64,000 nucleotides of DNA from Corynebacterium glaucum (GTDB lineage Bacteria > Actinomycetota > Actinomycetes > Mycobacteriales > Mycobacteriaceae): the NCBI RefSeq assembly GCF_030408855.1, contig NZ_CP047358.1, forward strand, positions 1,178,001-1,242,000, read 5' to 3'. The number at the start of each line of letters is the position of its first letter. Position 1 is the stretch's first letter. Positions 1 to 64,000 of the stretch are shown piece after piece. The notes under the pieces are model-generated. The model had not been told where the DNA came from. It ran no database searches and was given only the letters and a program-made list of their open reading frames with translations. Position numbers and translations under genes: made by a program.

Positions 1-1789
1 GTAACAGGCCGGAAACGATGAACGCGAGCACGCGCGGGATGCCGCCGAGTGTAGAGAGGTCGAAGAGGACGAGCTTCAACGTGGCCGCGATTGCCAAGAT
101 GAGGCCGACAAGGAGATCTCCGTTTTCCCCGAAGAAGTCGCGGTGGGAAAGGAGAATCCACGCCGCGAGAGCAATCCACGTGATGGAAATCAGGGCGTGT
201 CCGGCGTAGAACCCGGTTGTGGCCGCTTCCGGATTCTGGGGAGCAAGGATGCTCGCGGTATAGCTGGTCAGCGGGACTACCACCATCATGGAAAGTGGCA
301 GGAGAGCGAGCGCCGCGGCGACGGTGAGCGGTTGGTTGAACCGCTTGATCTGGTTCCGCTGCAATAGGCACAGTCCCATAACTGCTGCGACGATGAGCGC
401 TTGGACGGCATACGTCCAGTGTTCGAGGAATCGACGGTTGGCACCGGTCGATGCAGCGAGGAGTCCAGCAGAGGCGACAAAAGTGCCGTACACCCACACC
501 GTGAACACGATGCCGTCGTTACGTGGACGGCGGCTAAGCATGAAGGAGACGGCGACGAAAGCAACCGCATAGGCGGCGAGGATTGAGAGCATCCGAATGA
601 GCGCTTGGTCGGCAATGAACTGCATCGTCTGGCGCATATCAAGGATGCTGAGCGCGAGGGCGATCATCCACACCGCGCGAAGCGGGTCGACAACGGCGTG
701 CGGGGCGCGGCGTGCGGGCGCACACTCGTACACCGCCCAAAGTATTGCAACGCACGCGGGTGTAAACCATCGCGCCCATCCGTCGAAGATAGACATTGAG
801 ACGCCGACGATGACGAGCGGAGCGATCAGGCCGCAGAACCAGTAAGACACCTTTGCCCAGCTGGAAATTTGCAGCTCTTGACGAGGGTAGAACGCCTCGC
901 CAACAACGAAAGCCGCAGCGGCAAAGACAAAAAGGAGTGCGCGGAGGTGCTGGAACGGGTCGTCGACGAAGTAGGTCAACAACGTCCACCCAATCGCGTA
1001 CACACAGATATTCAGCGCACCGAGCGCACGTATTGTCGCGGCGTCGCGTGGGTGGCGGGCGATGGGAAAGAACCAGGTGAGGCACGCCGCCGTGACCGGC
1101 GCGAGGAGAGTGAGGATGCCTGTGGGCAAGGGTGGGCCGAGAAAAGCCCAGTGGTAGGGCAGGATGACCACGAGCATGATCTTGAGCAGGTTTGGGATGC
1201 GGTGCCAGACGGCGATACCTGCAAAGGTGGCGAAGATCGCCACAACTGTGAATTCGGTGACTAGGTCGTCTGCGAACCACTCCAGCGGTGGATTGGATGC
1301 GTAGAAGGTCACGATCGTAGCGGTGATGAACCCGGTTGCGTATAGCGCGGTCACGCCGGCGGTGGCAGCTTGACGGTGGAACGCGAAGTAGCCGAGCGCG
1401 GTAAGGCCGACCGCGAGGATGTATCCCAACACCGCGATGCCCGCAGGACCAAGCAGCCCCGACTGGTAGGCAAGAGCGACTGCGAGGCTGACACCGATCA
1501 CCGTAATGAGGGATCCAAGCACAGCGACCGTGCGCAGGACATTGCGCTCGCGTTGCTCCGGACGTGCGGGTGGTTTTGCGACCGGCTGCATGTTCTGGGG
1601 GGCCGGTTGGGCCGGCCGCGGCCCGGGTGGCGGCGGGGGAGCCGCCTCCCGCAGGGAGCGTTCGGTGAAATAGATGCGGTAGCGAAGGTCGTCGATACGC
1701 GATTGCAGCTCGCTGTAGGATCGTTGCAAGTCACCCAGCTCGCGCCGAGCACTGACGAGCCACTCTTCCTGGGGATTGCGTTCCGCCAT
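1..1789 (-). CDS. DUF2339 family polytopic membrane protein (3' end outside window)
   Basis: Reading leftwards from an ATG at 1789, the frame stays open to the window edge (596 codons), so the C-terminus is missing. The N-terminus (about residues 1-45) is charged and looks like a coiled coil (ELGDLQRSYSELQSRIDDL). A Pro-rich linker follows, then a long run of hydrophobic segments. The visible end, near the motif GGIPRVLAFIVSGLLL, is typical of the C-terminal part of DUF2339 proteins. The function of the family is unknown and it acts in the cytoplasmic membrane. The gene is divergent from the infC operon. The long antisense frames in this stretch are G+C shadows. The family call rests on architecture and remembered motifs. 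Confidence 0.8.
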   Translation of the reverse strand, partial: MAERNPQEEWLVSARRELGDLQRSYSELQSRIDDLRYRIYFTERSLREAAPPPPPGPRPAQPAPQNMQPVAKPPARPEQRERNVLRTVAVLGSLITVIGVSLAVALAYQSGLLGPAGIAVLGYILAVGLTALGYFAFHRQAATAGVTALYATGFITATIVTFYASNPPLEWFADDLVTEFTVVAIFATFAGIAVWHRIPNLLKIMLVVILPYHWAFLGPPLPTGILTLLAPVTAACLTWFFPIARHPRDAATIRALGALNICVYAIGWTLLTYFVDDPFQHLRALLFVFAAAAFVVGEAFYPRQELQISSWAKVSYWFCGLIAPLVIVGVSMSIFDGWARWFTPACVAILWAVYECAPARRAPHAVVDPLRAVWMIALALSILDMRQTMQFIADQALIRMLSILAAYAVAFVAVSFMLSRRPRNDGIVFTVWVYGTFVASAGLLAASTGANRRFLEHWTYAVQALIVAAVMGLCLLQRNQIKRFNQPLTVAAALALLPLSMMVVVPLTSYTASILAPQNPEAATTGFYAGHALISITWIALAAWILLSHRDFFGENGDLLVGLILAIAATLKLVLFDLSTLGGIPRVLAFIVSGLL

Positions 1790-1830
1790 ACGGCAATTTA
1801 ATCGCACCCCGGCCAATTGTGTCGGCTGAT

Positions 1831-1859
1831 TTGGTTCAGCGAGGCAAGTGCGGTACCTT
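1831..1859 (+). promoter_or_regulatory. Candidate promoter of the infC-rpmI-rplT operon
   Basis: A -35-like TTGGTT (1831-1836) and a -10-like TACCTT (1854-1859) are separated by 17 bp. A start near 1866 would give an untranslated leader of about 260 nt before infC. This is inferred from sequence only. Confidence 0.4.
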
Positions 1860-1972
1860 TAAATGCACTACCGCCCAGTGCACCTCCTCCAGGTGTGCGG
1901 GCTGCAAGTGGAGTTCATCCCACCCCACGCCGCCACCCGGCATAGTTCGAGTGGTTGGATACGGGTAAAGGT

Positions 1973-2127
1973 AGGGGGCGTAATCGTCGTCAAGCGAAAA
2001 GCCCCCTGTTTTTCGGAGAGCTCCCGCCGTGCGCATAGCGCGAGCGGGATTTTTTCGTGGGGTGAGACACCGTGAGTGGCCTGGTAGCTCAACTACAACC
2101 CTCAGAATCTTTTAGGAGTGTCTCATC
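1973..2127 (+). promoter_or_regulatory. Structured infC leader: two terminator-like hairpins and a start-codon-sequestering stem
   Basis: Three structures lie in a row. The first is a 7-bp stem AGGGGGC/GCCCCCT (1973-1979 with 2001-2007) followed by five T (2009-2013). The second is TCCCGC/GCGGGA (2022-2027 with 2044-2049) with an inner GCGC/GCGC pair, followed by six T (2050-2055). The third is GGTGAGACAC (2061-2070), which pairs over 10 bp with one G-U with 2118-2127, the segment holding the end of the Shine-Dalgarno sequence and the AUC start codon. IF3 operons are known to be autoregulated in other bacteria. Attenuation plus translational control here is my inference. Confidence 0.55.
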
Positions 2128-2646
2128 AGCGCTGAAGCTCGGATCAACGAACGTATCCGTGTCCCGGAAGTTCGTCTTGTCGGCCCGTCCGGCGAGCAGG
2201 TGGGCATTGTCCGCACGGACGATGCTCGCAAATTGGCGTACGAAGCAGATCTTGATCTAGTCGAGGTCGCCCCGAACGCGAAGCCGCCCGTGTGCAAGAT
2301 CATGGATTACGGCAAATTCAAGTACGAGCAGGATCAGAAGGCCCGCGAGGCCCGCAAGAACCAACAGCAGACCGTGGTCAAGGAGCAGAAGTTCCGCCCC
2401 AAGATCGATGAGCACGACTACCAGACGAAGAAGGCCAATGTTGAGCGCTTCCTGGAGAAGGGCAACAAGGTCAAGGTCACGATCATGTTCCGCGGCCGTG
2501 AGCAGTCTCGTCCGGAGCTTGGCTACCGCCTCCTTGAGCGTCTCGCAGACGACATCGGGGAGCTCGGCGTAGTGGAGTCCCGTCCGAAGCAGGACGGTCG
2601 CAACATGACCATGGTCTTCGGGCCGGCTCGCAAGGGCAAGAAGTAG
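2125..2646 (+). CDS. infC: Translation initiation factor IF-3, AUC start codon
   Basis: The 173-residue protein starts [15 protein letters not shown] and carries the typical IF3 N-domain ([21 protein letters not shown]) and C-domain ([18 protein letters not shown]). It binds the 30S subunit and controls start-codon and initiator-tRNA selection. An in-frame TAG lies at 2113-2115. No ATG, GTG or TTG occurs in frame before a GTG at 2200, which would remove 25 conserved residues. The only sensible start is ATC at 2125, 6-7 nt after AGGAG (2114-2118). Non-AUG starts are known in infC genes and underlie autoregulation by IF3. It is first in an operon with rpmI and rplT. Confidence 0.93.
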
Positions 2647-2674
2647 CACGTACACAAACTGAAGGGCTTTTACC

Positions 2675-2869
2675 ATGAAGCAGAAGACCCACAAGGGCAC
2701 CGCAAAGCGCATCAAGGTCAACGGCAAAGGCAAGCTGCGCCGCGAGCAGGCCGGTAAGCGCCACCTCAACGAGAAGCTGTCCTCCAAGCGTCGCCGTAAG
2801 CTCTCCGGCACCACCGACGTCGCAGCATCTGACGTCAAGCGCGCAAAGCGCCTCCTCGGCATGTCCTAA
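2675..2869 (+). CDS. rpmI: 50S ribosomal protein L35
   Basis: A 64-residue, strongly basic protein beginning MKQKTHKGTAKRIK. This is the standard L35 length and N-terminus. It is a structural component of the large ribosomal subunit. It lies 28 nt after infC and 49 nt before rplT in the conserved infC-rpmI-rplT order and is presumably controlled by the infC leader. Confidence 0.97.
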   Translation: MKQKTHKGTAKRIKVNGKGKLRREQAGKRHLNEKLSSKRRRKLSGTTDVAASDVKRAKRLLGMS

Positions 2870-2918
2870 GCACTGCCCTGAACTATTCACCCCTCTGAAG
2901 CAAAGGAAGTAATGACTC

Positions 2919-3305
2919 ATGGCACGTGTTAAGCGTTCAGTCAACGCCAAGAAGAAGCGCCGCGCGATTCTGAAGTCCGCGAAGGGCTACCGCGGCCAGC
3001 GCTCTCGCCTGTACCGCAAGGCCAAGGAGCAGTGGCTGCACTCCGAGACCTACGCGTACCGCGACCGCCGCAAGCGCAAGAGCGAGTTCCGCAAGCTGTG
3101 GATCCAGCGCATCAACGCCGCTGCCCGCATGAACGACATCACTTACAACCGTCTCATCCACGGCTTGAAGCTGGCTGAGGTCGAGGTGGACCGCAAGATC
3201 CTCGCCGATCTGGCTGTGAACGACTTCGCTGCGTTCTCCGCCCTGTGCGAGGTTGCAAAGAACGCGCTTCCGGAGGATGTTAACGCTCCGGTCGCTGCCG
3301 CCTAA
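2919..3305 (+). CDS. rplT: 50S ribosomal protein L20
   Basis: A 128-residue protein with the highly conserved L20 N-terminus ([19 protein letters not shown]) and the motif [19 protein letters not shown]. It binds 23S rRNA early in 50S assembly; in Firmicutes and E. coli it also represses its own operon. The ATG at 2919 is preceded by AAGGAAG at a spacing of about 9 nt. It is the last gene of the operon, followed by a strong terminator. Confidence 0.97.
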
Positions 3306-3314
3306 GAGCTTTTT

Positions 3315-3325
3315 GCTTATCGACG
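3315..3325 (+). repeat. First of 17 exact copies of the motif GCTTATCGACG
   Basis: Forward copies start at 3315, 4490, 5138, 9679, 18328, 24771, 25952, 27215, 40873, 53874 and 62826. Reverse-complement copies (CGTCGATAAGC) start at 13077, 16674, 37082, 39659, 47114 and 51926. Several copies are preceded by a T-rich run. Those at 13077 and 37082 share 18 identical bases (AGCTTTTCGCTTATCGAC in motif orientation), and the 3315 copy differs from that by one base. No gene product explains the motif. See the findings. Confidence 0.9.
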
Positions 3326-3368
3326 CCCCGCCGCCCCGGTTGTTTGCCGGGTTGGTGGGGCGTTTTGC
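3322..3368 (+). terminator. Rho-independent terminator after rplT
   Basis: A GC-rich inverted repeat (CGCCCC near 3324 with GGGGCG ending at 3362, plus an inner CCCGG/CCGGG pair around a TTGTTTG loop) is followed by TTTTG. The hairpin starts inside a copy of the GCTTATCGACG motif (3315-3325). Confidence 0.75.
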
Positions 3369-3386
3369 GTTGCTAGGCTGGCAGGC

Positions 3387-4043
3387 GTGACGCAGGCGGT
3401 AGAGCTTTTCTTTCCGTTTACAGGCTGGTGGCGTGCCCGCAATAGTCCGGCGCGACGGGTGCCTAGCCACGGCTCGCACATGCTCGGGACCACGTATTCG
3501 ATCGACTTCATCGGGTTGTCTGGCGAGAAGCGGACCGCGCCGTGGAGTTGGTCGACGGCATTCGGTCTGGAGGACCCGGCTGCGTTCCCGTCCTTTGGGC
3601 GCGAGATCCTTGCCCCGGTGGATGGGGTAGTGGTGCAGGCGTGGGACGGGATTGCTGACCACGAGGCGCGGAGGTCGCAGCTCCAACTCGTGCCCTACAT
3701 GCTGGGCCAGCAACGCCGGTTGCGGGAGGGCGGGGTGCGCGCGATCACCGGCAACGCGGTGGTGATTCAGTGCTCGGCAACTGCCGCGTTTGTAGCGCTC
3801 GTGCATCTGAAGCGGGACAGTGTGCGAGTGGCGACGGGAGATACCGTGCGGGTTGGGGACGTGGTGGGGGAGTGCGGCAACTCCGGCAATAGCACCCAGC
3901 CGCACGTGCACGTGCAGGTGACGGACTCGCAGGATTGGGAACAATGCACTGGGCTGCCGATGCTGTTTCGCTCCCGTATGGACGAGTCGACCTGGATGCC
4001 GAAAGAGAATGAAGTTTTCTACGTGGAAGACCCCGTGAATTAA
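3387..4043 (+). CDS. M23-type (LytM-like) peptidase domain protein
   Basis: 218 residues from a GTG start at 3387; there is no ATG near the N-terminus. The M23 zinc site is recognisable: His28/His31 and Asp40 (HGSHMLGTTYSIDF), then the HxH pair at 173/175 (QPHVHVQV). The glycine-rich strand VDGVVVQAWDG matches the LytM fold. M23 enzymes usually cut peptidoglycan cross-links, but no signal peptide or membrane segment is visible. The protein may therefore be cytoplasmic, exported by another route, or started further upstream. It is a single gene between the rplT terminator and a membrane protein gene. The substrate is unknown. Confidence 0.72.
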   Translation: MTQAVELFFPFTGWWRARNSPARRVPSHGSHMLGTTYSIDFIGLSGEKRTAPWSWSTAFGLEDPAAFPSFGREILAPVDGVVVQAWDGIADHEARRSQLQLVPYMLGQQRRLREGGVRAITGNAVVIQCSATAAFVALVHLKRDSVRVATGDTVRVGDVVGECGNSGNSTQPHVHVQVTDSQDWEQCTGLPMLFRSRMDESTWMPKENEVFYVEDPVN

Positions 4044-4121
4044 TAGCGAGGCCAAAAGCCAGGTAATATCTGCACAGCTCCCATAAGAGGACTGAACAAT
4101 TGCGGAAACGGGCGGACGGAT

Positions 4122-5174
4122 ATGGCACAACGGTATGGCAAGCGAGCTCCGGCGGGGGCCGGCTGGGATTTACTCGCAGAGTCGTTGCAGGATGCGATTA
4201 CCGAACCTCAGCAGAAACCCGTTCCGAGCCCGCAAAGTCAGTCCCGCCTGCCCGTCGTCAGCGTGATCCTGGCGATCATCTTGGTCGTCACGTTCCCAAT
4301 CACCATGGTCGTCGTTAACAGCTGGCTTGGTCAGTTCGCGTTAATCATGTGGATCGCCTTCATTCTTGGCGTCGTGGCGCTGGCTACTGTGCAGTTGATC
4401 ATCCGCCGCCGTGAGGACCGCCCGCGCAGCAGTTCGACAGGCGAGGACCGCGATACGGCACAAGCCAAGACACAATCCAAGGTCCGCAAGCTTATCGACG
4501 ACGCAAAGCGCGGCGACTTCTCTGGCTTCAGTTCCATTCCAGAGGCGCGCCCGATCGCAGCCGAGTGCTACGCCAAGCAGCAGGTTGGTCTCGCGATGGA
4601 TGCGGATCTGCCTAACGCGATCCAGACGGCGCACGATGTGGCGGTTTGCGTCTCCGAGAGCGGCGCCGAGATCGTCCGTGCTTCCAAAGAGCAGGCAGTC
4701 GAGACTTTGACGAGCACGTTGACGAGTACTGTCTCCACCCGGTTTGCTGATGCCCTGGCGTCACGGCTCCGCGCCCGAAACAGCGACACTATTGACCACA
4801 TGGTGGCCACCTCAGCCGGTGTCATTGTTGCGGCCACGCACCATTGGCCCGGCACGCTCAGCCTCGACGACGAGGGCCGATTCAGCGCGGGCCCGAACCA
4901 CCCCGCCAATGAGTACCGGCAGGCATCCGTATCCGCACTCGCCGCGATGGCCGACGAGGTATGCAATGGCGAGGTCGCGTTAATCCTGCTGATCATTGCC
5001 GACGGCTTCGTCCTCGGCAGCGGTGTCGAGACCGAGGTCAACGGACACCGCATCATCGCCATTGAGCGCGAGCACGCAGTGGACTTCATCGCCCACGTCC
5101 ACGCACAAGGCACCCTCGCCCAGGTTCCGGATTTGCGGCTTATCGACGAAAGGTCGCCCCAGCTCACCATGTAG
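4122..5174 (+). CDS. Conserved-looking membrane protein of unknown function
   Basis: 350 residues. A polar N-terminus of about 42 residues is followed by two adjacent hydrophobic segments (about 43-66 and 71-94), a basic stop-transfer (IIRRREDR), and a soluble domain of about 250 residues with alanine-rich helices. Two exact copies of the 11-mer repeat lie in it (4490 and 5138), both read as Leu-Ile-Asp. The stop is 11 nt before the methyltransferase gene, so the two are probably cotranscribed. I do not recognise a family. Confidence 0.7.
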   Translation: MAQRYGKRAPAGAGWDLLAESLQDAITEPQQKPVPSPQSQSRLPVVSVILAIILVVTFPITMVVVNSWLGQFALIMWIAFILGVVALATVQLIIRRREDRPRSSSTGEDRDTAQAKTQSKVRKLIDDAKRGDFSGFSSIPEARPIAAECYAKQQVGLAMDADLPNAIQTAHDVAVCVSESGAEIVRASKEQAVETLTSTLTSTVSTRFADALASRLRARNSDTIDHMVATSAGVIVAATHHWPGTLSLDDEGRFSAGPNHPANEYRQASVSALAAMADEVCNGEVALILLIIADGFVLGSGVETEVNGHRIIAIEREHAVDFIAHVHAQGTLAQVPDLRLIDERSPQLTM

Positions 5175-5185
5175 GCTCGGGGGCC

Positions 5186-5998
5186 ATGGCCCTCGACTTT
5201 GCACAACCCTTTACCGAACGCACACCCCGCGTGGTCAATGCGGCGAAGTTAAAGCGTTCGGCGGGGCGTCGAAAAGCAAAAGCTTTTCTTGCCGAGGGTG
5301 AGAATGCTGTGGAAGCTGCTGTGGCTACGGGGGCGGCGACGGACCTGTTTGTGACTGCCGAGGCCGCGGAGCGCTACGAGGAGATCGTGCGTGCCGCCGG
5401 GTATACGGACGTGTACGTCCATGCGATCACAGACAAGGCAGCCGAGCACCTCGCGGATGCGGTGACTCATACCGGCATCTTCGCCGTCTGCAGGCCCGTG
5501 CTGTGGACCGTGCCCGCGATTTTGAAAGGCAAGCCGAAGTTGGTCGCGGTGTGCGTGGAGACTAGCGATCCCGGTAACGCCGGCACCATTATTCGCATCG
5601 CGGATGCAGTGGGTGCCGATGCGGTGATCTTTGCTGGCGACACCGTGGATCCGGAGGCACCCAAGGTGGTGCGTTCCACTGCGGGCTCCCTGTTCCACAT
5701 TCCGGTTGCGCGCGACCGCGAGGTGCGGCGGGTCATCGGTCAGCTCGAGGGAGCAGGCTTAGCGACGCTTGCGACCACCATGTCCGGCGAGTTGAACCTT
5801 GCAGATCCCGGGGATGGGCTGGCGCGGCCGACGGCGTGGCTCTTCGGCAACGAAGCGCACGGGCTGGACCCAGAGGTGCTGGACGCAGCTACCGCGCGAG
5901 TGTCCATTCCCATCCACGGCAATGCGGAGTCTTTGAACCTCGCTACCGCCGCGGCGATCTGCCTCTGGGAATCGTCGAAGGCCCTCGGAGACGGCTAA
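5186..5998 (+). CDS. TrmH/SpoU-family RNA 2'-O-ribose methyltransferase
   Basis: 270 residues with the three SPOUT motifs: ETSDPGNAGTIIRIADA (motif 1), WLFGNEAHGL (motif 2) and SIPIHGNAESLNLATAAAI (motif 3). An N-terminal substrate-binding domain (about residues 15-90) precedes the trefoil-knot domain. Family members transfer a methyl group from SAM to the 2'-OH of tRNA or 23S rRNA; the exact target cannot be read here. In C. glutamicum a gene of this type directly precedes pheS, but here about 5 kb of other genes intervene. Part of its 3' half is duplicated at about 6756-6956. Confidence 0.9.
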   Translation: MALDFAQPFTERTPRVVNAAKLKRSAGRRKAKAFLAEGENAVEAAVATGAATDLFVTAEAAERYEEIVRAAGYTDVYVHAITDKAAEHLADAVTHTGIFAVCRPVLWTVPAILKGKPKLVAVCVETSDPGNAGTIIRIADAVGADAVIFAGDTVDPEAPKVVRSTAGSLFHIPVARDREVRRVIGQLEGAGLATLATTMSGELNLADPGDGLARPTAWLFGNEAHGLDPEVLDAATARVSIPIHGNAESLNLATAAAICLWESSKALGDG

Positions 5999-6645
5999 CC
6001 TTCCGGGGTGAACTTGGCCCCTCCGAGGGTATCGGTGTCGGGGAAGTCTTCGCTGGGAGTGGGAAGGACGTGGCTAGAGACCGTCCTTCCTGAGCGCGGA
6101 TAGGCGGTCGGGTAGTCCGCGCTCAAGCAGTCCTCGACGGTTCTTTCCTCGGTGGCGCGTTTGAGGAAGAGGCCGTTGGCGTCGGCAAGCGACTGTGCCA
6201 GACGTTCTTCTTCGGGGCCGAGGCCGAAGAAGAGGACATCGCAGCCGCCGCGCAGCGTGATTAGAATGCCGCGGCTTTCGATGTAAAGGTTTGTCGTGTG
6301 CGGCCCCTCGTTGAGCAGCGTGCGGCGGACGAGATTGTCGATGTCCTTGACGTCGCTGGAGTGGGTGCCGTCGTCTTCAATAACCGTCGGAGGGTATTCA
6401 TTGCGGCCGCCCTTGCCTGGCGCGATGCGCACGTGATCGGCCCAGGTGTACAGGAGTACCAGCACCACCAACGCGTAGCGGTCGATGAACCTCGGGAGAT
6501 AGTGCTCTTCCAGGTAGGCGTCGAGGTCCAAGAACGACTCCGCCATCACCCGGTGGGGGACGTAGGAAATGGCGTGGGAGGTTGGCTCGCAGAGCAGACG
6601 GTCGATGGCATCCATCTGTTCTTCCGTAAGACGGTTCTTGGGCAC
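5995..6645 (-). CDS. Unknown protein, 216 residues, inside a methyltransferase gene duplication
   Basis: Starts with GTG at 6645 behind AAGGAG (8-nt spacing) and ends overlapping the convergent methyltransferase stop by 3 nt. The sequence (MPKNRLTEEQMDAIDRL) is soluble, apart from a weakly hydrophobic stretch RYALVVLVLLYTWADHV at about 52-68. No domain is recognised. It lies exactly between the intact methyltransferase gene and its truncated copy, so it arrived with, or was trapped by, that duplication. A palindrome resembling the operator of the DJ-1 gene lies about 90-110 bp upstream (6734-6754). Confidence 0.65.
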   Translation of the reverse strand: MPKNRLTEEQMDAIDRLLCEPTSHAISYVPHRVMAESFLDLDAYLEEHYLPRFIDRYALVVLVLLYTWADHVRIAPGKGGRNEYPPTVIEDDGTHSSDVKDIDNLVRRTLLNEGPHTTNLYIESRGILITLRGGCDVLFFGLGPEEERLAQSLADANGLFLKRATEERTVEDCLSADYPTAYPRSGRTVSSHVLPTPSEDFPDTDTLGGAKFTPEG

Positions 6646-6733
6646 TTTGTATGCTCCTTCTGCCTGTTGAAGCGTTCGGCCACACCATACAGGTCACATA
6701 CCCGACGTGAAGATGAGCGGTATCGTCGGCCGG

Positions 6734-6754
6734 CATACTGACAGTATGTTGTCG
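6734..6754. promoter_or_regulatory. Degenerate copy of the 8904-8937 operator
   Basis: CATACTG-A-CAGTATG (6734-6748) is a perfect inverted repeat around one base. TGACAGTATGTTGTC (6740-6754) differs at only two of 15 positions from the core of the perfect palindrome before the DJ-1 gene. It lies upstream of the minus-strand unknown gene and also directly over the ATG (6746) of the methyltransferase remnant. Binding by the MarR protein encoded at 9536 is an inference. Confidence 0.5.
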
Positions 6755-6961
6755 GCCAATGCGGTGATCTTCGCCGGTGACACCGTGGATCCGTCGGCAC
6801 CCAAGGTTGTGCGTTCCACTGCAAGCTCCCTGTTCCACATTCCGGTGGCGCGCGACCGCGAGGTGCGGCGGGTCATCGGTCAGCTCGAGGGAGCAGGCTT
6901 AGCTGGACTCAGAGGTGTTGGACGCAGCTACCGCGCGAGTGTCCATTCCCATCCAAGATGA
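6746..6961 (+). pseudogene. Partial copy of the TrmH-family methyltransferase gene
   Basis: Bases 6756-6902 match 5616-5762 nearly exactly. About 100 bp are then missing, and 6903-6955 match about 5864-5916, joined in another frame. The frame from ATG 6746 gives 71 residues (MLSANAVIFAGDTVDP...), keeping part of SPOUT motif 1 and losing motif 2 by deletion and motif 3 by frameshift. It cannot be an active enzyme. The few substitutions against the intact gene suggest recent duplication or gene conversion. Confidence 0.85.
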
Positions 6962-7293
6962 ACGCGCAACATTGCCCACAAACGGGTGGGAGCTTAACAC
7001 GACGGTGCTGGCGCGATTCTGCCAATTTTTGAGGCGAAAAATCTATCGCGAATTGCTATGACCTCCCGGTCCGGTACGGAAGCTTATGAAACACTCAGGA
7101 ACGTGTAAGTAACACATTGGGAGTATCAAATTCCGACGAGATCTTTTGCTTATGCTGACGAGATCTTTTGCTTATGCTTCCGCCACCGTTTCGCTACAAG
7201 CGGGCGGTAGGCGGTGAAAGCGATAACTAGCACCGGGCGGTGCATGAGGGATCGGCCGCTGTGGAAGCCGAAAAACCGACTGAAGGAAGGCCA
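6962..7293. other. Intergenic region upstream of the subtilase gene
   Basis: 332 bp without a convincing gene. It holds a 22-bp tandem repeat (7135-7178) and is more A+T-rich than its surroundings. A promoter for the subtilase gene probably lies in the last 100 bp, but no box is convincing. Confidence 0.5.
7135..7178. repeat. Exact 22-bp tandem duplication
   Basis: Unit 7135-7156 is repeated without change at 7157-7178. Each unit contains TTTTGCTTATGC followed or preceded by GACGA, resembling the genome-wide motif TTTTGCTTATCGACGA with three bases in place of one. It lies about 115 bp before the subtilase start codon. Confidence 0.9.
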
Positions 7294-8811
7294 ATGAAAC
7301 ACAGAAGAACAGTGGCCATGATGGCCATACCTGTGAGCTTCGCGCTCGCAGTTTCTGCGCAGTTGCCTGTGGCCGCAGCGCAGGATGGCGAAGTCGCTAA
7401 AGCCCCGAGGATTGATGAGCGGGTAGTCGAGGACGATGCCCCGACCCGCTTCATCGTGAAGTTCACCGACAGCCCCGACACCGTCACTGCGGAGGAGCGC
7501 ACCCAGATTCTGAATGGTGCAGCGGATGACCCGCTGCCTGACACCACAGAGGTCCGTGACCGCGAAGATGGCACGAGTATCTTTGAATCGGAAAAGCGCA
7601 TGAACGATGAAGAGATTCAGCAGTTCATTCGCGATGCTGAGGCGAGCGGGAGAATCGAGTACATCGAGGAAGACGTTCGCATGTACCCGATGACGGTCAA
7701 TGATCCGCAGTTCAGCCAGCAGTGGGCACTGAATGGTTCCGCTGGCCCCAGCATTGAAACCGCTTGGGCCAATGCTCCGAAGCGTGGTGACGGGCAGACC
7801 ATTGCGGTCCTTGACACCGGTATCACCGCGCACCCAGACTTGGATCAGAATGTCCGAGGAGGATACGACTTTATCTCGGACCAAAAGGCCGGCCGCGATG
7901 GCGATGGATGGGATGAGAATCCGCGCGATGAAGGGGACTGGGAAGAATCTGGCCAGTGCGGCGGTAACGGACGGTCCTCATCCTGGCACGGTACGCACGT
8001 AGCCGGAATTTCCGCAGCTGTGGCTGATAATGGCGAAGGCGTGGCCAGCGTCGCGCCACGCGCGGCGATTCAGCCTGTTCGCATTATGGGACCGTGCGGC
8101 GGCTACAGCTCCGACATTATCGATGCAATGGACTGGGCCTCCGGTGGCCAGGTCAGGGGTGCCAGCCAGAATCCGAACCCAGCCAAGATCATCAACATGT
8201 CGCTTGGCGGTCAGGGCCAGTGCTCCCGCTCCTACCAGGAAGCAGTGGATAGGGCACGTAGCCGAGGCACGGTGGTTGTCGTCGCCGCTGGTAACGAAAA
8301 CCAGAACGCTGAAAACGTCCAGCCGGCCAGCTGCCGTGGTGTGATCACCGTGGCGGCCTCCGGCCCGCGCGACCAAAAGTCGAGCTACTCCAACTACGGC
8401 GCATCCGTGGATGTCACTGCTCCCGGCGGTGACGACCGCCAGGGCGGCGGAATCCTGGCGACCTACAACTCGGGAAGCAAAGGCCCTGGACAGCCGAGCT
8501 ACTCGTCGCTGCAGGGTACTTCCATGGCTTCGCCGTACGTTGCCGGTGTAGTTGCGCTGATGCTCGCAGAAAACCCGGGCATGAACCCGGATCAGGTGGC
8601 GGCCCGCTTGCGCGAAACGGCCCGCCCGCTGGAGGGCTCGTGCAACGGATGCGGTACCGGAATCGTTGACCCTGCCGCGGCCGTTGGCGAGCGCAGCGGT
8701 GACCAGGAGCCACCGGCTCTGTGGCCTCCAGCTCCACAGCCGCCGAGAAATCCTGGCTGGGACGATTGGGATGATGGGGATCCATGGCTGAATGGCCGTG
8801 GCGATTCATGA
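7294..8811 (+). CDS. Secreted subtilisin-like serine protease (S8) with I9 propeptide
   Basis: 505 residues from ATG 7294, behind GAAGGAAGG. An N-terminal signal peptide (KHRRTVAMMAIPVSFALAVSAQ, cleaved near AAA-Q) is followed by an inhibitor I9-like propeptide (FIVKFTDSPD to YIEEDVRMYP, about 53-132). The catalytic triad is Asp174 (AVLDTGITAHPDLD), His232 (SWHGTHVAGIS) and Ser410 (GTSMASPYVAGV). The Cys residues probably form disulfides. The C-terminal tail is rich in Pro, Trp and Asp and ends in NGRGDS. No membrane anchor is visible, so it is presumably released. It lies in the accessory insert between the methyltransferase gene and pheS. A role in nutrition or host interaction is conjecture. 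Confidence 0.93.
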   Translation: MKHRRTVAMMAIPVSFALAVSAQLPVAAAQDGEVAKAPRIDERVVEDDAPTRFIVKFTDSPDTVTAEERTQILNGAADDPLPDTTEVRDREDGTSIFESEKRMNDEEIQQFIRDAEASGRIEYIEEDVRMYPMTVNDPQFSQQWALNGSAGPSIETAWANAPKRGDGQTIAVLDTGITAHPDLDQNVRGGYDFISDQKAGRDGDGWDENPRDEGDWEESGQCGGNGRSSSWHGTHVAGISAAVADNGEGVASVAPRAAIQPVRIMGPCGGYSSDIIDAMDWASGGQVRGASQNPNPAKIINMSLGGQGQCSRSYQEAVDRARSRGTVVVVAAGNENQNAENVQPASCRGVITVAASGPRDQKSSYSNYGASVDVTAPGGDDRQGGGILATYNSGSKGPGQPSYSSLQGTSMASPYVAGVVALMLAENPGMNPDQVAARLRETARPLEGSCNGCGTGIVDPAAAVGERSGDQEPPALWPPAPQPPRNPGWDDWDDGDPWLNGRGDS

Positions 8812-8903
8812 TTGCGCCTACCGTTCCCCGGTAAGTCACTGACGGCCCTCTCGCTGTATGAACCGCAGGAGGGCCGTTTGTCTTTCTCGGTTGGCCTTTA
8901 CGA

Positions 8904-8937
8904 CGTCATATTTGACAGTATACTGTCAAATATGACG
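8904..8937. promoter_or_regulatory. Perfect 34-bp palindromic operator overlapping the start of the DJ-1 gene
   Basis: Left arm CGTCATATTTGACAGTA (8904-8920) and right arm TACTGTCAAATATGACG (8921-8937) are exact inverted repeats with no spacer. The centre holds a TATACT -10-like box (8919-8924). The ATG (8932-8934) lies inside the right arm, 7 nt after that box, so the mRNA would be leaderless. A repressor bound here would block the promoter and start. The MarR-type gene two cistrons on (9536) is the obvious candidate; MarR proteins commonly bind palindromes of 16-20 bp. Confidence 0.8.
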
Positions 8938-9555
8938 AAACGTATCGCGGTTTACGCGACTGACACAATGGCCGATTGGGAATTCGCTTACTTGACCACC
9001 CACGCAGCACGTGCGCGGCAGGCGAAACCGGAAAGCTGTGAGCTTCAATTTGTCGGAGATGCAATGGGAAGCGTGCGCACTTTGGGTGGGGTGCCCATCG
9101 AATCGGATGTAGATCTGCAGAATCTGGAGCTGGAGGGTCTGAGCATTCTGGTCATTCCTGGCGGCGACACGTATGACGCGGGCCACGATAGGCTCCTTGA
9201 AACTGTGCGCGAATGCGAAAAGCGAGGTATCCCGGTAGCGGCGATCTGCGGAGGCACGCTTGCGCTTGCCCGGGCAGGCCTCCTCGACTGTCACGAGCAC
9301 ACCTCCAACGCGCCAGAGATGCTCGAGACCACAGGTTACCAGGGTCAACACCTCTACCAAGACGCGCCCGCAGTCAGCGACGCGGGGGTAATTACCGCCT
9401 CCGGGATCTTTCCGGTGCAGTTCACGGCGGCGGTACTGCGGGAGATCGAGCTGTTCCCTGACGAATTCACGGACGCGTGGGAAGAGCTCTACCTGGGTAA
9501 TCCAGGCGCATACCCGCGGCTCATGGAGGCCCTTGATGCCTGGCAGAACTCCTGA
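8932..9555 (+). CDS. DJ-1/PfpI family protein
   Basis: 207 residues from ATG 8932, inside the palindrome. The frame is open further upstream, but the palindrome and promoter make that unlikely. It has the class I glutamine-amidotransferase-like fold signature: ILVIPGGD (73-79), the nucleophile elbow AAICGGTLALA with Cys106, and ITASG. Related proteins act as deglycases, chaperones, isonitrile hydratases or stress proteins; the reaction here is unknown. It overlaps the MarR gene by 20 nt, so the two form a translationally coupled operon, probably autorepressed through the palindrome. Confidence 0.88.
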   Translation: MTKRIAVYATDTMADWEFAYLTTHAARARQAKPESCELQFVGDAMGSVRTLGGVPIESDVDLQNLELEGLSILVIPGGDTYDAGHDRLLETVRECEKRGIPVAAICGGTLALARAGLLDCHEHTSNAPEMLETTGYQGQHLYQDAPAVSDAGVITASGIFPVQFTAAVLREIELFPDEFTDAWEELYLGNPGAYPRLMEALDAWQNS

Positions 9556-9985
9556 GGGTGATGCGCTGACCAACCTCGTCATGCCCGTTTTCGAGCTGGC
9601 GGCGGCACTGGACAATGCCGCGAGCTCAATCACTGAGGGCTCACAGATCACCCCTGCAATGTGGCAGGTGCTCGGTTTGCTTATCGACGAGCCCTTGACG
9701 GTCGCCGTGATTGCCCGACGCCTCGGCCGCGCGAGGCAGAGTGTTCAGCGTTTGGCGAATGTTGCCGTTGAGACGGGTATCGCCGAGTGGCGTGAGAACC
9801 CGGAGCACAAGCGCTCTCAACTACTTGCGCTTACCTCGCACGGATACGCGGAACTCGCCTCGCTGAGACCCCGTCAGCATCAGTGGGCCAATGAGGTGGC
9901 GGCGAAGCTAGGAGACCAGGACCTGCTACACCTTTCGCAGCTGGTGAAAGAACTCACCGAAGCCATCCGCGACGAAGCAGACTGA
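9536..9985 (+). CDS. MarR family transcriptional regulator
   Basis: 149 residues from ATG 9536, with GGAGG 8-12 nt upstream; a TTG lies one codon earlier. The winged helix-turn-helix is seen at LTVAVIARRLGRARQSVQRLANVAVETGIAEWRENP, preceded by the dimerisation helix and followed by SQLLALTSHGYAEL and a C-terminal helix. MarR repressors respond to small ligands or oxidants. It overlaps the DJ-1 gene and probably represses it from the 8904-8937 operator. Confidence 0.9.
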   Translation: MPGRTPEGDALTNLVMPVFELAAALDNAASSITEGSQITPAMWQVLGLLIDEPLTVAVIARRLGRARQSVQRLANVAVETGIAEWRENPEHKRSQLLALTSHGYAELASLRPRQHQWANEVAAKLGDQDLLHLSQLVKELTEAIRDEAD

Positions 9986-9991
9986 GCCTGG

Positions 9992-11044
9992 TTACTGACT
10001 CGGAGGAGTCGGCATGTCGGCTGGCGGACGACCGCCCGGTCCACCCGGCCCGGAGCTTTCACCTGGCCCACCACCTATGTTCGGTGCGGCGCCGCCACCA
10101 CTGTTCGATGTGGTGGTGTCGATGGGGGCATTGAGCTTCGCACTGTAGCCAGCGAGGATGTCTCCACTCATTTCGGGTGTTTGCTGTTCCCATCCATCCG
10201 AGAAAACGTTGTCGGTCTCGAGCGTGATATGCGAGAACGGTACGACCGAGTCGGCGTAGTTGTCGGTCTCGTACACCTCGCTGCAGACCGCTGCAGGAAG
10301 CGCAATCTGTGAGGTCAGGATCGCATTCGAGGCATCGGTAATGTCGTCGACCGAGGAAAACACCTCGAAGTGGATGTGTGGCCAACGACCTTCGTAGCAG
10401 CCTGGGATGATCGTGGCGAACTCCACCGATCCGTCCTCGCCGGTGACCTGCACGCCGCGAAGGTACGTCTCGTCCTCGAGACCGGACGAGTACATGGAGT
10501 AGCTGCCGGATGCGTCGCAGTGCCAGATGTATACCGCGGCGCCGGACATGGGTGCATTGCCGTTAACCATGTCGATGATGTTCATCTTCAGCTTCAGCGG
10601 TATGCCGCTTGCGGTCGCGCCACCGCCGATTGAGGAACGGATGTCACTGCGTTCAACCCCGACTTGCTCGAGAACGTCCGGGCCGTTCGAACCGTCGCCC
10701 GGGTACGGACCTGCGGTCTCGGTGTTCATCTCCGCGAGTGTGTTGCTTGTCGCCTCAGTGGACGAGGTAGAGCTTGAAGCTGGGGCAGCGGAGCTCGCTT
10801 GGGAGGAGCTTGCGGTACTGGACACGGTAGGTGCATTCGGGGCGCACGCAGCGAGCGCGACAGAGCCCGCGCCGATGCCGAACATGCCGAGTAGCTTGCG
10901 GCGGGAGATCCGATTCTCGATTGTTGTGAGGTCGAATGTGAGTCCCTGATCCTCCGGATCTTCGTTTTGATTGGGAAGAATGCGGCCTTCGAACGACTTG
11001 AGTTCGGATCGGTTGCTCGATGTTTGGTTATAAGGAGTGCCCAC
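9992..11044 (-). CDS. Tat-exported lipoprotein with intradiol ring-cleavage dioxygenase domain
   Basis: 350 residues from GTG 11044, behind AGGAAAG. An unusually long n-region precedes the twin-arginine motif SRRKLL (47-52), a hydrophobic stretch and the lipobox LAAC (Cys67). The linker at about 70-105 is Ser/Ala/Thr-rich. The dioxygenase domain has the Fe(III) ligands in the expected order: Tyr182 (GSYSMY), Tyr217 (PGCYEGRW), His223 and His225 (PHIHFEV). Intradiol enzymes cleave catechols between the hydroxyls. The C-terminal tail of about 40 residues is Gly/Pro-rich. It stands alone, convergent with the MarR gene, 6 nt apart. The substrate is unknown. Confidence 0.9.
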   Translation of the reverse strand: MGTPYNQTSSNRSELKSFEGRILPNQNEDPEDQGLTFDLTTIENRISRRKLLGMFGIGAGSVALAACAPNAPTVSSTASSSQASSAAPASSSTSSTEATSNTLAEMNTETAGPYPGDGSNGPDVLEQVGVERSDIRSSIGGGATASGIPLKLKMNIIDMVNGNAPMSGAAVYIWHCDASGSYSMYSSGLEDETYLRGVQVTGEDGSVEFATIIPGCYEGRWPHIHFEVFSSVDDITDASNAILTSQIALPAAVCSEVYETDNYADSVVPFSHITLETDNVFSDGWEQQTPEMSGDILAGYSAKLNAPIDTTTSNSGGGAAPNIGGGPGESSGPGGPGGRPPADMPTPPSQ

Positions 11045-12402
<1,358 letters not shown>

Positions 12403-12412
12403 GGAGTAGATC

Positions 12413-14953
12413 ATGCTGATTTCCAAGAACTGGATCACCCGCCTGCTGGACAATGCGGGCAACGACGGCTTCAACCCGACCGACGAGGAACTCGACGCAG
12501 GCTTCGTCCGGGTCGGCTTTGAAACCGAAGGATACGAGGCGGTTCCGGAAACCACCGGGCCGCTCGTAATTGGCAAGGTCCTCGAAATCGAGGAACTCAC
12601 CGGGTTCAAGAAGCCGATTCGCTACTGCCAGGTCGACGTTGGTGACGCCAACGGCACCGGCGAGCCGCAGGGCATCATCTGCGGCGCGCGCAATTTCGCG
12701 GAAGGGGACACGGTCGTCGTGTCGCTGCCGGGCGCAGTGTTGCCCGGTGGTTTCGAGATCGCCGCGCGCGAGACCTATGACCACATTTCCAACGGCATGA
12801 TGGCTTCCGCGGCAGAGCTCGGACTCACTGCAAAGAGCGAGGGCATCATCACGCTTGACGACGCCACCGTGGAGCGGTTCAACCTCATCCCGGGCCAGGA
12901 CGCGCGCGAGGTTGTCGGCCTCGCCGACACGGTCTTTGAGGTCAACATCACGCCGGACCGCGGCTACGCTCTGTCCGCGCGTGGGCTGACCCGCGAGATC
13001 GCTTCGGCCTTTGATCTGCGCTTCGGGGATGTGGCGCAGGATCCGGCTGTGGCTGGGGTGGACGTGTCCAAGGTGCCGTCGATAAGCGAAAAGCTGATTG
13101 AGATCGACCTGGAGCCTGCGACGAAGGCGAAGCGATTCGGCCTGCGACTGGTGGAGGGAATTGACCCGCACGCGCAGGCACCGTTTTGGATGCAGCGCGA
13201 GCTGATGCTGGCGGGGATTCGCTCGGTGAACGCGGCGACGGACGTGACCAACTTTGTGATGCTGCTGACCGGGCAGCCGATGCACGCGTTTGACGCGGAC
13301 AAGGTGGCTGGCGGGCTGCGGGTGCACAACGCGGCGGGTGGCGAGGAATTTGAGACTCTCGACCACGCGAAGCGGACGCTGTTGCCGACGGACGTGGTGA
13401 TTTCGGACGACAACGGGATTCAGTCGCTCGCTGCGGTGATGGGTGGAACCTCCTCGGAGATTTCCGATGAGACAGTGAACGTGTACTTCGAGGCGGCAAG
13501 CTGGGACGAGCTGACCGTGGCGAAGACAGCGCGGCACCACAAGTTGTCCTCAGAAGCCTCGCGTCGTTTCGAGCGTGGCGTGGATCCGGCGATCATCGAG
13601 ATCTCGCTGGATATCGCGTGCGCGCTGTTGGTGGAGTGTGCTGGGGGCACGATCTCTGAGCGCGGCACGATCGTGGGCGAGGTGCCTACGCGCGAGCCGA
13701 TCACCGTGGGTCTGGGTCGCCCGAGTGAGCTGATCGGCGTGGAGTACGCGCCGGAGACTGTGGTGCGGCGGCTGGAAGAAGTGGGCTGTGTCGTTGAGGT
13801 GCACGGCGATGAGGCGACTGTTACTCCGCCGACGTGGCGCGGCGACCTCACGGTGCCTGTCGAGCTGATCGAAGAGGTCGTGCGCCTTGAGGGTCTTGAC
13901 GACGTGCCGTCGATCCTGCCGACCCCGGTCGGTGGCCGAGGGCTGTCTCCGCTGCAACGCCGCCGCCGCGCGGTGACGCACGCGCTGGCGTACTCCGGCT
14001 ACGCCGAGATTATCCCGACCCCGTTCATGAAGAACGATGCCTTTGACGTGTGGGGGCTCGACGCGGACGATCCGCGCCGAAACGTGGTCAAGGTGCAGAA
14101 CCCGCTGGACGCCGACTATGGCGTGCTCGGCTCGACCCTGCTGCCGTCCATGCTTGAGGCGATCGGCCGCAACGTGGCGCGCGGGCGCAACGACGTGGCG
14201 GTGTTCTCGGTGGCACAGACCTCGGTGAAGCGTGCGGATGTCTCGCCGATGCCGTCGGTTGCGGCGCGCCCGGATGAAGACGTTTTGCGGGAGCTGGTCG
14301 ATTCCTTGCCGGATCAGCGCCTGCACGCTGCCACCGTGGCGGTGGGCAAGCAGGAGATCGCCGGACCGCTGGGCGCGGCTCGTGACTACACCTGGGCTGA
14401 TGCGATCCAGGCTGCGCGGGTGGCCGCTGCAGCTGCCGGTGTGGTGCTCGAGGTGGAGGCCGCGGAGCACTTGCCGTGGCACCCGGGTCGCTGCGCGGCG
14501 CTGACCGTCGCCTCCGCCGACGGTCAGGATCGCCGAATTGTTGGTTATGCGGGCGAGCTACACCCGCAGATTCTTGAAGCGCTCGAGCTGCCGGCGCGCA
14601 CGTGCGCAATGGAGCTCGACCTCACCGCGCTGCCGCTGGATGAGGTGCTGCCGGCTCCGGTGCTCTCTGCGTTCCCTGCGGTGAACCAAGACATCGCGCT
14701 GGTAGTGGACGAGGAATTACCGGCGGAATCAGTGCGGCGCACTGTTGAGGAGGCCGCGGGCGAGCTCGTCGAGAGCGTGCGCCTGTTCGATGTTTACCGC
14801 TCTGAGCAGCTCGGCGAGGGCAAGAAGTCGCTGGCGTTCGGGCTTGTATTCAGGGCGGGGGACCGCACCCTGACTGAGGACGAGGCTTCCGAGGCACGTT
14901 TGCGTGCTGCGAAGGCAGCTGAGGAGCAGCACGGTGCGGCGATGCGCGGCTAG
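12413..14953 (+). CDS. pheT: Phenylalanyl-tRNA synthetase beta subunit
   Basis: 846 residues with an AAGGAG ribosome-binding site. It has the N-terminal EMAP-like tRNA-binding domain (about 45-150), B3/B4 editing region, B5 domain (about 400-475, VGLGRPSELIG), a catalytic-like core (RRRRAVTHALAYSGYAEI) and a C-terminal anticodon-binding FDX-ACB domain (SAFPAVNQDIALVVDEE). Full length for the family. It carries an exact copy of the 11-mer motif (13077-13087, minus orientation) that uses the rare ATA codon. Confidence 0.97.
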   Translation: MLISKNWITRLLDNAGNDGFNPTDEELDAGFVRVGFETEGYEAVPETTGPLVIGKVLEIEELTGFKKPIRYCQVDVGDANGTGEPQGIICGARNFAEGDTVVVSLPGAVLPGGFEIAARETYDHISNGMMASAAELGLTAKSEGIITLDDATVERFNLIPGQDAREVVGLADTVFEVNITPDRGYALSARGLTREIASAFDLRFGDVAQDPAVAGVDVSKVPSISEKLIEIDLEPATKAKRFGLRLVEGIDPHAQAPFWMQRELMLAGIRSVNAATDVTNFVMLLTGQPMHAFDADKVAGGLRVHNAAGGEEFETLDHAKRTLLPTDVVISDDNGIQSLAAVMGGTSSEISDETVNVYFEAASWDELTVAKTARHHKLSSEASRRFERGVDPAIIEISLDIACALLVECAGGTISERGTIVGEVPTREPITVGLGRPSELIGVEYAPETVVRRLEEVGCVVEVHGDEATVTPPTWRGDLTVPVELIEEVVRLEGLDDVPSILPTPVGGRGLSPLQRRRRAVTHALAYSGYAEIIPTPFMKNDAFDVWGLDADDPRRNVVKVQNPLDADYGVLGSTLLPSMLEAIGRNVARGRNDVAVFSVAQTSVKRADVSPMPSVAARPDEDVLRELVDSLPDQRLHAATVAVGKQEIAGPLGAARDYTWADAIQAARVAAAAAGVVLEVEAAEHLPWHPGRCAALTVASADGQDRRIVGYAGELHPQILEALELPARTCAMELDLTALPLDEVLPAPVLSAFPAVNQDIALVVDEELPAESVRRTVEEAAGELVESVRLFDVYRSEQLGEGKKSLAFGLVFRAGDRTLTEDEASEARLRAAKAAEEQHGAAMRG

Positions 14954-14961
14954 GCCGGTAC

Positions 14962-14991
14962 GATCGCATAGTTTGCAGCCAACTGCATAAT
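14962..14991 (+). promoter_or_regulatory. Candidate promoter/ArgR operator before argC
   Basis: A -10-like CATAAT (14986-14991) lies 16 nt before the argC ATG. It overlaps the inverted repeat TGCA-gccaac-TGCA and two related decamers (CATAGTTTGC, CATAATTCGC). An ArgR site is expected here because argR is in the operon, but the match to ARG boxes is weak. Confidence 0.3.
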
Positions 14992-15007
14992 TCGCTACTG
15001 TGACGGC

Positions 15008-16051
15008 ATGAGCTTCTCTGTCGCAGTTGCGGGTGCCACCGGGTACGCCGGTGGCGAAATCCTTCGCCTCTTGCTTGCCCACCCCGCCTACCTTTCGGGG
15101 GAGCTGGAGATCGGCGCACTGACCGGCAATTCGAATGCCGGCCAGCCGGTGGAGGAGCAGATGCCGCACTTACCGCAGCTCGCAGGCAGGGTGATCGAAG
15201 AGACCTCCATCGCCGTCCTCAGCGGCCACGACGTGGTGTTCCTGGGCCTGCCGCACGGGTTCTCCGCCGAGATCGGCGCGAACCTTCCCGAGGAAACCGT
15301 GGCGATCGACTGCGCGGCGGACTTCCGGCTCCGCGACGCGGAAGCCTGGGCGCGCTACTACGGTTCCAAGCACGCTGGCCACTGGCCCTACGGTATCCCG
15401 GAGATGCCTGGCCACCGTGAGGAGCTCCAGGGGGCCAAGCGCATCGCGGTGCCCGGTTGCTTCCCGACGGGGGCGACCTTGGCGGCGCTACCCGCGGTCA
15501 AAGCTGGGATCTGCGAGCCGGACCTGCGCGTAGTTTCCATCACCGGTGTTTCCGGGGCAGGAAAGAAAGCTGCCGTGCCCATGCTCGGCGCGGAGACGAT
15601 GGGCTCGCTCAAGGCCTACAACACCGCGGGCAAACACCGCCACACGCCGGAGATTGCCCAAAACATCGCTGAGGTAACAGACGCGCCAGTCACGGTCAGT
15701 TTCACCCCGGTGCTTGCGCCGCTGCCGCGCGGCATTCTCACCACCGTGACCGCCCCTTTGGTCGAGGGCGTCACCTCCGAGTCCGCCCGACAGGCGTACG
15801 AGGACTTCTACGCCTCCGAGCCGTTTGTGTGGGTGGTGCCGGAAGGCACTCAACCGCAAACCCAGCACGTCGTTGGGTCGAATATGTGCCACGTGCAAGT
15901 CGAGGTCGACGCGGAGGCGGGTGTGGTGCTCATGACCTCGGCGATCGATAACTTGACCAAGGGTACTGCAGGCGCCGCGGTCCAGTGCATGAACCTCGCT
16001 TTGGGGTTGGAAGAAGCCGCAGGGCTTCCGCGCCAGGGCGTTGCACCCTAG
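15008..16051 (+). CDS. argC: N-acetyl-gamma-glutamyl-phosphate reductase
   Basis: 347 residues. The N-terminal Rossmann motif [17 protein letters not shown] binds NADP, and the active-site cysteine is in [14 protein letters not shown]. It carries out the third step of arginine synthesis, reducing N-acetylglutamyl-phosphate to the semialdehyde. It is the first gene of the argCJBDFRGH cluster, 54 bp after pheT, with its own likely promoter. Confidence 0.97.
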
Positions 16052-16096
16052 ATGCACATCCCAACCATCCACACACCACTGATCGAAGGAGAACCG

Positions 16097-17266
16097 ATGA
16101 CTGCAGGAGCAGTGACCACACCCAAGGGGTTCAGCGCCGCCGCGACGACGGCAGGCATCAAGCCTTCGGGCAACCCGGACATGGCGCTCGTGGTCAATGA
16201 AGGTCCGGAGTTCACCGCTGCCGCGGTGTTCACCCGCAACAAAGTGTTCGCTTCGCCGGTGAAAATTAGCCGCGAAGTGCTCGCAGACGGCCAGTGCAAA
16301 GCGGTGCTGTTCAACTCCGGAAACGCGAACGCCTGCAACGGAGCGCAGGGAGACGCTGACGCGCGCGAGGCGCAGGAGCTCGCGGCAGAGCGGCTGGGTC
16401 TCGACGCGAACGATGTCGCGGTGTGTTCCACGGGTTTGATCGGTGAACTGCTGCCGATGGACAAGGTGCGCGCGGGCATCGACACTCTTGCACGGGGCCT
16501 TGGCTCGGACGCAGCGCACGGATCCGCGGCGGCGGAAGCCATCATGACCACCGACACGGTCGCAAAGGAAGCGCTCGTGGAGCGCGACGGCTGGGCAGTT
16601 GGCGCCATCGGCAAAGGCGTGGGCATGATGGCGCCGAGCTTGGCGACGATGCTGGTTGCGGTGACCACGGATGCGTCGATAAGCAATGAAGCCCTGGAGG
16701 AAGCCTTGGGCAAGGCGACCGCGGTGACGTTCAACACCCTGGATATTGACGGTGCGACCTCGACGAACGACACTGTGATCGTGATGGCGAACGGGGCGAG
16801 TGGTATCACCCCGAGCCAGGATGAGGTCGACGAGGCGTTGCTTTCCATCTGCGAATCGCTGGCGAAGCAGATGCAGGCTGATGCAGAAGGCGTGACCAAG
16901 CGGGTGACCATTTCCGTGCGCGGCACCGCCGATGATGCCCAGGCGCTGGAGGCGGCGCGCACGATCGGGCGCGACAACTTGTTCAAGTGCGCCATGTTCG
17001 GTTCCGACCCCAACTGGGGCCGCGTGCTGGCCGCCGTCGGTATGGCGGACGCCGAGATGAACCCGGAGAAGATCTCGGTGCGCTTCAACGGCCAGCCGGT
17101 GTGCGTGGATTCCGCCGGTGCGCCCGGTGCGCGCGAGGTGGATCTGTCGGGTGTGGACATTGACGTCGACGTAGATCTCGGCGCGGGCGGGCCGGGTGTG
17201 GCCACCGTGCGCACGACCGACCTGAGCCACGCGTACGTGGAGATCAACTCCGCATACAGCAGCTAG
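16097..17266 (+). CDS. argJ: Bifunctional ornithine acetyltransferase/N-acetylglutamate synthase
   Basis: 389 residues from ATG 16097, preceded by GAAGGAG. The frame is open back to an ATG at 16052, but that start lacks a ribosome-binding site and would add 15 atypical residues. The autoproteolysis site and Thr nucleophile are in [23 protein letters not shown] and [13 protein letters not shown] are further family motifs. It recycles the acetyl group from N-acetylornithine to glutamate. A minus-orientation copy of the 11-mer motif (16674) again forces an ATA codon. Confidence 0.95.
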
Positions 17267-17279
17267 GAAGGGCCTTGCA

Positions 17280-18242
17280 ATGGATTTCGAAGCAATGAGT
17301 GCGGACTTGAGCAATGAGGCGCGCGCCCACGTCCTCGCAGAGGCGCTGCCGTGGCTGCAACATTTCCGCGACAAGATCGTGGTGGTGAAGTACGGCGGCA
17401 ACGCCATGGTCGATGAGGACCTGAAGGCAGCTTTCGCCGCCGACATGGTGTTCTTGCGCACCGTCGGGGCGAAGCCCGTCGTGGTGCACGGCGGCGGTCC
17501 GCAGATCACGGCGATGATGCAGCGGCTGAACCTGGACGGCGGGGAGTTCGTCGGCGGCTTCCGCGTGACCACGCCGGAGATCCTCGACGTAGTGCGCATG
17601 GTGCTCTTCGGTCAGGTGGGCCGGGATCTGCTGGGCAAGATCAACTCCCACGGCCCGTACGCGGTGGGCACCTCCGGCGAGGATGCTGGGCTGTTCACGG
17701 CGGAGAAGCGCTATGTGGATGTCGACGGCGAACCGGCCGACATCGGCCTGGTCGGCACTATCACCAGCGTCAACCCGTCTGCGCTCATGGACATCATCGA
17801 GGCTGGGCGCATCCCGGTGGTCTCCGGCATCGCGCCAGGCGAAGACGGCGATGTGTACAACATCAACGCCGACGAAGCTGCCGGCGCGCTTGCTGCGGCC
17901 ATCGGGGCTGAGCGACTCGTAGTGCTCACCAACGTCGAGGGCCTCTACACCGACTGGCCGAACAAAGACTCGCTGCTGTCAAAGATCAACGTGGGCGACC
18001 TCGAGCAGATGATGCCGTCGCTGGATTCGGGCATGATCCCGAAGATGGAGGCATGCCTGACCGCCGTGCGCGGCGGGGTGCGCGCGGCTCACGTCATCGA
18101 CGGCCGCATTGCGCACTCCGTGCTGCTCGAGCTGCTCACCAGCGGCGGCATCGGCACCATGGTGCTGCCGGACACATACGACGAGGCGCACTACCCGGAG
18201 GCAACCGTGTCCAAGGTGTTCAGGAAGGACGAGGCAAAGTGA
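17280..18242 (+). CDS. argB: Acetylglutamate kinase
   Basis: 320 residues with the amino-acid kinase signatures [11 protein letters not shown] near the N-terminus, VHGGGPQI and [12 protein letters not shown]. It phosphorylates N-acetylglutamate and is usually the arginine-feedback-inhibited step in Corynebacterium. It starts 13 nt after argJ with an AAGGG-like site. Its stop overlaps the argD start in GTGA. Confidence 0.96.
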
Positions 18243-19435
18243 GCGAAATCCTCACCGGCTGGCAAACCGGCCTGATGAACAACTACGGAACCCCGCCGAT
18301 CGCCCTGGTCAAGGGCGAGGGTGCCACGCTTATCGACGACTCGGGCAACACCTACATCGACCTTCTCGCCGGGATTGCGGTCAACGCGCTCGGCCACGCC
18401 CACCCTGCAGTGGTGCACGCGGTCACCGAGCAGATCAACACCCTCGGCCACGTTTCCAACCTCTTTGCCTCTGAACCGGCGGTGAAGGTCGCGGGCGAGC
18501 TCGTGCGCCGCTTCGGCGATCCGGATGCGCGGGTGTTCTTTTGCAACTCCGGTGCGGAGGCGAACGAGGCCGCATTCAAGCTCGCACGGTTGACCGGCAA
18601 GCGCCGTATCCTTGCCGCCCAGCACGGTTTCCACGGCCGCACCATGGGTGCGCTCGCGCTGACCGGCCAGCCAGACAAGCGCAAGGCCTTCGAGCCAGTG
18701 CCGTCTGGCGTCGAGTACTACCCATACGGCGACCTCGATTACCTGCGCAAGCTCGTCGAGGTCAACCCCACCGACGTCGCCGCGATCTTCCTCGAACCCA
18801 TCCAGGGGGAAACCGGAGTCATCCCAGCTCCGGAAGGATTCATGGAGGGCATTCGAAAGCTTTGCGACGACCACGCCATCCTCATGGTCGCCGATGAAGT
18901 GCAAACCGGCGTCGGCCGCACCGGCGATTTCTTTGCCTTTGAGCACGACCTGCCGGCCGGTGTGCGCCCCGATGTGGTCACCATGGCGAAGGGCCTCGGC
19001 GGAGGGCTGCCGATTGGCGCAGTCATCGCGACTGAAGAGGTAGCCAGGACCTTTACGCCGGGTTCGCACGGCACGACATTCGGCGGCAACCCGATTGCGT
19101 GTGCGGCAGCGTCCGCAGTCCTCGATACCGTCGACGACGCGTTTCTCAGCGAGGTCGTTCGAAAGGGCAAAATTTTCGCCGAAGAACTCCGCGATCTTGA
19201 CGGGGTGGAGGAAGTGCGCGGCCGGGGGCTGATGCTCGGTGCGGTGCTCAAACGTCCCGTCGCAAAGCAAGCGGTTCCTGCAGGCCTGAAGCACGGGCTG
19301 GTGCTGAATGCTCCGAGCGATGCGGTGGTGCGATTCACCCCGCCGCTGGTGATTTCTGATGATGAGCTTGCTGACGCTGTCCAGCGCCTCGACGCGCTGC
19401 TGAATGAGTTGAACAACTCCGAGGGGGAGAATTAG
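18239..19435 (+). CDS. argD: Acetylornithine aminotransferase
   Basis: 398 residues from GTG 18239, overlapping the argB stop by 4 nt; longer upstream frames lie within argB and are rejected. It is a class III PLP-dependent aminotransferase, with the PLP lysine in [17 protein letters not shown] and the conserved [15 protein letters not shown] and [17 protein letters not shown]. It makes N-acetylornithine from the semialdehyde and glutamate. An exact 11-mer copy lies at 18328. Confidence 0.96.
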
Positions 19436-20871
<1,436 letters not shown>

Positions 20872-20945
20872 CCTAGCAATTCGACACGTTTCTGTAAAAC
20901 ACTTTCTGTGAATCTCAGAATAGAACTCAAAAGGAGCCCATATTC

Positions 20946-22151
20946 ATGACCAACCGCGTCGTTCTCGCGTACTCCGGCGGCCTGGACACCTCCGTCGCCA
21001 TCCCGTACCTCGCCGAGATGACCGGCGGCGAGGTTATCGCCGTCTCGCTCGACCTCGGCCAGGGCGGTGAGGACATGGAGTCCGTGCGCCAGCGCGCGCT
21101 GGACTGCGGTGCCGTCGAATCCATCGTGGTCGACGCCAAGGACGAGTTCGCCGAGGAGTACTGCCTGCCCACCATCAAGGCGAACGGCATGTACATGGGG
21201 CAGTACCCTCTGGTCTCCGCGATCTCGCGCCCGCTGATTGTGAAGCACCTCGTTGAGGCAGGCCACCAGTTCGGCGGCACCCACGTGGCCCACGGCTGCA
21301 CCGGCAAGGGCAACGACCAGGTTCGCTTCGAGGTCGGATTCCTCAACCAGGACCCCAACCTGGAGATTATCGCCCCGGCACGCGACTACGCTTGGACCCG
21401 CGACAAGGCGATCGAGTACGCAGAGGGCAAGAACCTGCCGATTGAGCAGTCCGCCGCATCCCCGTTCTCCATCGACCAGAATGTCTGGGGCCGCGCGGTT
21501 GAGACCGGCTTCCTTGAGGATTTGTGGAACGCGCCGACGAAGGACCTCTACGCCTACACCGAGGACCCGGCAATGGGCAACGCTCCGGATGAGGTCATCA
21601 TCTCTTTCGAGGGCGGTAAGCCGGTGGCAATCGACGGCCGCAGCGTCTCCGTGCTCGAGGCAATCGAGGAGCTCAACCGCCGTGCCGGAGCGCAGGGCAT
21701 CGGCCGCTTGGACATGGTGGAGGATCGCCTGGTGGGCATCAAGTCCCGCGAGATCTACGAGGCCCCGGGCGCAGTCGCACTCATCACCGCGCACAAAGCG
21801 CTTGAGGACGTCACCGTCGAGCGCGAGCTCGCCCGCTACAAGCGTCTGGTGGATGCCCGCTGGTCCGAGGAGGTGTACGACGGTCTCTGGTTCGGCCCGC
21901 TGAAGCGCTCCCTCGACGCTTTCATCGATTCCACCCAGCAGTACGTCACGGGTGACATCCGGATGGAGCTCCACGCGGGCAAGGCCACGGTCAACGGCCG
22001 CCGCTCGAACCACTCTCTCTACGACTTCAACCTGGCCACCTACGACACCGGCGATACCTTTGACCAGACCCTGGCGAAGGGCTTCGTGCGCCTGCACGGC
22101 CTGAGCTCCCAGATCGCCAACAAGCGCGACCGCGAGGCGGCTGGGAAGTAA
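20946..22151 (+). CDS. argG: Argininosuccinate synthase
   Basis: 401 residues with the ATP pyrophosphatase loop [15 protein letters not shown] at the N-terminus, [14 protein letters not shown] and [12 protein letters not shown] near the end. It joins citrulline and aspartate. A 74-bp gap after argR holds A+T-rich sequence (TTTCTGTGAATCTCAGAATAG) that could be a separate ArgR-controlled promoter. The ribosome-binding site is AAAAGGAG. Confidence 0.97.
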
Positions 22152-23597
<1,446 letters not shown>

Positions 23598-23646
23598 CTG
23601 CCCAAGAAATACAGCGCACGTGTGACGTGCACTCTACGATAAAGCC

Positions 23647-24846
23647 ATGAGTGTTCCGAGCAGTGCGGGTAGTGCGGACACCAAGCGCGGCGGACGCGTT
23701 CTTACCGTCGTACTTGGTGTCCTTCTCGTTGTTGTGGTGGCAGCGGCGATCATTCTTGGCCGTGGCGGGGGACTGCTTGGAAGGGGAAACAAGGACACCG
23801 GAAGCTCCGGCTTTGGGGACCGCGGCGGCGTGACCCAGGTGCATGGCGTGGTGGGTTCTGAAAAACGCTTGTACTTTGAAGACCCGGATGTGGTCGATCG
23901 GTTGCGTGAGCTCGGCTACGAAGTGAGTTTCTCGACGGCGGGCTCGCGAACCATTGCGACGCGGACCGATCTGTCTTCGCTGGACTTCGTGTCCCCGTCG
24001 TCGGCGCCCGCGACGCAGAAGGTGCGCGAGCAAAACAACGGCTACACGGTGGAGTACCCGTTCTTCACGCCGATGGCGGTGGCGAGCTGGCAGCCGATTG
24101 CGGACATTCTTGAAGCTGAAGGCGTGGTGCGCAAGGAAAACGGCGGGTACGTCCTCGACATTGCCAAGTACGTCGACTTGGCGCAGTCGGGTAAACGTTG
24201 GCGCGATTTCGGCGACACGTTCCCTTCGCCACGCACCGTGCAGATCCGCACCACCGACATCCGCACCTCGAATTCGGCCGCGATGTATCTCTCGGTGCTT
24301 GCGTGGGAGTTCGCGGAGCGGGAGCCGAACCGCGGCAACGACATCGGCTACCTGGTGGACAAGATCACGCCGTTCTTTACGGGGCAGGGTTACTCGGAGT
24401 CGTCGTCTGCCGGCCCGTTTGCCGAATATTTGAGCCAAGGAATGGGCGCGGCACCAATGGTGATGATTTACGAGGCGCAGTTCATCGGTGAGCAAATGCG
24501 TCCAAACTCGCGCATCCGCGACGATATGGTGCTGTTCCACCTCAGCCCGACGGTGCTGGCGAACCACGGCGTGGTTGGCATCACCCCGGAGGGCCAGGAG
24601 CTGGCACGTCTCTTGGCTAACGACCCGGAGCTACAGCAGCTCGCTGCGCGGCACGGGTTCCGCCCGGCTAACCACGGTTCGCTCGCTGATGAGATGTCCA
24701 AGCAGGGTTTGAATCCGCCATCGGATTACGTCAATTCGGTGGACCCGCCACAGTATGATCGCCTGGAACAGCTTATCGACGGTGTGGGCACCCGCTATGG
24801 CACCCTTTCCCCTCCGCCGCCGGAAGATGGAGACGAACAGCAATGA
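23647..24846 (+). CDS. Membrane-anchored solute-binding-like protein, first gene of a VWA module
   Basis: 399 residues. One hydrophobic anchor (about 17-42, VLTVVLGVLLVVVVAAAIIL) precedes an extracytoplasmic domain that resembles ABC substrate-binding proteins (YFEDPDVVDRLRELGYEVSF; MVMIYEAQFIGEQM; LFHLSPTVLANHGVVGIT). No transporter genes are nearby. Its stop overlaps the next start by 4 nt, and the three genes 23647-27078 all overlap, so they form one operon. It shares the fold type of the N-terminal part of its neighbour, possibly forming a pair that binds a ligand. Function unknown. Confidence 0.72.
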   Translation: MSVPSSAGSADTKRGGRVLTVVLGVLLVVVVAAAIILGRGGGLLGRGNKDTGSSGFGDRGGVTQVHGVVGSEKRLYFEDPDVVDRLRELGYEVSFSTAGSRTIATRTDLSSLDFVSPSSAPATQKVREQNNGYTVEYPFFTPMAVASWQPIADILEAEGVVRKENGGYVLDIAKYVDLAQSGKRWRDFGDTFPSPRTVQIRTTDIRTSNSAAMYLSVLAWEFAEREPNRGNDIGYLVDKITPFFTGQGYSESSSAGPFAEYLSQGMGAAPMVMIYEAQFIGEQMRPNSRIRDDMVLFHLSPTVLANHGVVGITPEGQELARLLANDPELQQLAARHGFRPANHGSLADEMSKQGLNPPSDYVNSVDPPQYDRLEQLIDGVGTRYGTLSPPPPEDGDEQQ

Positions 24847-26435
24847 AAAAGCTCTGGATTTTGATCCTCGTGCTGCTGAGCTCAATGGCGCTGGCCGCGT
24901 GTGCCGATGACGGTGCGAGCGAAGGCGGCGGGGGTTCTAGCGGTGGGCAGCGCACCGGCTCGCAGGATGCCCTCACGATCGTGGCGGCTACCGAACTTAT
25001 GGACCTGGAGCCCGTTGTGCAGCGAGCGTCGGACGACCTCGGGTTCGACATTGAGCTCCAGTTCCCAGCCGGCACTCTCGAGAATTCCGAGAACCTGAAG
25101 CTGGGTAACTTCGACAGCACGGTCGACGCGACCTGGTTTGCCACCAACCGTTACGTCAACCTCATCGGCGCGTCCGACAAGCTGGCGGATGAGACCAAGA
25201 TTGCAACGAGCCCAGTGGCGTTCGGCGTGTGGGACGAAGCGGCGAAGCGCCTCGGCTGGGACACGGATCAGCCGACCTGGACCGACTTTGTCAAAGCGGC
25301 GCAAGCCGGGGATTTCACCTTCGGTATGACCAACCCGGCAGCGTCCAACTCCGGTTTTTCGGCGTTGGTGTCGGTGTCCACCGCCCTCGCAGACACCGGT
25401 GCGGCGATCACCCCCCAGGACCTCGATCGCGTGGCACCGACTCTGGAAGAGCTCTTCCAGGCGCAAACGCTGGTGTCCGGTTCCTCCGGCTGGCTCGCCG
25501 ACGCGTTCGTCGCCGACCCAGAAAAGGCCGACGCGATCGTGAACTACGAGTCCACGCTGCATCAGCTGCGCGCCGAGGGTCTGCCGATCCAGGTGATCGT
25601 GCCGCGTGACGGTGTCGTCTCCGCCGATTACCCGCTGTCGACCCTCGCGCAACCGGCGAACCCGAATGCGTCTGAACAAGTGCGTCAGTTGGCCGACTGG
25701 CTGCTCGAACACCAGGAAGACATCGCGCAGACCTTCCGCCGACCGGTGGAGCAAGTCTCGAATATGCCTGCCGAGCTGGCTAGCCAGCAGGCGATTGAGC
25801 TGCCGTTCCCGGCGAACCAAAGCGTGGTCGACGAGCTGCTCTTCGCCTACAACAACCAGTATCGTCAGCCCGGAACCACCATGTTCATCCTGGATGCCTC
25901 CGGATCTATGGAGGGCGATCGCATCCAGGCACTCAAGGACACCATGAATTCGCTTATCGACGGCTCCGCCGCGAATCTAGTCGGCGATGTGTCCCTTCGC
26001 GACCGCGAAACTGTGACCCTGCTGTCCTTCGACGATCAGCCGAACCCGCCGGTGACGGTCGAGTACAACCGCGACAACGAGGCATCGGTGGATCAACTCA
26101 GTGCGTACGTCGACGGAATCGTGGCAAGCGGTGGCACTGCAATGTACCCGGCGTTGCTGGAAGCCCTGAATGGGATCGATACCTCGAACGGCATTCCGTC
26201 GATAGTCCTGCTCAGCGACGGCGAGGCCAACTTCGGCCCCGACTTCCGCGGGTTCACCGAAATCTACAACGGGCTCCCGGAGGACAAGCGCAGCGTGCCG
26301 ATTTTCATCATCTTGTACGGCGAGGCGAACGTCGCGGAGATGAATCAACTGGCAGAACTGACGGGAGGGGCGGTGTTCGACGCGTTGAACGGCGACCTCG
26401 AGGCAGCATTTAAGGAGATTCGTGGTTTCCAGTAG
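24843..26435 (+). CDS. Lipoprotein with solute-binding-like and von Willebrand A domains
   Basis: 530 residues. The signal peptide ends in a lipobox (MALAAC, Cys20), followed by a Gly/Ser linker. A substrate-binding-like domain (about 40-300) carries FGMTNPAASNSGFSALVSVS. The C-terminal VWA domain (about 345-525) has an intact MIDAS, DASGS, at TTMFILDASGSMEGDRIQAL, with downstream Thr/Asp positions (GGTAMYPALL, LLSDGEAN). It probably sits on the outer face of the membrane and binds a partner through a metal. A similar architecture occurs at 60524-61951. Confidence 0.82.
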   Translation: MKKLWILILVLLSSMALAACADDGASEGGGGSSGGQRTGSQDALTIVAATELMDLEPVVQRASDDLGFDIELQFPAGTLENSENLKLGNFDSTVDATWFATNRYVNLIGASDKLADETKIATSPVAFGVWDEAAKRLGWDTDQPTWTDFVKAAQAGDFTFGMTNPAASNSGFSALVSVSTALADTGAAITPQDLDRVAPTLEELFQAQTLVSGSSGWLADAFVADPEKADAIVNYESTLHQLRAEGLPIQVIVPRDGVVSADYPLSTLAQPANPNASEQVRQLADWLLEHQEDIAQTFRRPVEQVSNMPAELASQQAIELPFPANQSVVDELLFAYNNQYRQPGTTMFILDASGSMEGDRIQALKDTMNSLIDGSAANLVGDVSLRDRETVTLLSFDDQPNPPVTVEYNRDNEASVDQLSAYVDGIVASGGTAMYPALLEALNGIDTSNGIPSIVLLSDGEANFGPDFRGFTEIYNGLPEDKRSVPIFIILYGEANVAEMNQLAELTGGAVFDALNGDLEAAFKEIRGFQ

Positions 26436-27078
26436 TTCGAGCGGTACCCCAGGTGGCTTTCAAAGCTTCCTCGTCTCGAGGAGGAACCAGGTTGGCCTGC
26501 TTTTGGCCATTTTGGTGGTAACCCTGCACATTGCACTCGGCCTAGGCTTCCTGTGGCCGGTTGCCGCTGCTGCGGCCTACGGTGCAGGAGTGGCTCTGAC
26601 CCCGCCTGCGAAACCGAAGGAGCTGCCGCCTCCACCGATCACGCCGACCCCGATCGTGCTCGAGGATGCAATGCGCGAAACTTCCGGCCGGCTCTTTAAG
26701 GCAGGTCCACCGAGCGCGGTCGTGAACCAGGTCAAGGAGCTCGAGGCGAACATCCGCTTTGTGCTCAAGGAATGGGACCATCTGCAACCCACACCTGAGC
26801 ACCGACAGACGATGTGGAACGTGGTCAAGGTCTACTACCCGGAGGTGATCAGCACCTACCTCGACGTGCCACAGTTCCGTGATGAGGCAGCAGTCAGCGT
26901 CGTGGTGGATTCGCTGACCACACTTACCAATGCGGTCGCTCGGATCAAGAAGGGCATCCTGGACGACAACCTGCGGGCCATGGATTCGCAGGCCCAGTTC
27001 CTTCGCGGTGAATTCGGCGCACTGCCGGGGTTGGACGACGACCTGTCTGGGTCAGCCGGGTACGATAAACAGCCATGA
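26422..27078 (+). CDS. Membrane protein with XpaC-like helical domain
   Basis: 218 residues from GTG 26422, with AAGGAG 5 nt upstream, overlapping the VWA gene by 14 nt. Two hydrophobic segments close together (about 25-55) are followed by a Pro-rich linker and a helical domain ([23 protein letters not shown] ... [23 protein letters not shown]). The helical part resembles XpaC (5-bromo-4-chloroindolyl phosphate hydrolysis) proteins. Those are often found beside TelA toxic-anion-resistance proteins, but no TelA gene is in this window. Family assignment is tentative. Confidence 0.6.
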
Positions 27079-27257
27079 GCCTCGACCCCCAGCTGTTAGA
27101 CATTCTTGTGTGCCCCCAAGACAAGGGGCCACTGAGATACAGCGAAGAGGAACAGTTGCTTATCAACGAGCGGCTCGGAATCGCGTACCGCATCGACGAG
27201 GGCATTCCCGTTTTGCTTATCGACGAAGCGCAGCCCCATCCAGCCGCGTCGAACTAA
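27075..27257 (+). CDS. Trm112-like / UPF0434 family protein
   Basis: 60 residues, [20 protein letters not shown] ... [15 protein letters not shown], the typical compact Trm112-like pattern with the CPxxKGPL knuckle. In eukaryotes Trm112 activates methyltransferases; the bacterial role is poorly known. It overlaps the preceding membrane protein gene by 4 nt. It carries an exact 11-mer copy at 27215 and a one-mismatch variant (GCTTATCAACG) near 27159. Confidence 0.85.
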
Positions 27258-27310
27258 CCCCTTGCCGCATTTCCGCCAACGAATATGCAACGAAAGAGTG
27301 TGATCTGTTC

Positions 27311-28591
<1,281 letters not shown>

Positions 28592-29200
28592 ATGAGCGTT
28601 GTGCTGCGGGTTTGTGCTTTCTAGCCGCACCTGGCTATTGTTTCTTCTCGCCGCCAAGGAGCAAAGCATAGCGATGCAAAGCTTGGTGGTCGACATAAGG
28701 GAAGAAATTCGAACAACGAAGAGTTGACTTGAATAGATTCCATAAGTAATGTCGTATAAGTCGCTTCCGCAGGCAGATCGAATGATCTAGTCGGCGGGGT
28801 GTGCGTGTGTTGTTTGAGAACTCGATAGTGTGCCAATGCATTTTTGTTTGTGAACTTTTGCGTTGTGTGGTGTGTTTGTGGTTGGTGCTTGCTGCCCTTA
28901 GCTGTTTGTGTGGGGTGGTTGGTGTGTGCCGGTCATCATGGCCTTGAACCAATGATTGGGGCTTGTGGTGTGCTGGTGAGACGCTGCACAGCATCATGCG
29001 TGTGATGGTTTCACGAGTATTTTTTTAAAACTGTGTTGTTTGTTGGTTTTTCCTCGTCGGATACAACAAGCAGACACGGAGTAATTTTTGGATAGCCAGT
29101 CCAGCACGGTTTTGTGTTGGGTGGTTTGTTTTGGTTGGGTATTGGGCTTTTCACGGCCTGTTTCTTCTGAAGCACGCACTGGGCAGTTATTGTTTGGTGT
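28592..29200 (+). promoter_or_regulatory. rRNA operon promoter region and 5' leader
   Basis: 609 bp without genes. A good promoter is TTGACT (28724-28729), 17 bp, TAATGT (28747-28752). The conserved actinobacterial leader element TGTTTGAGAACTCGATAGTG begins at 28811; a related GTGAGAACTGGAGAGTGG lies in the 16S-23S spacer near 31057, consistent with an antitermination/processing signal. From about 28795 to 29165 the plus strand is extremely T+G-rich and C-poor. The minus-strand frames here are artefacts. Confidence 0.65.
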
Positions 29201-34305
<5,105 letters not shown>

Positions 34306-34435
34306 ACAAACCAGCAGAACAAACCTGCACCGCACCGCGTCCATTCTCCGGTATCTGACACACCACACCACCCCAACCACCACGGGGGACCCCAACCACG
34401 GGGACACGCACGGTGTGGCCAACAACCAAAAAATG

Positions 34436-34554
34436 TGTCGGTAGTTGATAGCGGCGGGGAAACGCCCGGACCCATTCCGAACCCGGAAGCTAAGCCCGCC
34501 CGCGCCGATGGTACTGCACCCGGGAGGGTGTGGGAGAGTAGGTTACCGCCGACC
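34436..34554 (+). rRNA. rrf: 5S ribosomal RNA
   Basis: The outer stem GTCGGT...ACCGCCGAC encloses ACGCCCGGACCCATTCCG, AACCCGGAAGCTAAGCCC and GGGAGAGTAGGT, typical of actinobacterial 5S. It lies about 130 bp after 23S. Ends are good to about 2 nt. Confidence 0.93.
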
Positions 34555-34574
34555 CAACAACTTCACAACAACCA

Positions 34575-34622
34575 CCTGCGACCGGTCACCCGCCAACACC
34601 ACGGCGAGCGACCGGTCGCAGG
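34575..34622 (+). terminator. Strong hairpin ending the rRNA operon
   Basis: CCTGCGACCGGTC (34575-34587) pairs perfectly with GACCGGTCGCAGG (34610-34622), 13 bp, with a small inner CGCC/GGCG stem. Only CATTTC follows, so the U-tract is weak, but the position 20 bp after 5S fits a terminator or processing stem. Confidence 0.7.
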
Positions 34623-34699
34623 CATTTCTAACGCCGAGGCTGCCCGTGGGGAGCTGACTCCTTGCGCGCCCTCTTCACAGTAGATGTCGCCTGCACTTC

Positions 34700-34705
34700 T
34701 ATAAT
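34700..34705 (+). promoter_or_regulatory. Consensus -10 box before the TPR-like gene
   Basis: A perfect TATAAT, 28 nt before the ATG at 34734. A -35 is poorly defined (TTCACA at 34674-34679, spacing 20). Confidence 0.5.
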
Positions 34706-34733
34706 GAGTTGAAATCTACGGAAAGGTCTCTCA

Positions 34734-35621
34734 ATGTCGGAACCGGATAGCCGTCCCGCGGGCCAGTCGGATAACGGAGGTGGCCGACCCCAGCGGGGTG
34801 AAGGACAGCGTCGCAATCGCGAGGGCCAGGGTGGCGGTGGGCGTGAGAACCGCCGGCCGAATCGGAGTGGCAAGAACCGAGGTCGCGACGACCGGGTTCG
34901 GCACAACCGCTCTAACCCCGTCAGACAGGGCTATCGGGAAGACCGCATGGCGCAGCGGCTATCCGAACCTGATCTCCCTGAAGGCCTTGATATCAGCGAG
35001 CTCGATCCATCGGTAATCCAGGACTTGCGTGTTCTGTCGAAGGACAATGCGGATCGCGTGGCAAAGCACATGCTGATGGCGGCGGAGCTGCTTGAGGATG
35101 AGCCTCAGCTCGCGCTGCGACACGCAAGGGCCGCCAAGAATCGTGCTGGGCGCGTGGGCGTCGTCCGCGAGACAAACGGAGTGGTTGCGTACCACGCCGG
35201 TGAGTGGAAGGAAGCGCTTTCCGAGCTGAGAGCAGCGCGGCGTATGTCCGGTGGCCCCGGATTGCTTGCAGTGATGGCGGATGCCGAGCGTGGTCTCGGA
35301 CGCCCGGAGAAGGCGTTGGAACTCGGCCGATCCCCTGAGGCTTCCGAACTGGGAGTTGAGGATCGAATTGAGCTTGCCATCGTGCTTGCGGGCGCCCGCC
35401 ATGATCTCGGTCAGCACGAGTCGGCACTAGCAACACTGGAACGTTTCCGACCTTCGCTTGATTCTGAGGGTGAAACGCAAGCCCGTCTTTCGTATGCGTA
35501 CGCGGAGGCGCTCCTGGCGCTCGATCGGAAATCAGAGGCGAAAACGTGGTTCGAGCACGTTGCCCGCATCGATGAAGAAGGGCTAACCGATGCCGACGAG
35601 CGCGTTGCTGAACTAAGCTAG
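34734..35621 (+). CDS. TPR-like protein with disordered basic Gly/Arg-rich N-terminus
   Basis: 295 residues with AAAGG upstream. The first 70 residues are low complexity (repeated GG, RR, RN and RGRD) and look intrinsically disordered and nucleic-acid binding. The rest is a string of helix pairs of TPR character (LQLALRHARAAKNRAGRVGVV, AYHAGEWKEALSELRAARR, LGRPEKALELGRS, LAGARHDLGQHESALATLERF, AYAEALLALDRKSEAKTWFEHVARIDEEG). It starts the series leading to tlyA-nadK-recN, 10 nt before the HAD gene. Function unknown; an RNA-binding adaptor is plausible. Confidence 0.75.
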   Translation: MSEPDSRPAGQSDNGGGRPQRGEGQRRNREGQGGGGRENRRPNRSGKNRGRDDRVRHNRSNPVRQGYREDRMAQRLSEPDLPEGLDISELDPSVIQDLRVLSKDNADRVAKHMLMAAELLEDEPQLALRHARAAKNRAGRVGVVRETNGVVAYHAGEWKEALSELRAARRMSGGPGLLAVMADAERGLGRPEKALELGRSPEASELGVEDRIELAIVLAGARHDLGQHESALATLERFRPSLDSEGETQARLSYAYAEALLALDRKSEAKTWFEHVARIDEEGLTDADERVAELS

Positions 35622-35631
35622 GGTCAAGATC

Positions 35632-36615
35632 ATGGCTTTGGTTGATAACCATGACGCGATCTTCCTTGACCTCGATGGGACGGTGTGGGAAGGCGGGAAC
35701 GCGCTGCCCCATGCCGTTGAGGCAATCAACGCTGTTTCGGCACCTGCTCTCTACATCACCAACAACGCTTCGCGGAGCGCAGAGCAAGTTGCGGTGATGC
35801 TTCGCGAGATTGGGCTTCGTGCAGAGTCTGCCGACGTGCTTACCTCAGCTCAGGCGGCGTTGCAGTTGGCGGCATCCCACCTCGATCCCGGCGATAGTGT
35901 CCTTGTCTTGGGGGCGGAATCTTTCCGGGATCTCGTGGTTGCCGCAGGCTACCACGCTGTGGATTCGGCGGATGAAGAGCCGAAGGTCGTTCTTCAAGGA
36001 CACAACCCAGACACGGGCTGGCGGCAGCTGTCCGAAGCAGCACTCGCGATCCGAAACGGTGCGACTTACCTTGCGTCGAACTTGGATACTTCGCTGCCCT
36101 CAGAGCGCGGGCTGATGGTGGGTAACGGCTCGATGGTCGCGGCCGTCACCTCCGCGACCGGTGTGGTCCCACAAGCTGCTGGGAAGCCAGAACCAGCTAT
36201 GTTCCTGCAGGCAGCCAACTCGGTCGGTGCCACGCGCCCGCTTGCAGTCGGTGACCGGCTGGATACAGACATCGCCGGAGCCGTGGCTGCGGGCATCCCG
36301 GTGTTGCATGTAGCCACGGGAGTCTCCGGGCCCATCGCTCTTCTGGAGGCGCCAAAAGAATTGCGTCCTACGTACGTCGCAGAGGATCTCCGCTCGTTGC
36401 ACGCTGAGGCTGAGGATCTACGACCGGGACGGCAGGGCGGGTTCAGTGCCCGAGTTGATGGCAATGACATCATTCTGAGCCACGGCAAGGAAGGCGCGAC
36501 CGGTATGCAGGCGCTGCGCACCGTCCTCGAAGTCGCTTGGTTGATGGAGACTCCTCCTGAACTCGTCCGCCCAAACTCCGAGGCTGCTGAAGCAGCGACG
36601 GCCAACTGGTGGTGA
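35632..36615 (+). CDS. HAD-IIA family (NagD-like) sugar/nucleotide phosphatase
   Basis: 327 residues. HAD motif I is AIFLDLDGTVWEGG with the nucleophile Asp, motif II LYITNNASRS and motif III/IV VGDRLDTDIAGAVAAG. A cap domain of the IIA type lies between them. Such enzymes dephosphorylate small phosphoesters; the substrate is unknown. The last ~60 residues (HGKEGATGMQALRTVLEVAWLM) are an additional C-terminal extension. A small gene overlaps the stop by 4 nt. Confidence 0.88.
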   Translation: MALVDNHDAIFLDLDGTVWEGGNALPHAVEAINAVSAPALYITNNASRSAEQVAVMLREIGLRAESADVLTSAQAALQLAASHLDPGDSVLVLGAESFRDLVVAAGYHAVDSADEEPKVVLQGHNPDTGWRQLSEAALAIRNGATYLASNLDTSLPSERGLMVGNGSMVAAVTSATGVVPQAAGKPEPAMFLQAANSVGATRPLAVGDRLDTDIAGAVAAGIPVLHVATGVSGPIALLEAPKELRPTYVAEDLRSLHAEAEDLRPGRQGGFSARVDGNDIILSHGKEGATGMQALRTVLEVAWLMETPPELVRPNSEAAEAATANWW

Positions 36616-36788
36616 CCACCGTGACCGCACCCAAGCCCCACGATCCACGTGCTCCCCGCGTCTCCGTCGAGGATCTCAGAGAGCAAGTACGCGAAGTCCT
36701 GTCGGAACCTACAGAGGACCTTGCCGCAGAGTTAGAGCAACTTTCTAAGACACATGCGCTGCTGCACAACGCCTTGCAGAATGACTAA
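36612..36788 (+). CDS. Small conserved-context protein, 58 residues
   Basis: Starts with GTG 36612 in a GTGA overlap with the HAD gene; a second GTG lies at 36621. Sequence VTTVTAPKPHDPRAPRVS followed by an amphipathic, acidic helical region (EDLREQVREVLSEP...LEQLSKTHALLHNAL). It ends 42 nt before tlyA. The overlap and the codon use like its neighbours argue for a real gene. In other actinobacteria a small open frame of similar character lies at this place. No function known. Confidence 0.65.
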   Translation: MTTVTAPKPHDPRAPRVSVEDLREQVREVLSEPTEDLAAELEQLSKTHALLHNALQND

Positions 36789-36830
36789 GGTCGCAACCCC
36801 CAAGCACTCGACAGGATTGGAGGGCCAAGC

Positions 36831-37655
36831 ATGGCTCCAGGACGACGCCGCCTCGATGCAGAGTTGGTGCGGCGCAAGATCGCGCGTTCTCGGGAACAGG
36901 CGCAGACCTGGATCAAGGAAGGCCGCGTCGAGGTTGCCGGTTTCATCGCCACGAAGCCGGCAACCGTGGTTGAAGCAGAGGACTCGATCAAGGTCGCGCT
37001 CACCGAGGAAGACGATTGGGCGTCACGCGGAGCGCACAAGCTCCTGGGAGCGCTTGAGGTGTTTGAGCGGATGGGGTTAGGCGTCGATAAGCGAAAAGCT
37101 CTTGATGCTGGAGCCTCAACTGGTGGGTTTACCGACGTACTGCTGTCGCGGGGTGCGAGTGAAGTGGTGGCGGTCGACGTGGGCTACGGCCAGCTTGTGT
37201 GGCGGCTGCAGAATGACGAACGTGTCCGGGTGCTGGACAGGACGAATATTCGCAACCTCACCCCTGAGATGATGGGCGGGCCGGCCGATGTGATGGTGGG
37301 GGACCTCTCGTTCATCTCGCTGAAGCTGGTCCTACCCGCGATTGTGGAGTGCCTGGCGGACGGTGCCGACCTGCTACCGATGGTGAAGCCGCAATTTGAG
37401 GTTGGCAAGGACCGACTTGGCAGCGGGGGTGTGGTGCGCTCTCCTGACCTGCGAGCTGAGGTGACTGCCGACGTTGCGTTGTTCGCACAAACGCTGGGGC
37501 TGAGTCTGAGGGCGGTGACGGCCTCGCCACTTCCGGGGCCGAGCGGCAACGTAGAATACTTCCTGTGGTTGGTGAAAGATGCGGGTGTGACCGCGCTTTC
37601 GCCGGAAGCGGTGGCCGAGATGGTTGCTGCTGCAGTGAAGGAAGGACCGCAGTAG
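36831..37655 (+). CDS. tlyA: TlyA family rRNA 2'-O-methyltransferase
   Basis: 274 residues with a good GGAGGG site. An N-terminal S4 RNA-binding domain (RRLDAELVRRKIARSREQAQTWI...) precedes an FtsJ-like SAM domain with ALDAGASTGGFTDVLLSRGA and VGDLSFISLKLVLP. TlyA methylates 16S and 23S rRNA cytidines and determines capreomycin sensitivity in mycobacteria. Its stop is directly followed by nadK. It carries an 11-mer copy (37082) with the extended 18-base form. Confidence 0.93.
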   Translation: MAPGRRRLDAELVRRKIARSREQAQTWIKEGRVEVAGFIATKPATVVEAEDSIKVALTEEDDWASRGAHKLLGALEVFERMGLGVDKRKALDAGASTGGFTDVLLSRGASEVVAVDVGYGQLVWRLQNDERVRVLDRTNIRNLTPEMMGGPADVMVGDLSFISLKLVLPAIVECLADGADLLPMVKPQFEVGKDRLGSGGVVRSPDLRAEVTADVALFAQTLGLSLRAVTASPLPGPSGNVEYFLWLVKDAGVTALSPEAVAEMVAAAVKEGPQ

Positions 37656-38588
37656 ATGGCTGACGCGATGACGGACCGCGAAATCCTGCTCGTTCCGCAT
37701 TTCTATCGTCCGGACAACATTGCAAGCGCCTCAAAGGCAGCGAGCTTGCTGGAAGATGCCGGCATCCGCGTGCGCTTGCTGGACCAAGGGGAGCCGGGCT
37801 CGGAGCAGCCGATTGACAAGGATCCGGTGCTGAACCAGCTTGAGCGCGTGGCACCAGATTCGCAGGCAGCGGCAGGGTGCGAGCTGGTGCTGGTGCTTGG
37901 CGGCGACGGGACGTTCCTGCGGGCGGCTGCGGTGGCCCGCGAGCAGGATCTGCCGGTGCTCGGTATCAACCTGGGGCATGTGGGCTTCCTTGCGGAGGGT
38001 GAAGCCGAAAGCTTGGAAACCGCGATTGCCCATGTCATCGACCGGACTTATTTTGTTGAGGACAGGATGACTATCGACGTCCAAGTGCTCGACGCCGAAG
38101 GCAAACCAATTGAAACCAGCTGGGCGCTGAACGAATGCAGCGTGGAAAACACTGACCGCACGAGGGTGCTCGATGCAATTCTGGAGGTCGACTTCCGGCC
38201 GGTGTCCTCGTTCGGGTGCGACGGTGTGCTGATTTCGACACCAACGGGTTCCACCGCGTATGCATTCTCCGCTGGGGGGCCGGTGATGTGGCCTGCGCTC
38301 GACGCGATTCTGGTGGTGCCAAACAACGCGCACGCGCTGTTTGCCAAGCCTATGGTTGTCTCGCCACGCTCGACCGTGGCGGTGGAGTCCGAACCGACTA
38401 CCGGGCGCGCTGTTGCAGTAATGGACGGGTTCCGCCGCATTGAGATGCCGCCGGGGTCCCGAGTCGAGGTGATTCGTGGCCATCGCCCGGTGAAGTGGGT
38501 GCGCCTGGACAAGCGTCCGTTCACCGACCGGCTGGTGCGGAAGTTCCAGCTGCCGGTCTCGGGTTGGCGCGGACCTAGGTACAAGTAG
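37656..38588 (+). CDS. nadK: NAD kinase
   Basis: 310 residues starting immediately after the tlyA stop. The diagnostic LVLGGDGTFLRAA, GINLGHVGFLAE, NECSVEN and STPTGSTAYAFSAGGP motifs are present. It makes NADP from NAD and ATP or polyphosphate. The gene order tlyA-nadK-recN is conserved in mycobacteria and corynebacteria. Confidence 0.96.
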   Translation: MADAMTDREILLVPHFYRPDNIASASKAASLLEDAGIRVRLLDQGEPGSEQPIDKDPVLNQLERVAPDSQAAAGCELVLVLGGDGTFLRAAAVAREQDLPVLGINLGHVGFLAEGEAESLETAIAHVIDRTYFVEDRMTIDVQVLDAEGKPIETSWALNECSVENTDRTRVLDAILEVDFRPVSSFGCDGVLISTPTGSTAYAFSAGGPVMWPALDAILVVPNNAHALFAKPMVVSPRSTVAVESEPTTGRAVAVMDGFRRIEMPPGSRVEVIRGHRPVKWVRLDKRPFTDRLVRKFQLPVSGWRGPRYK

Positions 38589-40319
38589 ATGCTCGCAGAA
38601 ATTTCAATTCGCAACCTCGGAGTCATCCCGGCTGCGTCGGCGGAGCTTTCGCCGGGGCTGACTGTGCTTACCGGCGAAACCGGCGCCGGTAAAACCATGG
38701 TGGTGACCGGGCTACGGCTCCTCACCGGTGGGCGCGCGGACGCGTCGCGCGTGCGAACCGGTTCCGAGGAAGCAGTGGTGGAGGGCGCGTTTGCTCTTAA
38801 CGGTCTTCCGGAGGGCGACCAGACCGCCGTTGAGGCGATTGCCAACGAGGCAGGTTCGACCGCGGATGAGAACGGCGAGTTCGTGGTGTCTCGTTCGGTC
38901 AAGGCAAGCGGTCGGTCGAAGGCGCATCTCGGCGGCCGCACGGTGCCCGCGGCTACGCTCAGTGAGTTCACCTCGCATCTGCTCACTATCCATGGGCAAA
39001 ACGATCAGCTTCGACTGATGGCACCCGAAAAGCAGCTTGTCGCCCTCGATCGGGTCGATCCGGGGATCGCGCCGCTGCTTGCCGCATACCGCGAGACTTA
39101 CAACGCATGGCGGGCCGCGGCGAAGGACCTCAAGGAGCGCACCGAGAAAAAGCTCGAGCTCGCGCAAGAAGTCGATCGTCTGCGCTTTGCCATCGACGAG
39201 ATTGACGCGATCGCGCCGCAAGAATCGGAAGACGATGAGCTGGTTGAGGCGATTAACCGGCTCCAAGATGTCGACGCGCTGCGCGAAGCAGCTACCGAAG
39301 CCCTGGCAGCCATCGACGGGCCGGAGGCGGCTGGCGGATATGGCGGTGGGGAGGACGCCGCCGCCTCCACCCTGGTCGGTCAAGCCGCGAGCGCGCTCGA
39401 CGGCGCCTCAGACACTGCGCTCAAGGAGCTCGGCACCCGGTTGCGCGAAGTGAGCAGTGTGCTTGCCGACGTCTCCGTAGAACTGGGCAGCTACATTGCG
39501 GACCTTCCAAGCGACCCCGGAGAGCTGGAGCGTCTCTTGCAGCGCCAGCAGGAGCTCAAAGGCCTGACCCGGAAGTACGCGCCAGATATTGCCGGTGTGC
39601 TCGCGTGGCGCGCGAAGGCGGCGAAACGGTTGGGGAAAATCGATACGTCTGAAGAGGCCGTCGATAAGCTGCAAAAGCTTGTAACCGAACTTGAGAGTGA
39701 GCTTGCGACGCGGGCTGGGAAACTGAGCGCGGCGCGTGAGGCGGCGGCAGCGCGGCTCGGGGAACAAGTGACGGCGGAGCTGCAGGGCCTGGCGATGCCG
39801 AAGGCGCGGCTGCACGTGCATGTTGAGCGAGCGCCGTACGGGCGCGACGGCGCAGACTCGGTGGAGTTTCGGCTTGCACCGAACGCGGCGCAGGATCCGA
39901 AGCCGTTGGCGACGAGTGCCTCGGGCGGTGAGTTGTCGCGTGTGATGCTGGCGTTGGAGGTGGTGCTGGCTGGTTCTTCGAGCGGCGCGACGCTGGTGTT
40001 CGACGAGGTTGACGCTGGTGTGGGCGGGCGCGCGGCGGTGGAGATCGGGCGCCGGCTTGCGCGGTTGGCCACAAACAACCAGGTCATCGTGGTGACACAC
40101 CTGCCGCAGGTGGCGGCGTACGCCGATACGCATCTGCACGTGTCCAAGCACGTCGGCGACGAGGCCGTGACCTCCGGCGTAGGCAGCTTGAGTGAGGACG
40201 ACCGGGTGGAGGAGCTGGCGCGGATGATGGCGGGCCTGGACGATTCGGACACTGGGCGCGCGCACGCGGCCGAGCTGCTCGCGCAGGCGCAGCGGGAAGT
40301 CGCCAAACTTCGGGCCTAA
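38589..40319 (+). CDS. recN: DNA repair protein RecN
   Basis: 576 residues, an SMC-like ATPase. Walker A is LTGETGAGKTMVVTGLRLL near the N-terminus and Q-loop IHGQNDQLRL. The central coiled coil spans about 165-380; the ABC signature SGGELSRVMLALEV and Walker B ATLVFDEVDAGVGG follow. It acts in double-strand break repair. Start ATG adjoins the nadK stop. It carries an 11-mer copy at 39659. Confidence 0.97.
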   Translation: MLAEISIRNLGVIPAASAELSPGLTVLTGETGAGKTMVVTGLRLLTGGRADASRVRTGSEEAVVEGAFALNGLPEGDQTAVEAIANEAGSTADENGEFVVSRSVKASGRSKAHLGGRTVPAATLSEFTSHLLTIHGQNDQLRLMAPEKQLVALDRVDPGIAPLLAAYRETYNAWRAAAKDLKERTEKKLELAQEVDRLRFAIDEIDAIAPQESEDDELVEAINRLQDVDALREAATEALAAIDGPEAAGGYGGGEDAAASTLVGQAASALDGASDTALKELGTRLREVSSVLADVSVELGSYIADLPSDPGELERLLQRQQELKGLTRKYAPDIAGVLAWRAKAAKRLGKIDTSEEAVDKLQKLVTELESELATRAGKLSAAREAAAARLGEQVTAELQGLAMPKARLHVHVERAPYGRDGADSVEFRLAPNAAQDPKPLATSASGGELSRVMLALEVVLAGSSSGATLVFDEVDAGVGGRAAVEIGRRLARLATNNQVIVVTHLPQVAAYADTHLHVSKHVGDEAVTSGVGSLSEDDRVEELARMMAGLDDSDTGRAHAAELLAQAQREVAKLRA

Positions 40320-40384
40320 ACACATCACAGGATTCTCCCGCGCGCCTCCCTGGTAGGCGCAGGTCAGTGTGCACAATACGGGGT

Positions 40385-41578
40385 ATGACTGTCTCTACCT
40401 CTCGCACCGGATCCGCAGCACCGACGATCCAGGGCACCGTACGCGACTGCACCCCGCAGGGCAAGGGCTTGGGCCGGATGAGCGCCGGCGACATCGTGAT
40501 CGTGGATGCGCCGGACATGACCCGTCGCCTCGCGGAATCGCTTGTGGCAGCGCGCCCGTCTGCGGTGGTGAACCTCGCGCACTTTTCCACCGGCGCGATC
40601 CCGAACTACGGTCCCCACTTGCTGCTCGATGCCGGGATTCCGTTGTACGAGGCGGCGGGCGCGGAGGTGCGTTCGGCAATCCGGGACGGCAAGAAGGGCA
40701 GCGTCGACGCTGACGGCGAGATCATGGTGGGCAAGAAGCTTGTCGGCCACGCGTCGCCGGTCACGCGCGAGGCGGTCGACGCGACGTTCGACGACTCTCA
40801 ACGCAGCCTCGTGGAGAACATGGAAGCCTACTTCGGTAACACCATCCAGTTCATCCACTCAGAAGCACCAATGCTTATCGACGGCATCGGCGCGCCCGAA
40901 GTCGGCGACGCCATGACGGGCCGCAAGGTGCTGATTGTTGCCCCGACGCCGGACACCCGCGAGCGGCTGCAGGGTCTGCGGAACTTTATTCGCGAGTTTT
41001 CACCGGTGATCGTCGGTGTGGGCCAGGCTGCGAACACGCTGGCGGACATGGGCTACGACCCGGACTTCATCGTGGCCGACCCGACCGAGGTTGCTGCTGA
41101 GAACCTGCGCAGCGACGCCAAGGTGATTTTGCCGGCCGAGACGGACGGCTACGCGCCTGGACTTGAGCGCATTCAGGATCTTGGTGTCGGCGCTATGACC
41201 TTCCCGGCCGCGACTGACTCTGCGCTGGATCTGGCGATTTTGCTCGCGGTGTTCCACGATGCAGAGACCATTGTGACGGTAAGCCAGCCGGTTGAGCTTG
41301 ACCGCATTTTTGCGCAAGCCGAGACTTCGGAACCAGCCGCGCTACTCACGCGCCTGAAGGCCGGCCGCAAGCTGGTGGACTCCAGCGTGATTGAGAATCT
41401 GTACACATCGAATACCGGCGGTGGAGGCGTCGCCTGGGCGTGGGCGATCCTGGGCTTGCTCGTCGCGGCGGCCACCGTTGTCCTGATCGTTGGACTCGGT
41501 GGAGATGGGGAGTTCACCGAAAACCTGATCAACACTTGGAACGCGATCGCTGTGGCCGTTCAAGACTGGATTCAGTAA
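40385..41578 (+). CDS. steA: Putative cytokinetic ring protein SteA
   Basis: 397 residues from ATG 40385. The N-terminal region (IQGTVRDCTPQGKGLGRM, SAVVNLAHFSTGAIPNYGPHLLLDAGIPL) and the central thiamin pyrophosphokinase-like part match the Rv1697/Cgl1603 family. A C-terminal membrane segment (VAWAWAILGLLVAAATVVLIVGL) anchors it. In C. glutamicum SteA and SteB act together in cytokinesis. An 11-mer copy lies at 40873. Confidence 0.85.
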   Translation: MTVSTSRTGSAAPTIQGTVRDCTPQGKGLGRMSAGDIVIVDAPDMTRRLAESLVAARPSAVVNLAHFSTGAIPNYGPHLLLDAGIPLYEAAGAEVRSAIRDGKKGSVDADGEIMVGKKLVGHASPVTREAVDATFDDSQRSLVENMEAYFGNTIQFIHSEAPMLIDGIGAPEVGDAMTGRKVLIVAPTPDTRERLQGLRNFIREFSPVIVGVGQAANTLADMGYDPDFIVADPTEVAAENLRSDAKVILPAETDGYAPGLERIQDLGVGAMTFPAATDSALDLAILLAVFHDAETIVTVSQPVELDRIFAQAETSEPAALLTRLKAGRKLVDSSVIENLYTSNTGGGGVAWAWAILGLLVAAATVVLIVGLGGDGEFTENLINTWNAIAVAVQDWIQ

Positions 41579-41609
41579 CACGCACGCGACGTCAAGGAGG
41601 TAACGCATC

Positions 41610-42515
41610 ATGTCGAATGGAACTCGCACTTCGGGACTCCTCGCAGCGGGCCTCGGTTGGGGAGCTGCGATCGGGGTCGCAATCGGCATGCTGCTCATCG
41701 CTCCAGCGATGAACGGCACCCTGGGTCCCGCTAAAGCGTCGGCGAGCAGCGCTGGCACCGGACCGGAAAGCGCTGGCGGCGATATCGGCGCGAATAGCAC
41801 AGACAGTGCCGGCAGCGGTGACAGCGGAGACGCATTCCGTGCCGAGGGCCAAGCTGATGCGGCAAACGCGCTGCTCGCCGCAGAAGCAGAGACGATTCTC
41901 GCGGAAAAGTTGGTTGACGTTCCGGTAACGATTATCCGCACCGCGGGCGCGCACGACGAAGACATCGCGGCACTGCGAGGATTCGCGGAGACAGCGGGTG
42001 CCACAGACGCCGGCGAGGTAGTCCTCACAGACAAATTCTTCCAGCGCGACGCAGCGGACGAGTTGTCCAACATCATCGTGAACACGTTGCCCTCTGGAGC
42101 TCAGCTCTCCGTAGATAATCGCTCGCCTGGCACCCACGCTGGCGAGTCTCTGGCCGCCGCCCTCGCCGTGAACCCTGACACGGGCGAGGCTTACGCCACC
42201 GATGATGACCGGGCACTGGTGCTTGATGCCCTTTCCGAAGCTGGATTCATTGAGCGCTCCGACGGGATTGTCCCCGCCGGTGTCCTGCTGGTGGTTACCG
42301 GCGAGCTGGCGCCAAACGAGAGCGGCGCGAACTTCGCTCACCAGTTGCTCAACGATTTTGCGGATGCGCTTGGGTCGAAATCTCGCGTAGTGCTGGCCAC
42401 ACCTGGGGGCGAGCAAGACGCAAAGCATGCCCATCCGGTCGGCCACGTCGACACTGACGCGGGTCGCATTGGTGCGGTCTTAGCAGCCGGTGACCTGGTA
42501 GCCGGTCAGCAGTAG
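41610..42515 (+). CDS. steB: SteB / MctB-type copper transporter family protein
   Basis: 301 residues with a very strong AAGGAGGT site. One N-terminal membrane helix (LLAAGLGWGAAIGVAIGMLLIAP) is followed by a Gly/Ser-rich linker and an alpha/beta extracytoplasmic domain (VTIIRTAGAHDEDIAAL ... GVLLVVTGEL). It is the homologue of Rv1698/MctB, described as a copper channel, and of corynebacterial SteB, partner of SteA. The stop is only 10 nt before the Nudix start; pyrG, normally next, is missing. Confidence 0.82.
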   Translation: MSNGTRTSGLLAAGLGWGAAIGVAIGMLLIAPAMNGTLGPAKASASSAGTGPESAGGDIGANSTDSAGSGDSGDAFRAEGQADAANALLAAEAETILAEKLVDVPVTIIRTAGAHDEDIAALRGFAETAGATDAGEVVLTDKFFQRDAADELSNIIVNTLPSGAQLSVDNRSPGTHAGESLAAALAVNPDTGEAYATDDDRALVLDALSEAGFIERSDGIVPAGVLLVVTGELAPNESGANFAHQLLNDFADALGSKSRVVLATPGGEQDAKHAHPVGHVDTDAGRIGAVLAAGDLVAGQQ

Positions 42516-42525
42516 GGTAGTGGGC

Positions 42526-43173
42526 ATGAGCCATAATTTCGAGGTCACGCAGTCAGAACTGCTTGTCGACGCTCCGGTGATTGCCCTCCGCCGAGACACG
42601 TTGGTCATGCCGGGCGGCGGCGCAGCAGATCGCGAGGTGGTCGAGCATTTCGGTGCCGTGGCTGTGGTTGCGTTGGACGCCGACAATCGCGTCGCGCTCG
42701 TGGAGCAGTACCGCCCCAGCGTGCGTCGCCGTCTCCGTGAACTGCCAGCAGGCATCCTTGATTTCCACGAAGAAGACGAGCTAACTGCAGCAAAGCGCGA
42801 ACTCCAGGAGGAAGCCGGCCTTGCCGCTTCCGATTGGGGAGTGCTCATTGACGTAGTCACCTCTCCCGGATTCGCTGAGGAGGCCGTGCGAATCTACCTC
42901 GCACGCGGTCTCAACGAGGTCGAGAAGCCCGAAGCTGAAGATGAGGAGGCGGATATGGGCTTCTCCTGGCTCTCTCTGGAAGAGGCCCGGGCAGCAGTCA
43001 TGCGTGGAGAGTTCTTGAACTCCATCGCCATCACCGGCATCCTCGCAGCCAGTGAAGTCCACTCCGGTCGCGCTGAGCTGCGCGACGTTGCCGAGCCGTT
43101 CGAGATCCGGCCGACATCCATGGCCACGCGTCGTGCCGCAGCGGGCATCCTGCCCGACATGAAGCGCATCTAA
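42526..43173 (+). CDS. Nudix hydrolase, ADP-ribose pyrophosphatase type
   Basis: 215 residues from ATG 42526; a GTG two codons earlier is possible. The Nudix box is complete in [24 protein letters not shown] (glycine, REL and EExG positions as required), preceded by [18 protein letters not shown], a hallmark of ADP-ribose pyrophosphatases. It probably hydrolyses ADP-ribose or related dinucleotides. It is followed 8 nt later by xerD, as in mycobacteria (Rv1700-Rv1701). Confidence 0.92.
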
Positions 43174-43181
43174 ACCCCTCC

Positions 43182-44096
43182 ATGCCGACCGTTTCGCCTG
43201 CGCAGCTCGCCCACAAGTGGCACGTGCACTTAGTGGTCGAACGTGGGCTTTCAGACCATACGATCAGCAACTATGACCGCGACCTCAACCGCTATGTGGC
43301 ATGGCTGGAGGCCGCCGGCATCAATGATCTGACCACGGTGACCGCCAACCACCTCGAGTCCTATGTGGCGGATCTGCGCCGCGGCAGCGAGACTACAAAG
43401 CCGTTGGCCGCCTCGTCCGCCGCCCGGGCGCTGGTGGTAGCGCGTGGCTTGCACAAGTTCGGAGTTGCAGAGGGGCTTTTGCTTGCCGACGTCTCGGCTG
43501 ACGTGTCTCCGCCAGCAGCCGGCGAAAAGCTTCCGGACACGCTTTCAATCGATGAGGTCGCCGCCCTGCTCGATGCCTGCCCGACAGACACCGCGACCGG
43601 GTTGCGCGATAAGGCGCTGTTGGAGACCCTATACGCAACCGGTGCGCGCGTGTCGGAGGTGCTCGCGCTCGCCCTCGACGACATCACCGCCAGTGACGGG
43701 GTAGTGGCAGTTACCGGCAAGGGGAATAAGCAGCGTCTAGTACCCATTGGTTCCCACGCGCAGGAGGCGCTGAACGCGTACTTGATCCGTGCCCGCCCGT
43801 CGCTCGCGACAGGCAAGTCTCACGCGCTCTTCCTTAACGCCCGCGGAACCGCTTTGTCGCGCCAGAGCGCGTGGACCGTCATCAAGCAAGCGGCACAGCG
43901 CGCTGGGTTGGACAAGGACATCTCGCCGCATACCCTGCGGCACTCGTTTGCGACTCACTTGCTGGAGGGCGGTGCCGATGTGCGAACCGTCCAGGAACTC
44001 CTTGGGCACGCCTCGGTGACCACCACCCAGATCTACACGCACATCACTGCGGAAAGTCTGCGCGAGGTGTGGGCAGGGGCGCACCCGCGCGCGTGA
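43182..44096 (+). CDS. xerD: Site-specific tyrosine recombinase XerD
   Basis: 304 residues. The N-terminal SAM-like core-binding domain (about 1-95) precedes the catalytic domain with Arg in [13 protein letters not shown], Lys in [33 protein letters not shown] and the nucleophile Tyr in IYTHI. It resolves chromosome dimers at dif with XerC. No dif-like site is in this window. Confidence 0.95.
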
Positions 44097-44122
44097 CCGC
44101 GGTCTGTAGAGTTGGCTTAATT

Positions 44123-45124
44123 ATGAGATATACAACCGTTGTATCGGCCTGCGCGGCAGCCGCCATAGGCGTGCTGAGTCTCGTACCGGCACCGGCGGCG
44201 GCACAGATGCCCAATGGGCTCGACCCGGCCGTCGTCCAGCAAATGCTTCCTGCTGAAATCACTGTGCCTGCCGGGCAAACGACCACCGTCGATGTGGGCG
44301 TGCCGGTGAGCGCGAGCTACGAAGCGGATGGGTGGGCGGTGTCATCAAGCGGGACGGTAATCACTGTCACCGCCCCAGATACGCCGGGCGCGACAGCACC
44401 AGTCACCGCGAGTGCCGCAGGCTACTCCGCGACCGTGACGCTAGTCGCGGTGGGAGATGTGCCGTCGCCGGCTCCCGCCGCGCCCGAACCCGCGAAAACT
44501 GCGGAACCCGCGGAATCTGCGGAAGGGCCGGAAGAGTCGGCGGGAACTGCCGTTGAGGGTGCAGCGACGCAACCCAGGTCGGCTGCGTCCCCAGTGGACA
44601 CCTCACAAGCGAAGCGTTTCTCATTCGATGCCGAGATTCACGGGAACCAGATCGTGGTGAAGGTGCCGCTTTCCCGGGCCGGCGATCTGCTCCCGTATGC
44701 CAACACAGATCAAAGCAACGCGAAAGTTCGGTACCTCGACATCAACGGGCAGGTTATCGAAGGGGTGAGCCGAGATATTGACGTTGCTGGGCGCACCCTG
44801 ACGTTGACATACCCAGAAGGTGAAACACCGGACAACCCGTTCATTATCGAAGTGGTGCGCGACGATGCGCGCGCTGAATTCATCGCTGTCCTCACGGCGA
44901 CCAACGCGCCCGTCGCGCAAGCAATGGCCGGCGAATCCGGCCCATACTCCGCGGCCGCTTCTGAAGGTCAAGGGAATAACCCTGACTCATTCACCGGCTG
45001 GCCCGTCGTCTTGATCTCTGCGGGATGCGTTGCAGCCATTATTGGCATGCTCTTGATTAGGCGGGGCCGGAAAAAGCGTCGCTTAGAATTTCCTGCGGAA
45101 ACACGCCGGCGGCGCACCCAGTAG
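44123..45124 (+). CDS. Secreted or cell-wall-associated protein with C-terminal membrane anchor
   Basis: 333 residues from ATG 44123. A signal peptide (VVSACAAAAIGVLSLVPAPAAA, cleaved near AAA-Q) is followed by a beta-rich domain of about 80 residues, a Pro/Glu/Ala-rich linker (about 112-155), a second beta-like domain, and a C-terminal hydrophobic segment (VVLISAGCVAAIIGMLLI) with an RRGRKKRR stop. No LPxTG motif is present. It resembles surface proteins with Ig-like domains. The function is unknown. Confidence 0.7.
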   Translation: MRYTTVVSACAAAAIGVLSLVPAPAAAQMPNGLDPAVVQQMLPAEITVPAGQTTTVDVGVPVSASYEADGWAVSSSGTVITVTAPDTPGATAPVTASAAGYSATVTLVAVGDVPSPAPAAPEPAKTAEPAESAEGPEESAGTAVEGAATQPRSAASPVDTSQAKRFSFDAEIHGNQIVVKVPLSRAGDLLPYANTDQSNAKVRYLDINGQVIEGVSRDIDVAGRTLTLTYPEGETPDNPFIIEVVRDDARAEFIAVLTATNAPVAQAMAGESGPYSAAASEGQGNNPDSFTGWPVVLISAGCVAAIIGMLLIRRGRKKRRLEFPAETRRRRTQ

Positions 45125-45259
45125 GTTCGCCCCTGCCGAAATGCCACCGTTGTAAGATGAGGAACGTCAAGGACGTCGGCATGATTCTGCGTCGGCGCGA
45201 ATGAACCGCGAGAAGACAACGCGAAAAACACCGTGAAACACCGTGAGAAAGGACTGGCG

Positions 45260-46162
45260 ATGGCGGACATGGCTAGCTCGACTGACACGACTGGTGGCGA
45301 CGCGCTGTTCGATGCGGAGGAGGAGAAGACGTTCCTCACCGGGCGCCCGCAGCGGGAGTTCGCCACGCCGAAGCCGCTTGACCGCCACGGTCCGGCGACG
45401 ATCATCTCTATGGTGAACCAAAAGGGCGGGGTCGGAAAGACCACCTCCACGATCAACCTTGGTGCCTCGCTGGTTGAGCAGGGTAGGAAAGTGCTCCTCG
45501 TCGATCTTGACCCCCAGGGCGCGTTGTCCGCTGGCCTGGGCACCGCACACGACGACGATCAGCTCACCGTCTACGACCTGCTCTTCGACAACACTGCGAG
45601 CGTGCACGCAGCGATTCGGCATTCCAAGGTCTCGGGCCTCGACCTCGTGCCCGCCAACATCGACCTCTCTGCCGCGGAGATTCAGCTGGTCAACGAGGTC
45701 GGCCGCGAGCAGACGCTGGCCCGCGCCCTGCGGCCGGTGCGCAACGAATACGACTTCATCTTCATCGACTGCGGCCCATCACTGGGGTTGCTCACGGTCA
45801 ACGCGCTCGCCGCGTCGCACGGCGTGATCATCCCGATGGAAGGCGAGTATTACTCGCTGCGTGGCCTTGCGCTTCTCACCGATACCGTGGAGAAGGTTCG
45901 GGACCGCATCAATTTCGACCTCGACATCGTGGGCATTTTGGTGACCATGTTTGACCGGCGTACAACCCACGCACGCGAGGTGATGGAGCGGGTCGTTGAG
46001 GTCTTCGGTGACCGCGTCTTTGACACGGTCATCACCCGTACTGTCCGGTTCCCGGAAACGTCGGTGGCGGGCGAGCCGATTACGACGTGGGCACCGAACT
46101 CCCAGGGGGCCGAGCAGTACCGAAATCTCGCGCTCGAGGTGATGGAGAGGACCGAGCGCTAA
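45260..46162 (+). CDS. ParA/Soj family ATPase
   Basis: 300 residues from ATG 45260, behind GAAAGGA; a GTG at 45233 is less likely. The deviant Walker A is VNQKGGVGKTTSTINLG, Walker A' LLVDLDPQGALSAG, Walker B FIFIDCGPSLGLLT. This is the orphan ParA that precedes scpA-scpB in actinobacteria (as Rv1708), not the ori-linked parAB. It probably helps place the chromosome or cell pole components. A -10-like TAAGAT lies at 45153-45158. Confidence 0.93.
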   Translation: MADMASSTDTTGGDALFDAEEEKTFLTGRPQREFATPKPLDRHGPATIISMVNQKGGVGKTTSTINLGASLVEQGRKVLLVDLDPQGALSAGLGTAHDDDQLTVYDLLFDNTASVHAAIRHSKVSGLDLVPANIDLSAAEIQLVNEVGREQTLARALRPVRNEYDFIFIDCGPSLGLLTVNALAASHGVIIPMEGEYYSLRGLALLTDTVEKVRDRINFDLDIVGILVTMFDRRTTHAREVMERVVEVFGDRVFDTVITRTVRFPETSVAGEPITTWAPNSQGAEQYRNLALEVMERTER

Positions 46163-46163
46163 C

Positions 46164-46961
46164 GTGGTGCAGCCGGAAATCACCGGCTTCACGCTGGTGC
46201 TCAACAATTTTGAGGGACCCTTCGACCTTCTCCTGAACCTCATCAACTCGAAGAAGCTGGATGTCACTGAGGTGGCGCTGGCCGAGGTCACCGACGAGTT
46301 CATCGCCTACACCCGGGCGCTTGGAGAGACCGCGGAGCTCGATGAGGTGACTGAGTTTCTGCTCATCGCCGCAACGCTGTTGGACTTGAAAGCAGCTCGC
46401 CTTCTACCGCGCGGTGAGTCCGACGAGATCGAAGATCTGGAGCTGTTGGAATCGCGGGATCTCCTTTTTGCGCGCTTGCTTCAGTACCGGGCCTACCAGC
46501 AGGTAGCCGACGAGTTCGCGCAGTGGCAGCTGGATGCGAAGCGTCGTTACCCGCGGGCGGTGGCGATGGAGGAGCGATTCGCCGATCTGCTGCCGCCAGT
46601 GGAACTGGGGCACACTCCTGCGAGCTTCGCGCAACTGGCCGCCAGTGTGTTTCGGCCGAAGCCGCCGGAGGAAGTTCGTGTGGATCACCTGCACGAAGTA
46701 CAAGTGTCTGTCCCCGAGCAGGCCGGCCGCATCCTGGACACCCTGCGGCATCGGGGGCCGGAGGAGTGGATGTCGTTTGTCGCATTGACCCGTGACTGCA
46801 CCCGCTCGATGGAAGTGGTCGGGCGTTTCCTTGCGCTGCTGGAGTTGTACAAAGCTCGTGCTGTTGACACGCGGCAGGAAGAAGCACTGGGTCCGTTGGA
46901 TATTGCGTGGACCGGTGTTGAGGTCGACCCGGCCGTGGTTGCTGCGGGGAACTGGGAATAG
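46164..46961 (+). CDS. scpA: Segregation and condensation protein A
   Basis: 265 residues from GTG 46164, one base after the ParA stop. The kleisin N-terminus FEGPFDLLLNLINSKKLDVTEVALAEVTDEFI and the C-terminal winged helix are present. It bridges SMC heads with ScpB to compact the chromosome. Operon with scpB. Confidence 0.95.
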   Translation: MVQPEITGFTLVLNNFEGPFDLLLNLINSKKLDVTEVALAEVTDEFIAYTRALGETAELDEVTEFLLIAATLLDLKAARLLPRGESDEIEDLELLESRDLLFARLLQYRAYQQVADEFAQWQLDAKRRYPRAVAMEERFADLLPPVELGHTPASFAQLAASVFRPKPPEEVRVDHLHEVQVSVPEQAGRILDTLRHRGPEEWMSFVALTRDCTRSMEVVGRFLALLELYKARAVDTRQEEALGPLDIAWTGVEVDPAVVAAGNWE

Positions 46962-46982
46962 CGTGCGAAGAGGAGATGTCGG

Positions 46983-47549
46983 ATGAGTTTGCCGGACCAT
47001 TCGCTGCCGATGGTGTCGCAGCTGCGATCGCGGATCGAGTCAATCCTGCTCGTGGTTGAAACGCCGGTGATGGTGGCAGAGTTGGCGGAGGTGCTGGGCG
47101 CGTCGCCAAGTGACGTCGATAAGCAATTGCTCGAATGGGCGAATGAGCTTGATGCGCGAGGAAGCGGCATCGAGCTGCGCGAGACTGCGGAGGGGTGGCG
47201 GCTGTACACGCGGCCGGAGAACGCGGAGGCAGTGGAGTCGTTCGTACTTGATGGGGCGCAAACAAAGCTTTCGCGAGCGGCGATGGAGACTTTGGCGGTG
47301 ATTGCGTACCGCCAGCCGGTGACGCGCGCGCAGGTGGCTGGGGTGCGTGGTGTAAACGTCGACGGCGTGATGCGGACGCTGACGCTGCGAGGTCTGATCG
47401 CGGAGGTCGACCCGGATGAGGCGACTGGTGCGCACCGCTACGTCACCACCGAGCTGTTCTTAGAGTTGCTGGGCATTGATTCGCTAGATCGGCTGCCAGA
47501 TTTGGCGCCGCTGCTGCCTGAGGTCGACGCAATTGAGGATGCCTGGTAA
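46983..47549 (+). CDS. scpB: Segregation and condensation protein B
   Basis: 188 residues with two winged helices: SRIESILLVVETPVMVAELAEVLGA and TLAVIAYRQPVTRAQVAGVRGVNVDGVMRTL. It forms the SMC-ScpA-ScpB complex. It carries a minus-orientation copy of the 11-mer (47114), read as DVDKQ. Confidence 0.95.
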   Translation: MSLPDHSLPMVSQLRSRIESILLVVETPVMVAELAEVLGASPSDVDKQLLEWANELDARGSGIELRETAEGWRLYTRPENAEAVESFVLDGAQTKLSRAAMETLAVIAYRQPVTRAQVAGVRGVNVDGVMRTLTLRGLIAEVDPDEATGAHRYVTTELFLELLGIDSLDRLPDLAPLLPEVDAIEDAW

Positions 47550-47629
47550 CCGCATTCAAGCTGCTAGACTGGCCGCGTCCCAAGACGATTGAATAACTAC
47601 AGACAACCTCAAGCAAAGGATGCACTCCG

Positions 47630-48559
47630 ATGACTCCACCCGCTCGCCGAGACGGCACACCGGACAGAGAAAAGGACGACAAGTTCTACATCTCCAACGC
47701 GAAGCCAGCGAGAAAGCAGCACGTACGGCCCGAAAAGCGCCGCGATAACCCCGACTACGAAGAGCCCCACCCGTTGGCGGACAACTGGTGGGATGCGGAT
47801 GAGAACAATCGCTCGAAGGGCGGTGCTGAAGGCGTGCGCTTGCAGAAGGTGCTCGCGCAGGCGGGCGTAGCTTCGCGCCGCCACGCCGAGGTCATGATCG
47901 ACCAGGGCCGCGTGACGGTCAACGGGGAAAAGGTCACCCAGCAGGGCGTGCGCGTCAACCCGAACGTGGATGTCATCCGTGTCGACGGCGCGCGCATCAA
48001 CGTGAACGAAGAGCTGGAGTACTTCGCGTTCAACAAACCGCGCGGCATGCAGACCACGATGAGCGACGAGTTTGACCGCGCGTCGGTGGGCGACGTGCTC
48101 TCCGAGCGCACAGCCTCTGGCCAGCGGCTCTTCCACGTCGGCCGCCTCGACGCCGACACCGAGGGCCTACTCATCCTCACCAACGACGGCGAGTTGGCCA
48201 ACCGCCTCACGCACCCAAAGTACGAGGTGCCCAAGACCTACCTGGCCACGGTGCTCGGGGAAGCCAAGCCAGAGCTGGTCAAGCAGCTCAAGCAGGGCAT
48301 TGAGCTTGACGACGGGGTGGCCAAGGCGGACTTCGCGCAGATTGTCGATGTGCACAACGGTCAGTCATTGGTGCGCGTCGAGCTTCACGAGGGACGCAAG
48401 CACATCGTCCGACGGATGCTCAAGGCCGCCGGTTTCCCTGTGCAGCGCCTCGTGCGCACCAAGGTGCACACGGTCCAGCTCGGAGACATGAAACCTGGCT
48501 CAATGCGGGCGCTGAACTCGGCGGAGCTCGCCTCACTGTACAAGGCGGTGGAGATGTAA
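47630..48559 (+). CDS. rluB: 23S rRNA pseudouridine synthase, RluB/RsuA family
   Basis: 309 residues. A basic, disordered N-terminal extension of about 65 residues precedes an S4 domain (RLQKVLAQAGVASRRHAEVMI) and the catalytic domain, with the Asp in GRLDADTEGLLILTNDG. It isomerises a uridine in 23S rRNA (position 2605 in E. coli for RluB) or in 16S rRNA. Conserved order scpB-rluB-cmk-der. The preceding 80 bp hold a possible promoter (TAGACT near 47565). Confidence 0.9.
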   Translation: MTPPARRDGTPDREKDDKFYISNAKPARKQHVRPEKRRDNPDYEEPHPLADNWWDADENNRSKGGAEGVRLQKVLAQAGVASRRHAEVMIDQGRVTVNGEKVTQQGVRVNPNVDVIRVDGARINVNEELEYFAFNKPRGMQTTMSDEFDRASVGDVLSERTASGQRLFHVGRLDADTEGLLILTNDGELANRLTHPKYEVPKTYLATVLGEAKPELVKQLKQGIELDDGVAKADFAQIVDVHNGQSLVRVELHEGRKHIVRRMLKAAGFPVQRLVRTKVHTVQLGDMKPGSMRALNSAELASLYKAVEM

Positions 48560-49267
48560 ATGGCTACCTACAACCACTTAGCAAATATGCCCGACGGCGG
48601 GTTGATCCTTGCTGTGGACGGTCCCAGTGGCACCGGAAAATCCACGACCTGCCGCGCGCTGGCGAAGCAGCTTGACGCAAAATACATCGACACCGGTGCG
48701 ATGTATCGCGTGGCCACCCTCGCGGTCTTGCGTGCTGGGGTGGATCCGCGAGACACTCCGGCCGTGATCGAGACGACGGCGGAGTTGCCCCTGACAGTGT
48801 CGGACGACCCTGATTCCACGGAAGTGCTGCTCGGCGGCGAGGATGTCTCCGGTGAGATCCGCGGCGCGGAAGTCACCCGCAACGTCTCTGCGGTGTCAGC
48901 TATCCCCGAGGTGCGCGAAAACCTCGTTGCGCTACAGCGCAAACTCACGATGGATGCGCACCGCGCGATCGTGGAAGGTCGCGACATCGGCACGGTCGTG
49001 CTTGTCGACGCCCCCGCGAAGGCGTTCATGACTGCGTCCGCCAACGTACGTGCGCAGCGCCGCTACGAACAAGACATCGCAGCCGGCCGCGATGCCGATT
49101 TCGACACCGTGCTTGCAGATGTGCAGCGCCGCGACGAGCTGGATTCGTCGCGCGCGACCAGCCCACTGCGGCCCGCAGATGATGCCGAGATCATTGACAC
49201 CTCCGACATGACGCGAGACGAGGTTCTGGCCTCCCTGATTCAGGTGATCGAAAGGAGCGCGAAGTGA
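48560..49267 (+). CDS. cmk: Cytidylate kinase
   Basis: 235 residues; its ATG adjoins the rluB stop. P-loop [32 protein letters not shown] and the acceptor motif [12 protein letters not shown] are present. It phosphorylates CMP and dCMP. It overlaps der by 4 nt in GTGA. Confidence 0.96.
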
Positions 49268-50808
49268 GCAACAAGTTTGATCCGAACGAAGCGGAAGAGA
49301 CGCAGTTCTTCCAGCCGGGTATCGACGCTTCTGGGCTCGATGACGTCGAGTACTACCTCGACGAAGACGATTTCGACGACGCGGACTTCGCAGAGGCCGA
49401 CTACGGCGATAAGGAGTACACCGACGAGGACTGGGAGGCGCTCGAGCGCGAGTACGGCATCCTGCGCCCCGATGTGGTTGAGGAAGCGCTGCCGACCGTG
49501 GCGATTGTCGGCCGCCCGAACGTGGGCAAGTCGTCGCTAGTGAACCGCTTCCTTGGCCGCCGCGAGGCTGTGGTGGAGGACCACCCGGGTGTCACGCGCG
49601 ACCGTGTGAGCTACCTGGCTGACTGGGGCGGACGACGCTTCTGGGTGCAAGACACCGGCGGTTGGGATCCGGACGCCAAGGGCATCCATGCCGCAATCGC
49701 TCGGCAGTCCGAGGTGGCAATGGAAACCGCCGACGTAATCGTCATGGTGGTGGATTCGCACACCGGCATCACAGAGACGGACGCGGTGATGGCGCGCAAC
49801 CTCCAACGCTCCGAAGTCCCCGTGATCCTGGTGGCCAACAAGTTCGAATCCGAGTCCCAGTGGGGCGATGTCGCGGAGTTCTACTCCCTGGGCCTGGATG
49901 ACCCGTGGCCGGTCTCCGCGCTGCACGGCCGCGGTGGCGCCGACGTGCTTGATGAGATCCTGCGTCTCTTCCCGGAGGTTCCCCGCGCAGCGAACTCCAT
50001 CACCGAGGGACCGCGCCGCGTCGCACTCGTCGGGCGGCCGAACGTCGGCAAGTCCAGTCTGCTGAACAAGCTGAGCAAGAAGGACCGCTCGGTGGTGGAC
50101 AACGTCGCCGGCACGACCGTCGACCCGGTCGACGAACTCATCGAACTGGACGAGAAGATCTGGAAGTTCATCGACACCGCAGGCCTGCGCAAGAAAGTCA
50201 AGAACGCGCAAGGCCACGAGTATTACGCCTCGCTGCGCACCCGCGGCACGATCGAGGCTGCCGAGGTTTGCGTGGTGGTCATCGACGCCTCCCAGGAGAT
50301 CTCGGAGCAGGACCAGCGTGTCATCTCGATGGTGCTCGACGCTGGTAAGGCCATGGTTATCTGCTTCAACAAGTGGGATCTCATGGACGAAGATCGCCGC
50401 TACGACTTCGACCGCGAATTCGAGCAAAACATCGGCCACCTGAACTGGGTGACCAAGCTCAACATTTCCGCTGACACCGGCCGTGGCTTGCACCGACTTG
50501 AACCGGCAATGGACCAAGCATTGGAGAGCTGGGACAAGCGCATCTCGACTGGCCAGCTGAACAACTGGCTGCGCGAGGCGATCGCCGCGAACCCGCCGCC
50601 GATGAAGAACAACCGTCTGCCGAAGGTGCTCTTCGCTACGATGGCCACCACGCGCCCGCCGACCATCATCTTGTTCACCACCGGGTTCCTCGACGCCGGC
50701 TACCGCCGCTACCTGGAGCGCAAGTTCCGTGAGCAGTTCGGCTACCACGGCAGCCCGATACGCATCGCGGTTCGCGTGCGCGAGCGAAAACCGAAGAAGC
50801 GGAAGTAG
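49264..50808 (+). CDS. der: GTPase Der (ribosome biogenesis)
   Basis: 514 residues from GTG 49264. An acidic N-terminal extension of about 70 residues (many Asp/Glu) is followed by two tandem GTPase domains, each with [11 protein letters not shown] and with NKxD (NKFE and NKWD), then a KH-like C-terminus. It is needed for 50S maturation. The first G4 motif reads NKFE instead of NKxD, a common variation in the family. Confidence 0.96.
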
Positions 50809-50823
50809 AGGAAAACCACCCGC

Positions 50824-51498
50824 ATGGACCCGAGCTGCCACGTCAGTATCCCGGAAGGCCTCAATGGCCCCGCACCACTCCTGCTCGCGTTGCACGGCAA
50901 AGGCGACAACGGCAACGACTTCCTCGAAGGCACCGGGCTCGGCCGAGCTCGAGCCATCGTCGCCGCCCCCACAGGCAGCGGCTTGGCATGGGCGCCGGCA
51001 CCGTACGCTCGCACCAGCTTCGAGGAGGACAAGGAGCGTATCGACGGCATCTTGGACGACCTCATCACTACCCACGACGTGGATACCACGCGGATCTATG
51101 CCGTGGGATTCTCAAACGGTGGCGGATTGGCAGTGGAGCTGTCGCTGCACTCAGATCGCTTCGCCGGTGTGGCCACCGTGTCCGCGGCGGTGCGGGCTAG
51201 CGCCGAGCAGATCGCGCAGGCTCCAAACCCGGTGGACTACCTGAACATTCACGGCACTTACGACGACGTGGTGCCGTACGAGGGCGAGCAGCGCTCGCCA
51301 TACAGCGGTGTGGAGGACGACGTGATTCAGTCGGCTTCGGATGTGGTCGCTGGCTTTGAGCGCCGCAACGGCGACGCTGCGCGCACCGAGCACCGCCGCG
51401 TGGAGAAGATGGGGCACGAGTGGCCGACGGGTGCCTGGGCGCGCAACATCGACGTGACCGAAGAGATCTTCGATTTCTTCGGGCTTCAGCGTTCGTAG
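50824..51498 (+). CDS. Alpha/beta hydrolase, LpqC/PHB-depolymerase-like esterase (no signal peptide)
   Basis: 224 residues. The oxyanion region is LLALHGKGDNG, the nucleophile serine is in VGFSNGGGLAV (GxSxG as GFSNG), the Asp in GTYDDVVPY and the His in EKMGHEWP. No export signal, in contrast to the related lipoprotein gene at 52360. It lies 15 nt after der. The natural substrate is unknown. Confidence 0.85.
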   Translation: MDPSCHVSIPEGLNGPAPLLLALHGKGDNGNDFLEGTGLGRARAIVAAPTGSGLAWAPAPYARTSFEEDKERIDGILDDLITTHDVDTTRIYAVGFSNGGGLAVELSLHSDRFAGVATVSAAVRASAEQIAQAPNPVDYLNIHGTYDDVVPYEGEQRSPYSGVEDDVIQSASDVVAGFERRNGDAARTEHRRVEKMGHEWPTGAWARNIDVTEEIFDFFGLQRS

Positions 51499-52286
51499 AC
51501 GAACGCGTCGGTGCGATACGGCAAGGGGAGAAGCTGGCCCGATTCGAAACCGAGCCGCTCGAACAGGTACCACCGCAGATTGGCAGTGACTTTCGCGCGG
51601 GTGGCCTCGCTCGCGCGCAGCCAGTAGGAGCGGGTGCGTGCGAGCGCGAACAGGTCATCAGTGGTCGCGGGCTGGATCCACTTCATACGCAACTCGTCGG
51701 CGAGCCGCCAGGGCGAGGCGACTTCGGGGTAGAACCCTTCGCGGTGCACGTCGCCGGAGTGGCTGATGCGCGACAGGCGCAGCACCCACGGATGCGTCAC
51801 ATCTAATGTGTTCCAGCACAGCAGGAGTTTTCCGCCCGGGGCGAGAACGCGGTCTGCTTCACGGCTCGCTTTTGCTACGTCGACCCAGTGCCACGTTTGG
51901 GCGCAGGTGTAGGCGTCAAACGAGGCGTCGATAAGCGGAAGCTCTTCGGCTGTGCCAAGCATGACCTGTGCCTGGGGGACCTGCTGGCTGCAGACGCGTG
52001 CCATGTCTGCCGAAGGATCGAGCGCAACCACCTGGCGGCCCGGAGCAACGAGGGTTGCGGTGAGCTTGCCGGTGCCCGCACCAACGTCGAGGACGCGCTG
52101 TGCGCTGCTGATCATCGCGGCGACCTGGGAGGGGTAGGAGGGGCGCACGTCGTTGTACTCCCGGCCTCCGCTGGCAAACGCCCCCGCAGAGAACGCGCGG
52201 GCGGCATCGTCGCGAAACCCCGGCGCGTCCTTCGCACTCGGCTTGAAATTGCGCGGGGCTGGACGGTCAGCGGGTTGGTCGGACAT
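51486..52286 (-). CDS. Class I SAM-dependent methyltransferase
   Basis: 266 residues from the ATG at 52286 (MSDQPADRP); a longer open frame runs into the divergent gene. Motif I is VLDVGAGTGKLTATLV, motif II/post-I is VVALDPSADM and a UbiE/Methyltransf_11-like motif LPLIDASFDAYTCAQTWHWVD. The substrate is unknown. Its 3' end overlaps the convergent esterase stop by 13 nt. An 11-mer copy (51926) lies in it and reads LID in the gene's sense. Confidence 0.88.
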   Translation of the reverse strand: MSDQPADRPAPRNFKPSAKDAPGFRDDAARAFSAGAFASGGREYNDVRPSYPSQVAAMISSAQRVLDVGAGTGKLTATLVAPGRQVVALDPSADMARVCSQQVPQAQVMLGTAEELPLIDASFDAYTCAQTWHWVDVAKASREADRVLAPGGKLLLCWNTLDVTHPWVLRLSRISHSGDVHREGFYPEVASPWRLADELRMKWIQPATTDDLFALARTRSYWLRASEATRAKVTANLRWYLFERLGFESGQLLPLPYRTDAFVYER

Positions 52287-52359
52287 GGTAGGCCAATCTA
52301 CCGCTGAGCCGAGAACGCGATGCGTTACGCTAGCCAGTCGTGTTGGTAGGCAGGATCGC

Positions 52360-53316
52360 ATGAGTCGGTTTAGACCCGCAGCCGCGGCTGCCATGGTGTC
52401 GTCGTTGCTAGCGTTCTGTGTCAGCGCGTGCGACGAGCCGGGGTCGGACACGGGCACGTTGACAACGTTGCCCACAGAGCCCGCGGTGGGGGAGGTGGAA
52501 GCCGGAGAGGACGCACCCACCCTGCTCAAGCCGTGGGCGCCCCCGATGATGCACAGTCGCACCGTGGAGGTCGAGGGAACTAACCGCAATTACGTCTTGT
52601 CTCTGCCGGCGGGTGCGCGTCAGCGCGAAGGGTTGCCGGTGATCTTCGCGTTCCACGGCTTGGGCGAAGAAGCGGTGACGATGCAGCGCCACACCAACCT
52701 CGACGCGGCAGACGCCATAGTCGTTTACATGCAGGGCGTGGAGAAGGCGTGGTCGCCGGCTCCCTACGCGAAGACCACTGCGGACCAGGATCTCGCGTAT
52801 GTCGACGCGGTACGTGCTCAGCTCATCGGGGAATTCGACGTTGACCAGTCGCGGGTATTTGCTGCCGGATTCTCCAACGGCGGTGGCTTCGCGGCGTTCC
52901 TTGGTTGCCGTCGACCCCAGGACTTCACCGCGGTGGCGACCGTGGCCGCGGCGCAGTACGAGAAGGTCTTTGAAGGTTGTTCTTCGATTCCGATGAAGCA
53001 AATCGACTTCCACGGTACCGACGATGAAGTCATCCAATACAACGGCGGATTCCGCCACGGCAGTTCCTATGACTCGATTGAAGAGAGCACAGACGGCGCC
53101 GCCGCTCGCAACCGGTGCGCGGCTGAGCCGGAAGAAACCAAGGTTTTAGACACCGTGGTGGAAGAGCGCTGGGTGGACTGCGATGCCGGGCTCGAGCACT
53201 ACCGCATCGAAGGCGGGCACCATGTCTGGCCTGGTGGTGAGACCGATCGCTCCGGCATTCCGAAGGACTTTGCAACGCACCGGCTGCTTGAGTTCTTCGG
53301 CATCGGGCTGCGATAG
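52360..53316 (+). CDS. Lipoprotein esterase, PHB-depolymerase/LpqC-like
   Basis: 318 residues from ATG 52360. A short signal peptide with lipobox (FCVSAC, Cys at about 24) precedes the hydrolase: VIFAFHGLGEEAV, the serine motif AAGFSNGGGFAAF, GTDDEVIQY, and HVWPGG with the catalytic His. It is paralogous to the cytoplasmic-looking protein at 50824-51498 and presumably acts at the cell surface. It is divergent from the methyltransferase gene, with 73 bp between; TACGCT near 52326 may be a -10. Confidence 0.88.
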   Translation: MSRFRPAAAAAMVSSLLAFCVSACDEPGSDTGTLTTLPTEPAVGEVEAGEDAPTLLKPWAPPMMHSRTVEVEGTNRNYVLSLPAGARQREGLPVIFAFHGLGEEAVTMQRHTNLDAADAIVVYMQGVEKAWSPAPYAKTTADQDLAYVDAVRAQLIGEFDVDQSRVFAAGFSNGGGFAAFLGCRRPQDFTAVATVAAAQYEKVFEGCSSIPMKQIDFHGTDDEVIQYNGGFRHGSSYDSIEESTDGAAARNRCAAEPEETKVLDTVVEERWVDCDAGLEHYRIEGGHHVWPGGETDRSGIPKDFATHRLLEFFGIGLR

Positions 53317-53363
53317 CGGCGCGGCCACTGCAGTCGGGACTACACTCGGGCGCACCCTTGAGA

Positions 53364-53556
53364 ATGAAAGGACACGAGCCGATGGGCATCGTCGAAGAGG
53401 TTGGCAGCGCTGTCACCAACCTCAAACCCGGCGACCGCGTCGTTGGGCGTACTCGACCTGAAAACCCACACCGCGCCGCTCGACGTAGCCCCCGCCATGT
53501 GCGAGAAGTTCCAGAAGAAGCAGGACGGCTGCATCAAGGTCGTCCTCAAGCCGTAG
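53364..53556 (+). pseudogene. Remnant of a zinc-type alcohol dehydrogenase gene
   Basis: An N-terminal scrap (MKGHEPMGIVEEVG...NLKPGDRVV), typical of the GroES-like domain, is joined around 53446-53452 in another frame to the extreme C-terminus (LDLKTHTAPLDVAPAMCEKF...GCIKVVLKP, stop at 53556). About 300 residues including the NAD domain are deleted. The piece cannot make an enzyme. It lies directly before tRNA-Pro. Confidence 0.85.
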
Positions 53557-53581
53557 TAGAGGGCCGAAACTCTCCAAGAAA

Positions 53582-53658
53582 TGGTCGGACTGACAGGATT
53601 TGAACCTGCGACCCCCACACCCCCAGTGTGGTGCGCTACCAAACTGCGCCACAGCCCG
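53582..53658 (-). tRNA. tRNA-Pro (anticodon GGG)
   Basis: Full cloverleaf on the minus strand: acceptor CGGGCTG/CAGTCCG, D arm GCGCAGTTTGGTAGCGC, anticodon arm CCACA-CTGGGGG-TGTGG with anticodon GGG at 53624-53622, T arm with GGTTCAAATCC, encoded CCA at 53584-53582. Confidence 0.96.
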
Positions 53659-53739
53659 ATCGTTCCCGCCGAAGCGGCAACTTGCACAGATTACACCACT
53701 GTCACCAGGGCACTGAAATCCGCTGGAACTAGCTAAGAA

Positions 53740-54099
53740 CTAACCGAGGGTTCCGTCGACGTAGACCCACCGCCCAGCGCGCCGCTCGAAGCGGGAGCGC
53801 TCGCGCTGCACGCCTCCAGGGTGGTGGGCCTCGAACTCCACCACACCTTCGGCATCAAAGGGGCCGCCGCCCTGCTTATCGACGATCACGAGACGCGTGA
53901 ATGGTTCCCCACTCGCGTCGAGGTCCAGCGCCAACGGGCGCGTCTCCTCCGCCCACGTTTGCAAGAGGTAATTGGCGTCACCCACAACGAATGCGCTGTA
54001 CCGTGAGCGCATGAGCGTTTCTGCGGTAGGCGTCGGCTTGCCCTGGTGGTAGGGCTGGCAGCACTGCTCGAACGGCATTCCCGATCCGCAGGGGCACAT
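53740..54099 (-). CDS. YchJ-family protein with SEC-C zinc motif
   Basis: 119 residues. The N-terminal SEC-C-like metal site CPCGSGMPFEQCCQPYHQG is followed by the YchJ/NTF2-like domain (TAETLMRSRYSAFVVGDANYLLQTW). The function is poorly known. Its start overlaps the stop of the hydrolase-OsmC gene by 1 nt, so the two are cotranscribed. An 11-mer copy (53874) lies in it. Confidence 0.85.
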   Translation of the reverse strand: MCPCGSGMPFEQCCQPYHQGKPTPTAETLMRSRYSAFVVGDANYLLQTWAEETRPLALDLDASGEPFTRLVIVDKQGGGPFDAEGVVEFEAHHPGGVQRERSRFERRAGRWVYVDGTLG

Positions 54100-55337
54100 C
54101 AGCGTCGCTTCGCTGCGCTCATGTGCGCCGTGCCGGAGGCCTTGCTCGCTGCGCGGCGCTCTGCCACTGTGGCGGTGCGCACGGTGGTGTCAATGTCGCC
54201 CTTGGCCACGTAGCCGTCGACTGTCGAGGCAGCGCCGGCAGCACGCAGTTGCTCGGCTTCCGCATCCGTCAGATCCCCGTACAAGGTGATCTCGCGGGTG
54301 AAAGTGCCATCTCCGCGGTGGGAGACTTCCACGCGGACGTCGTCAAGCTTCATGCCCTTGGCTGCCTCCCTGACGGCCTGCGAGCAGCTGACGGCGAGGG
54401 CCGACATGTAGAGACCTGTCGAGGTGACACCCTGACCCTTGCCGCCGGCGTTTTTGGCGCGGTCGGTGGTGATGGCCCGGTCGGAGGTGCGCACGACATC
54501 GCCGTACTTCGTGCCGCGGGCGGTGTATGAAATCGCGTTGGTGTCGCCGGTGGCCTCGGGCGCAAACTCCGGCTCGATGTACTGCTGGGCCCAGGAAGCG
54601 ATGATGTCCGCTGCGCGCTGCGCGCTACCGGAGCGGGTGAGCAAGTGATCCGCTTTATCCAAGGCCATGAGCGACTTGGGGTAGCGGGTGAGCTGGAAGA
54701 TGGTCTGCGCGTTGTCGATGCCCACGGTGACATCGATAGGCGAGTGGAGCAGCAGCAGCGGCTTGCGCAGCTTCGGCAAATACGTCTCCGGGTTGGTGTC
54801 GGCTAAGTCCTCGAGGAACTCGCGCGAGATGACGAGCTCGCGCCCGCCGAGCACAACCGGCACGGACCCGTTGGCATCTGCCTCGCCGATCTTGTCCGCG
54901 TAGTGCAGCACCGAGTGCGCCGGGTCAAAGGGCGCTCCGACGGTGGCCACCGCCTTGATCATTTTCTTCAGCTCCGGCCGCGTGGCCGCCTGCAGTGTCG
55001 CGGCACCGCCGAGGGAGTGGCCCATGATGAGCTGCGGGGCAGTGAAGTTCTCCTGCATCCACAGCGCGGCTGCGACGATGTCGTCGACATTCTGCGTGAA
55101 ACTGGTTTCGGCGAACTCGCCCTCAGACTGGCCGAGGCCGGGGAAGTCGAAGCGCAGGGTGGCGATGCCGTGCTCCGTGAGCCGTTTGGAGATGCGGGAT
55201 GCGCCCGGAGTGTGGCGGGAGCCGGCGAAGCAGTGCGCGAAGATTGCATAGGCTTGCGCGGGCGCGTCGGGCCGGTCGATGGTTCCGGCCATCATTTTGC
55301 CGGTGGACGATGGCACCTGGACGTTCAAAGACAGCAA
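54099..55337 (-). CDS. Bifunctional alpha/beta hydrolase-OsmC fusion protein
   Basis: 412 residues. Residues 1-250 are an alpha/beta hydrolase with IFAHCFAGSRHTPG, LRFDFPGLGQSEG, the serine in LIMGHSLGGAATLQ, Asp in HSPIDVTVG and His in KADHLL. Residues 265-400 are an OsmC/Ohr-like domain (VRTSDRAITTDRAKNAGGKGQGVTS; SALAVSCSQAVREAA with the conserved Cys). OsmC proteins reduce organic hydroperoxides. The fusion is found in several bacteria; the joint substrate is not known. Confidence 0.88.
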   Translation of the reverse strand: MLSLNVQVPSSTGKMMAGTIDRPDAPAQAYAIFAHCFAGSRHTPGASRISKRLTEHGIATLRFDFPGLGQSEGEFAETSFTQNVDDIVAAALWMQENFTAPQLIMGHSLGGAATLQAATRPELKKMIKAVATVGAPFDPAHSVLHYADKIGEADANGSVPVVLGGRELVISREFLEDLADTNPETYLPKLRKPLLLLHSPIDVTVGIDNAQTIFQLTRYPKSLMALDKADHLLTRSGSAQRAADIIASWAQQYIEPEFAPEATGDTNAISYTARGTKYGDVVRTSDRAITTDRAKNAGGKGQGVTSTGLYMSALAVSCSQAVREAAKGMKLDDVRVEVSHRGDGTFTREITLYGDLTDAEAEQLRAAGAASTVDGYVAKGDIDTTVRTATVAERRAASKASGTAHMSAAKRR

Positions 55338-55357
55338 CTACAAGCCTCCTAGACATT

Positions 55358-55384
55358 GCATACGCGGCATACGCGGCATACGCG
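55358..55384. repeat. Three tandem copies of a 9-bp unit (GCATACGCG)
   Basis: Perfect units at 55358, 55367 and 55376, just upstream of the minus-strand hydrolase-OsmC start codon, in the shared region with secA2. Confidence 0.9.
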
Positions 55385-55476
55385 TTGCGCGGAACGCCAC
55401 CAACACTAGAGCACATTGCGGTTTCGGTGCCGGTCGCACCTACGATAGGAGAAGTTTGCTAGCAATCCACGCGACA

Positions 55477-55512
55477 GGGCACTGAGGGCGTTGAGGGCAT
55501 TGAGGGCATTGA
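55477..55512. repeat. Four tandem copies of a 9-bp unit (consensus GGGCATTGA) before secA2
   Basis: Units at 55477, 55486, 55495 and 55504; the last two are identical and the first two differ by 2 bases and 1 base. The array ends 18 bp before the secA2 ATG and lies within its untranslated leader or promoter. Confidence 0.9.
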
Positions 55513-55530
55513 GGAAGGACGGCAGCACAC

Positions 55531-57822
55531 ATGGGCGCATTCGACTGGTTCTGGAAGGCCATGGGCTCTTCAGCCGAGCGCAACAACAAGAAGTCCAAAG
55601 GCATCGTGGCGGCAGCAGAGGAGCTCATCCCAGAGCTTGCAAAGCTTGACGACGCTGCGTTGGCGGCCGAAGTCCGCGGCACCGTCGCCGCAGGTGCGAT
55701 CGGGGATAAGCCGCGATTTCTGGCGGGGCTTTCCGTCGCCTCGCAGCGAACTCTTGGGATGACGCCGTTTACCGTGCAGAACCAAGCAGTGCTGCGATTG
55801 CTCGAAGGTGATGTGATCCAGATGGCCACCGGCGAGGGGAAGACGCTGGTCGGTGCGATGGCGGCTACGGGTTACGCCTTGACTGGCAAGCGCGTGCACC
55901 TGATCACCGTGAACAACTACCTCGCCGCCCGCGACGCGGAGTGGATGCGCCCGCTCGTGGAATTCTTTGGACTCACTGTCGCTGCGGTGACTGAATCATC
56001 TTCGCGGGAGGAGCGCGTCGCGGGCTACCGCTGCGACGTGATCTACGCGCCGGTGACGGAGATCGGCTTCGACCACCTGCGCGACAATCAAATCACCCAC
56101 CGCGACCAAACGGTTCAGGTTCCCGCGGACGTCGCGCTGGTCGACGAGTCGGACAGTGTGCTTGTCGACGAAGCCCTGGTGCCGCTCGTTCTCGCCGGTT
56201 CCGAGGGTTCACAGCAGGCGACCGGGCAGATCACTGCGGCGGTTGCGCAGCTGGAGGAGGGCGAGGACTACGCCATCGACGCCGAGGGACGCAACGTCTT
56301 CCTCACCGACGGCGGCGCCTCCAAGATCGAGCGCCTCCTCGGCATCGATTCTCTGTACTCGGACGAGCACATCGGCACCACGCTCGTGCGCGTCAACCTC
56401 GCGCTGCACGCCAAGGCGCTACTGGTGCGCGACGTGCACTACATCGTCTCCGAGGGCAAGGTCGCGCTTGTCGACGCCTCGCGCGGCCGCGTCGCCGAAC
56501 TCCAGCGCTGGCCTGACGGTCTGCAGGCAGCCGTGGAGGCGAAAGAAGGCCTCGATGTCTCCGAAGGCGGGCGGATCCTGGATTCCATAACCCTGCAGGC
56601 GCTCATGCGCCGCTACCCAATTGTGTGCGGCATGACCGGCACCGCGGTCGAAGCGACTGACCAGCTGCGTTCGTTCTACGGTTTGCACGTGTCCGTCATT
56701 GACCGGGCGAACGAGCTGGCGCGTTTCGACGAAGCGGATCGGATCTACGCGACTATGGAGGAGAAGAACGCCGCCATCGTCGACGAGATCGCACATATCA
56801 ACGCCACCGGCCAGCCGGTGCTCGTCGGTACGCACGACGTCGCAGAATCCGAGGCGCTCGCAGACGCGCTGCAGGCGCGCGGCATTGAGGTCAACGTGCT
56901 CAACGCGAAGAACGACGCGGAAGAGGCCCGGATTATCGCCGAGGCGGGCGACACCGGGCGCGTGACGGTTTCCACCCAGATGGCCGGACGCGGCACCGAC
57001 ATCCGTCTCGGCGGGGCCGACGAACGCGACCACGACGAAGTTGCCCAGCTCGGCGGCCTCGCAGTGATTGGCACTGCCCGCCACCGCACCGCACGCTTGG
57101 ACAACCAGCTGCGCGGACGCGCTGGCCGGCAGGGCGACCCCGGGTTGAGCCTGTTCTTCGTGTCGCTGGAGGATGACATCGTCAAGGTCGGCGGTGCCGA
57201 TGAACAGGTCACCGCGCAGCCGGATGCCACCGGCCGGATAGATTCGAACCGCATTCAGCAGTTCATTGAACACTGCCAGCGTGTTACCGAAGGTCAGCTA
57301 CTGGAGATCCATTCCCAGACCTGGAAGTACAACAAGCTGCTCGCGGATCACCGCGATATCCTCGACGAGCGCCGCACAGCGCTGCTTGATACCGACGCTG
57401 CATGGCGCGAGCTTGCAAGCCGCCATCCGCAGCGGGCGGCGGAACTGGAGCACCTCCCTGATGGCGTCAAGGTGCAGGCAGCCCGGGAGATCATGCTGTT
57501 CCACCTCGACGACGAGTGGTCCGAGCACCTCGCCATGATGGACGACGTCCGCGAATCTATCCACCTGCGTGCGATCGCCCGGGAGACGCCGATCGATGAG
57601 TACCACCGCATTGCCGTACGGGAGTTCAAGGATCTTGCGAATCGGGCCGTGGACAAGGCAGCTGAGACGTTCGAGACCGTCGAAATCGATGAGCGCGGCG
57701 CACACCTTGCCGACGCGGGGTGGAAGCGCCCCAGCTCGACGTGGACCTACATGGTCTCGGACAATCCGTTGGCAGGTTCGGGCAATTCGGTGCTCTCCGG
57801 CATCGGCAATCTGTTCCGCTGA
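55531..57822 (+). CDS. secA2: Accessory preprotein translocase ATPase SecA2
   Basis: 763 residues, shorter than housekeeping SecA (about 840-900) and lacking the C-terminal zinc linker, as actinobacterial SecA2 does. Walker A is MATGEGKTLVGAM (98-110) and a Walker B-like segment is VALVDESDSVLVDEA. Helicase domain 2 has TGRVTVSTQMAGRGTDI and QLRGRAGRQGDPG. It powers export of a subset of proteins. It precedes odhI in the conserved order. Confidence 0.95.
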   Translation: MGAFDWFWKAMGSSAERNNKKSKGIVAAAEELIPELAKLDDAALAAEVRGTVAAGAIGDKPRFLAGLSVASQRTLGMTPFTVQNQAVLRLLEGDVIQMATGEGKTLVGAMAATGYALTGKRVHLITVNNYLAARDAEWMRPLVEFFGLTVAAVTESSSREERVAGYRCDVIYAPVTEIGFDHLRDNQITHRDQTVQVPADVALVDESDSVLVDEALVPLVLAGSEGSQQATGQITAAVAQLEEGEDYAIDAEGRNVFLTDGGASKIERLLGIDSLYSDEHIGTTLVRVNLALHAKALLVRDVHYIVSEGKVALVDASRGRVAELQRWPDGLQAAVEAKEGLDVSEGGRILDSITLQALMRRYPIVCGMTGTAVEATDQLRSFYGLHVSVIDRANELARFDEADRIYATMEEKNAAIVDEIAHINATGQPVLVGTHDVAESEALADALQARGIEVNVLNAKNDAEEARIIAEAGDTGRVTVSTQMAGRGTDIRLGGADERDHDEVAQLGGLAVIGTARHRTARLDNQLRGRAGRQGDPGLSLFFVSLEDDIVKVGGADEQVTAQPDATGRIDSNRIQQFIEHCQRVTEGQLLEIHSQTWKYNKLLADHRDILDERRTALLDTDAAWRELASRHPQRAAELEHLPDGVKVQAAREIMLFHLDDEWSEHLAMMDDVRESIHLRAIARETPIDEYHRIAVREFKDLANRAVDKAAETFETVEIDERGAHLADAGWKRPSSTWTYMVSDNPLAGSGNSVLSGIGNLFR

Positions 57823-57839
57823 TGGCCAACCCCGCACTT

Positions 57840-57880
57840 GGGTGGCAAAACCCACCGCAACAGTCACGAGCCGGTAATAT
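57840..57880 (+). promoter_or_regulatory. Candidate promoter and hairpin between secA2 and odhI
   Basis: A 6-bp hairpin GGGTGG-CAAAA-CCCACC (57840-57856) without a T-tract precedes a -10-like TAATAT (57875-57880), 41 nt before odhI. Confidence 0.4.
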
Positions 57881-57920
57881 AGCGAGCGATTAAGTTTTGT
57901 TGAGCTACTTGGAGGGTCTC

Positions 57921-58352
57921 ATGAGCGAAAACACGGGCACACCACAGAACCAGGTGGAAACCACCTCGGTCTTCCGCGCTGATCTGTTGAAGGAGATGGA
58001 ATCTGGCGCGGCAGCTGCCCCGGATTCGACCTCCGGCGCAGAGAACCTCCCCGAGGGCGCGGCGCTGCTCGTCGTTAAGCGTGGCCCGAACTCAGGTGCT
58101 CGCTTTCTCCTGGACCAAGACTCCACCACCGCCGGTCGCCATCCGGAAGCAGATATCTTCCTTGACGATGTGACCGTGTCACGCCGCCACGCCGAGTTCC
58201 GCCGGAAGGATGACTCCTACGAGGTAGTTGACGTGGGTTCGCTGAACGGCACCTATGTGAACCGCGAGCCGCGTAACTCCGAGCTGCTCTCCGACGGTGA
58301 CGAGATCCAGATCGGCAAGTTCCGTCTCGTTTTCATCTCCAACGCTAAGTAA
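57921..58352 (+). CDS. odhI: Oxoglutarate dehydrogenase inhibitor (FHA protein OdhI/GarA)
   Basis: 143 residues from ATG 57921, behind GGAGG; an upstream start is less likely. The N-terminal phosphorylation motif VETTSVFRADLL has Thr14 and Thr15, the PknG/PknA-type targets in C. glutamicum. The FHA domain (about 50-140) has TAGRHPEADIFLDD, VSRRHAEF and VGSLNGTYVN. When unphosphorylated it binds the E1 subunit OdhA and blocks 2-oxoglutarate dehydrogenase, directing carbon to glutamate. Confidence 0.97.
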   Translation: MSENTGTPQNQVETTSVFRADLLKEMESGAAAAPDSTSGAENLPEGAALLVVKRGPNSGARFLLDQDSTTAGRHPEADIFLDDVTVSRRHAEFRRKDDSYEVVDVGSLNGTYVNREPRNSELLSDGDEIQIGKFRLVFISNAK

Positions 58353-58443
58353 CTTCTAATGCGCGCCCTAGCCATTGTGCTTTGGGCGGTGCAAAGAAAC
58401 AGGCCCTAACCTTCAACCTCGACGAAAGATTGAGCAGATACCC

Positions 58444-59175
58444 GTGAGCGCTATCCGTAAGACCTCGCCGCAGGCCGTCAAACGGCCGTCCGCGAAAACG
58501 ATGTCCATCGGAGTAGTACTTGAACAGTTGCGCGGCGAGTTTCCGGACGTGACGGTGTCCAAGATTCGGTTTCTGGAGTCAGAGGGGCTGATTACCCCGC
58601 AGCGCACGGCATCCGGGTATCGCCGCTTCACAGACGAGGACGTGGAGCGCCTGCGCTACATCCTGGTCACGCAGCGAGATAACTACCTTCCGCTCAAAGT
58701 TATCCGCGAGCAGCTCGAGGCGATGGATGCGGGCAAAGTCACTGCGGTGCTGAGTTCGGCAGACTCAGAGCCGATGATCTCGCCGGATTCGTTTCGAGTC
58801 GACGCGAACGCATACCTGACGGATGCCGACCTGGCGACCCAGACGGGCGCGGAGGAAAACACGGTTGCTGAGCTGATAAAGGCCGGATTGCTCGTCCCGG
58901 ATTCTGCCGGGTTGTTCTGCGCAGATGACGTGCGCATTGTGTCGACAGCTATGCAATTGCGCGAGTTCGGCTTCGACGTGCGTCACCTCAAAACACTGCG
59001 CACCGCGGCCTCGCGCCAAGCAGACCTGATTGCGCAAGTCGCGGAGCCAGTGGCTAAGTCTGGGAAAACCGCTGCACGCCAGCAGGCGGATGAACTCGCT
59101 CAGCAGGTGTCCGCGCTTGTAGTTTCGCTGCACGCCTCGCTGGTCAAGCGAGAGCTGCGCGACCAGCGTCCGTAA
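58444..59175 (+). CDS. ftsR: MerR-type transcriptional regulator FtsR
   Basis: 243 residues from GTG 58444; the frame extends upstream, but the conserved part begins just after this start. The winged helix (MSIGVVLEQLRGEFPDVTVSKIRFLESEGLITPQRTASGYRRF) is MerR-like. A long C-terminal region follows without a recognisable ligand domain. It corresponds to Rv1828/Cg1631; FtsR in C. glutamicum activates ftsZ. Conserved neighbour of odhI. Confidence 0.88.
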   Translation: MSAIRKTSPQAVKRPSAKTMSIGVVLEQLRGEFPDVTVSKIRFLESEGLITPQRTASGYRRFTDEDVERLRYILVTQRDNYLPLKVIREQLEAMDAGKVTAVLSSADSEPMISPDSFRVDANAYLTDADLATQTGAEENTVAELIKAGLLVPDSAGLFCADDVRIVSTAMQLREFGFDVRHLKTLRTAASRQADLIAQVAEPVAKSGKTAARQQADELAQQVSALVVSLHASLVKRELRDQRP

Positions 59176-59196
59176 GCTGCGCGAAGGGCACGCGAA

Positions 59197-59787
59197 ATGA
59201 CTCCTATCCATCTTCTCGGAGTGTTTCCAATCGGACCGGAAAACTTCATGTGCGCGCTGTTCGAGTGGGAGGAAAGCAGCCGGTATCTGCCTGTCTGGTT
59301 GCCGCCAATCGAAGGAGCACTGCTCGCGGCGCGCCTTGAAGACTGGGCACCGCGCAGGCCTGGTGTGCACGATGTGCTAGCCGACGTGATCGACCAGACC
59401 TCGGCCGAGGTGAACGCAATCGAGTTGTCTAGCTACCACGAAGGTGTCTTTGTTGCGACACTGACATTGGACAACGGCGCCGAGATTGACATGCGCACCT
59501 CGGACGCACTGCTGCTGGGACTCGTTATGGATGTCCAGATCGAAGCGGATGAGACGGTGCTGCAGCACGCCTCGATACACATCAACGGACGTGACGCTGC
59601 AGAGTACTTCGGCATTGAGATCGAGGACAACTCAGATGTCGACGAAATCCCGCCCGAAACACTCGATACGGACGGGCTCGACGCCGCAGCGTTTGAGGCG
59701 TTCATGCGAGAGTTAGGTGTAGATGCGGCAGACTTTCCCGACATGGGGGAGGACGATCCTGATACCGGGCCCAAACCCTCAAGTTGA
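59197..59787 (+). CDS. Bifunctional nuclease family protein (DUF151)
   Basis: 196 residues. The DUF151 core IHLLGVFPIGPENFMCALFEWEESSRYLPVWLPPIEGALLA, SYHEGVFVATLTL and the Asp/Ser-rich DMRTSDALLLGLVM are evident; the C-terminal 60 residues are acidic. The actinobacterial members lie between two MerR genes (Rv1829). Nuclease activity has been reported for plant members; the bacterial role is unclear. Confidence 0.88.
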   Translation: MTPIHLLGVFPIGPENFMCALFEWEESSRYLPVWLPPIEGALLAARLEDWAPRRPGVHDVLADVIDQTSAEVNAIELSSYHEGVFVATLTLDNGAEIDMRTSDALLLGLVMDVQIEADETVLQHASIHINGRDAAEYFGIEIEDNSDVDEIPPETLDTDGLDAAAFEAFMRELGVDAADFPDMGEDDPDTGPKPSS

Positions 59788-59821
59788 GGTTGAGACTTTC
59801 GGCGTGTTGCTGAGGTAAGGC

Positions 59822-59852
59822 TTGACCGAACCTCTAAGCTGGCTTTTAATAT
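59822..59852 (+). promoter_or_regulatory. Candidate promoter before the second MerR gene
   Basis: TTGACC (59822-59827) and TAATAT (59847-59852), 19 bp apart, 38 nt before the GTG start. Confidence 0.45.
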
Positions 59853-59890
59853 GCATTAGGCCTACAGGCAAACACCATGGGAGTAATTAC

Positions 59891-60466
59891 GTGACTACGA
59901 ACACTACCGACACCCCTGTCGAGGATTACGTGGCACCGGTACAGGAGTCGCTGTTCGACATCGGCCCGTCCGACGAGGTCGGCTACCGTGTGCCAATCGC
60001 GTGCCAAGTCGCCGGCATCACCTACCGCCAGCTCGACTACTGGGCTCGCACCAACCTGGTGCGCCCGTCGATCCGCGGTGCAAAGGGCTCCGGCTCCCAG
60101 CGCCTGTACTCCTTCAAGGACATCCTGGTTCTGAAGATCGTCAAGGGTCTCTTGGACACCGGCATTTCGCTCCAGAACATCCGCTTGGCAGTTGACAAGC
60201 TGCGGGACCGCGGTGTCAATGACATCGCTGAGATCACGCTGGTTTCCGATGGTGTCACGGTGTACGAGTGTCGTAGCAACGAGGAGATCATCGACCTCCT
60301 CAACGGCGGCCAGGGTGTCTTCGGCATTGCTGTTCCGCAGATCATGAAGGAACTCACCGGGACCATCTCTGCGTTCCCGTCCGAGCGCGTTATTGAGGAC
60401 GCTGAGCCGGAAAACGTTGTCGGGATCGACGAGCTGGCTGCCCGCCGTCGCCGCAAGACGTCGTAA
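59891..60466 (+). CDS. MerR-type transcriptional regulator (Rv1830-like)
   Basis: 191 residues from GTG 59891; the in-frame extension upstream overlaps the promoter. The winged helix is VPIACQVAGITYRQLDYWARTNLVRPSIRGAKGSGSQRLYSFKDILVLKIVKGLLDTG. The C-terminal half has no recognised ligand domain. Homologues near garA regulate cell growth and division genes in mycobacteria. Single gene with its own promoter and terminator. Confidence 0.9.
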   Translation: MTTNTTDTPVEDYVAPVQESLFDIGPSDEVGYRVPIACQVAGITYRQLDYWARTNLVRPSIRGAKGSGSQRLYSFKDILVLKIVKGLLDTGISLQNIRLAVDKLRDRGVNDIAEITLVSDGVTVYECRSNEEIIDLLNGGQGVFGIAVPQIMKELTGTISAFPSERVIEDAEPENVVGIDELAARRRRKTS

Positions 60467-60489
60467 AGCAAACTACTTTTACTCCCACC

Positions 60490-60520
60490 GCTCCCGCACT
60501 GCTTCGTGCGGGAGCTTTTT
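60490..60520 (+). terminator. Rho-independent terminator
   Basis: A perfect 10-bp stem, GCTCCCGCAC (60490-60499) with GTGCGGGAGC (60506-60515), loop TGCTTC, followed by five T. It ends the MerR transcript. The minus-strand gene also ends here, and on that strand the hairpin lacks a T-tract. Confidence 0.92.
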
Positions 60521-60523
60521 GTC

Positions 60524-61951
60524 CTAAGAGCGGGTGCCGGTCGCTGCGACGATCGCCGCTTCGAGTTCGGCTGCTGAACCCACCTGCTGACGCGATGCGG
60601 CGACTGCTTCGAGAGCCTTGTCGTGCGGCGCGCTGCCGACATGCACGACCGCGATCGAGGTGCCGCTGTCGGCACCGGCTTGAATCGCCTTGGTGAAGAC
60701 GGCGTCGTCCTCGCCGTCTGCAGTACCGGTGGTGATTACTACGATCCGCACCGGGCTTGGGAACGAGCCCACCGCCGCAGTCACGGCCTCGCGGGTTTGC
60801 GGAACGCCGCCAGTAGTCAGGGGGGCAACCGCATTCTTCACCGCGGACGGGCTCGAGGTCATGGCCACGTTGTCGCGGTACCCATTCGTCACACCGACGC
60901 TGAGCGGGGAGGAGTAGTTCCACAGTGCAACGTTGTGTCCAGCGGCTGTGACCTCATCGGCGGCGCGCTCCACACCACGCTTCGCAGACTCGAGATAGGG
61001 CTCCATGGCGCCGGAGGTATCTAGCAGGAACACCGTGTTGCCCACTTGCCCGTCGGCGGCGACGGCGGCATCGTTGGCGTTGGTGGGGGAGTTGCCGTCG
61101 GCGGTCAGCGCCGCTCCTCCGGTGGGCATTGCCGCGGCCCAGACCATCTCGGCGATGACCGGTTGCTTCGGGGTTTCCGCATCGAAACTCTGCGCACCGA
61201 AGCGGGCGAAGTCCTGGCCGGCACGGGCTTGGTTCTCATCCACTGTGGCCCCGGAATTCAGTGGGATGGCGGTGTAGATCACCGAAGCATCGAGTGGGTA
61301 GAACCCAGCGTGGGGCAGGGAGTTTGCTTTCGAGGTGGCCACCCACATCCCCGGCGTCAAGGTAATCCCGTCGACGCTGTCGATTTGTTGATCGGTGAGC
61401 ACGTTAACCGCCGTGCTATCGCTGTCCGCGAGCAGCGACGCGACCACCGCGGAGGATGCTGGCATCTGGGTAGGGAAGACCACCTTCTGCAACGGGACAT
61501 TGGGACCGGGGTTATCTTGGCCGCTCAACCCCACTACGTCCGCGAAGACCTGCTCAGGGTCTGCAACAGCCGCGGTGCGGCCAGAACGGGCAAGTTCCTG
61601 GTGCGCAATCGGAGTATTCGGCGCGATGTAGACCGCGGCGTCGCTCAGCGTCTCCACCAGCTGCGGGCGGATGCAGTAGTCGCGTACCACGGGGTTGCTT
61701 GCCGCGTAAGCGTCGACAAGCTCTTTGCCCACAACCGCGTTCGAGGACGCGACCGGCAGCGTAATTTCGCCAGAGACGCACGAATCGTTGGTGCCGCTTC
61801 CATCGCCCTGGGCTGCGGTTGATTCAGAAGCCCCGCGTTGCCACACAACAAACCAAATCAGGCCGGCGACCAGCGCTAACGCAACAACCAGCGCGGCGAT
61901 AGCGCGGCCAGAAAGCCTGTAGTTGTTTTGCCCGCTCGAATGCCTACCCAT
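60524..61951 (-). CDS. Membrane-anchored SBP-like/VWA protein with altered MIDAS
   Basis: 475 residues from ATG 61951; an ATG at 61999 is the alternative start. An anchor (about 17-38, AIAALVVALALVAGLIWFVV) is followed by a solute-binding-like domain (LPVASSNAVVGKELVDAYAAS ... GLSGQDNPGPNVPLQKVVF) and a C-terminal VWA domain (NTVFLLDTSGAMEPYLESAK). The MIDAS reads DTSGA where DxSxS is expected, so the third metal ligand is missing. It resembles the architecture of the protein at 24843-26435. Confidence 0.8.
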   Translation of the reverse strand: MGRHSSGQNNYRLSGRAIAALVVALALVAGLIWFVVWQRGASESTAAQGDGSGTNDSCVSGEITLPVASSNAVVGKELVDAYAASNPVVRDYCIRPQLVETLSDAAVYIAPNTPIAHQELARSGRTAAVADPEQVFADVVGLSGQDNPGPNVPLQKVVFPTQMPASSAVVASLLADSDSTAVNVLTDQQIDSVDGITLTPGMWVATSKANSLPHAGFYPLDASVIYTAIPLNSGATVDENQARAGQDFARFGAQSFDAETPKQPVIAEMVWAAAMPTGGAALTADGNSPTNANDAAVAADGQVGNTVFLLDTSGAMEPYLESAKRGVERAADEVTAAGHNVALWNYSSPLSVGVTNGYRDNVAMTSSPSAVKNAVAPLTTGGVPQTREAVTAAVGSFPSPVRIVVITTGTADGEDDAVFTKAIQAGADSGTSIAVVHVGSAPHDKALEAVAASRQQVGSAAELEAAIVAATGTRS

Positions 61952-62010
61952 CTTCGCCTTACCGCCTCCGATTGTGCTCGCGTTGCGCGAGCCGTCCATC
62001 CGACCGCAGT

Positions 62011-62886
62011 CTAGTCGCTCAACAGCTGATCCAGCAGGGCGACAAGCTGGGAACGCAGGGGAATTGCCTCCTCCGAGAGTTGCCGCTGCCGGGTGACATA
62101 TTCAGCTTTACCCTCGTTTGTCTCAACCGCAACCACGTCGAAACCTAGGCTGCGGCAATCGTAGGGCGAAGCCTCCATATCGAGTTGTCGCGCCCGCGCA
62201 GCAAGCTCAAAAGCATCAAGCAAGAGCTCCCCGGGCACCACCGGCCCAAGCTTTGCCGCCCACTTGTACAAGTCCATCGTCACATGCACGCAGCCGGGCT
62301 GGTCCTGCGCAATCTGATCTTCGCGCTCAAGCACGGTGAGGTTGAGCGGGCGCGCGGCAGGAGCGAAGAAGCGGTAAGCGTCGAAATGGCTGCACTTAAG
62401 CTGGTGCGACTCCACCACAGCGTCGGTGCCGGCGGCGCCGAGGCGGAGTGGCAGATCGTGGCGCGGACGCTCCGTGCGATACACCATTGCCCACTCATGC
62501 ATGCCAAAGCAGTCAAAGTGGGCGGGCCGGTCCTGCGTGGCCCGAAGCAGCTCGCGGATGCGCACCATTTCGGCGCGCCGTTTTGCGAGGAAAGACTCGG
62601 GGTTGAACCGCACAGTGCCATCCTCCAGCGTTTCGTAGTGGGGATAGCGCGCGTGCGGTGTGGCGGAGGCGTCGACAAGCAAAGCCCCAAGCCCCGGGTG
62701 CCAGGTGCGCAACTGGCTTGCTCTAAAAGGGTAGTAGTCAAAGAGGAAATCCCACACGGGGTGCGCGATCCCGCGGGTGCGCCGCTCGAGGTGCGGCTCA
62801 GTGAAGGCTCGTGCCCGGAGCTCGTGCTTATCGACGGCCTCTTTATACGCCGTCGGTGTATACACCCTCTCGCTATTCCTCTTCAT
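62011..62886 (-). CDS. Conserved actinobacterial protein, often labelled 3-methyladenine DNA glycosylase
   Basis: 291 residues. The family motif GIAHPVWDFLFDYYPFRASQLRTWHPGLGALL is near residues 40-70, and HFDCFGMHEWAMVYR and HQLKCSHFDAYRFF follow. I recognise the family from databases, where it carries the glycosylase label, but I see neither a helix-hairpin-helix nor an AAG-type active site, so the reaction is doubtful. The start overlaps the CNNM gene by 14 nt (cotranscribed). An 11-mer copy lies at 62826. Confidence 0.7.
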   Translation of the reverse strand: MKRNSERVYTPTAYKEAVDKHELRARAFTEPHLERRTRGIAHPVWDFLFDYYPFRASQLRTWHPGLGALLVDASATPHARYPHYETLEDGTVRFNPESFLAKRRAEMVRIRELLRATQDRPAHFDCFGMHEWAMVYRTERPRHDLPLRLGAAGTDAVVESHQLKCSHFDAYRFFAPAARPLNLTVLEREDQIAQDQPGCVHVTMDLYKWAAKLGPVVPGELLLDAFELAARARQLDMEASPYDCRSLGFDVVAVETNEGKAEYVTRQRQLSEEAIPLRSQLVALLDQLLSD

Positions 62887-63925
62887 GTGTCCAGTCCGAC
62901 ACGGTGCCCACGTACTCCTCGATGATGTCTTCGAGCGCGGCCACCCCGACCAGCTCGCCGTTGTCGCGCACCTGCGCCATGTGCGCAGAACGGCGGTGCA
63001 TGGCGGTCAGAGCGTCGTCGAGGGACTGCGCGCCGTCGACAATGCTCAGTGCACGAATGCGGGAGACCGGCATGACCGGGTCCTCTTCCTCGGACTCCAT
63101 GAGGTCGAGGCAGTCCTTCACGTGGATGTAGCCGACAAGGACGCCCGGCGCGCGCTCCACGGGGAAGCGTGAGTAGCCGGTTTCGCGCACCGCCTGCTCA
63201 ATCTCGGAAAGGCGGGTGCCGCGTGGACGGTAGGGAAGGGTCACCAGGTCCCCGAGCGGGATCATGATCTCGCTGAGGCTGCGCGACTCCGTGCGCAGCG
63301 CGTTGGCGAGGCGGCGAGTTTCCTCTGCGTCTAGCAGACCTTCTTCGCTCGATTCCTTGATCATGGTGGCCAGCTGCTCCTGGTCCACGGTGGATTCGAG
63401 CTCATCGCGCTGTTCTATGCCAAAGGCGCGCAGCGTGCGGCGGGCGACCCAGTTTAGGCCTTCAATGATCGGGCGGGTGGCCCGCATCCAGACGGTGAAC
63501 GCCGGAGTGAGCAGCATCGCGGTGGTTTCGGGGCCCGCGATGGCGATGTTCTTGGGCACCATTTCACCCAGCAGAATGTGCAGGTAGGAAATGATGATGA
63601 GCGCGATGACGAAGGAGATCGGGTGAAGCAGCTCCCCAGGCAACCCCAACGCCTCGAAGGGGACTTCGATGTAGTGGGCGATAGCGGGTTCTGCGACCTT
63701 TCCCAGGATGAGCGAGGCCACGGTGATGCCAAACTGAGCACCGGCCAGGTAGATCGACAGGTGCTCGATTGCGTGGATAACACCTTTGGCTTCGCTCTTG
63801 CCCTGAGCAAGCAGCGACTCGAGGCGGTCGCGACGCGAGGACACTAGCGCGAACTCGGTGGCGACGAAAAAGGCGTTGACGGCGAGCAACACCGCGATGA
63901 GCAGAATGGCGGCAAAGATGTTCAT
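62873..63925 (-). CDS. CNNM/CorC-type membrane protein (DUF21 plus CBS domains)
   Basis: 350 residues. The DUF21 transmembrane domain has three or four helices (IFAAILLIAVLLAVNAFFVATEFALV, GAQFGITVASLILG, ISFVIALIIISYLHILLGEMVPKN). Two CBS modules follow (about 205-330; IMIPLGDLVTLPYRPRGT, YSRFPVERAPGVLVGYIHVKD). Such proteins are linked to Mg2+ or Co2+ homeostasis. The C-terminal transporter-associated domain is absent. The ATG overlaps the stop of a second such gene. Confidence 0.9.
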   Translation of the reverse strand: MNIFAAILLIAVLLAVNAFFVATEFALVSSRRDRLESLLAQGKSEAKGVIHAIEHLSIYLAGAQFGITVASLILGKVAEPAIAHYIEVPFEALGLPGELLHPISFVIALIIISYLHILLGEMVPKNIAIAGPETTAMLLTPAFTVWMRATRPIIEGLNWVARRTLRAFGIEQRDELESTVDQEQLATMIKESSEEGLLDAEETRRLANALRTESRSLSEIMIPLGDLVTLPYRPRGTRLSEIEQAVRETGYSRFPVERAPGVLVGYIHVKDCLDLMESEEEDPVMPVSRIRALSIVDGAQSLDDALTAMHRRSAHMAQVRDNGELVGVAALEDIIEEYVGTVSDWTHEEE

Positions 63926-64000
63926 CGAGCACCTCCGTTCGAGGCTTGTCGAGACTCCTGCGCCTGCTTCGCCTGTTCAGCTTGCTCCGGGGTGATGGGA
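63922..64000 (-). CDS. C-terminal end of an upstream gene, probably a second CNNM-type protein
   Basis: Only the last 25 codons are inside the window (ITPEQAEQAKQAQESRQASN and a short tail), ending in a TGA that overlaps the next ATG (ATGA). The residues are polar and diagnostic of nothing. The call rests on the common tandem arrangement of two CNNM genes in actinobacteria. Confidence 0.5.
   Translation of the reverse strand, partial: PITPEQAEQAKQAQESRQASNGGAR

Follow-up and report, generated by a model that had tools for sequence, protein, structure and literature searches.

A gapped word repeated in dialects across Corynebacterium genomes, a candidate DNA uptake sequence

Copies of the word in the 64-kb window

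The window, by which we mean the whole 64,000-nucleotide stretch of Corynebacterium glaucum DNA analysed, contains 17 exact copies of one 11-mer (11 on the plus strand, 6 on the minus strand), compared with a mean of 0.04 and a maximum of 1 in 100 dinucleotide shuffles. The first-pass annotation had listed these copies with their strands and reading frames, and every position and frame proved correct. The one non-coding copy (3315-3325, plus strand, with GAGCTTTTT in front) starts 9 bases past the end of a gene at 2919-3305 that we read by eye as rplT and, as had been proposed, lies at the base of the presumed terminator, where folding placed it next to a strong hairpin and T-run; a simple terminator scan called no terminator at this hairpin, despite the folding result. 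Nine copies are read as Leu-Ile-Asp, eight of them on the plus strand (4490-4500, 5138-5148, 9679-9689, 18328-18338, 24771-24781, 25952-25962, 27215-27225 and 40873-40883) and one on the minus strand (51926-51936). Five are read antisense as Val-Asp-Lys (37082-37092, with AGAGCTTTTC in front, 39659-39669 and 47114-47124 on the minus strand; 53874-53884 and 62826-62836 on the plus strand), and two minus-strand copies are read antisense as Ser-Ile-Ser with the codon ATA (13077-13087, with AGCTTTTC in front, and 16674-16684).

The 11-mer is the most frequent form of a wider gapped word, GCTTNNCGACG, of which the window holds 41 copies. Among the remaining forms, NN is GA at 1985-1995 (minus strand, with a CTTTTC flank and intergenic according to the gene caller used), 12853-12863, 22322-22332, 48304-48314 and 55644-55654 (plus) and 54338-54348 (minus). 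It is GT at 42561-42571, 49000-49010, 56160-56170 and 56466-56476 (plus) and at 23411-23421, 61711-61721 and 62670-62680 (minus), and GC at 39461-39471 and 43481-43491 (plus) and 6180-6190 (minus). The rarer forms carry TG (18859-18869, plus; 19258-19268, minus), AG (5757-5767, plus), CC (15459-15469, plus), GG (16638-16648, plus), AA (58070-58080, minus), TA (60459-60469, minus) and TT (5267-5277, minus, with an AGCTTTT flank and likewise intergenic according to the gene caller used). Flank analysis bore out the T-rich sequence reported ahead of the copies. Two smaller claims stood only in part: the one-mismatch near-copy placed at 27159 exists but lies at 27158, and the 22-bp tandem repeat was confirmed at 7135-7178, although the sequence across its junction is GCTTATGCTGACG and not the motif.

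Abundance, dialects and taxonomic range

The over-representation seen in the window extends to the complete C. glaucum genome (G000), where the 11-mer occurs in 508 exact copies (245 plus, 263 minus) and its reversed control once. In 464 kb of this genome, Markov models of order 3, 4, 5 and 6 predicted 0.31, 1.0, 4.4 and 17 copies against 89 observed, the upper orders already including sub-words of the motif itself. GCTTNNCGACG reaches 1554 copies in 2.53 Mb, or one per 1.6 kb, usually with NC next and often with GAGCTTTTC ahead, and flank analysis extended the site to a T-tract and a C at +13. Copies are also conserved at orthologous positions, being kept at 54 of 108 sites against 22.0 expected across 12 locus pairs that have loci in common.

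Across 242 Corynebacterium genomes, 171 were rich in GCTTNNCGACG (at least 195 copies each), 17 carried GCTTNNCGATG in its place and one carried TGACGNCGCG; in the other 53 a strong dialect was not found, this group including two genomes (G170 and G178) that were incompletely tested, the GCTTNNCGATG test having been omitted. Corynebacterium marinum DSM 44953 (G103), an environmental species of the GCTTNNCGACG dialect, carries 797 copies. The strong dialects recognised number three or more (GCTTNNCGACG, GCTTNNCGATG and TTNATGACGNCGCG), and a further three, weaker, are possible (CGACGCCAC, found in G230 and G007, GGACGCCGC and GCTCGACGC). The dialects fit a common frame, TTNN-YGAYG-N-C, in which the TT is weaker in dialect d3, and in their own genomes they far exceeded synonymous shuffles (47 against 4.8 and 48 against 2.3 for d2; 66 against 4.3 for d3). 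On a tree of one protein from 31 of the 33 loci (L120 and L122, in which this helicase is partial or missing, were excluded), dialect labels could be explained by 7 changes, compared with 15.6 on average after shuffling, and are thus phylogenetically clustered. In 140 genomes from 30 other genera of the family, the 11-mer occurred 0-7 times, and within the genomes sampled the word is confined to the genus Corynebacterium; a scan of named species returned at least 13 Corynebacterium loci among the 80 matches listed. Two further candidate words fared poorly, GCTCNNCGATG as a shifted dialect of G043 being unconvincing (13 against 5.0) and CGACGNCG in pooled loci of other genera showing merely a 1.6- to 2-fold excess.

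The word was scarce on the plasmids compared. Stretches of three plasmids from GCTTNNCGACG-rich hosts carried 2, 1 and 1 copies against approximately 14, 5 and 12 expected (4 against approximately 31 in total, with scarcity on all three), hosts having been assigned by matching coordinates and a C. stationis plasmid with 0 copies having been excluded because its host was not identified. A metal-resistance island, chosen after the fact, contained 0 copies, but codon-atypical genes, as described below, were not clearly depleted.

Placement on the chromosome and alternative explanations

Copies of GCTTNNCGACG are balanced between strands (770 and 784) and between leading and lagging strands (159 and 138, p 0.25, hence no polarity), and their spacing is near-random (CV 1.03) without clustering. 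A polar recombination or segregation signal of the Chi or KOPS type would also be short and very frequent, but these counts contradict it and we regard it as very unlikely. More broadly, position lends no support to the chromosome-organisation motif raised in the first-pass annotation, although a uniformly spread binding site would still be compatible. The copy beside the hairpin after rplT might suggest a transcription-factor site or terminator element, an explanation that location contradicts and that we consider highly improbable: 36 of 297 copies lie in intergenic DNA, which makes up 16% of bases, so there is no intergenic enrichment, and only 8 gaps of less than 100 bases, in any orientation, were found against 18 expected, leaving inverted terminator pairs unsupported. 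Copies showed no bias towards gene ends (quintiles of 42, 35, 37, 39, 30 and of 12, 21, 19, 10, 12) and no clear depletion in codon-atypical genes (quintiles of 0.57, 0.82, 0.72, 0.59 and 0.61 per kb; Spearman p 0.37). The rpsL-rpsG-fusA-tuf region forms a gap without the motif, and codon constraint therefore also keeps copies out.

Most coding copies of GCTTNNCGACG read Leu-x-Asp or Val-x-Lys, as might be expected if the word were a by-product of biased mutation, codon choice or recurring peptide motifs, or belonged to a mobile repeat spread through the genome. However, sampled coding DNA held 257 copies against 19.9 in synonymous shuffles, a 13-fold excess (n = 40, largest 31 copies; proteins and codon usage retained, codon pairs not), which agrees with the earlier claim that no peptide effect is involved and rules out a peptide or codon effect for the strong dialects. 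Copies moreover turn up outside coding sequence and, within it, in each of the six frames, the flanks examined showed weak preferences but no repeat body, and the word is nearly absent from the sampled genomes of other genera. A by-product is thus contradicted for the strong dialects, and we judge it extremely improbable; for the weakest words it may apply, because codon-pair context alone can leave an approximately 2- to 3-fold excess (as for the control word GCTCATCG in G043, G001, G131, G049 and G206), which makes words such as GGACGCCGC in G120, at 4-fold, uncertain. The alternative that we take most seriously, whilst still considering it unlikely, is a cytoplasmic binding or modification site for a nucleoid-associated protein, a repair system or an orphan methyltransferase, comparable to HIP1. 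Such a site would also be consistent with the even density, the presence of copies on either strand, their conservation and the low plasmid counts, and the uptake machinery fails to discriminate between species. Two points weigh against it, albeit not decisively: in contrast to HIP1, the word lacks palindromic symmetry and contains a 2-base gap, and its specificity drifts into dialects inside one genus, as expected for a self-recognition tag.

A putative DNA uptake system

We consider it probable that GCTTNNCGACG, with its NC and its T-rich upstream flank, constitutes a DNA uptake sequence, the tag of a sequence-selective uptake system in Corynebacterium. The resemblance to uptake sequences first suggested from the window is upheld by density, presence on both strands, the lack of a peptide effect, dialects that track phylogeny and near-absence from plasmids, but does not extend to gene-end bias, close inverted pairs or depletion in codon-atypical genes, all unseen here and expected for some uptake sequences. 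We infer that a surface receptor would bind loose double-stranded DNA bearing the word, candidates being minor pilins of the Tad locus (a TadE-like protein and an Rv3654c/TIGR03816-like protein), and that a TadA-driven Tad pilus may pull the tagged DNA across the mycomembrane. ComEA and ComEC would deliver one strand to the interior, to be recombined by DprA and RecA. If tagged alleles entered more often than untagged ones, the word would build up chromosome-wide where codons permit, whilst remaining scarce on plasmids and newly acquired islands; a shift in receptor specificity would create a new dialect, and loss of uptake or of its specificity would let the word decay. A broader proposal, that sequence-specific uptake by Tad pilus across the mycomembrane is genus-wide, that an ancestral word close to NGACGNC split into dialects each with a receptor variant, and that this represents a third independent origin and the first outside Proteobacteria, is offered tentatively, its chances falling slightly short of even.

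No earlier description of the word in corynebacteria was found in searches of open papers and, according to the available part of PMC12616744, sequence-tagged DNA uptake is known solely in two proteobacterial families. If correct, the uptake reading would provide the first uptake-sequence system beyond Neisseriaceae and Pasteurellaceae, and this third case, in mycomembrane-bearing actinobacteria, would imply that tags evolve repeatedly where DNA crosses an outer barrier. Natural transformation of corynebacteria would become directly testable by comparing DNA that carries the word with DNA that lacks it, the Tad pilus would be indicated as a sequence-reading machine, and the dialects would predict gene-flow barriers among corynebacterial groups. 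Even if its function were not uptake, a genus-wide word in dialects would imply an unrecognised sequence-specific system.

Like the Corynebacterium word, the Neisseriaceae uptake sequence, as described in the accessible portion of PMC3630211, spans approximately 10-12 bases, occurs in very many scattered copies, including inside genes, and has dialects that track phylogeny. The Corynebacterium word differs in being an unrelated sequence from a different phylum, gapped, with a T-rich flank and few close pairs. ComP is the receptor in Neisseria whereas Corynebacterium offers receptor candidates only, and the putative Tad machinery would take the place of an ordinary type IV pilus. The uptake signal sequence of Pasteurellaceae has a core with T-rich flanking positions, as does the Corynebacterium word. 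Density, dialects and the greater frequency of one orientation in reading frames are further likenesses, as far as the available text of PMC12616744 and PMC2346458 extends. Conversely, the gene-end bias reported for Pasteurellaceae is absent here, the sequences are unrelated and uptake in Corynebacterium is putative. Cyanobacterial HIP1 is likewise a short word that is very frequent across the whole genomes of a clade, but in the sections of PMC4390886 available it is palindromic and linked to methyltransferases, whereas GCTTNNCGACG differs from its reverse complement and has dialects.

Components of the proposed machinery are near-universal among the Corynebacterium genomes examined, with ComEC in 241 of 242, TadA in 46 of 46 and DprA in 25 of 25, whilst ComEA and members of TIGR03815/03816/03817/03819 are present in C. 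glaucum. ComEC, TadA and DprA also occur in G043, G206, G018, G142 and G049, where our tests detected no strong dialect, and their presence is ruled out as the determinant of word carriage. A literature search found no transformable Corynebacterium, and no comparable word is known from Micrococcus luteus. In that actinobacterium, transformation requires comEA-comEC and the tad-1 cluster (PMC8467076, in part), the same set of parts as in Corynebacterium; the terms 'uptake sequence' and 'sequence-specific' are absent from that paper. Tad pilins compared by eye gave no clear link between residues and dialect, and the idea that a divergent (type B) Tad locus means no motif is ruled out by the weaker word CGACGCCAC in G230 and G007. 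The Tad locus of G230 is itself of type B, and the TadA score of G007 is similarly low.

The gapped word in the C. glaucum genome

The 17 exact copies of the 11-mer GCTTATCGACG counted in the window by the first-pass annotation (11 on the plus and 6 on the minus strand) were recovered at the same positions and in the reading frames it had assigned, against a mean of 0.04 and a maximum of 1 in 100 dinucleotide shuffles of the window. The copy it had described as non-coding, at the rplT terminator, indeed abuts a strong hairpin 3' of a gene that we take to be rplT from our reading of the sequence. Its report of a near-copy in a 22-bp tandem repeat held in part: window positions 7135-7178 form a perfect tandem pair of GACGAGATCTTTTGCTTATGCT, which resembles the motif with its flank but is not equal to it. 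The observation is real and far larger in extent than the window reveals. The window spans C1:1178001-1242000 of the C. glaucum genome, whose single contig (2,529,320 bases) carries 245 forward and 263 reverse copies of GCTTATCGACG and 1 copy of its reversed control.

A 464-kb sample of this genome, made up of the window and 20 regularly spaced 20-kb stretches, held 89 exact copies. Positions 5 and 6 tolerated more change, with 3 to 50 copies for each variant, whereas elsewhere no one-base neighbour of GCTTATCGACG exceeded 7 copies. Forms and sub-words of GCTTNNCGACG ranked top when gapped word pairs in the sample were scanned without bias, and this parent word had 297 copies versus 14.2 expected; Markov models of orders 3-6 gave expectations of 12 to 36. 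The middle two bases were most often AT (89), followed by GT (50), GA (29), GC (26), TT (19) and AA (17). Against a frame-matched background, the flanks favoured T from -2 to 0, disfavoured G at 0 and carried C at +13 (main frame, 0.69); intergenic copies frequently took the form GAGCTTTTC-GCTTATCGACG-NC. The window contains 41 copies of GCTTNNCGACG, and the whole genome 770 + 784 (reversed control, 46 + 57).

When synonymous codons were shuffled gene by gene, which preserves protein and codon usage but not codon pairs, coding copies in the sample fell from 257 to 19.9 for GCTTNNCGACG (maximum of 40 shuffles, 31) and from 75 to 3.4 for exact GCTTATCGACG. Codon pairs alone can yield a 2- to 3-fold excess, compared with 13-fold here; the word acts as a DNA-level signal. 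Based on gene calls from a simple script rather than curated annotation, copies occupied all six frames, mostly as CTT-NNC-GAC in sense (166) and GTC-GNN-AAG (47), with the sense orientation commoner within genes (183 versus 74 antisense) and 36 of the 297 copies intergenic versus 16% of bases.

No positional bias along genes was found (quintiles: sense 42, 35, 37, 39, 30; antisense 12, 21, 19, 10, 12), nor was replichore polarity detected among the sampled copies (159 leading versus 138 lagging, p 0.25), taking the contig start, where the first gene is by our own recognition presumably dnaA, as origin and placing the terminus near 1.27 Mb from GC skew. Spacing was near random (gap CV 1.03), and gaps under 100 bases were scarcer than expected (8 versus 18). 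Conservation at orthologous sites, a check proposed by the first-pass annotation, was seen: all nine fixed bases were kept at 54 of 108 sites versus 22.0 expected from local background, across 12 same-dialect locus pairs that have loci in common and are not independent.

Strong dialects and weaker words

Across 242 Corynebacterium genomes, GCTTNNCGACG (dialect 1) was present in at least 195 copies in 171 (highest in G199, 1964) and in at most 134 in the other 71. De novo scanning of 100 kb from each of four low genomes returned GCTTNNCGATG (dialect 2) twice, for G001 and G004, and CGCGNCGTCA for G012. GCTTNNCGATG was counted in the C. glaucum genome and in 77 genomes with few copies of the 11-mer: 17 of these 78 had 159-1184 copies, and the remaining 61 had 32-87. 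Of 56 genomes searched for CGCGNCGTCAT (dialect 3), G012 had 661 copies and the remaining 55 had 3-47. Overall, 189 of the 242 genomes carry one of these three strong dialects and 53 carry none, including G170 and G178, which lay outside the GCTTNNCGATG search. Flank alignment gave the dialects a common frame (GCTTNNCGACGNC, GCTTNNCGATGNC, TTNATGACGNCGCG), with TT at 0.53 and 0.74 and A at 0.64 in TTNATGACGNCGCG. Each dialect exceeded synonymous shuffles: dialect 1 in G070 (32 versus 6.5) and G054 (19 versus 4.1), dialect 2 in G001 (47 versus 4.8) and G004 (48 versus 2.3), and dialect 3 in G012 (66 versus 4.3). Within 21-kb loci, dialect 1 was seen in C. bouchesdurhonense, C. haemomassiliense and C. 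urinipleomorphum, dialect 2 in C. sp. J010B-136, and no dialect in C. pygosceleis, C. otitidis and C. sp. zg-331.

On a 31-row tree of the helicase neighbouring the Tad locus, dialect labels taken together required 7 changes versus 15.6 on average after shuffling. Dialect 2 fell within a single clade of 8 rows, one of them without dialect (G043), and dialect 1 was found deeper in the tree as well (G070, L125), consistent with its being the older. G043 (loci L085, L086, L108, L195-L198) holds 28 dialect 1 and 66 dialect 2 copies; this candidate for recent dialect loss or shift is useful for tracing the gene behind it.

Some genomes without a strong dialect had a top word of their own, with a GACG core in common. 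Against synonymous shuffles, CGACGCCAC stood at 16 versus 2.1 in G007 and 14 versus 1.6 in G230, GGACGCCGC at 43 versus 10.7 in G120 and GCTCGACGC at 15 versus 1.3 in G131; we regard these three words as tentative. Genome-wide, CGACGCCAC numbered 517 in G230, 556 in G049 and 354 in G007 (reversed control 103, 151 and 86); the search covered 56 genomes, and in 11 of them the count was at least 2.5 times this control. These 11 include G206, G021 and G232, whose samples showed no CGACGCCAC excess over synonymous shuffles, and the reversed word is therefore a poor control for CGACGCCAC. The samples of G043, G206, G232, G021, G018, G142 and G049 yielded no strong family word; the last three of these genomes may hold weak CGACGCCAC.

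In 140 genomes from 30 other genera of the family, the 11-mer had 0-7 copies, and no comparable word emerged against synonymous shuffles from pooled coding DNA of Mycobacterium/Mycolicibacterium (224 kb), Nocardia (133 kb), Rhodococcus (122 kb) and Gordonia/Williamsia (67 kb). Three further words were observed. CGACGNCG exceeded synonymous shuffles 1.6- to 2-fold in the pooled Mycobacterium, Rhodococcus and Gordonia/Williamsia loci and in G232, an unexplained excess in several high-GC genera (codon-context effect or weak motif). GCTCATCG lay about 2- to 3-fold above the shuffle mean in samples of G043, G001, G131, G049 and G206, probably through Leu-Ile codon-pair context. In G021 (L077-L078), GGATNATCC and related words were strongly repeated within 40 kb and may be CRISPR or another local repeat family.

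Putative uptake machinery and foreign DNA

ComEC was detected in 241 of the 242 Corynebacterium genomes (only G185, 90% complete, was missed), and TadA and DprA in every genome examined (46/46 and 25/25). In C. glaucum, comEA (TIGR00426 above cut-off) adjoins comEC, and the Tad locus runs ssd-tadA-tadB-tadC-flp-tadE-third pilin, abutted by a DEAH-box helicase, with TIGR03815, TIGR03819, TIGR03816 and TIGR03817 above cut-offs; tadB, tadC and flp are presumed from position and our own reading. This set is also found in genomes without a strong dialect, and so permits an uptake mechanism without proving it. In the actinobacterium Micrococcus luteus, transformation is reported to require comEA-comEC and a tad cluster (PMC8467076).

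From sequence evidence, the word is probably a DNA uptake sequence, which the Tad-pilus/ComEA/ComEC system would read. Its main rival, an intracellular HIP1-like function, appears rather unlikely. On depletion in foreign DNA the evidence is mixed. A copper and mercury resistance island of 12.7 kb in the C. glaucum chromosome (L220, C1:883400-903399, about 1700-14400 within the locus) has 0 copies versus 7.8 expected, a count that is illustrative only because the stretch was chosen for lack of exact copies; plasmids of Rothia, Micrococcus and several corynebacteria share parts of the island, with 77-99% identity among the matches listed. In plasmid stretches of C. marinum, C. halotolerans and C. 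comes we counted 2, 1 and 1 copies, where host density (G103, 797 copies; G068, 465; G031, 922) predicts about 14, 5 and 12; the hosts were assigned by coordinate match (G103 100% identical). Against foreign-DNA depletion, the codon-atypical genes of C. glaucum were not clearly poorer in copies, and copies are missing from its conserved rpsL-rpsG-fusA-tuf stretch too.

Extended to the genus, the uptake reading would make Corynebacterium a group with sequence-specific Tad-pilus DNA uptake in three strong and perhaps three weaker dialects, each with a receptor variant. We place this just short of an even chance, slightly below our initial even estimate, having found the control behind the weaker words poorer than first taken. 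No description of the word, or of any Corynebacterium uptake sequence, was found among top-ranked matches in the open-access literature, a body outside which most subscription papers and all preprints fall; for three corynebacteria, the accessible part of a spaced-motif survey gives CRISPR pairs only (PMC5217627).

Among the matches listed, the Tad locus takes two forms in the genus (L095-L109 and L110-L114), one with TadA 54-72% identical to that of C. glaucum and the other with TadA 43-50% identical and one longer TadB/C-like gene. In G014, the ComEC profile match is split in two, the TadA frame spans only 261 aa and the motif count is lowered (495), possibly through machinery decay or sequencing error. 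The 4 kb of C. marinum plasmid matching the island recurs in many Corynebacterium genomes (e.g. G040, G146, G009), with 95-98% identity. A further C. glaucum stretch (L218, C1:239300-259299, 429-12612 within the locus), sparse in the motif and lower in GC than the genome average, resembles in our reading an ESX (type VII secretion) locus, with small WXG100-like proteins and one very large protein.
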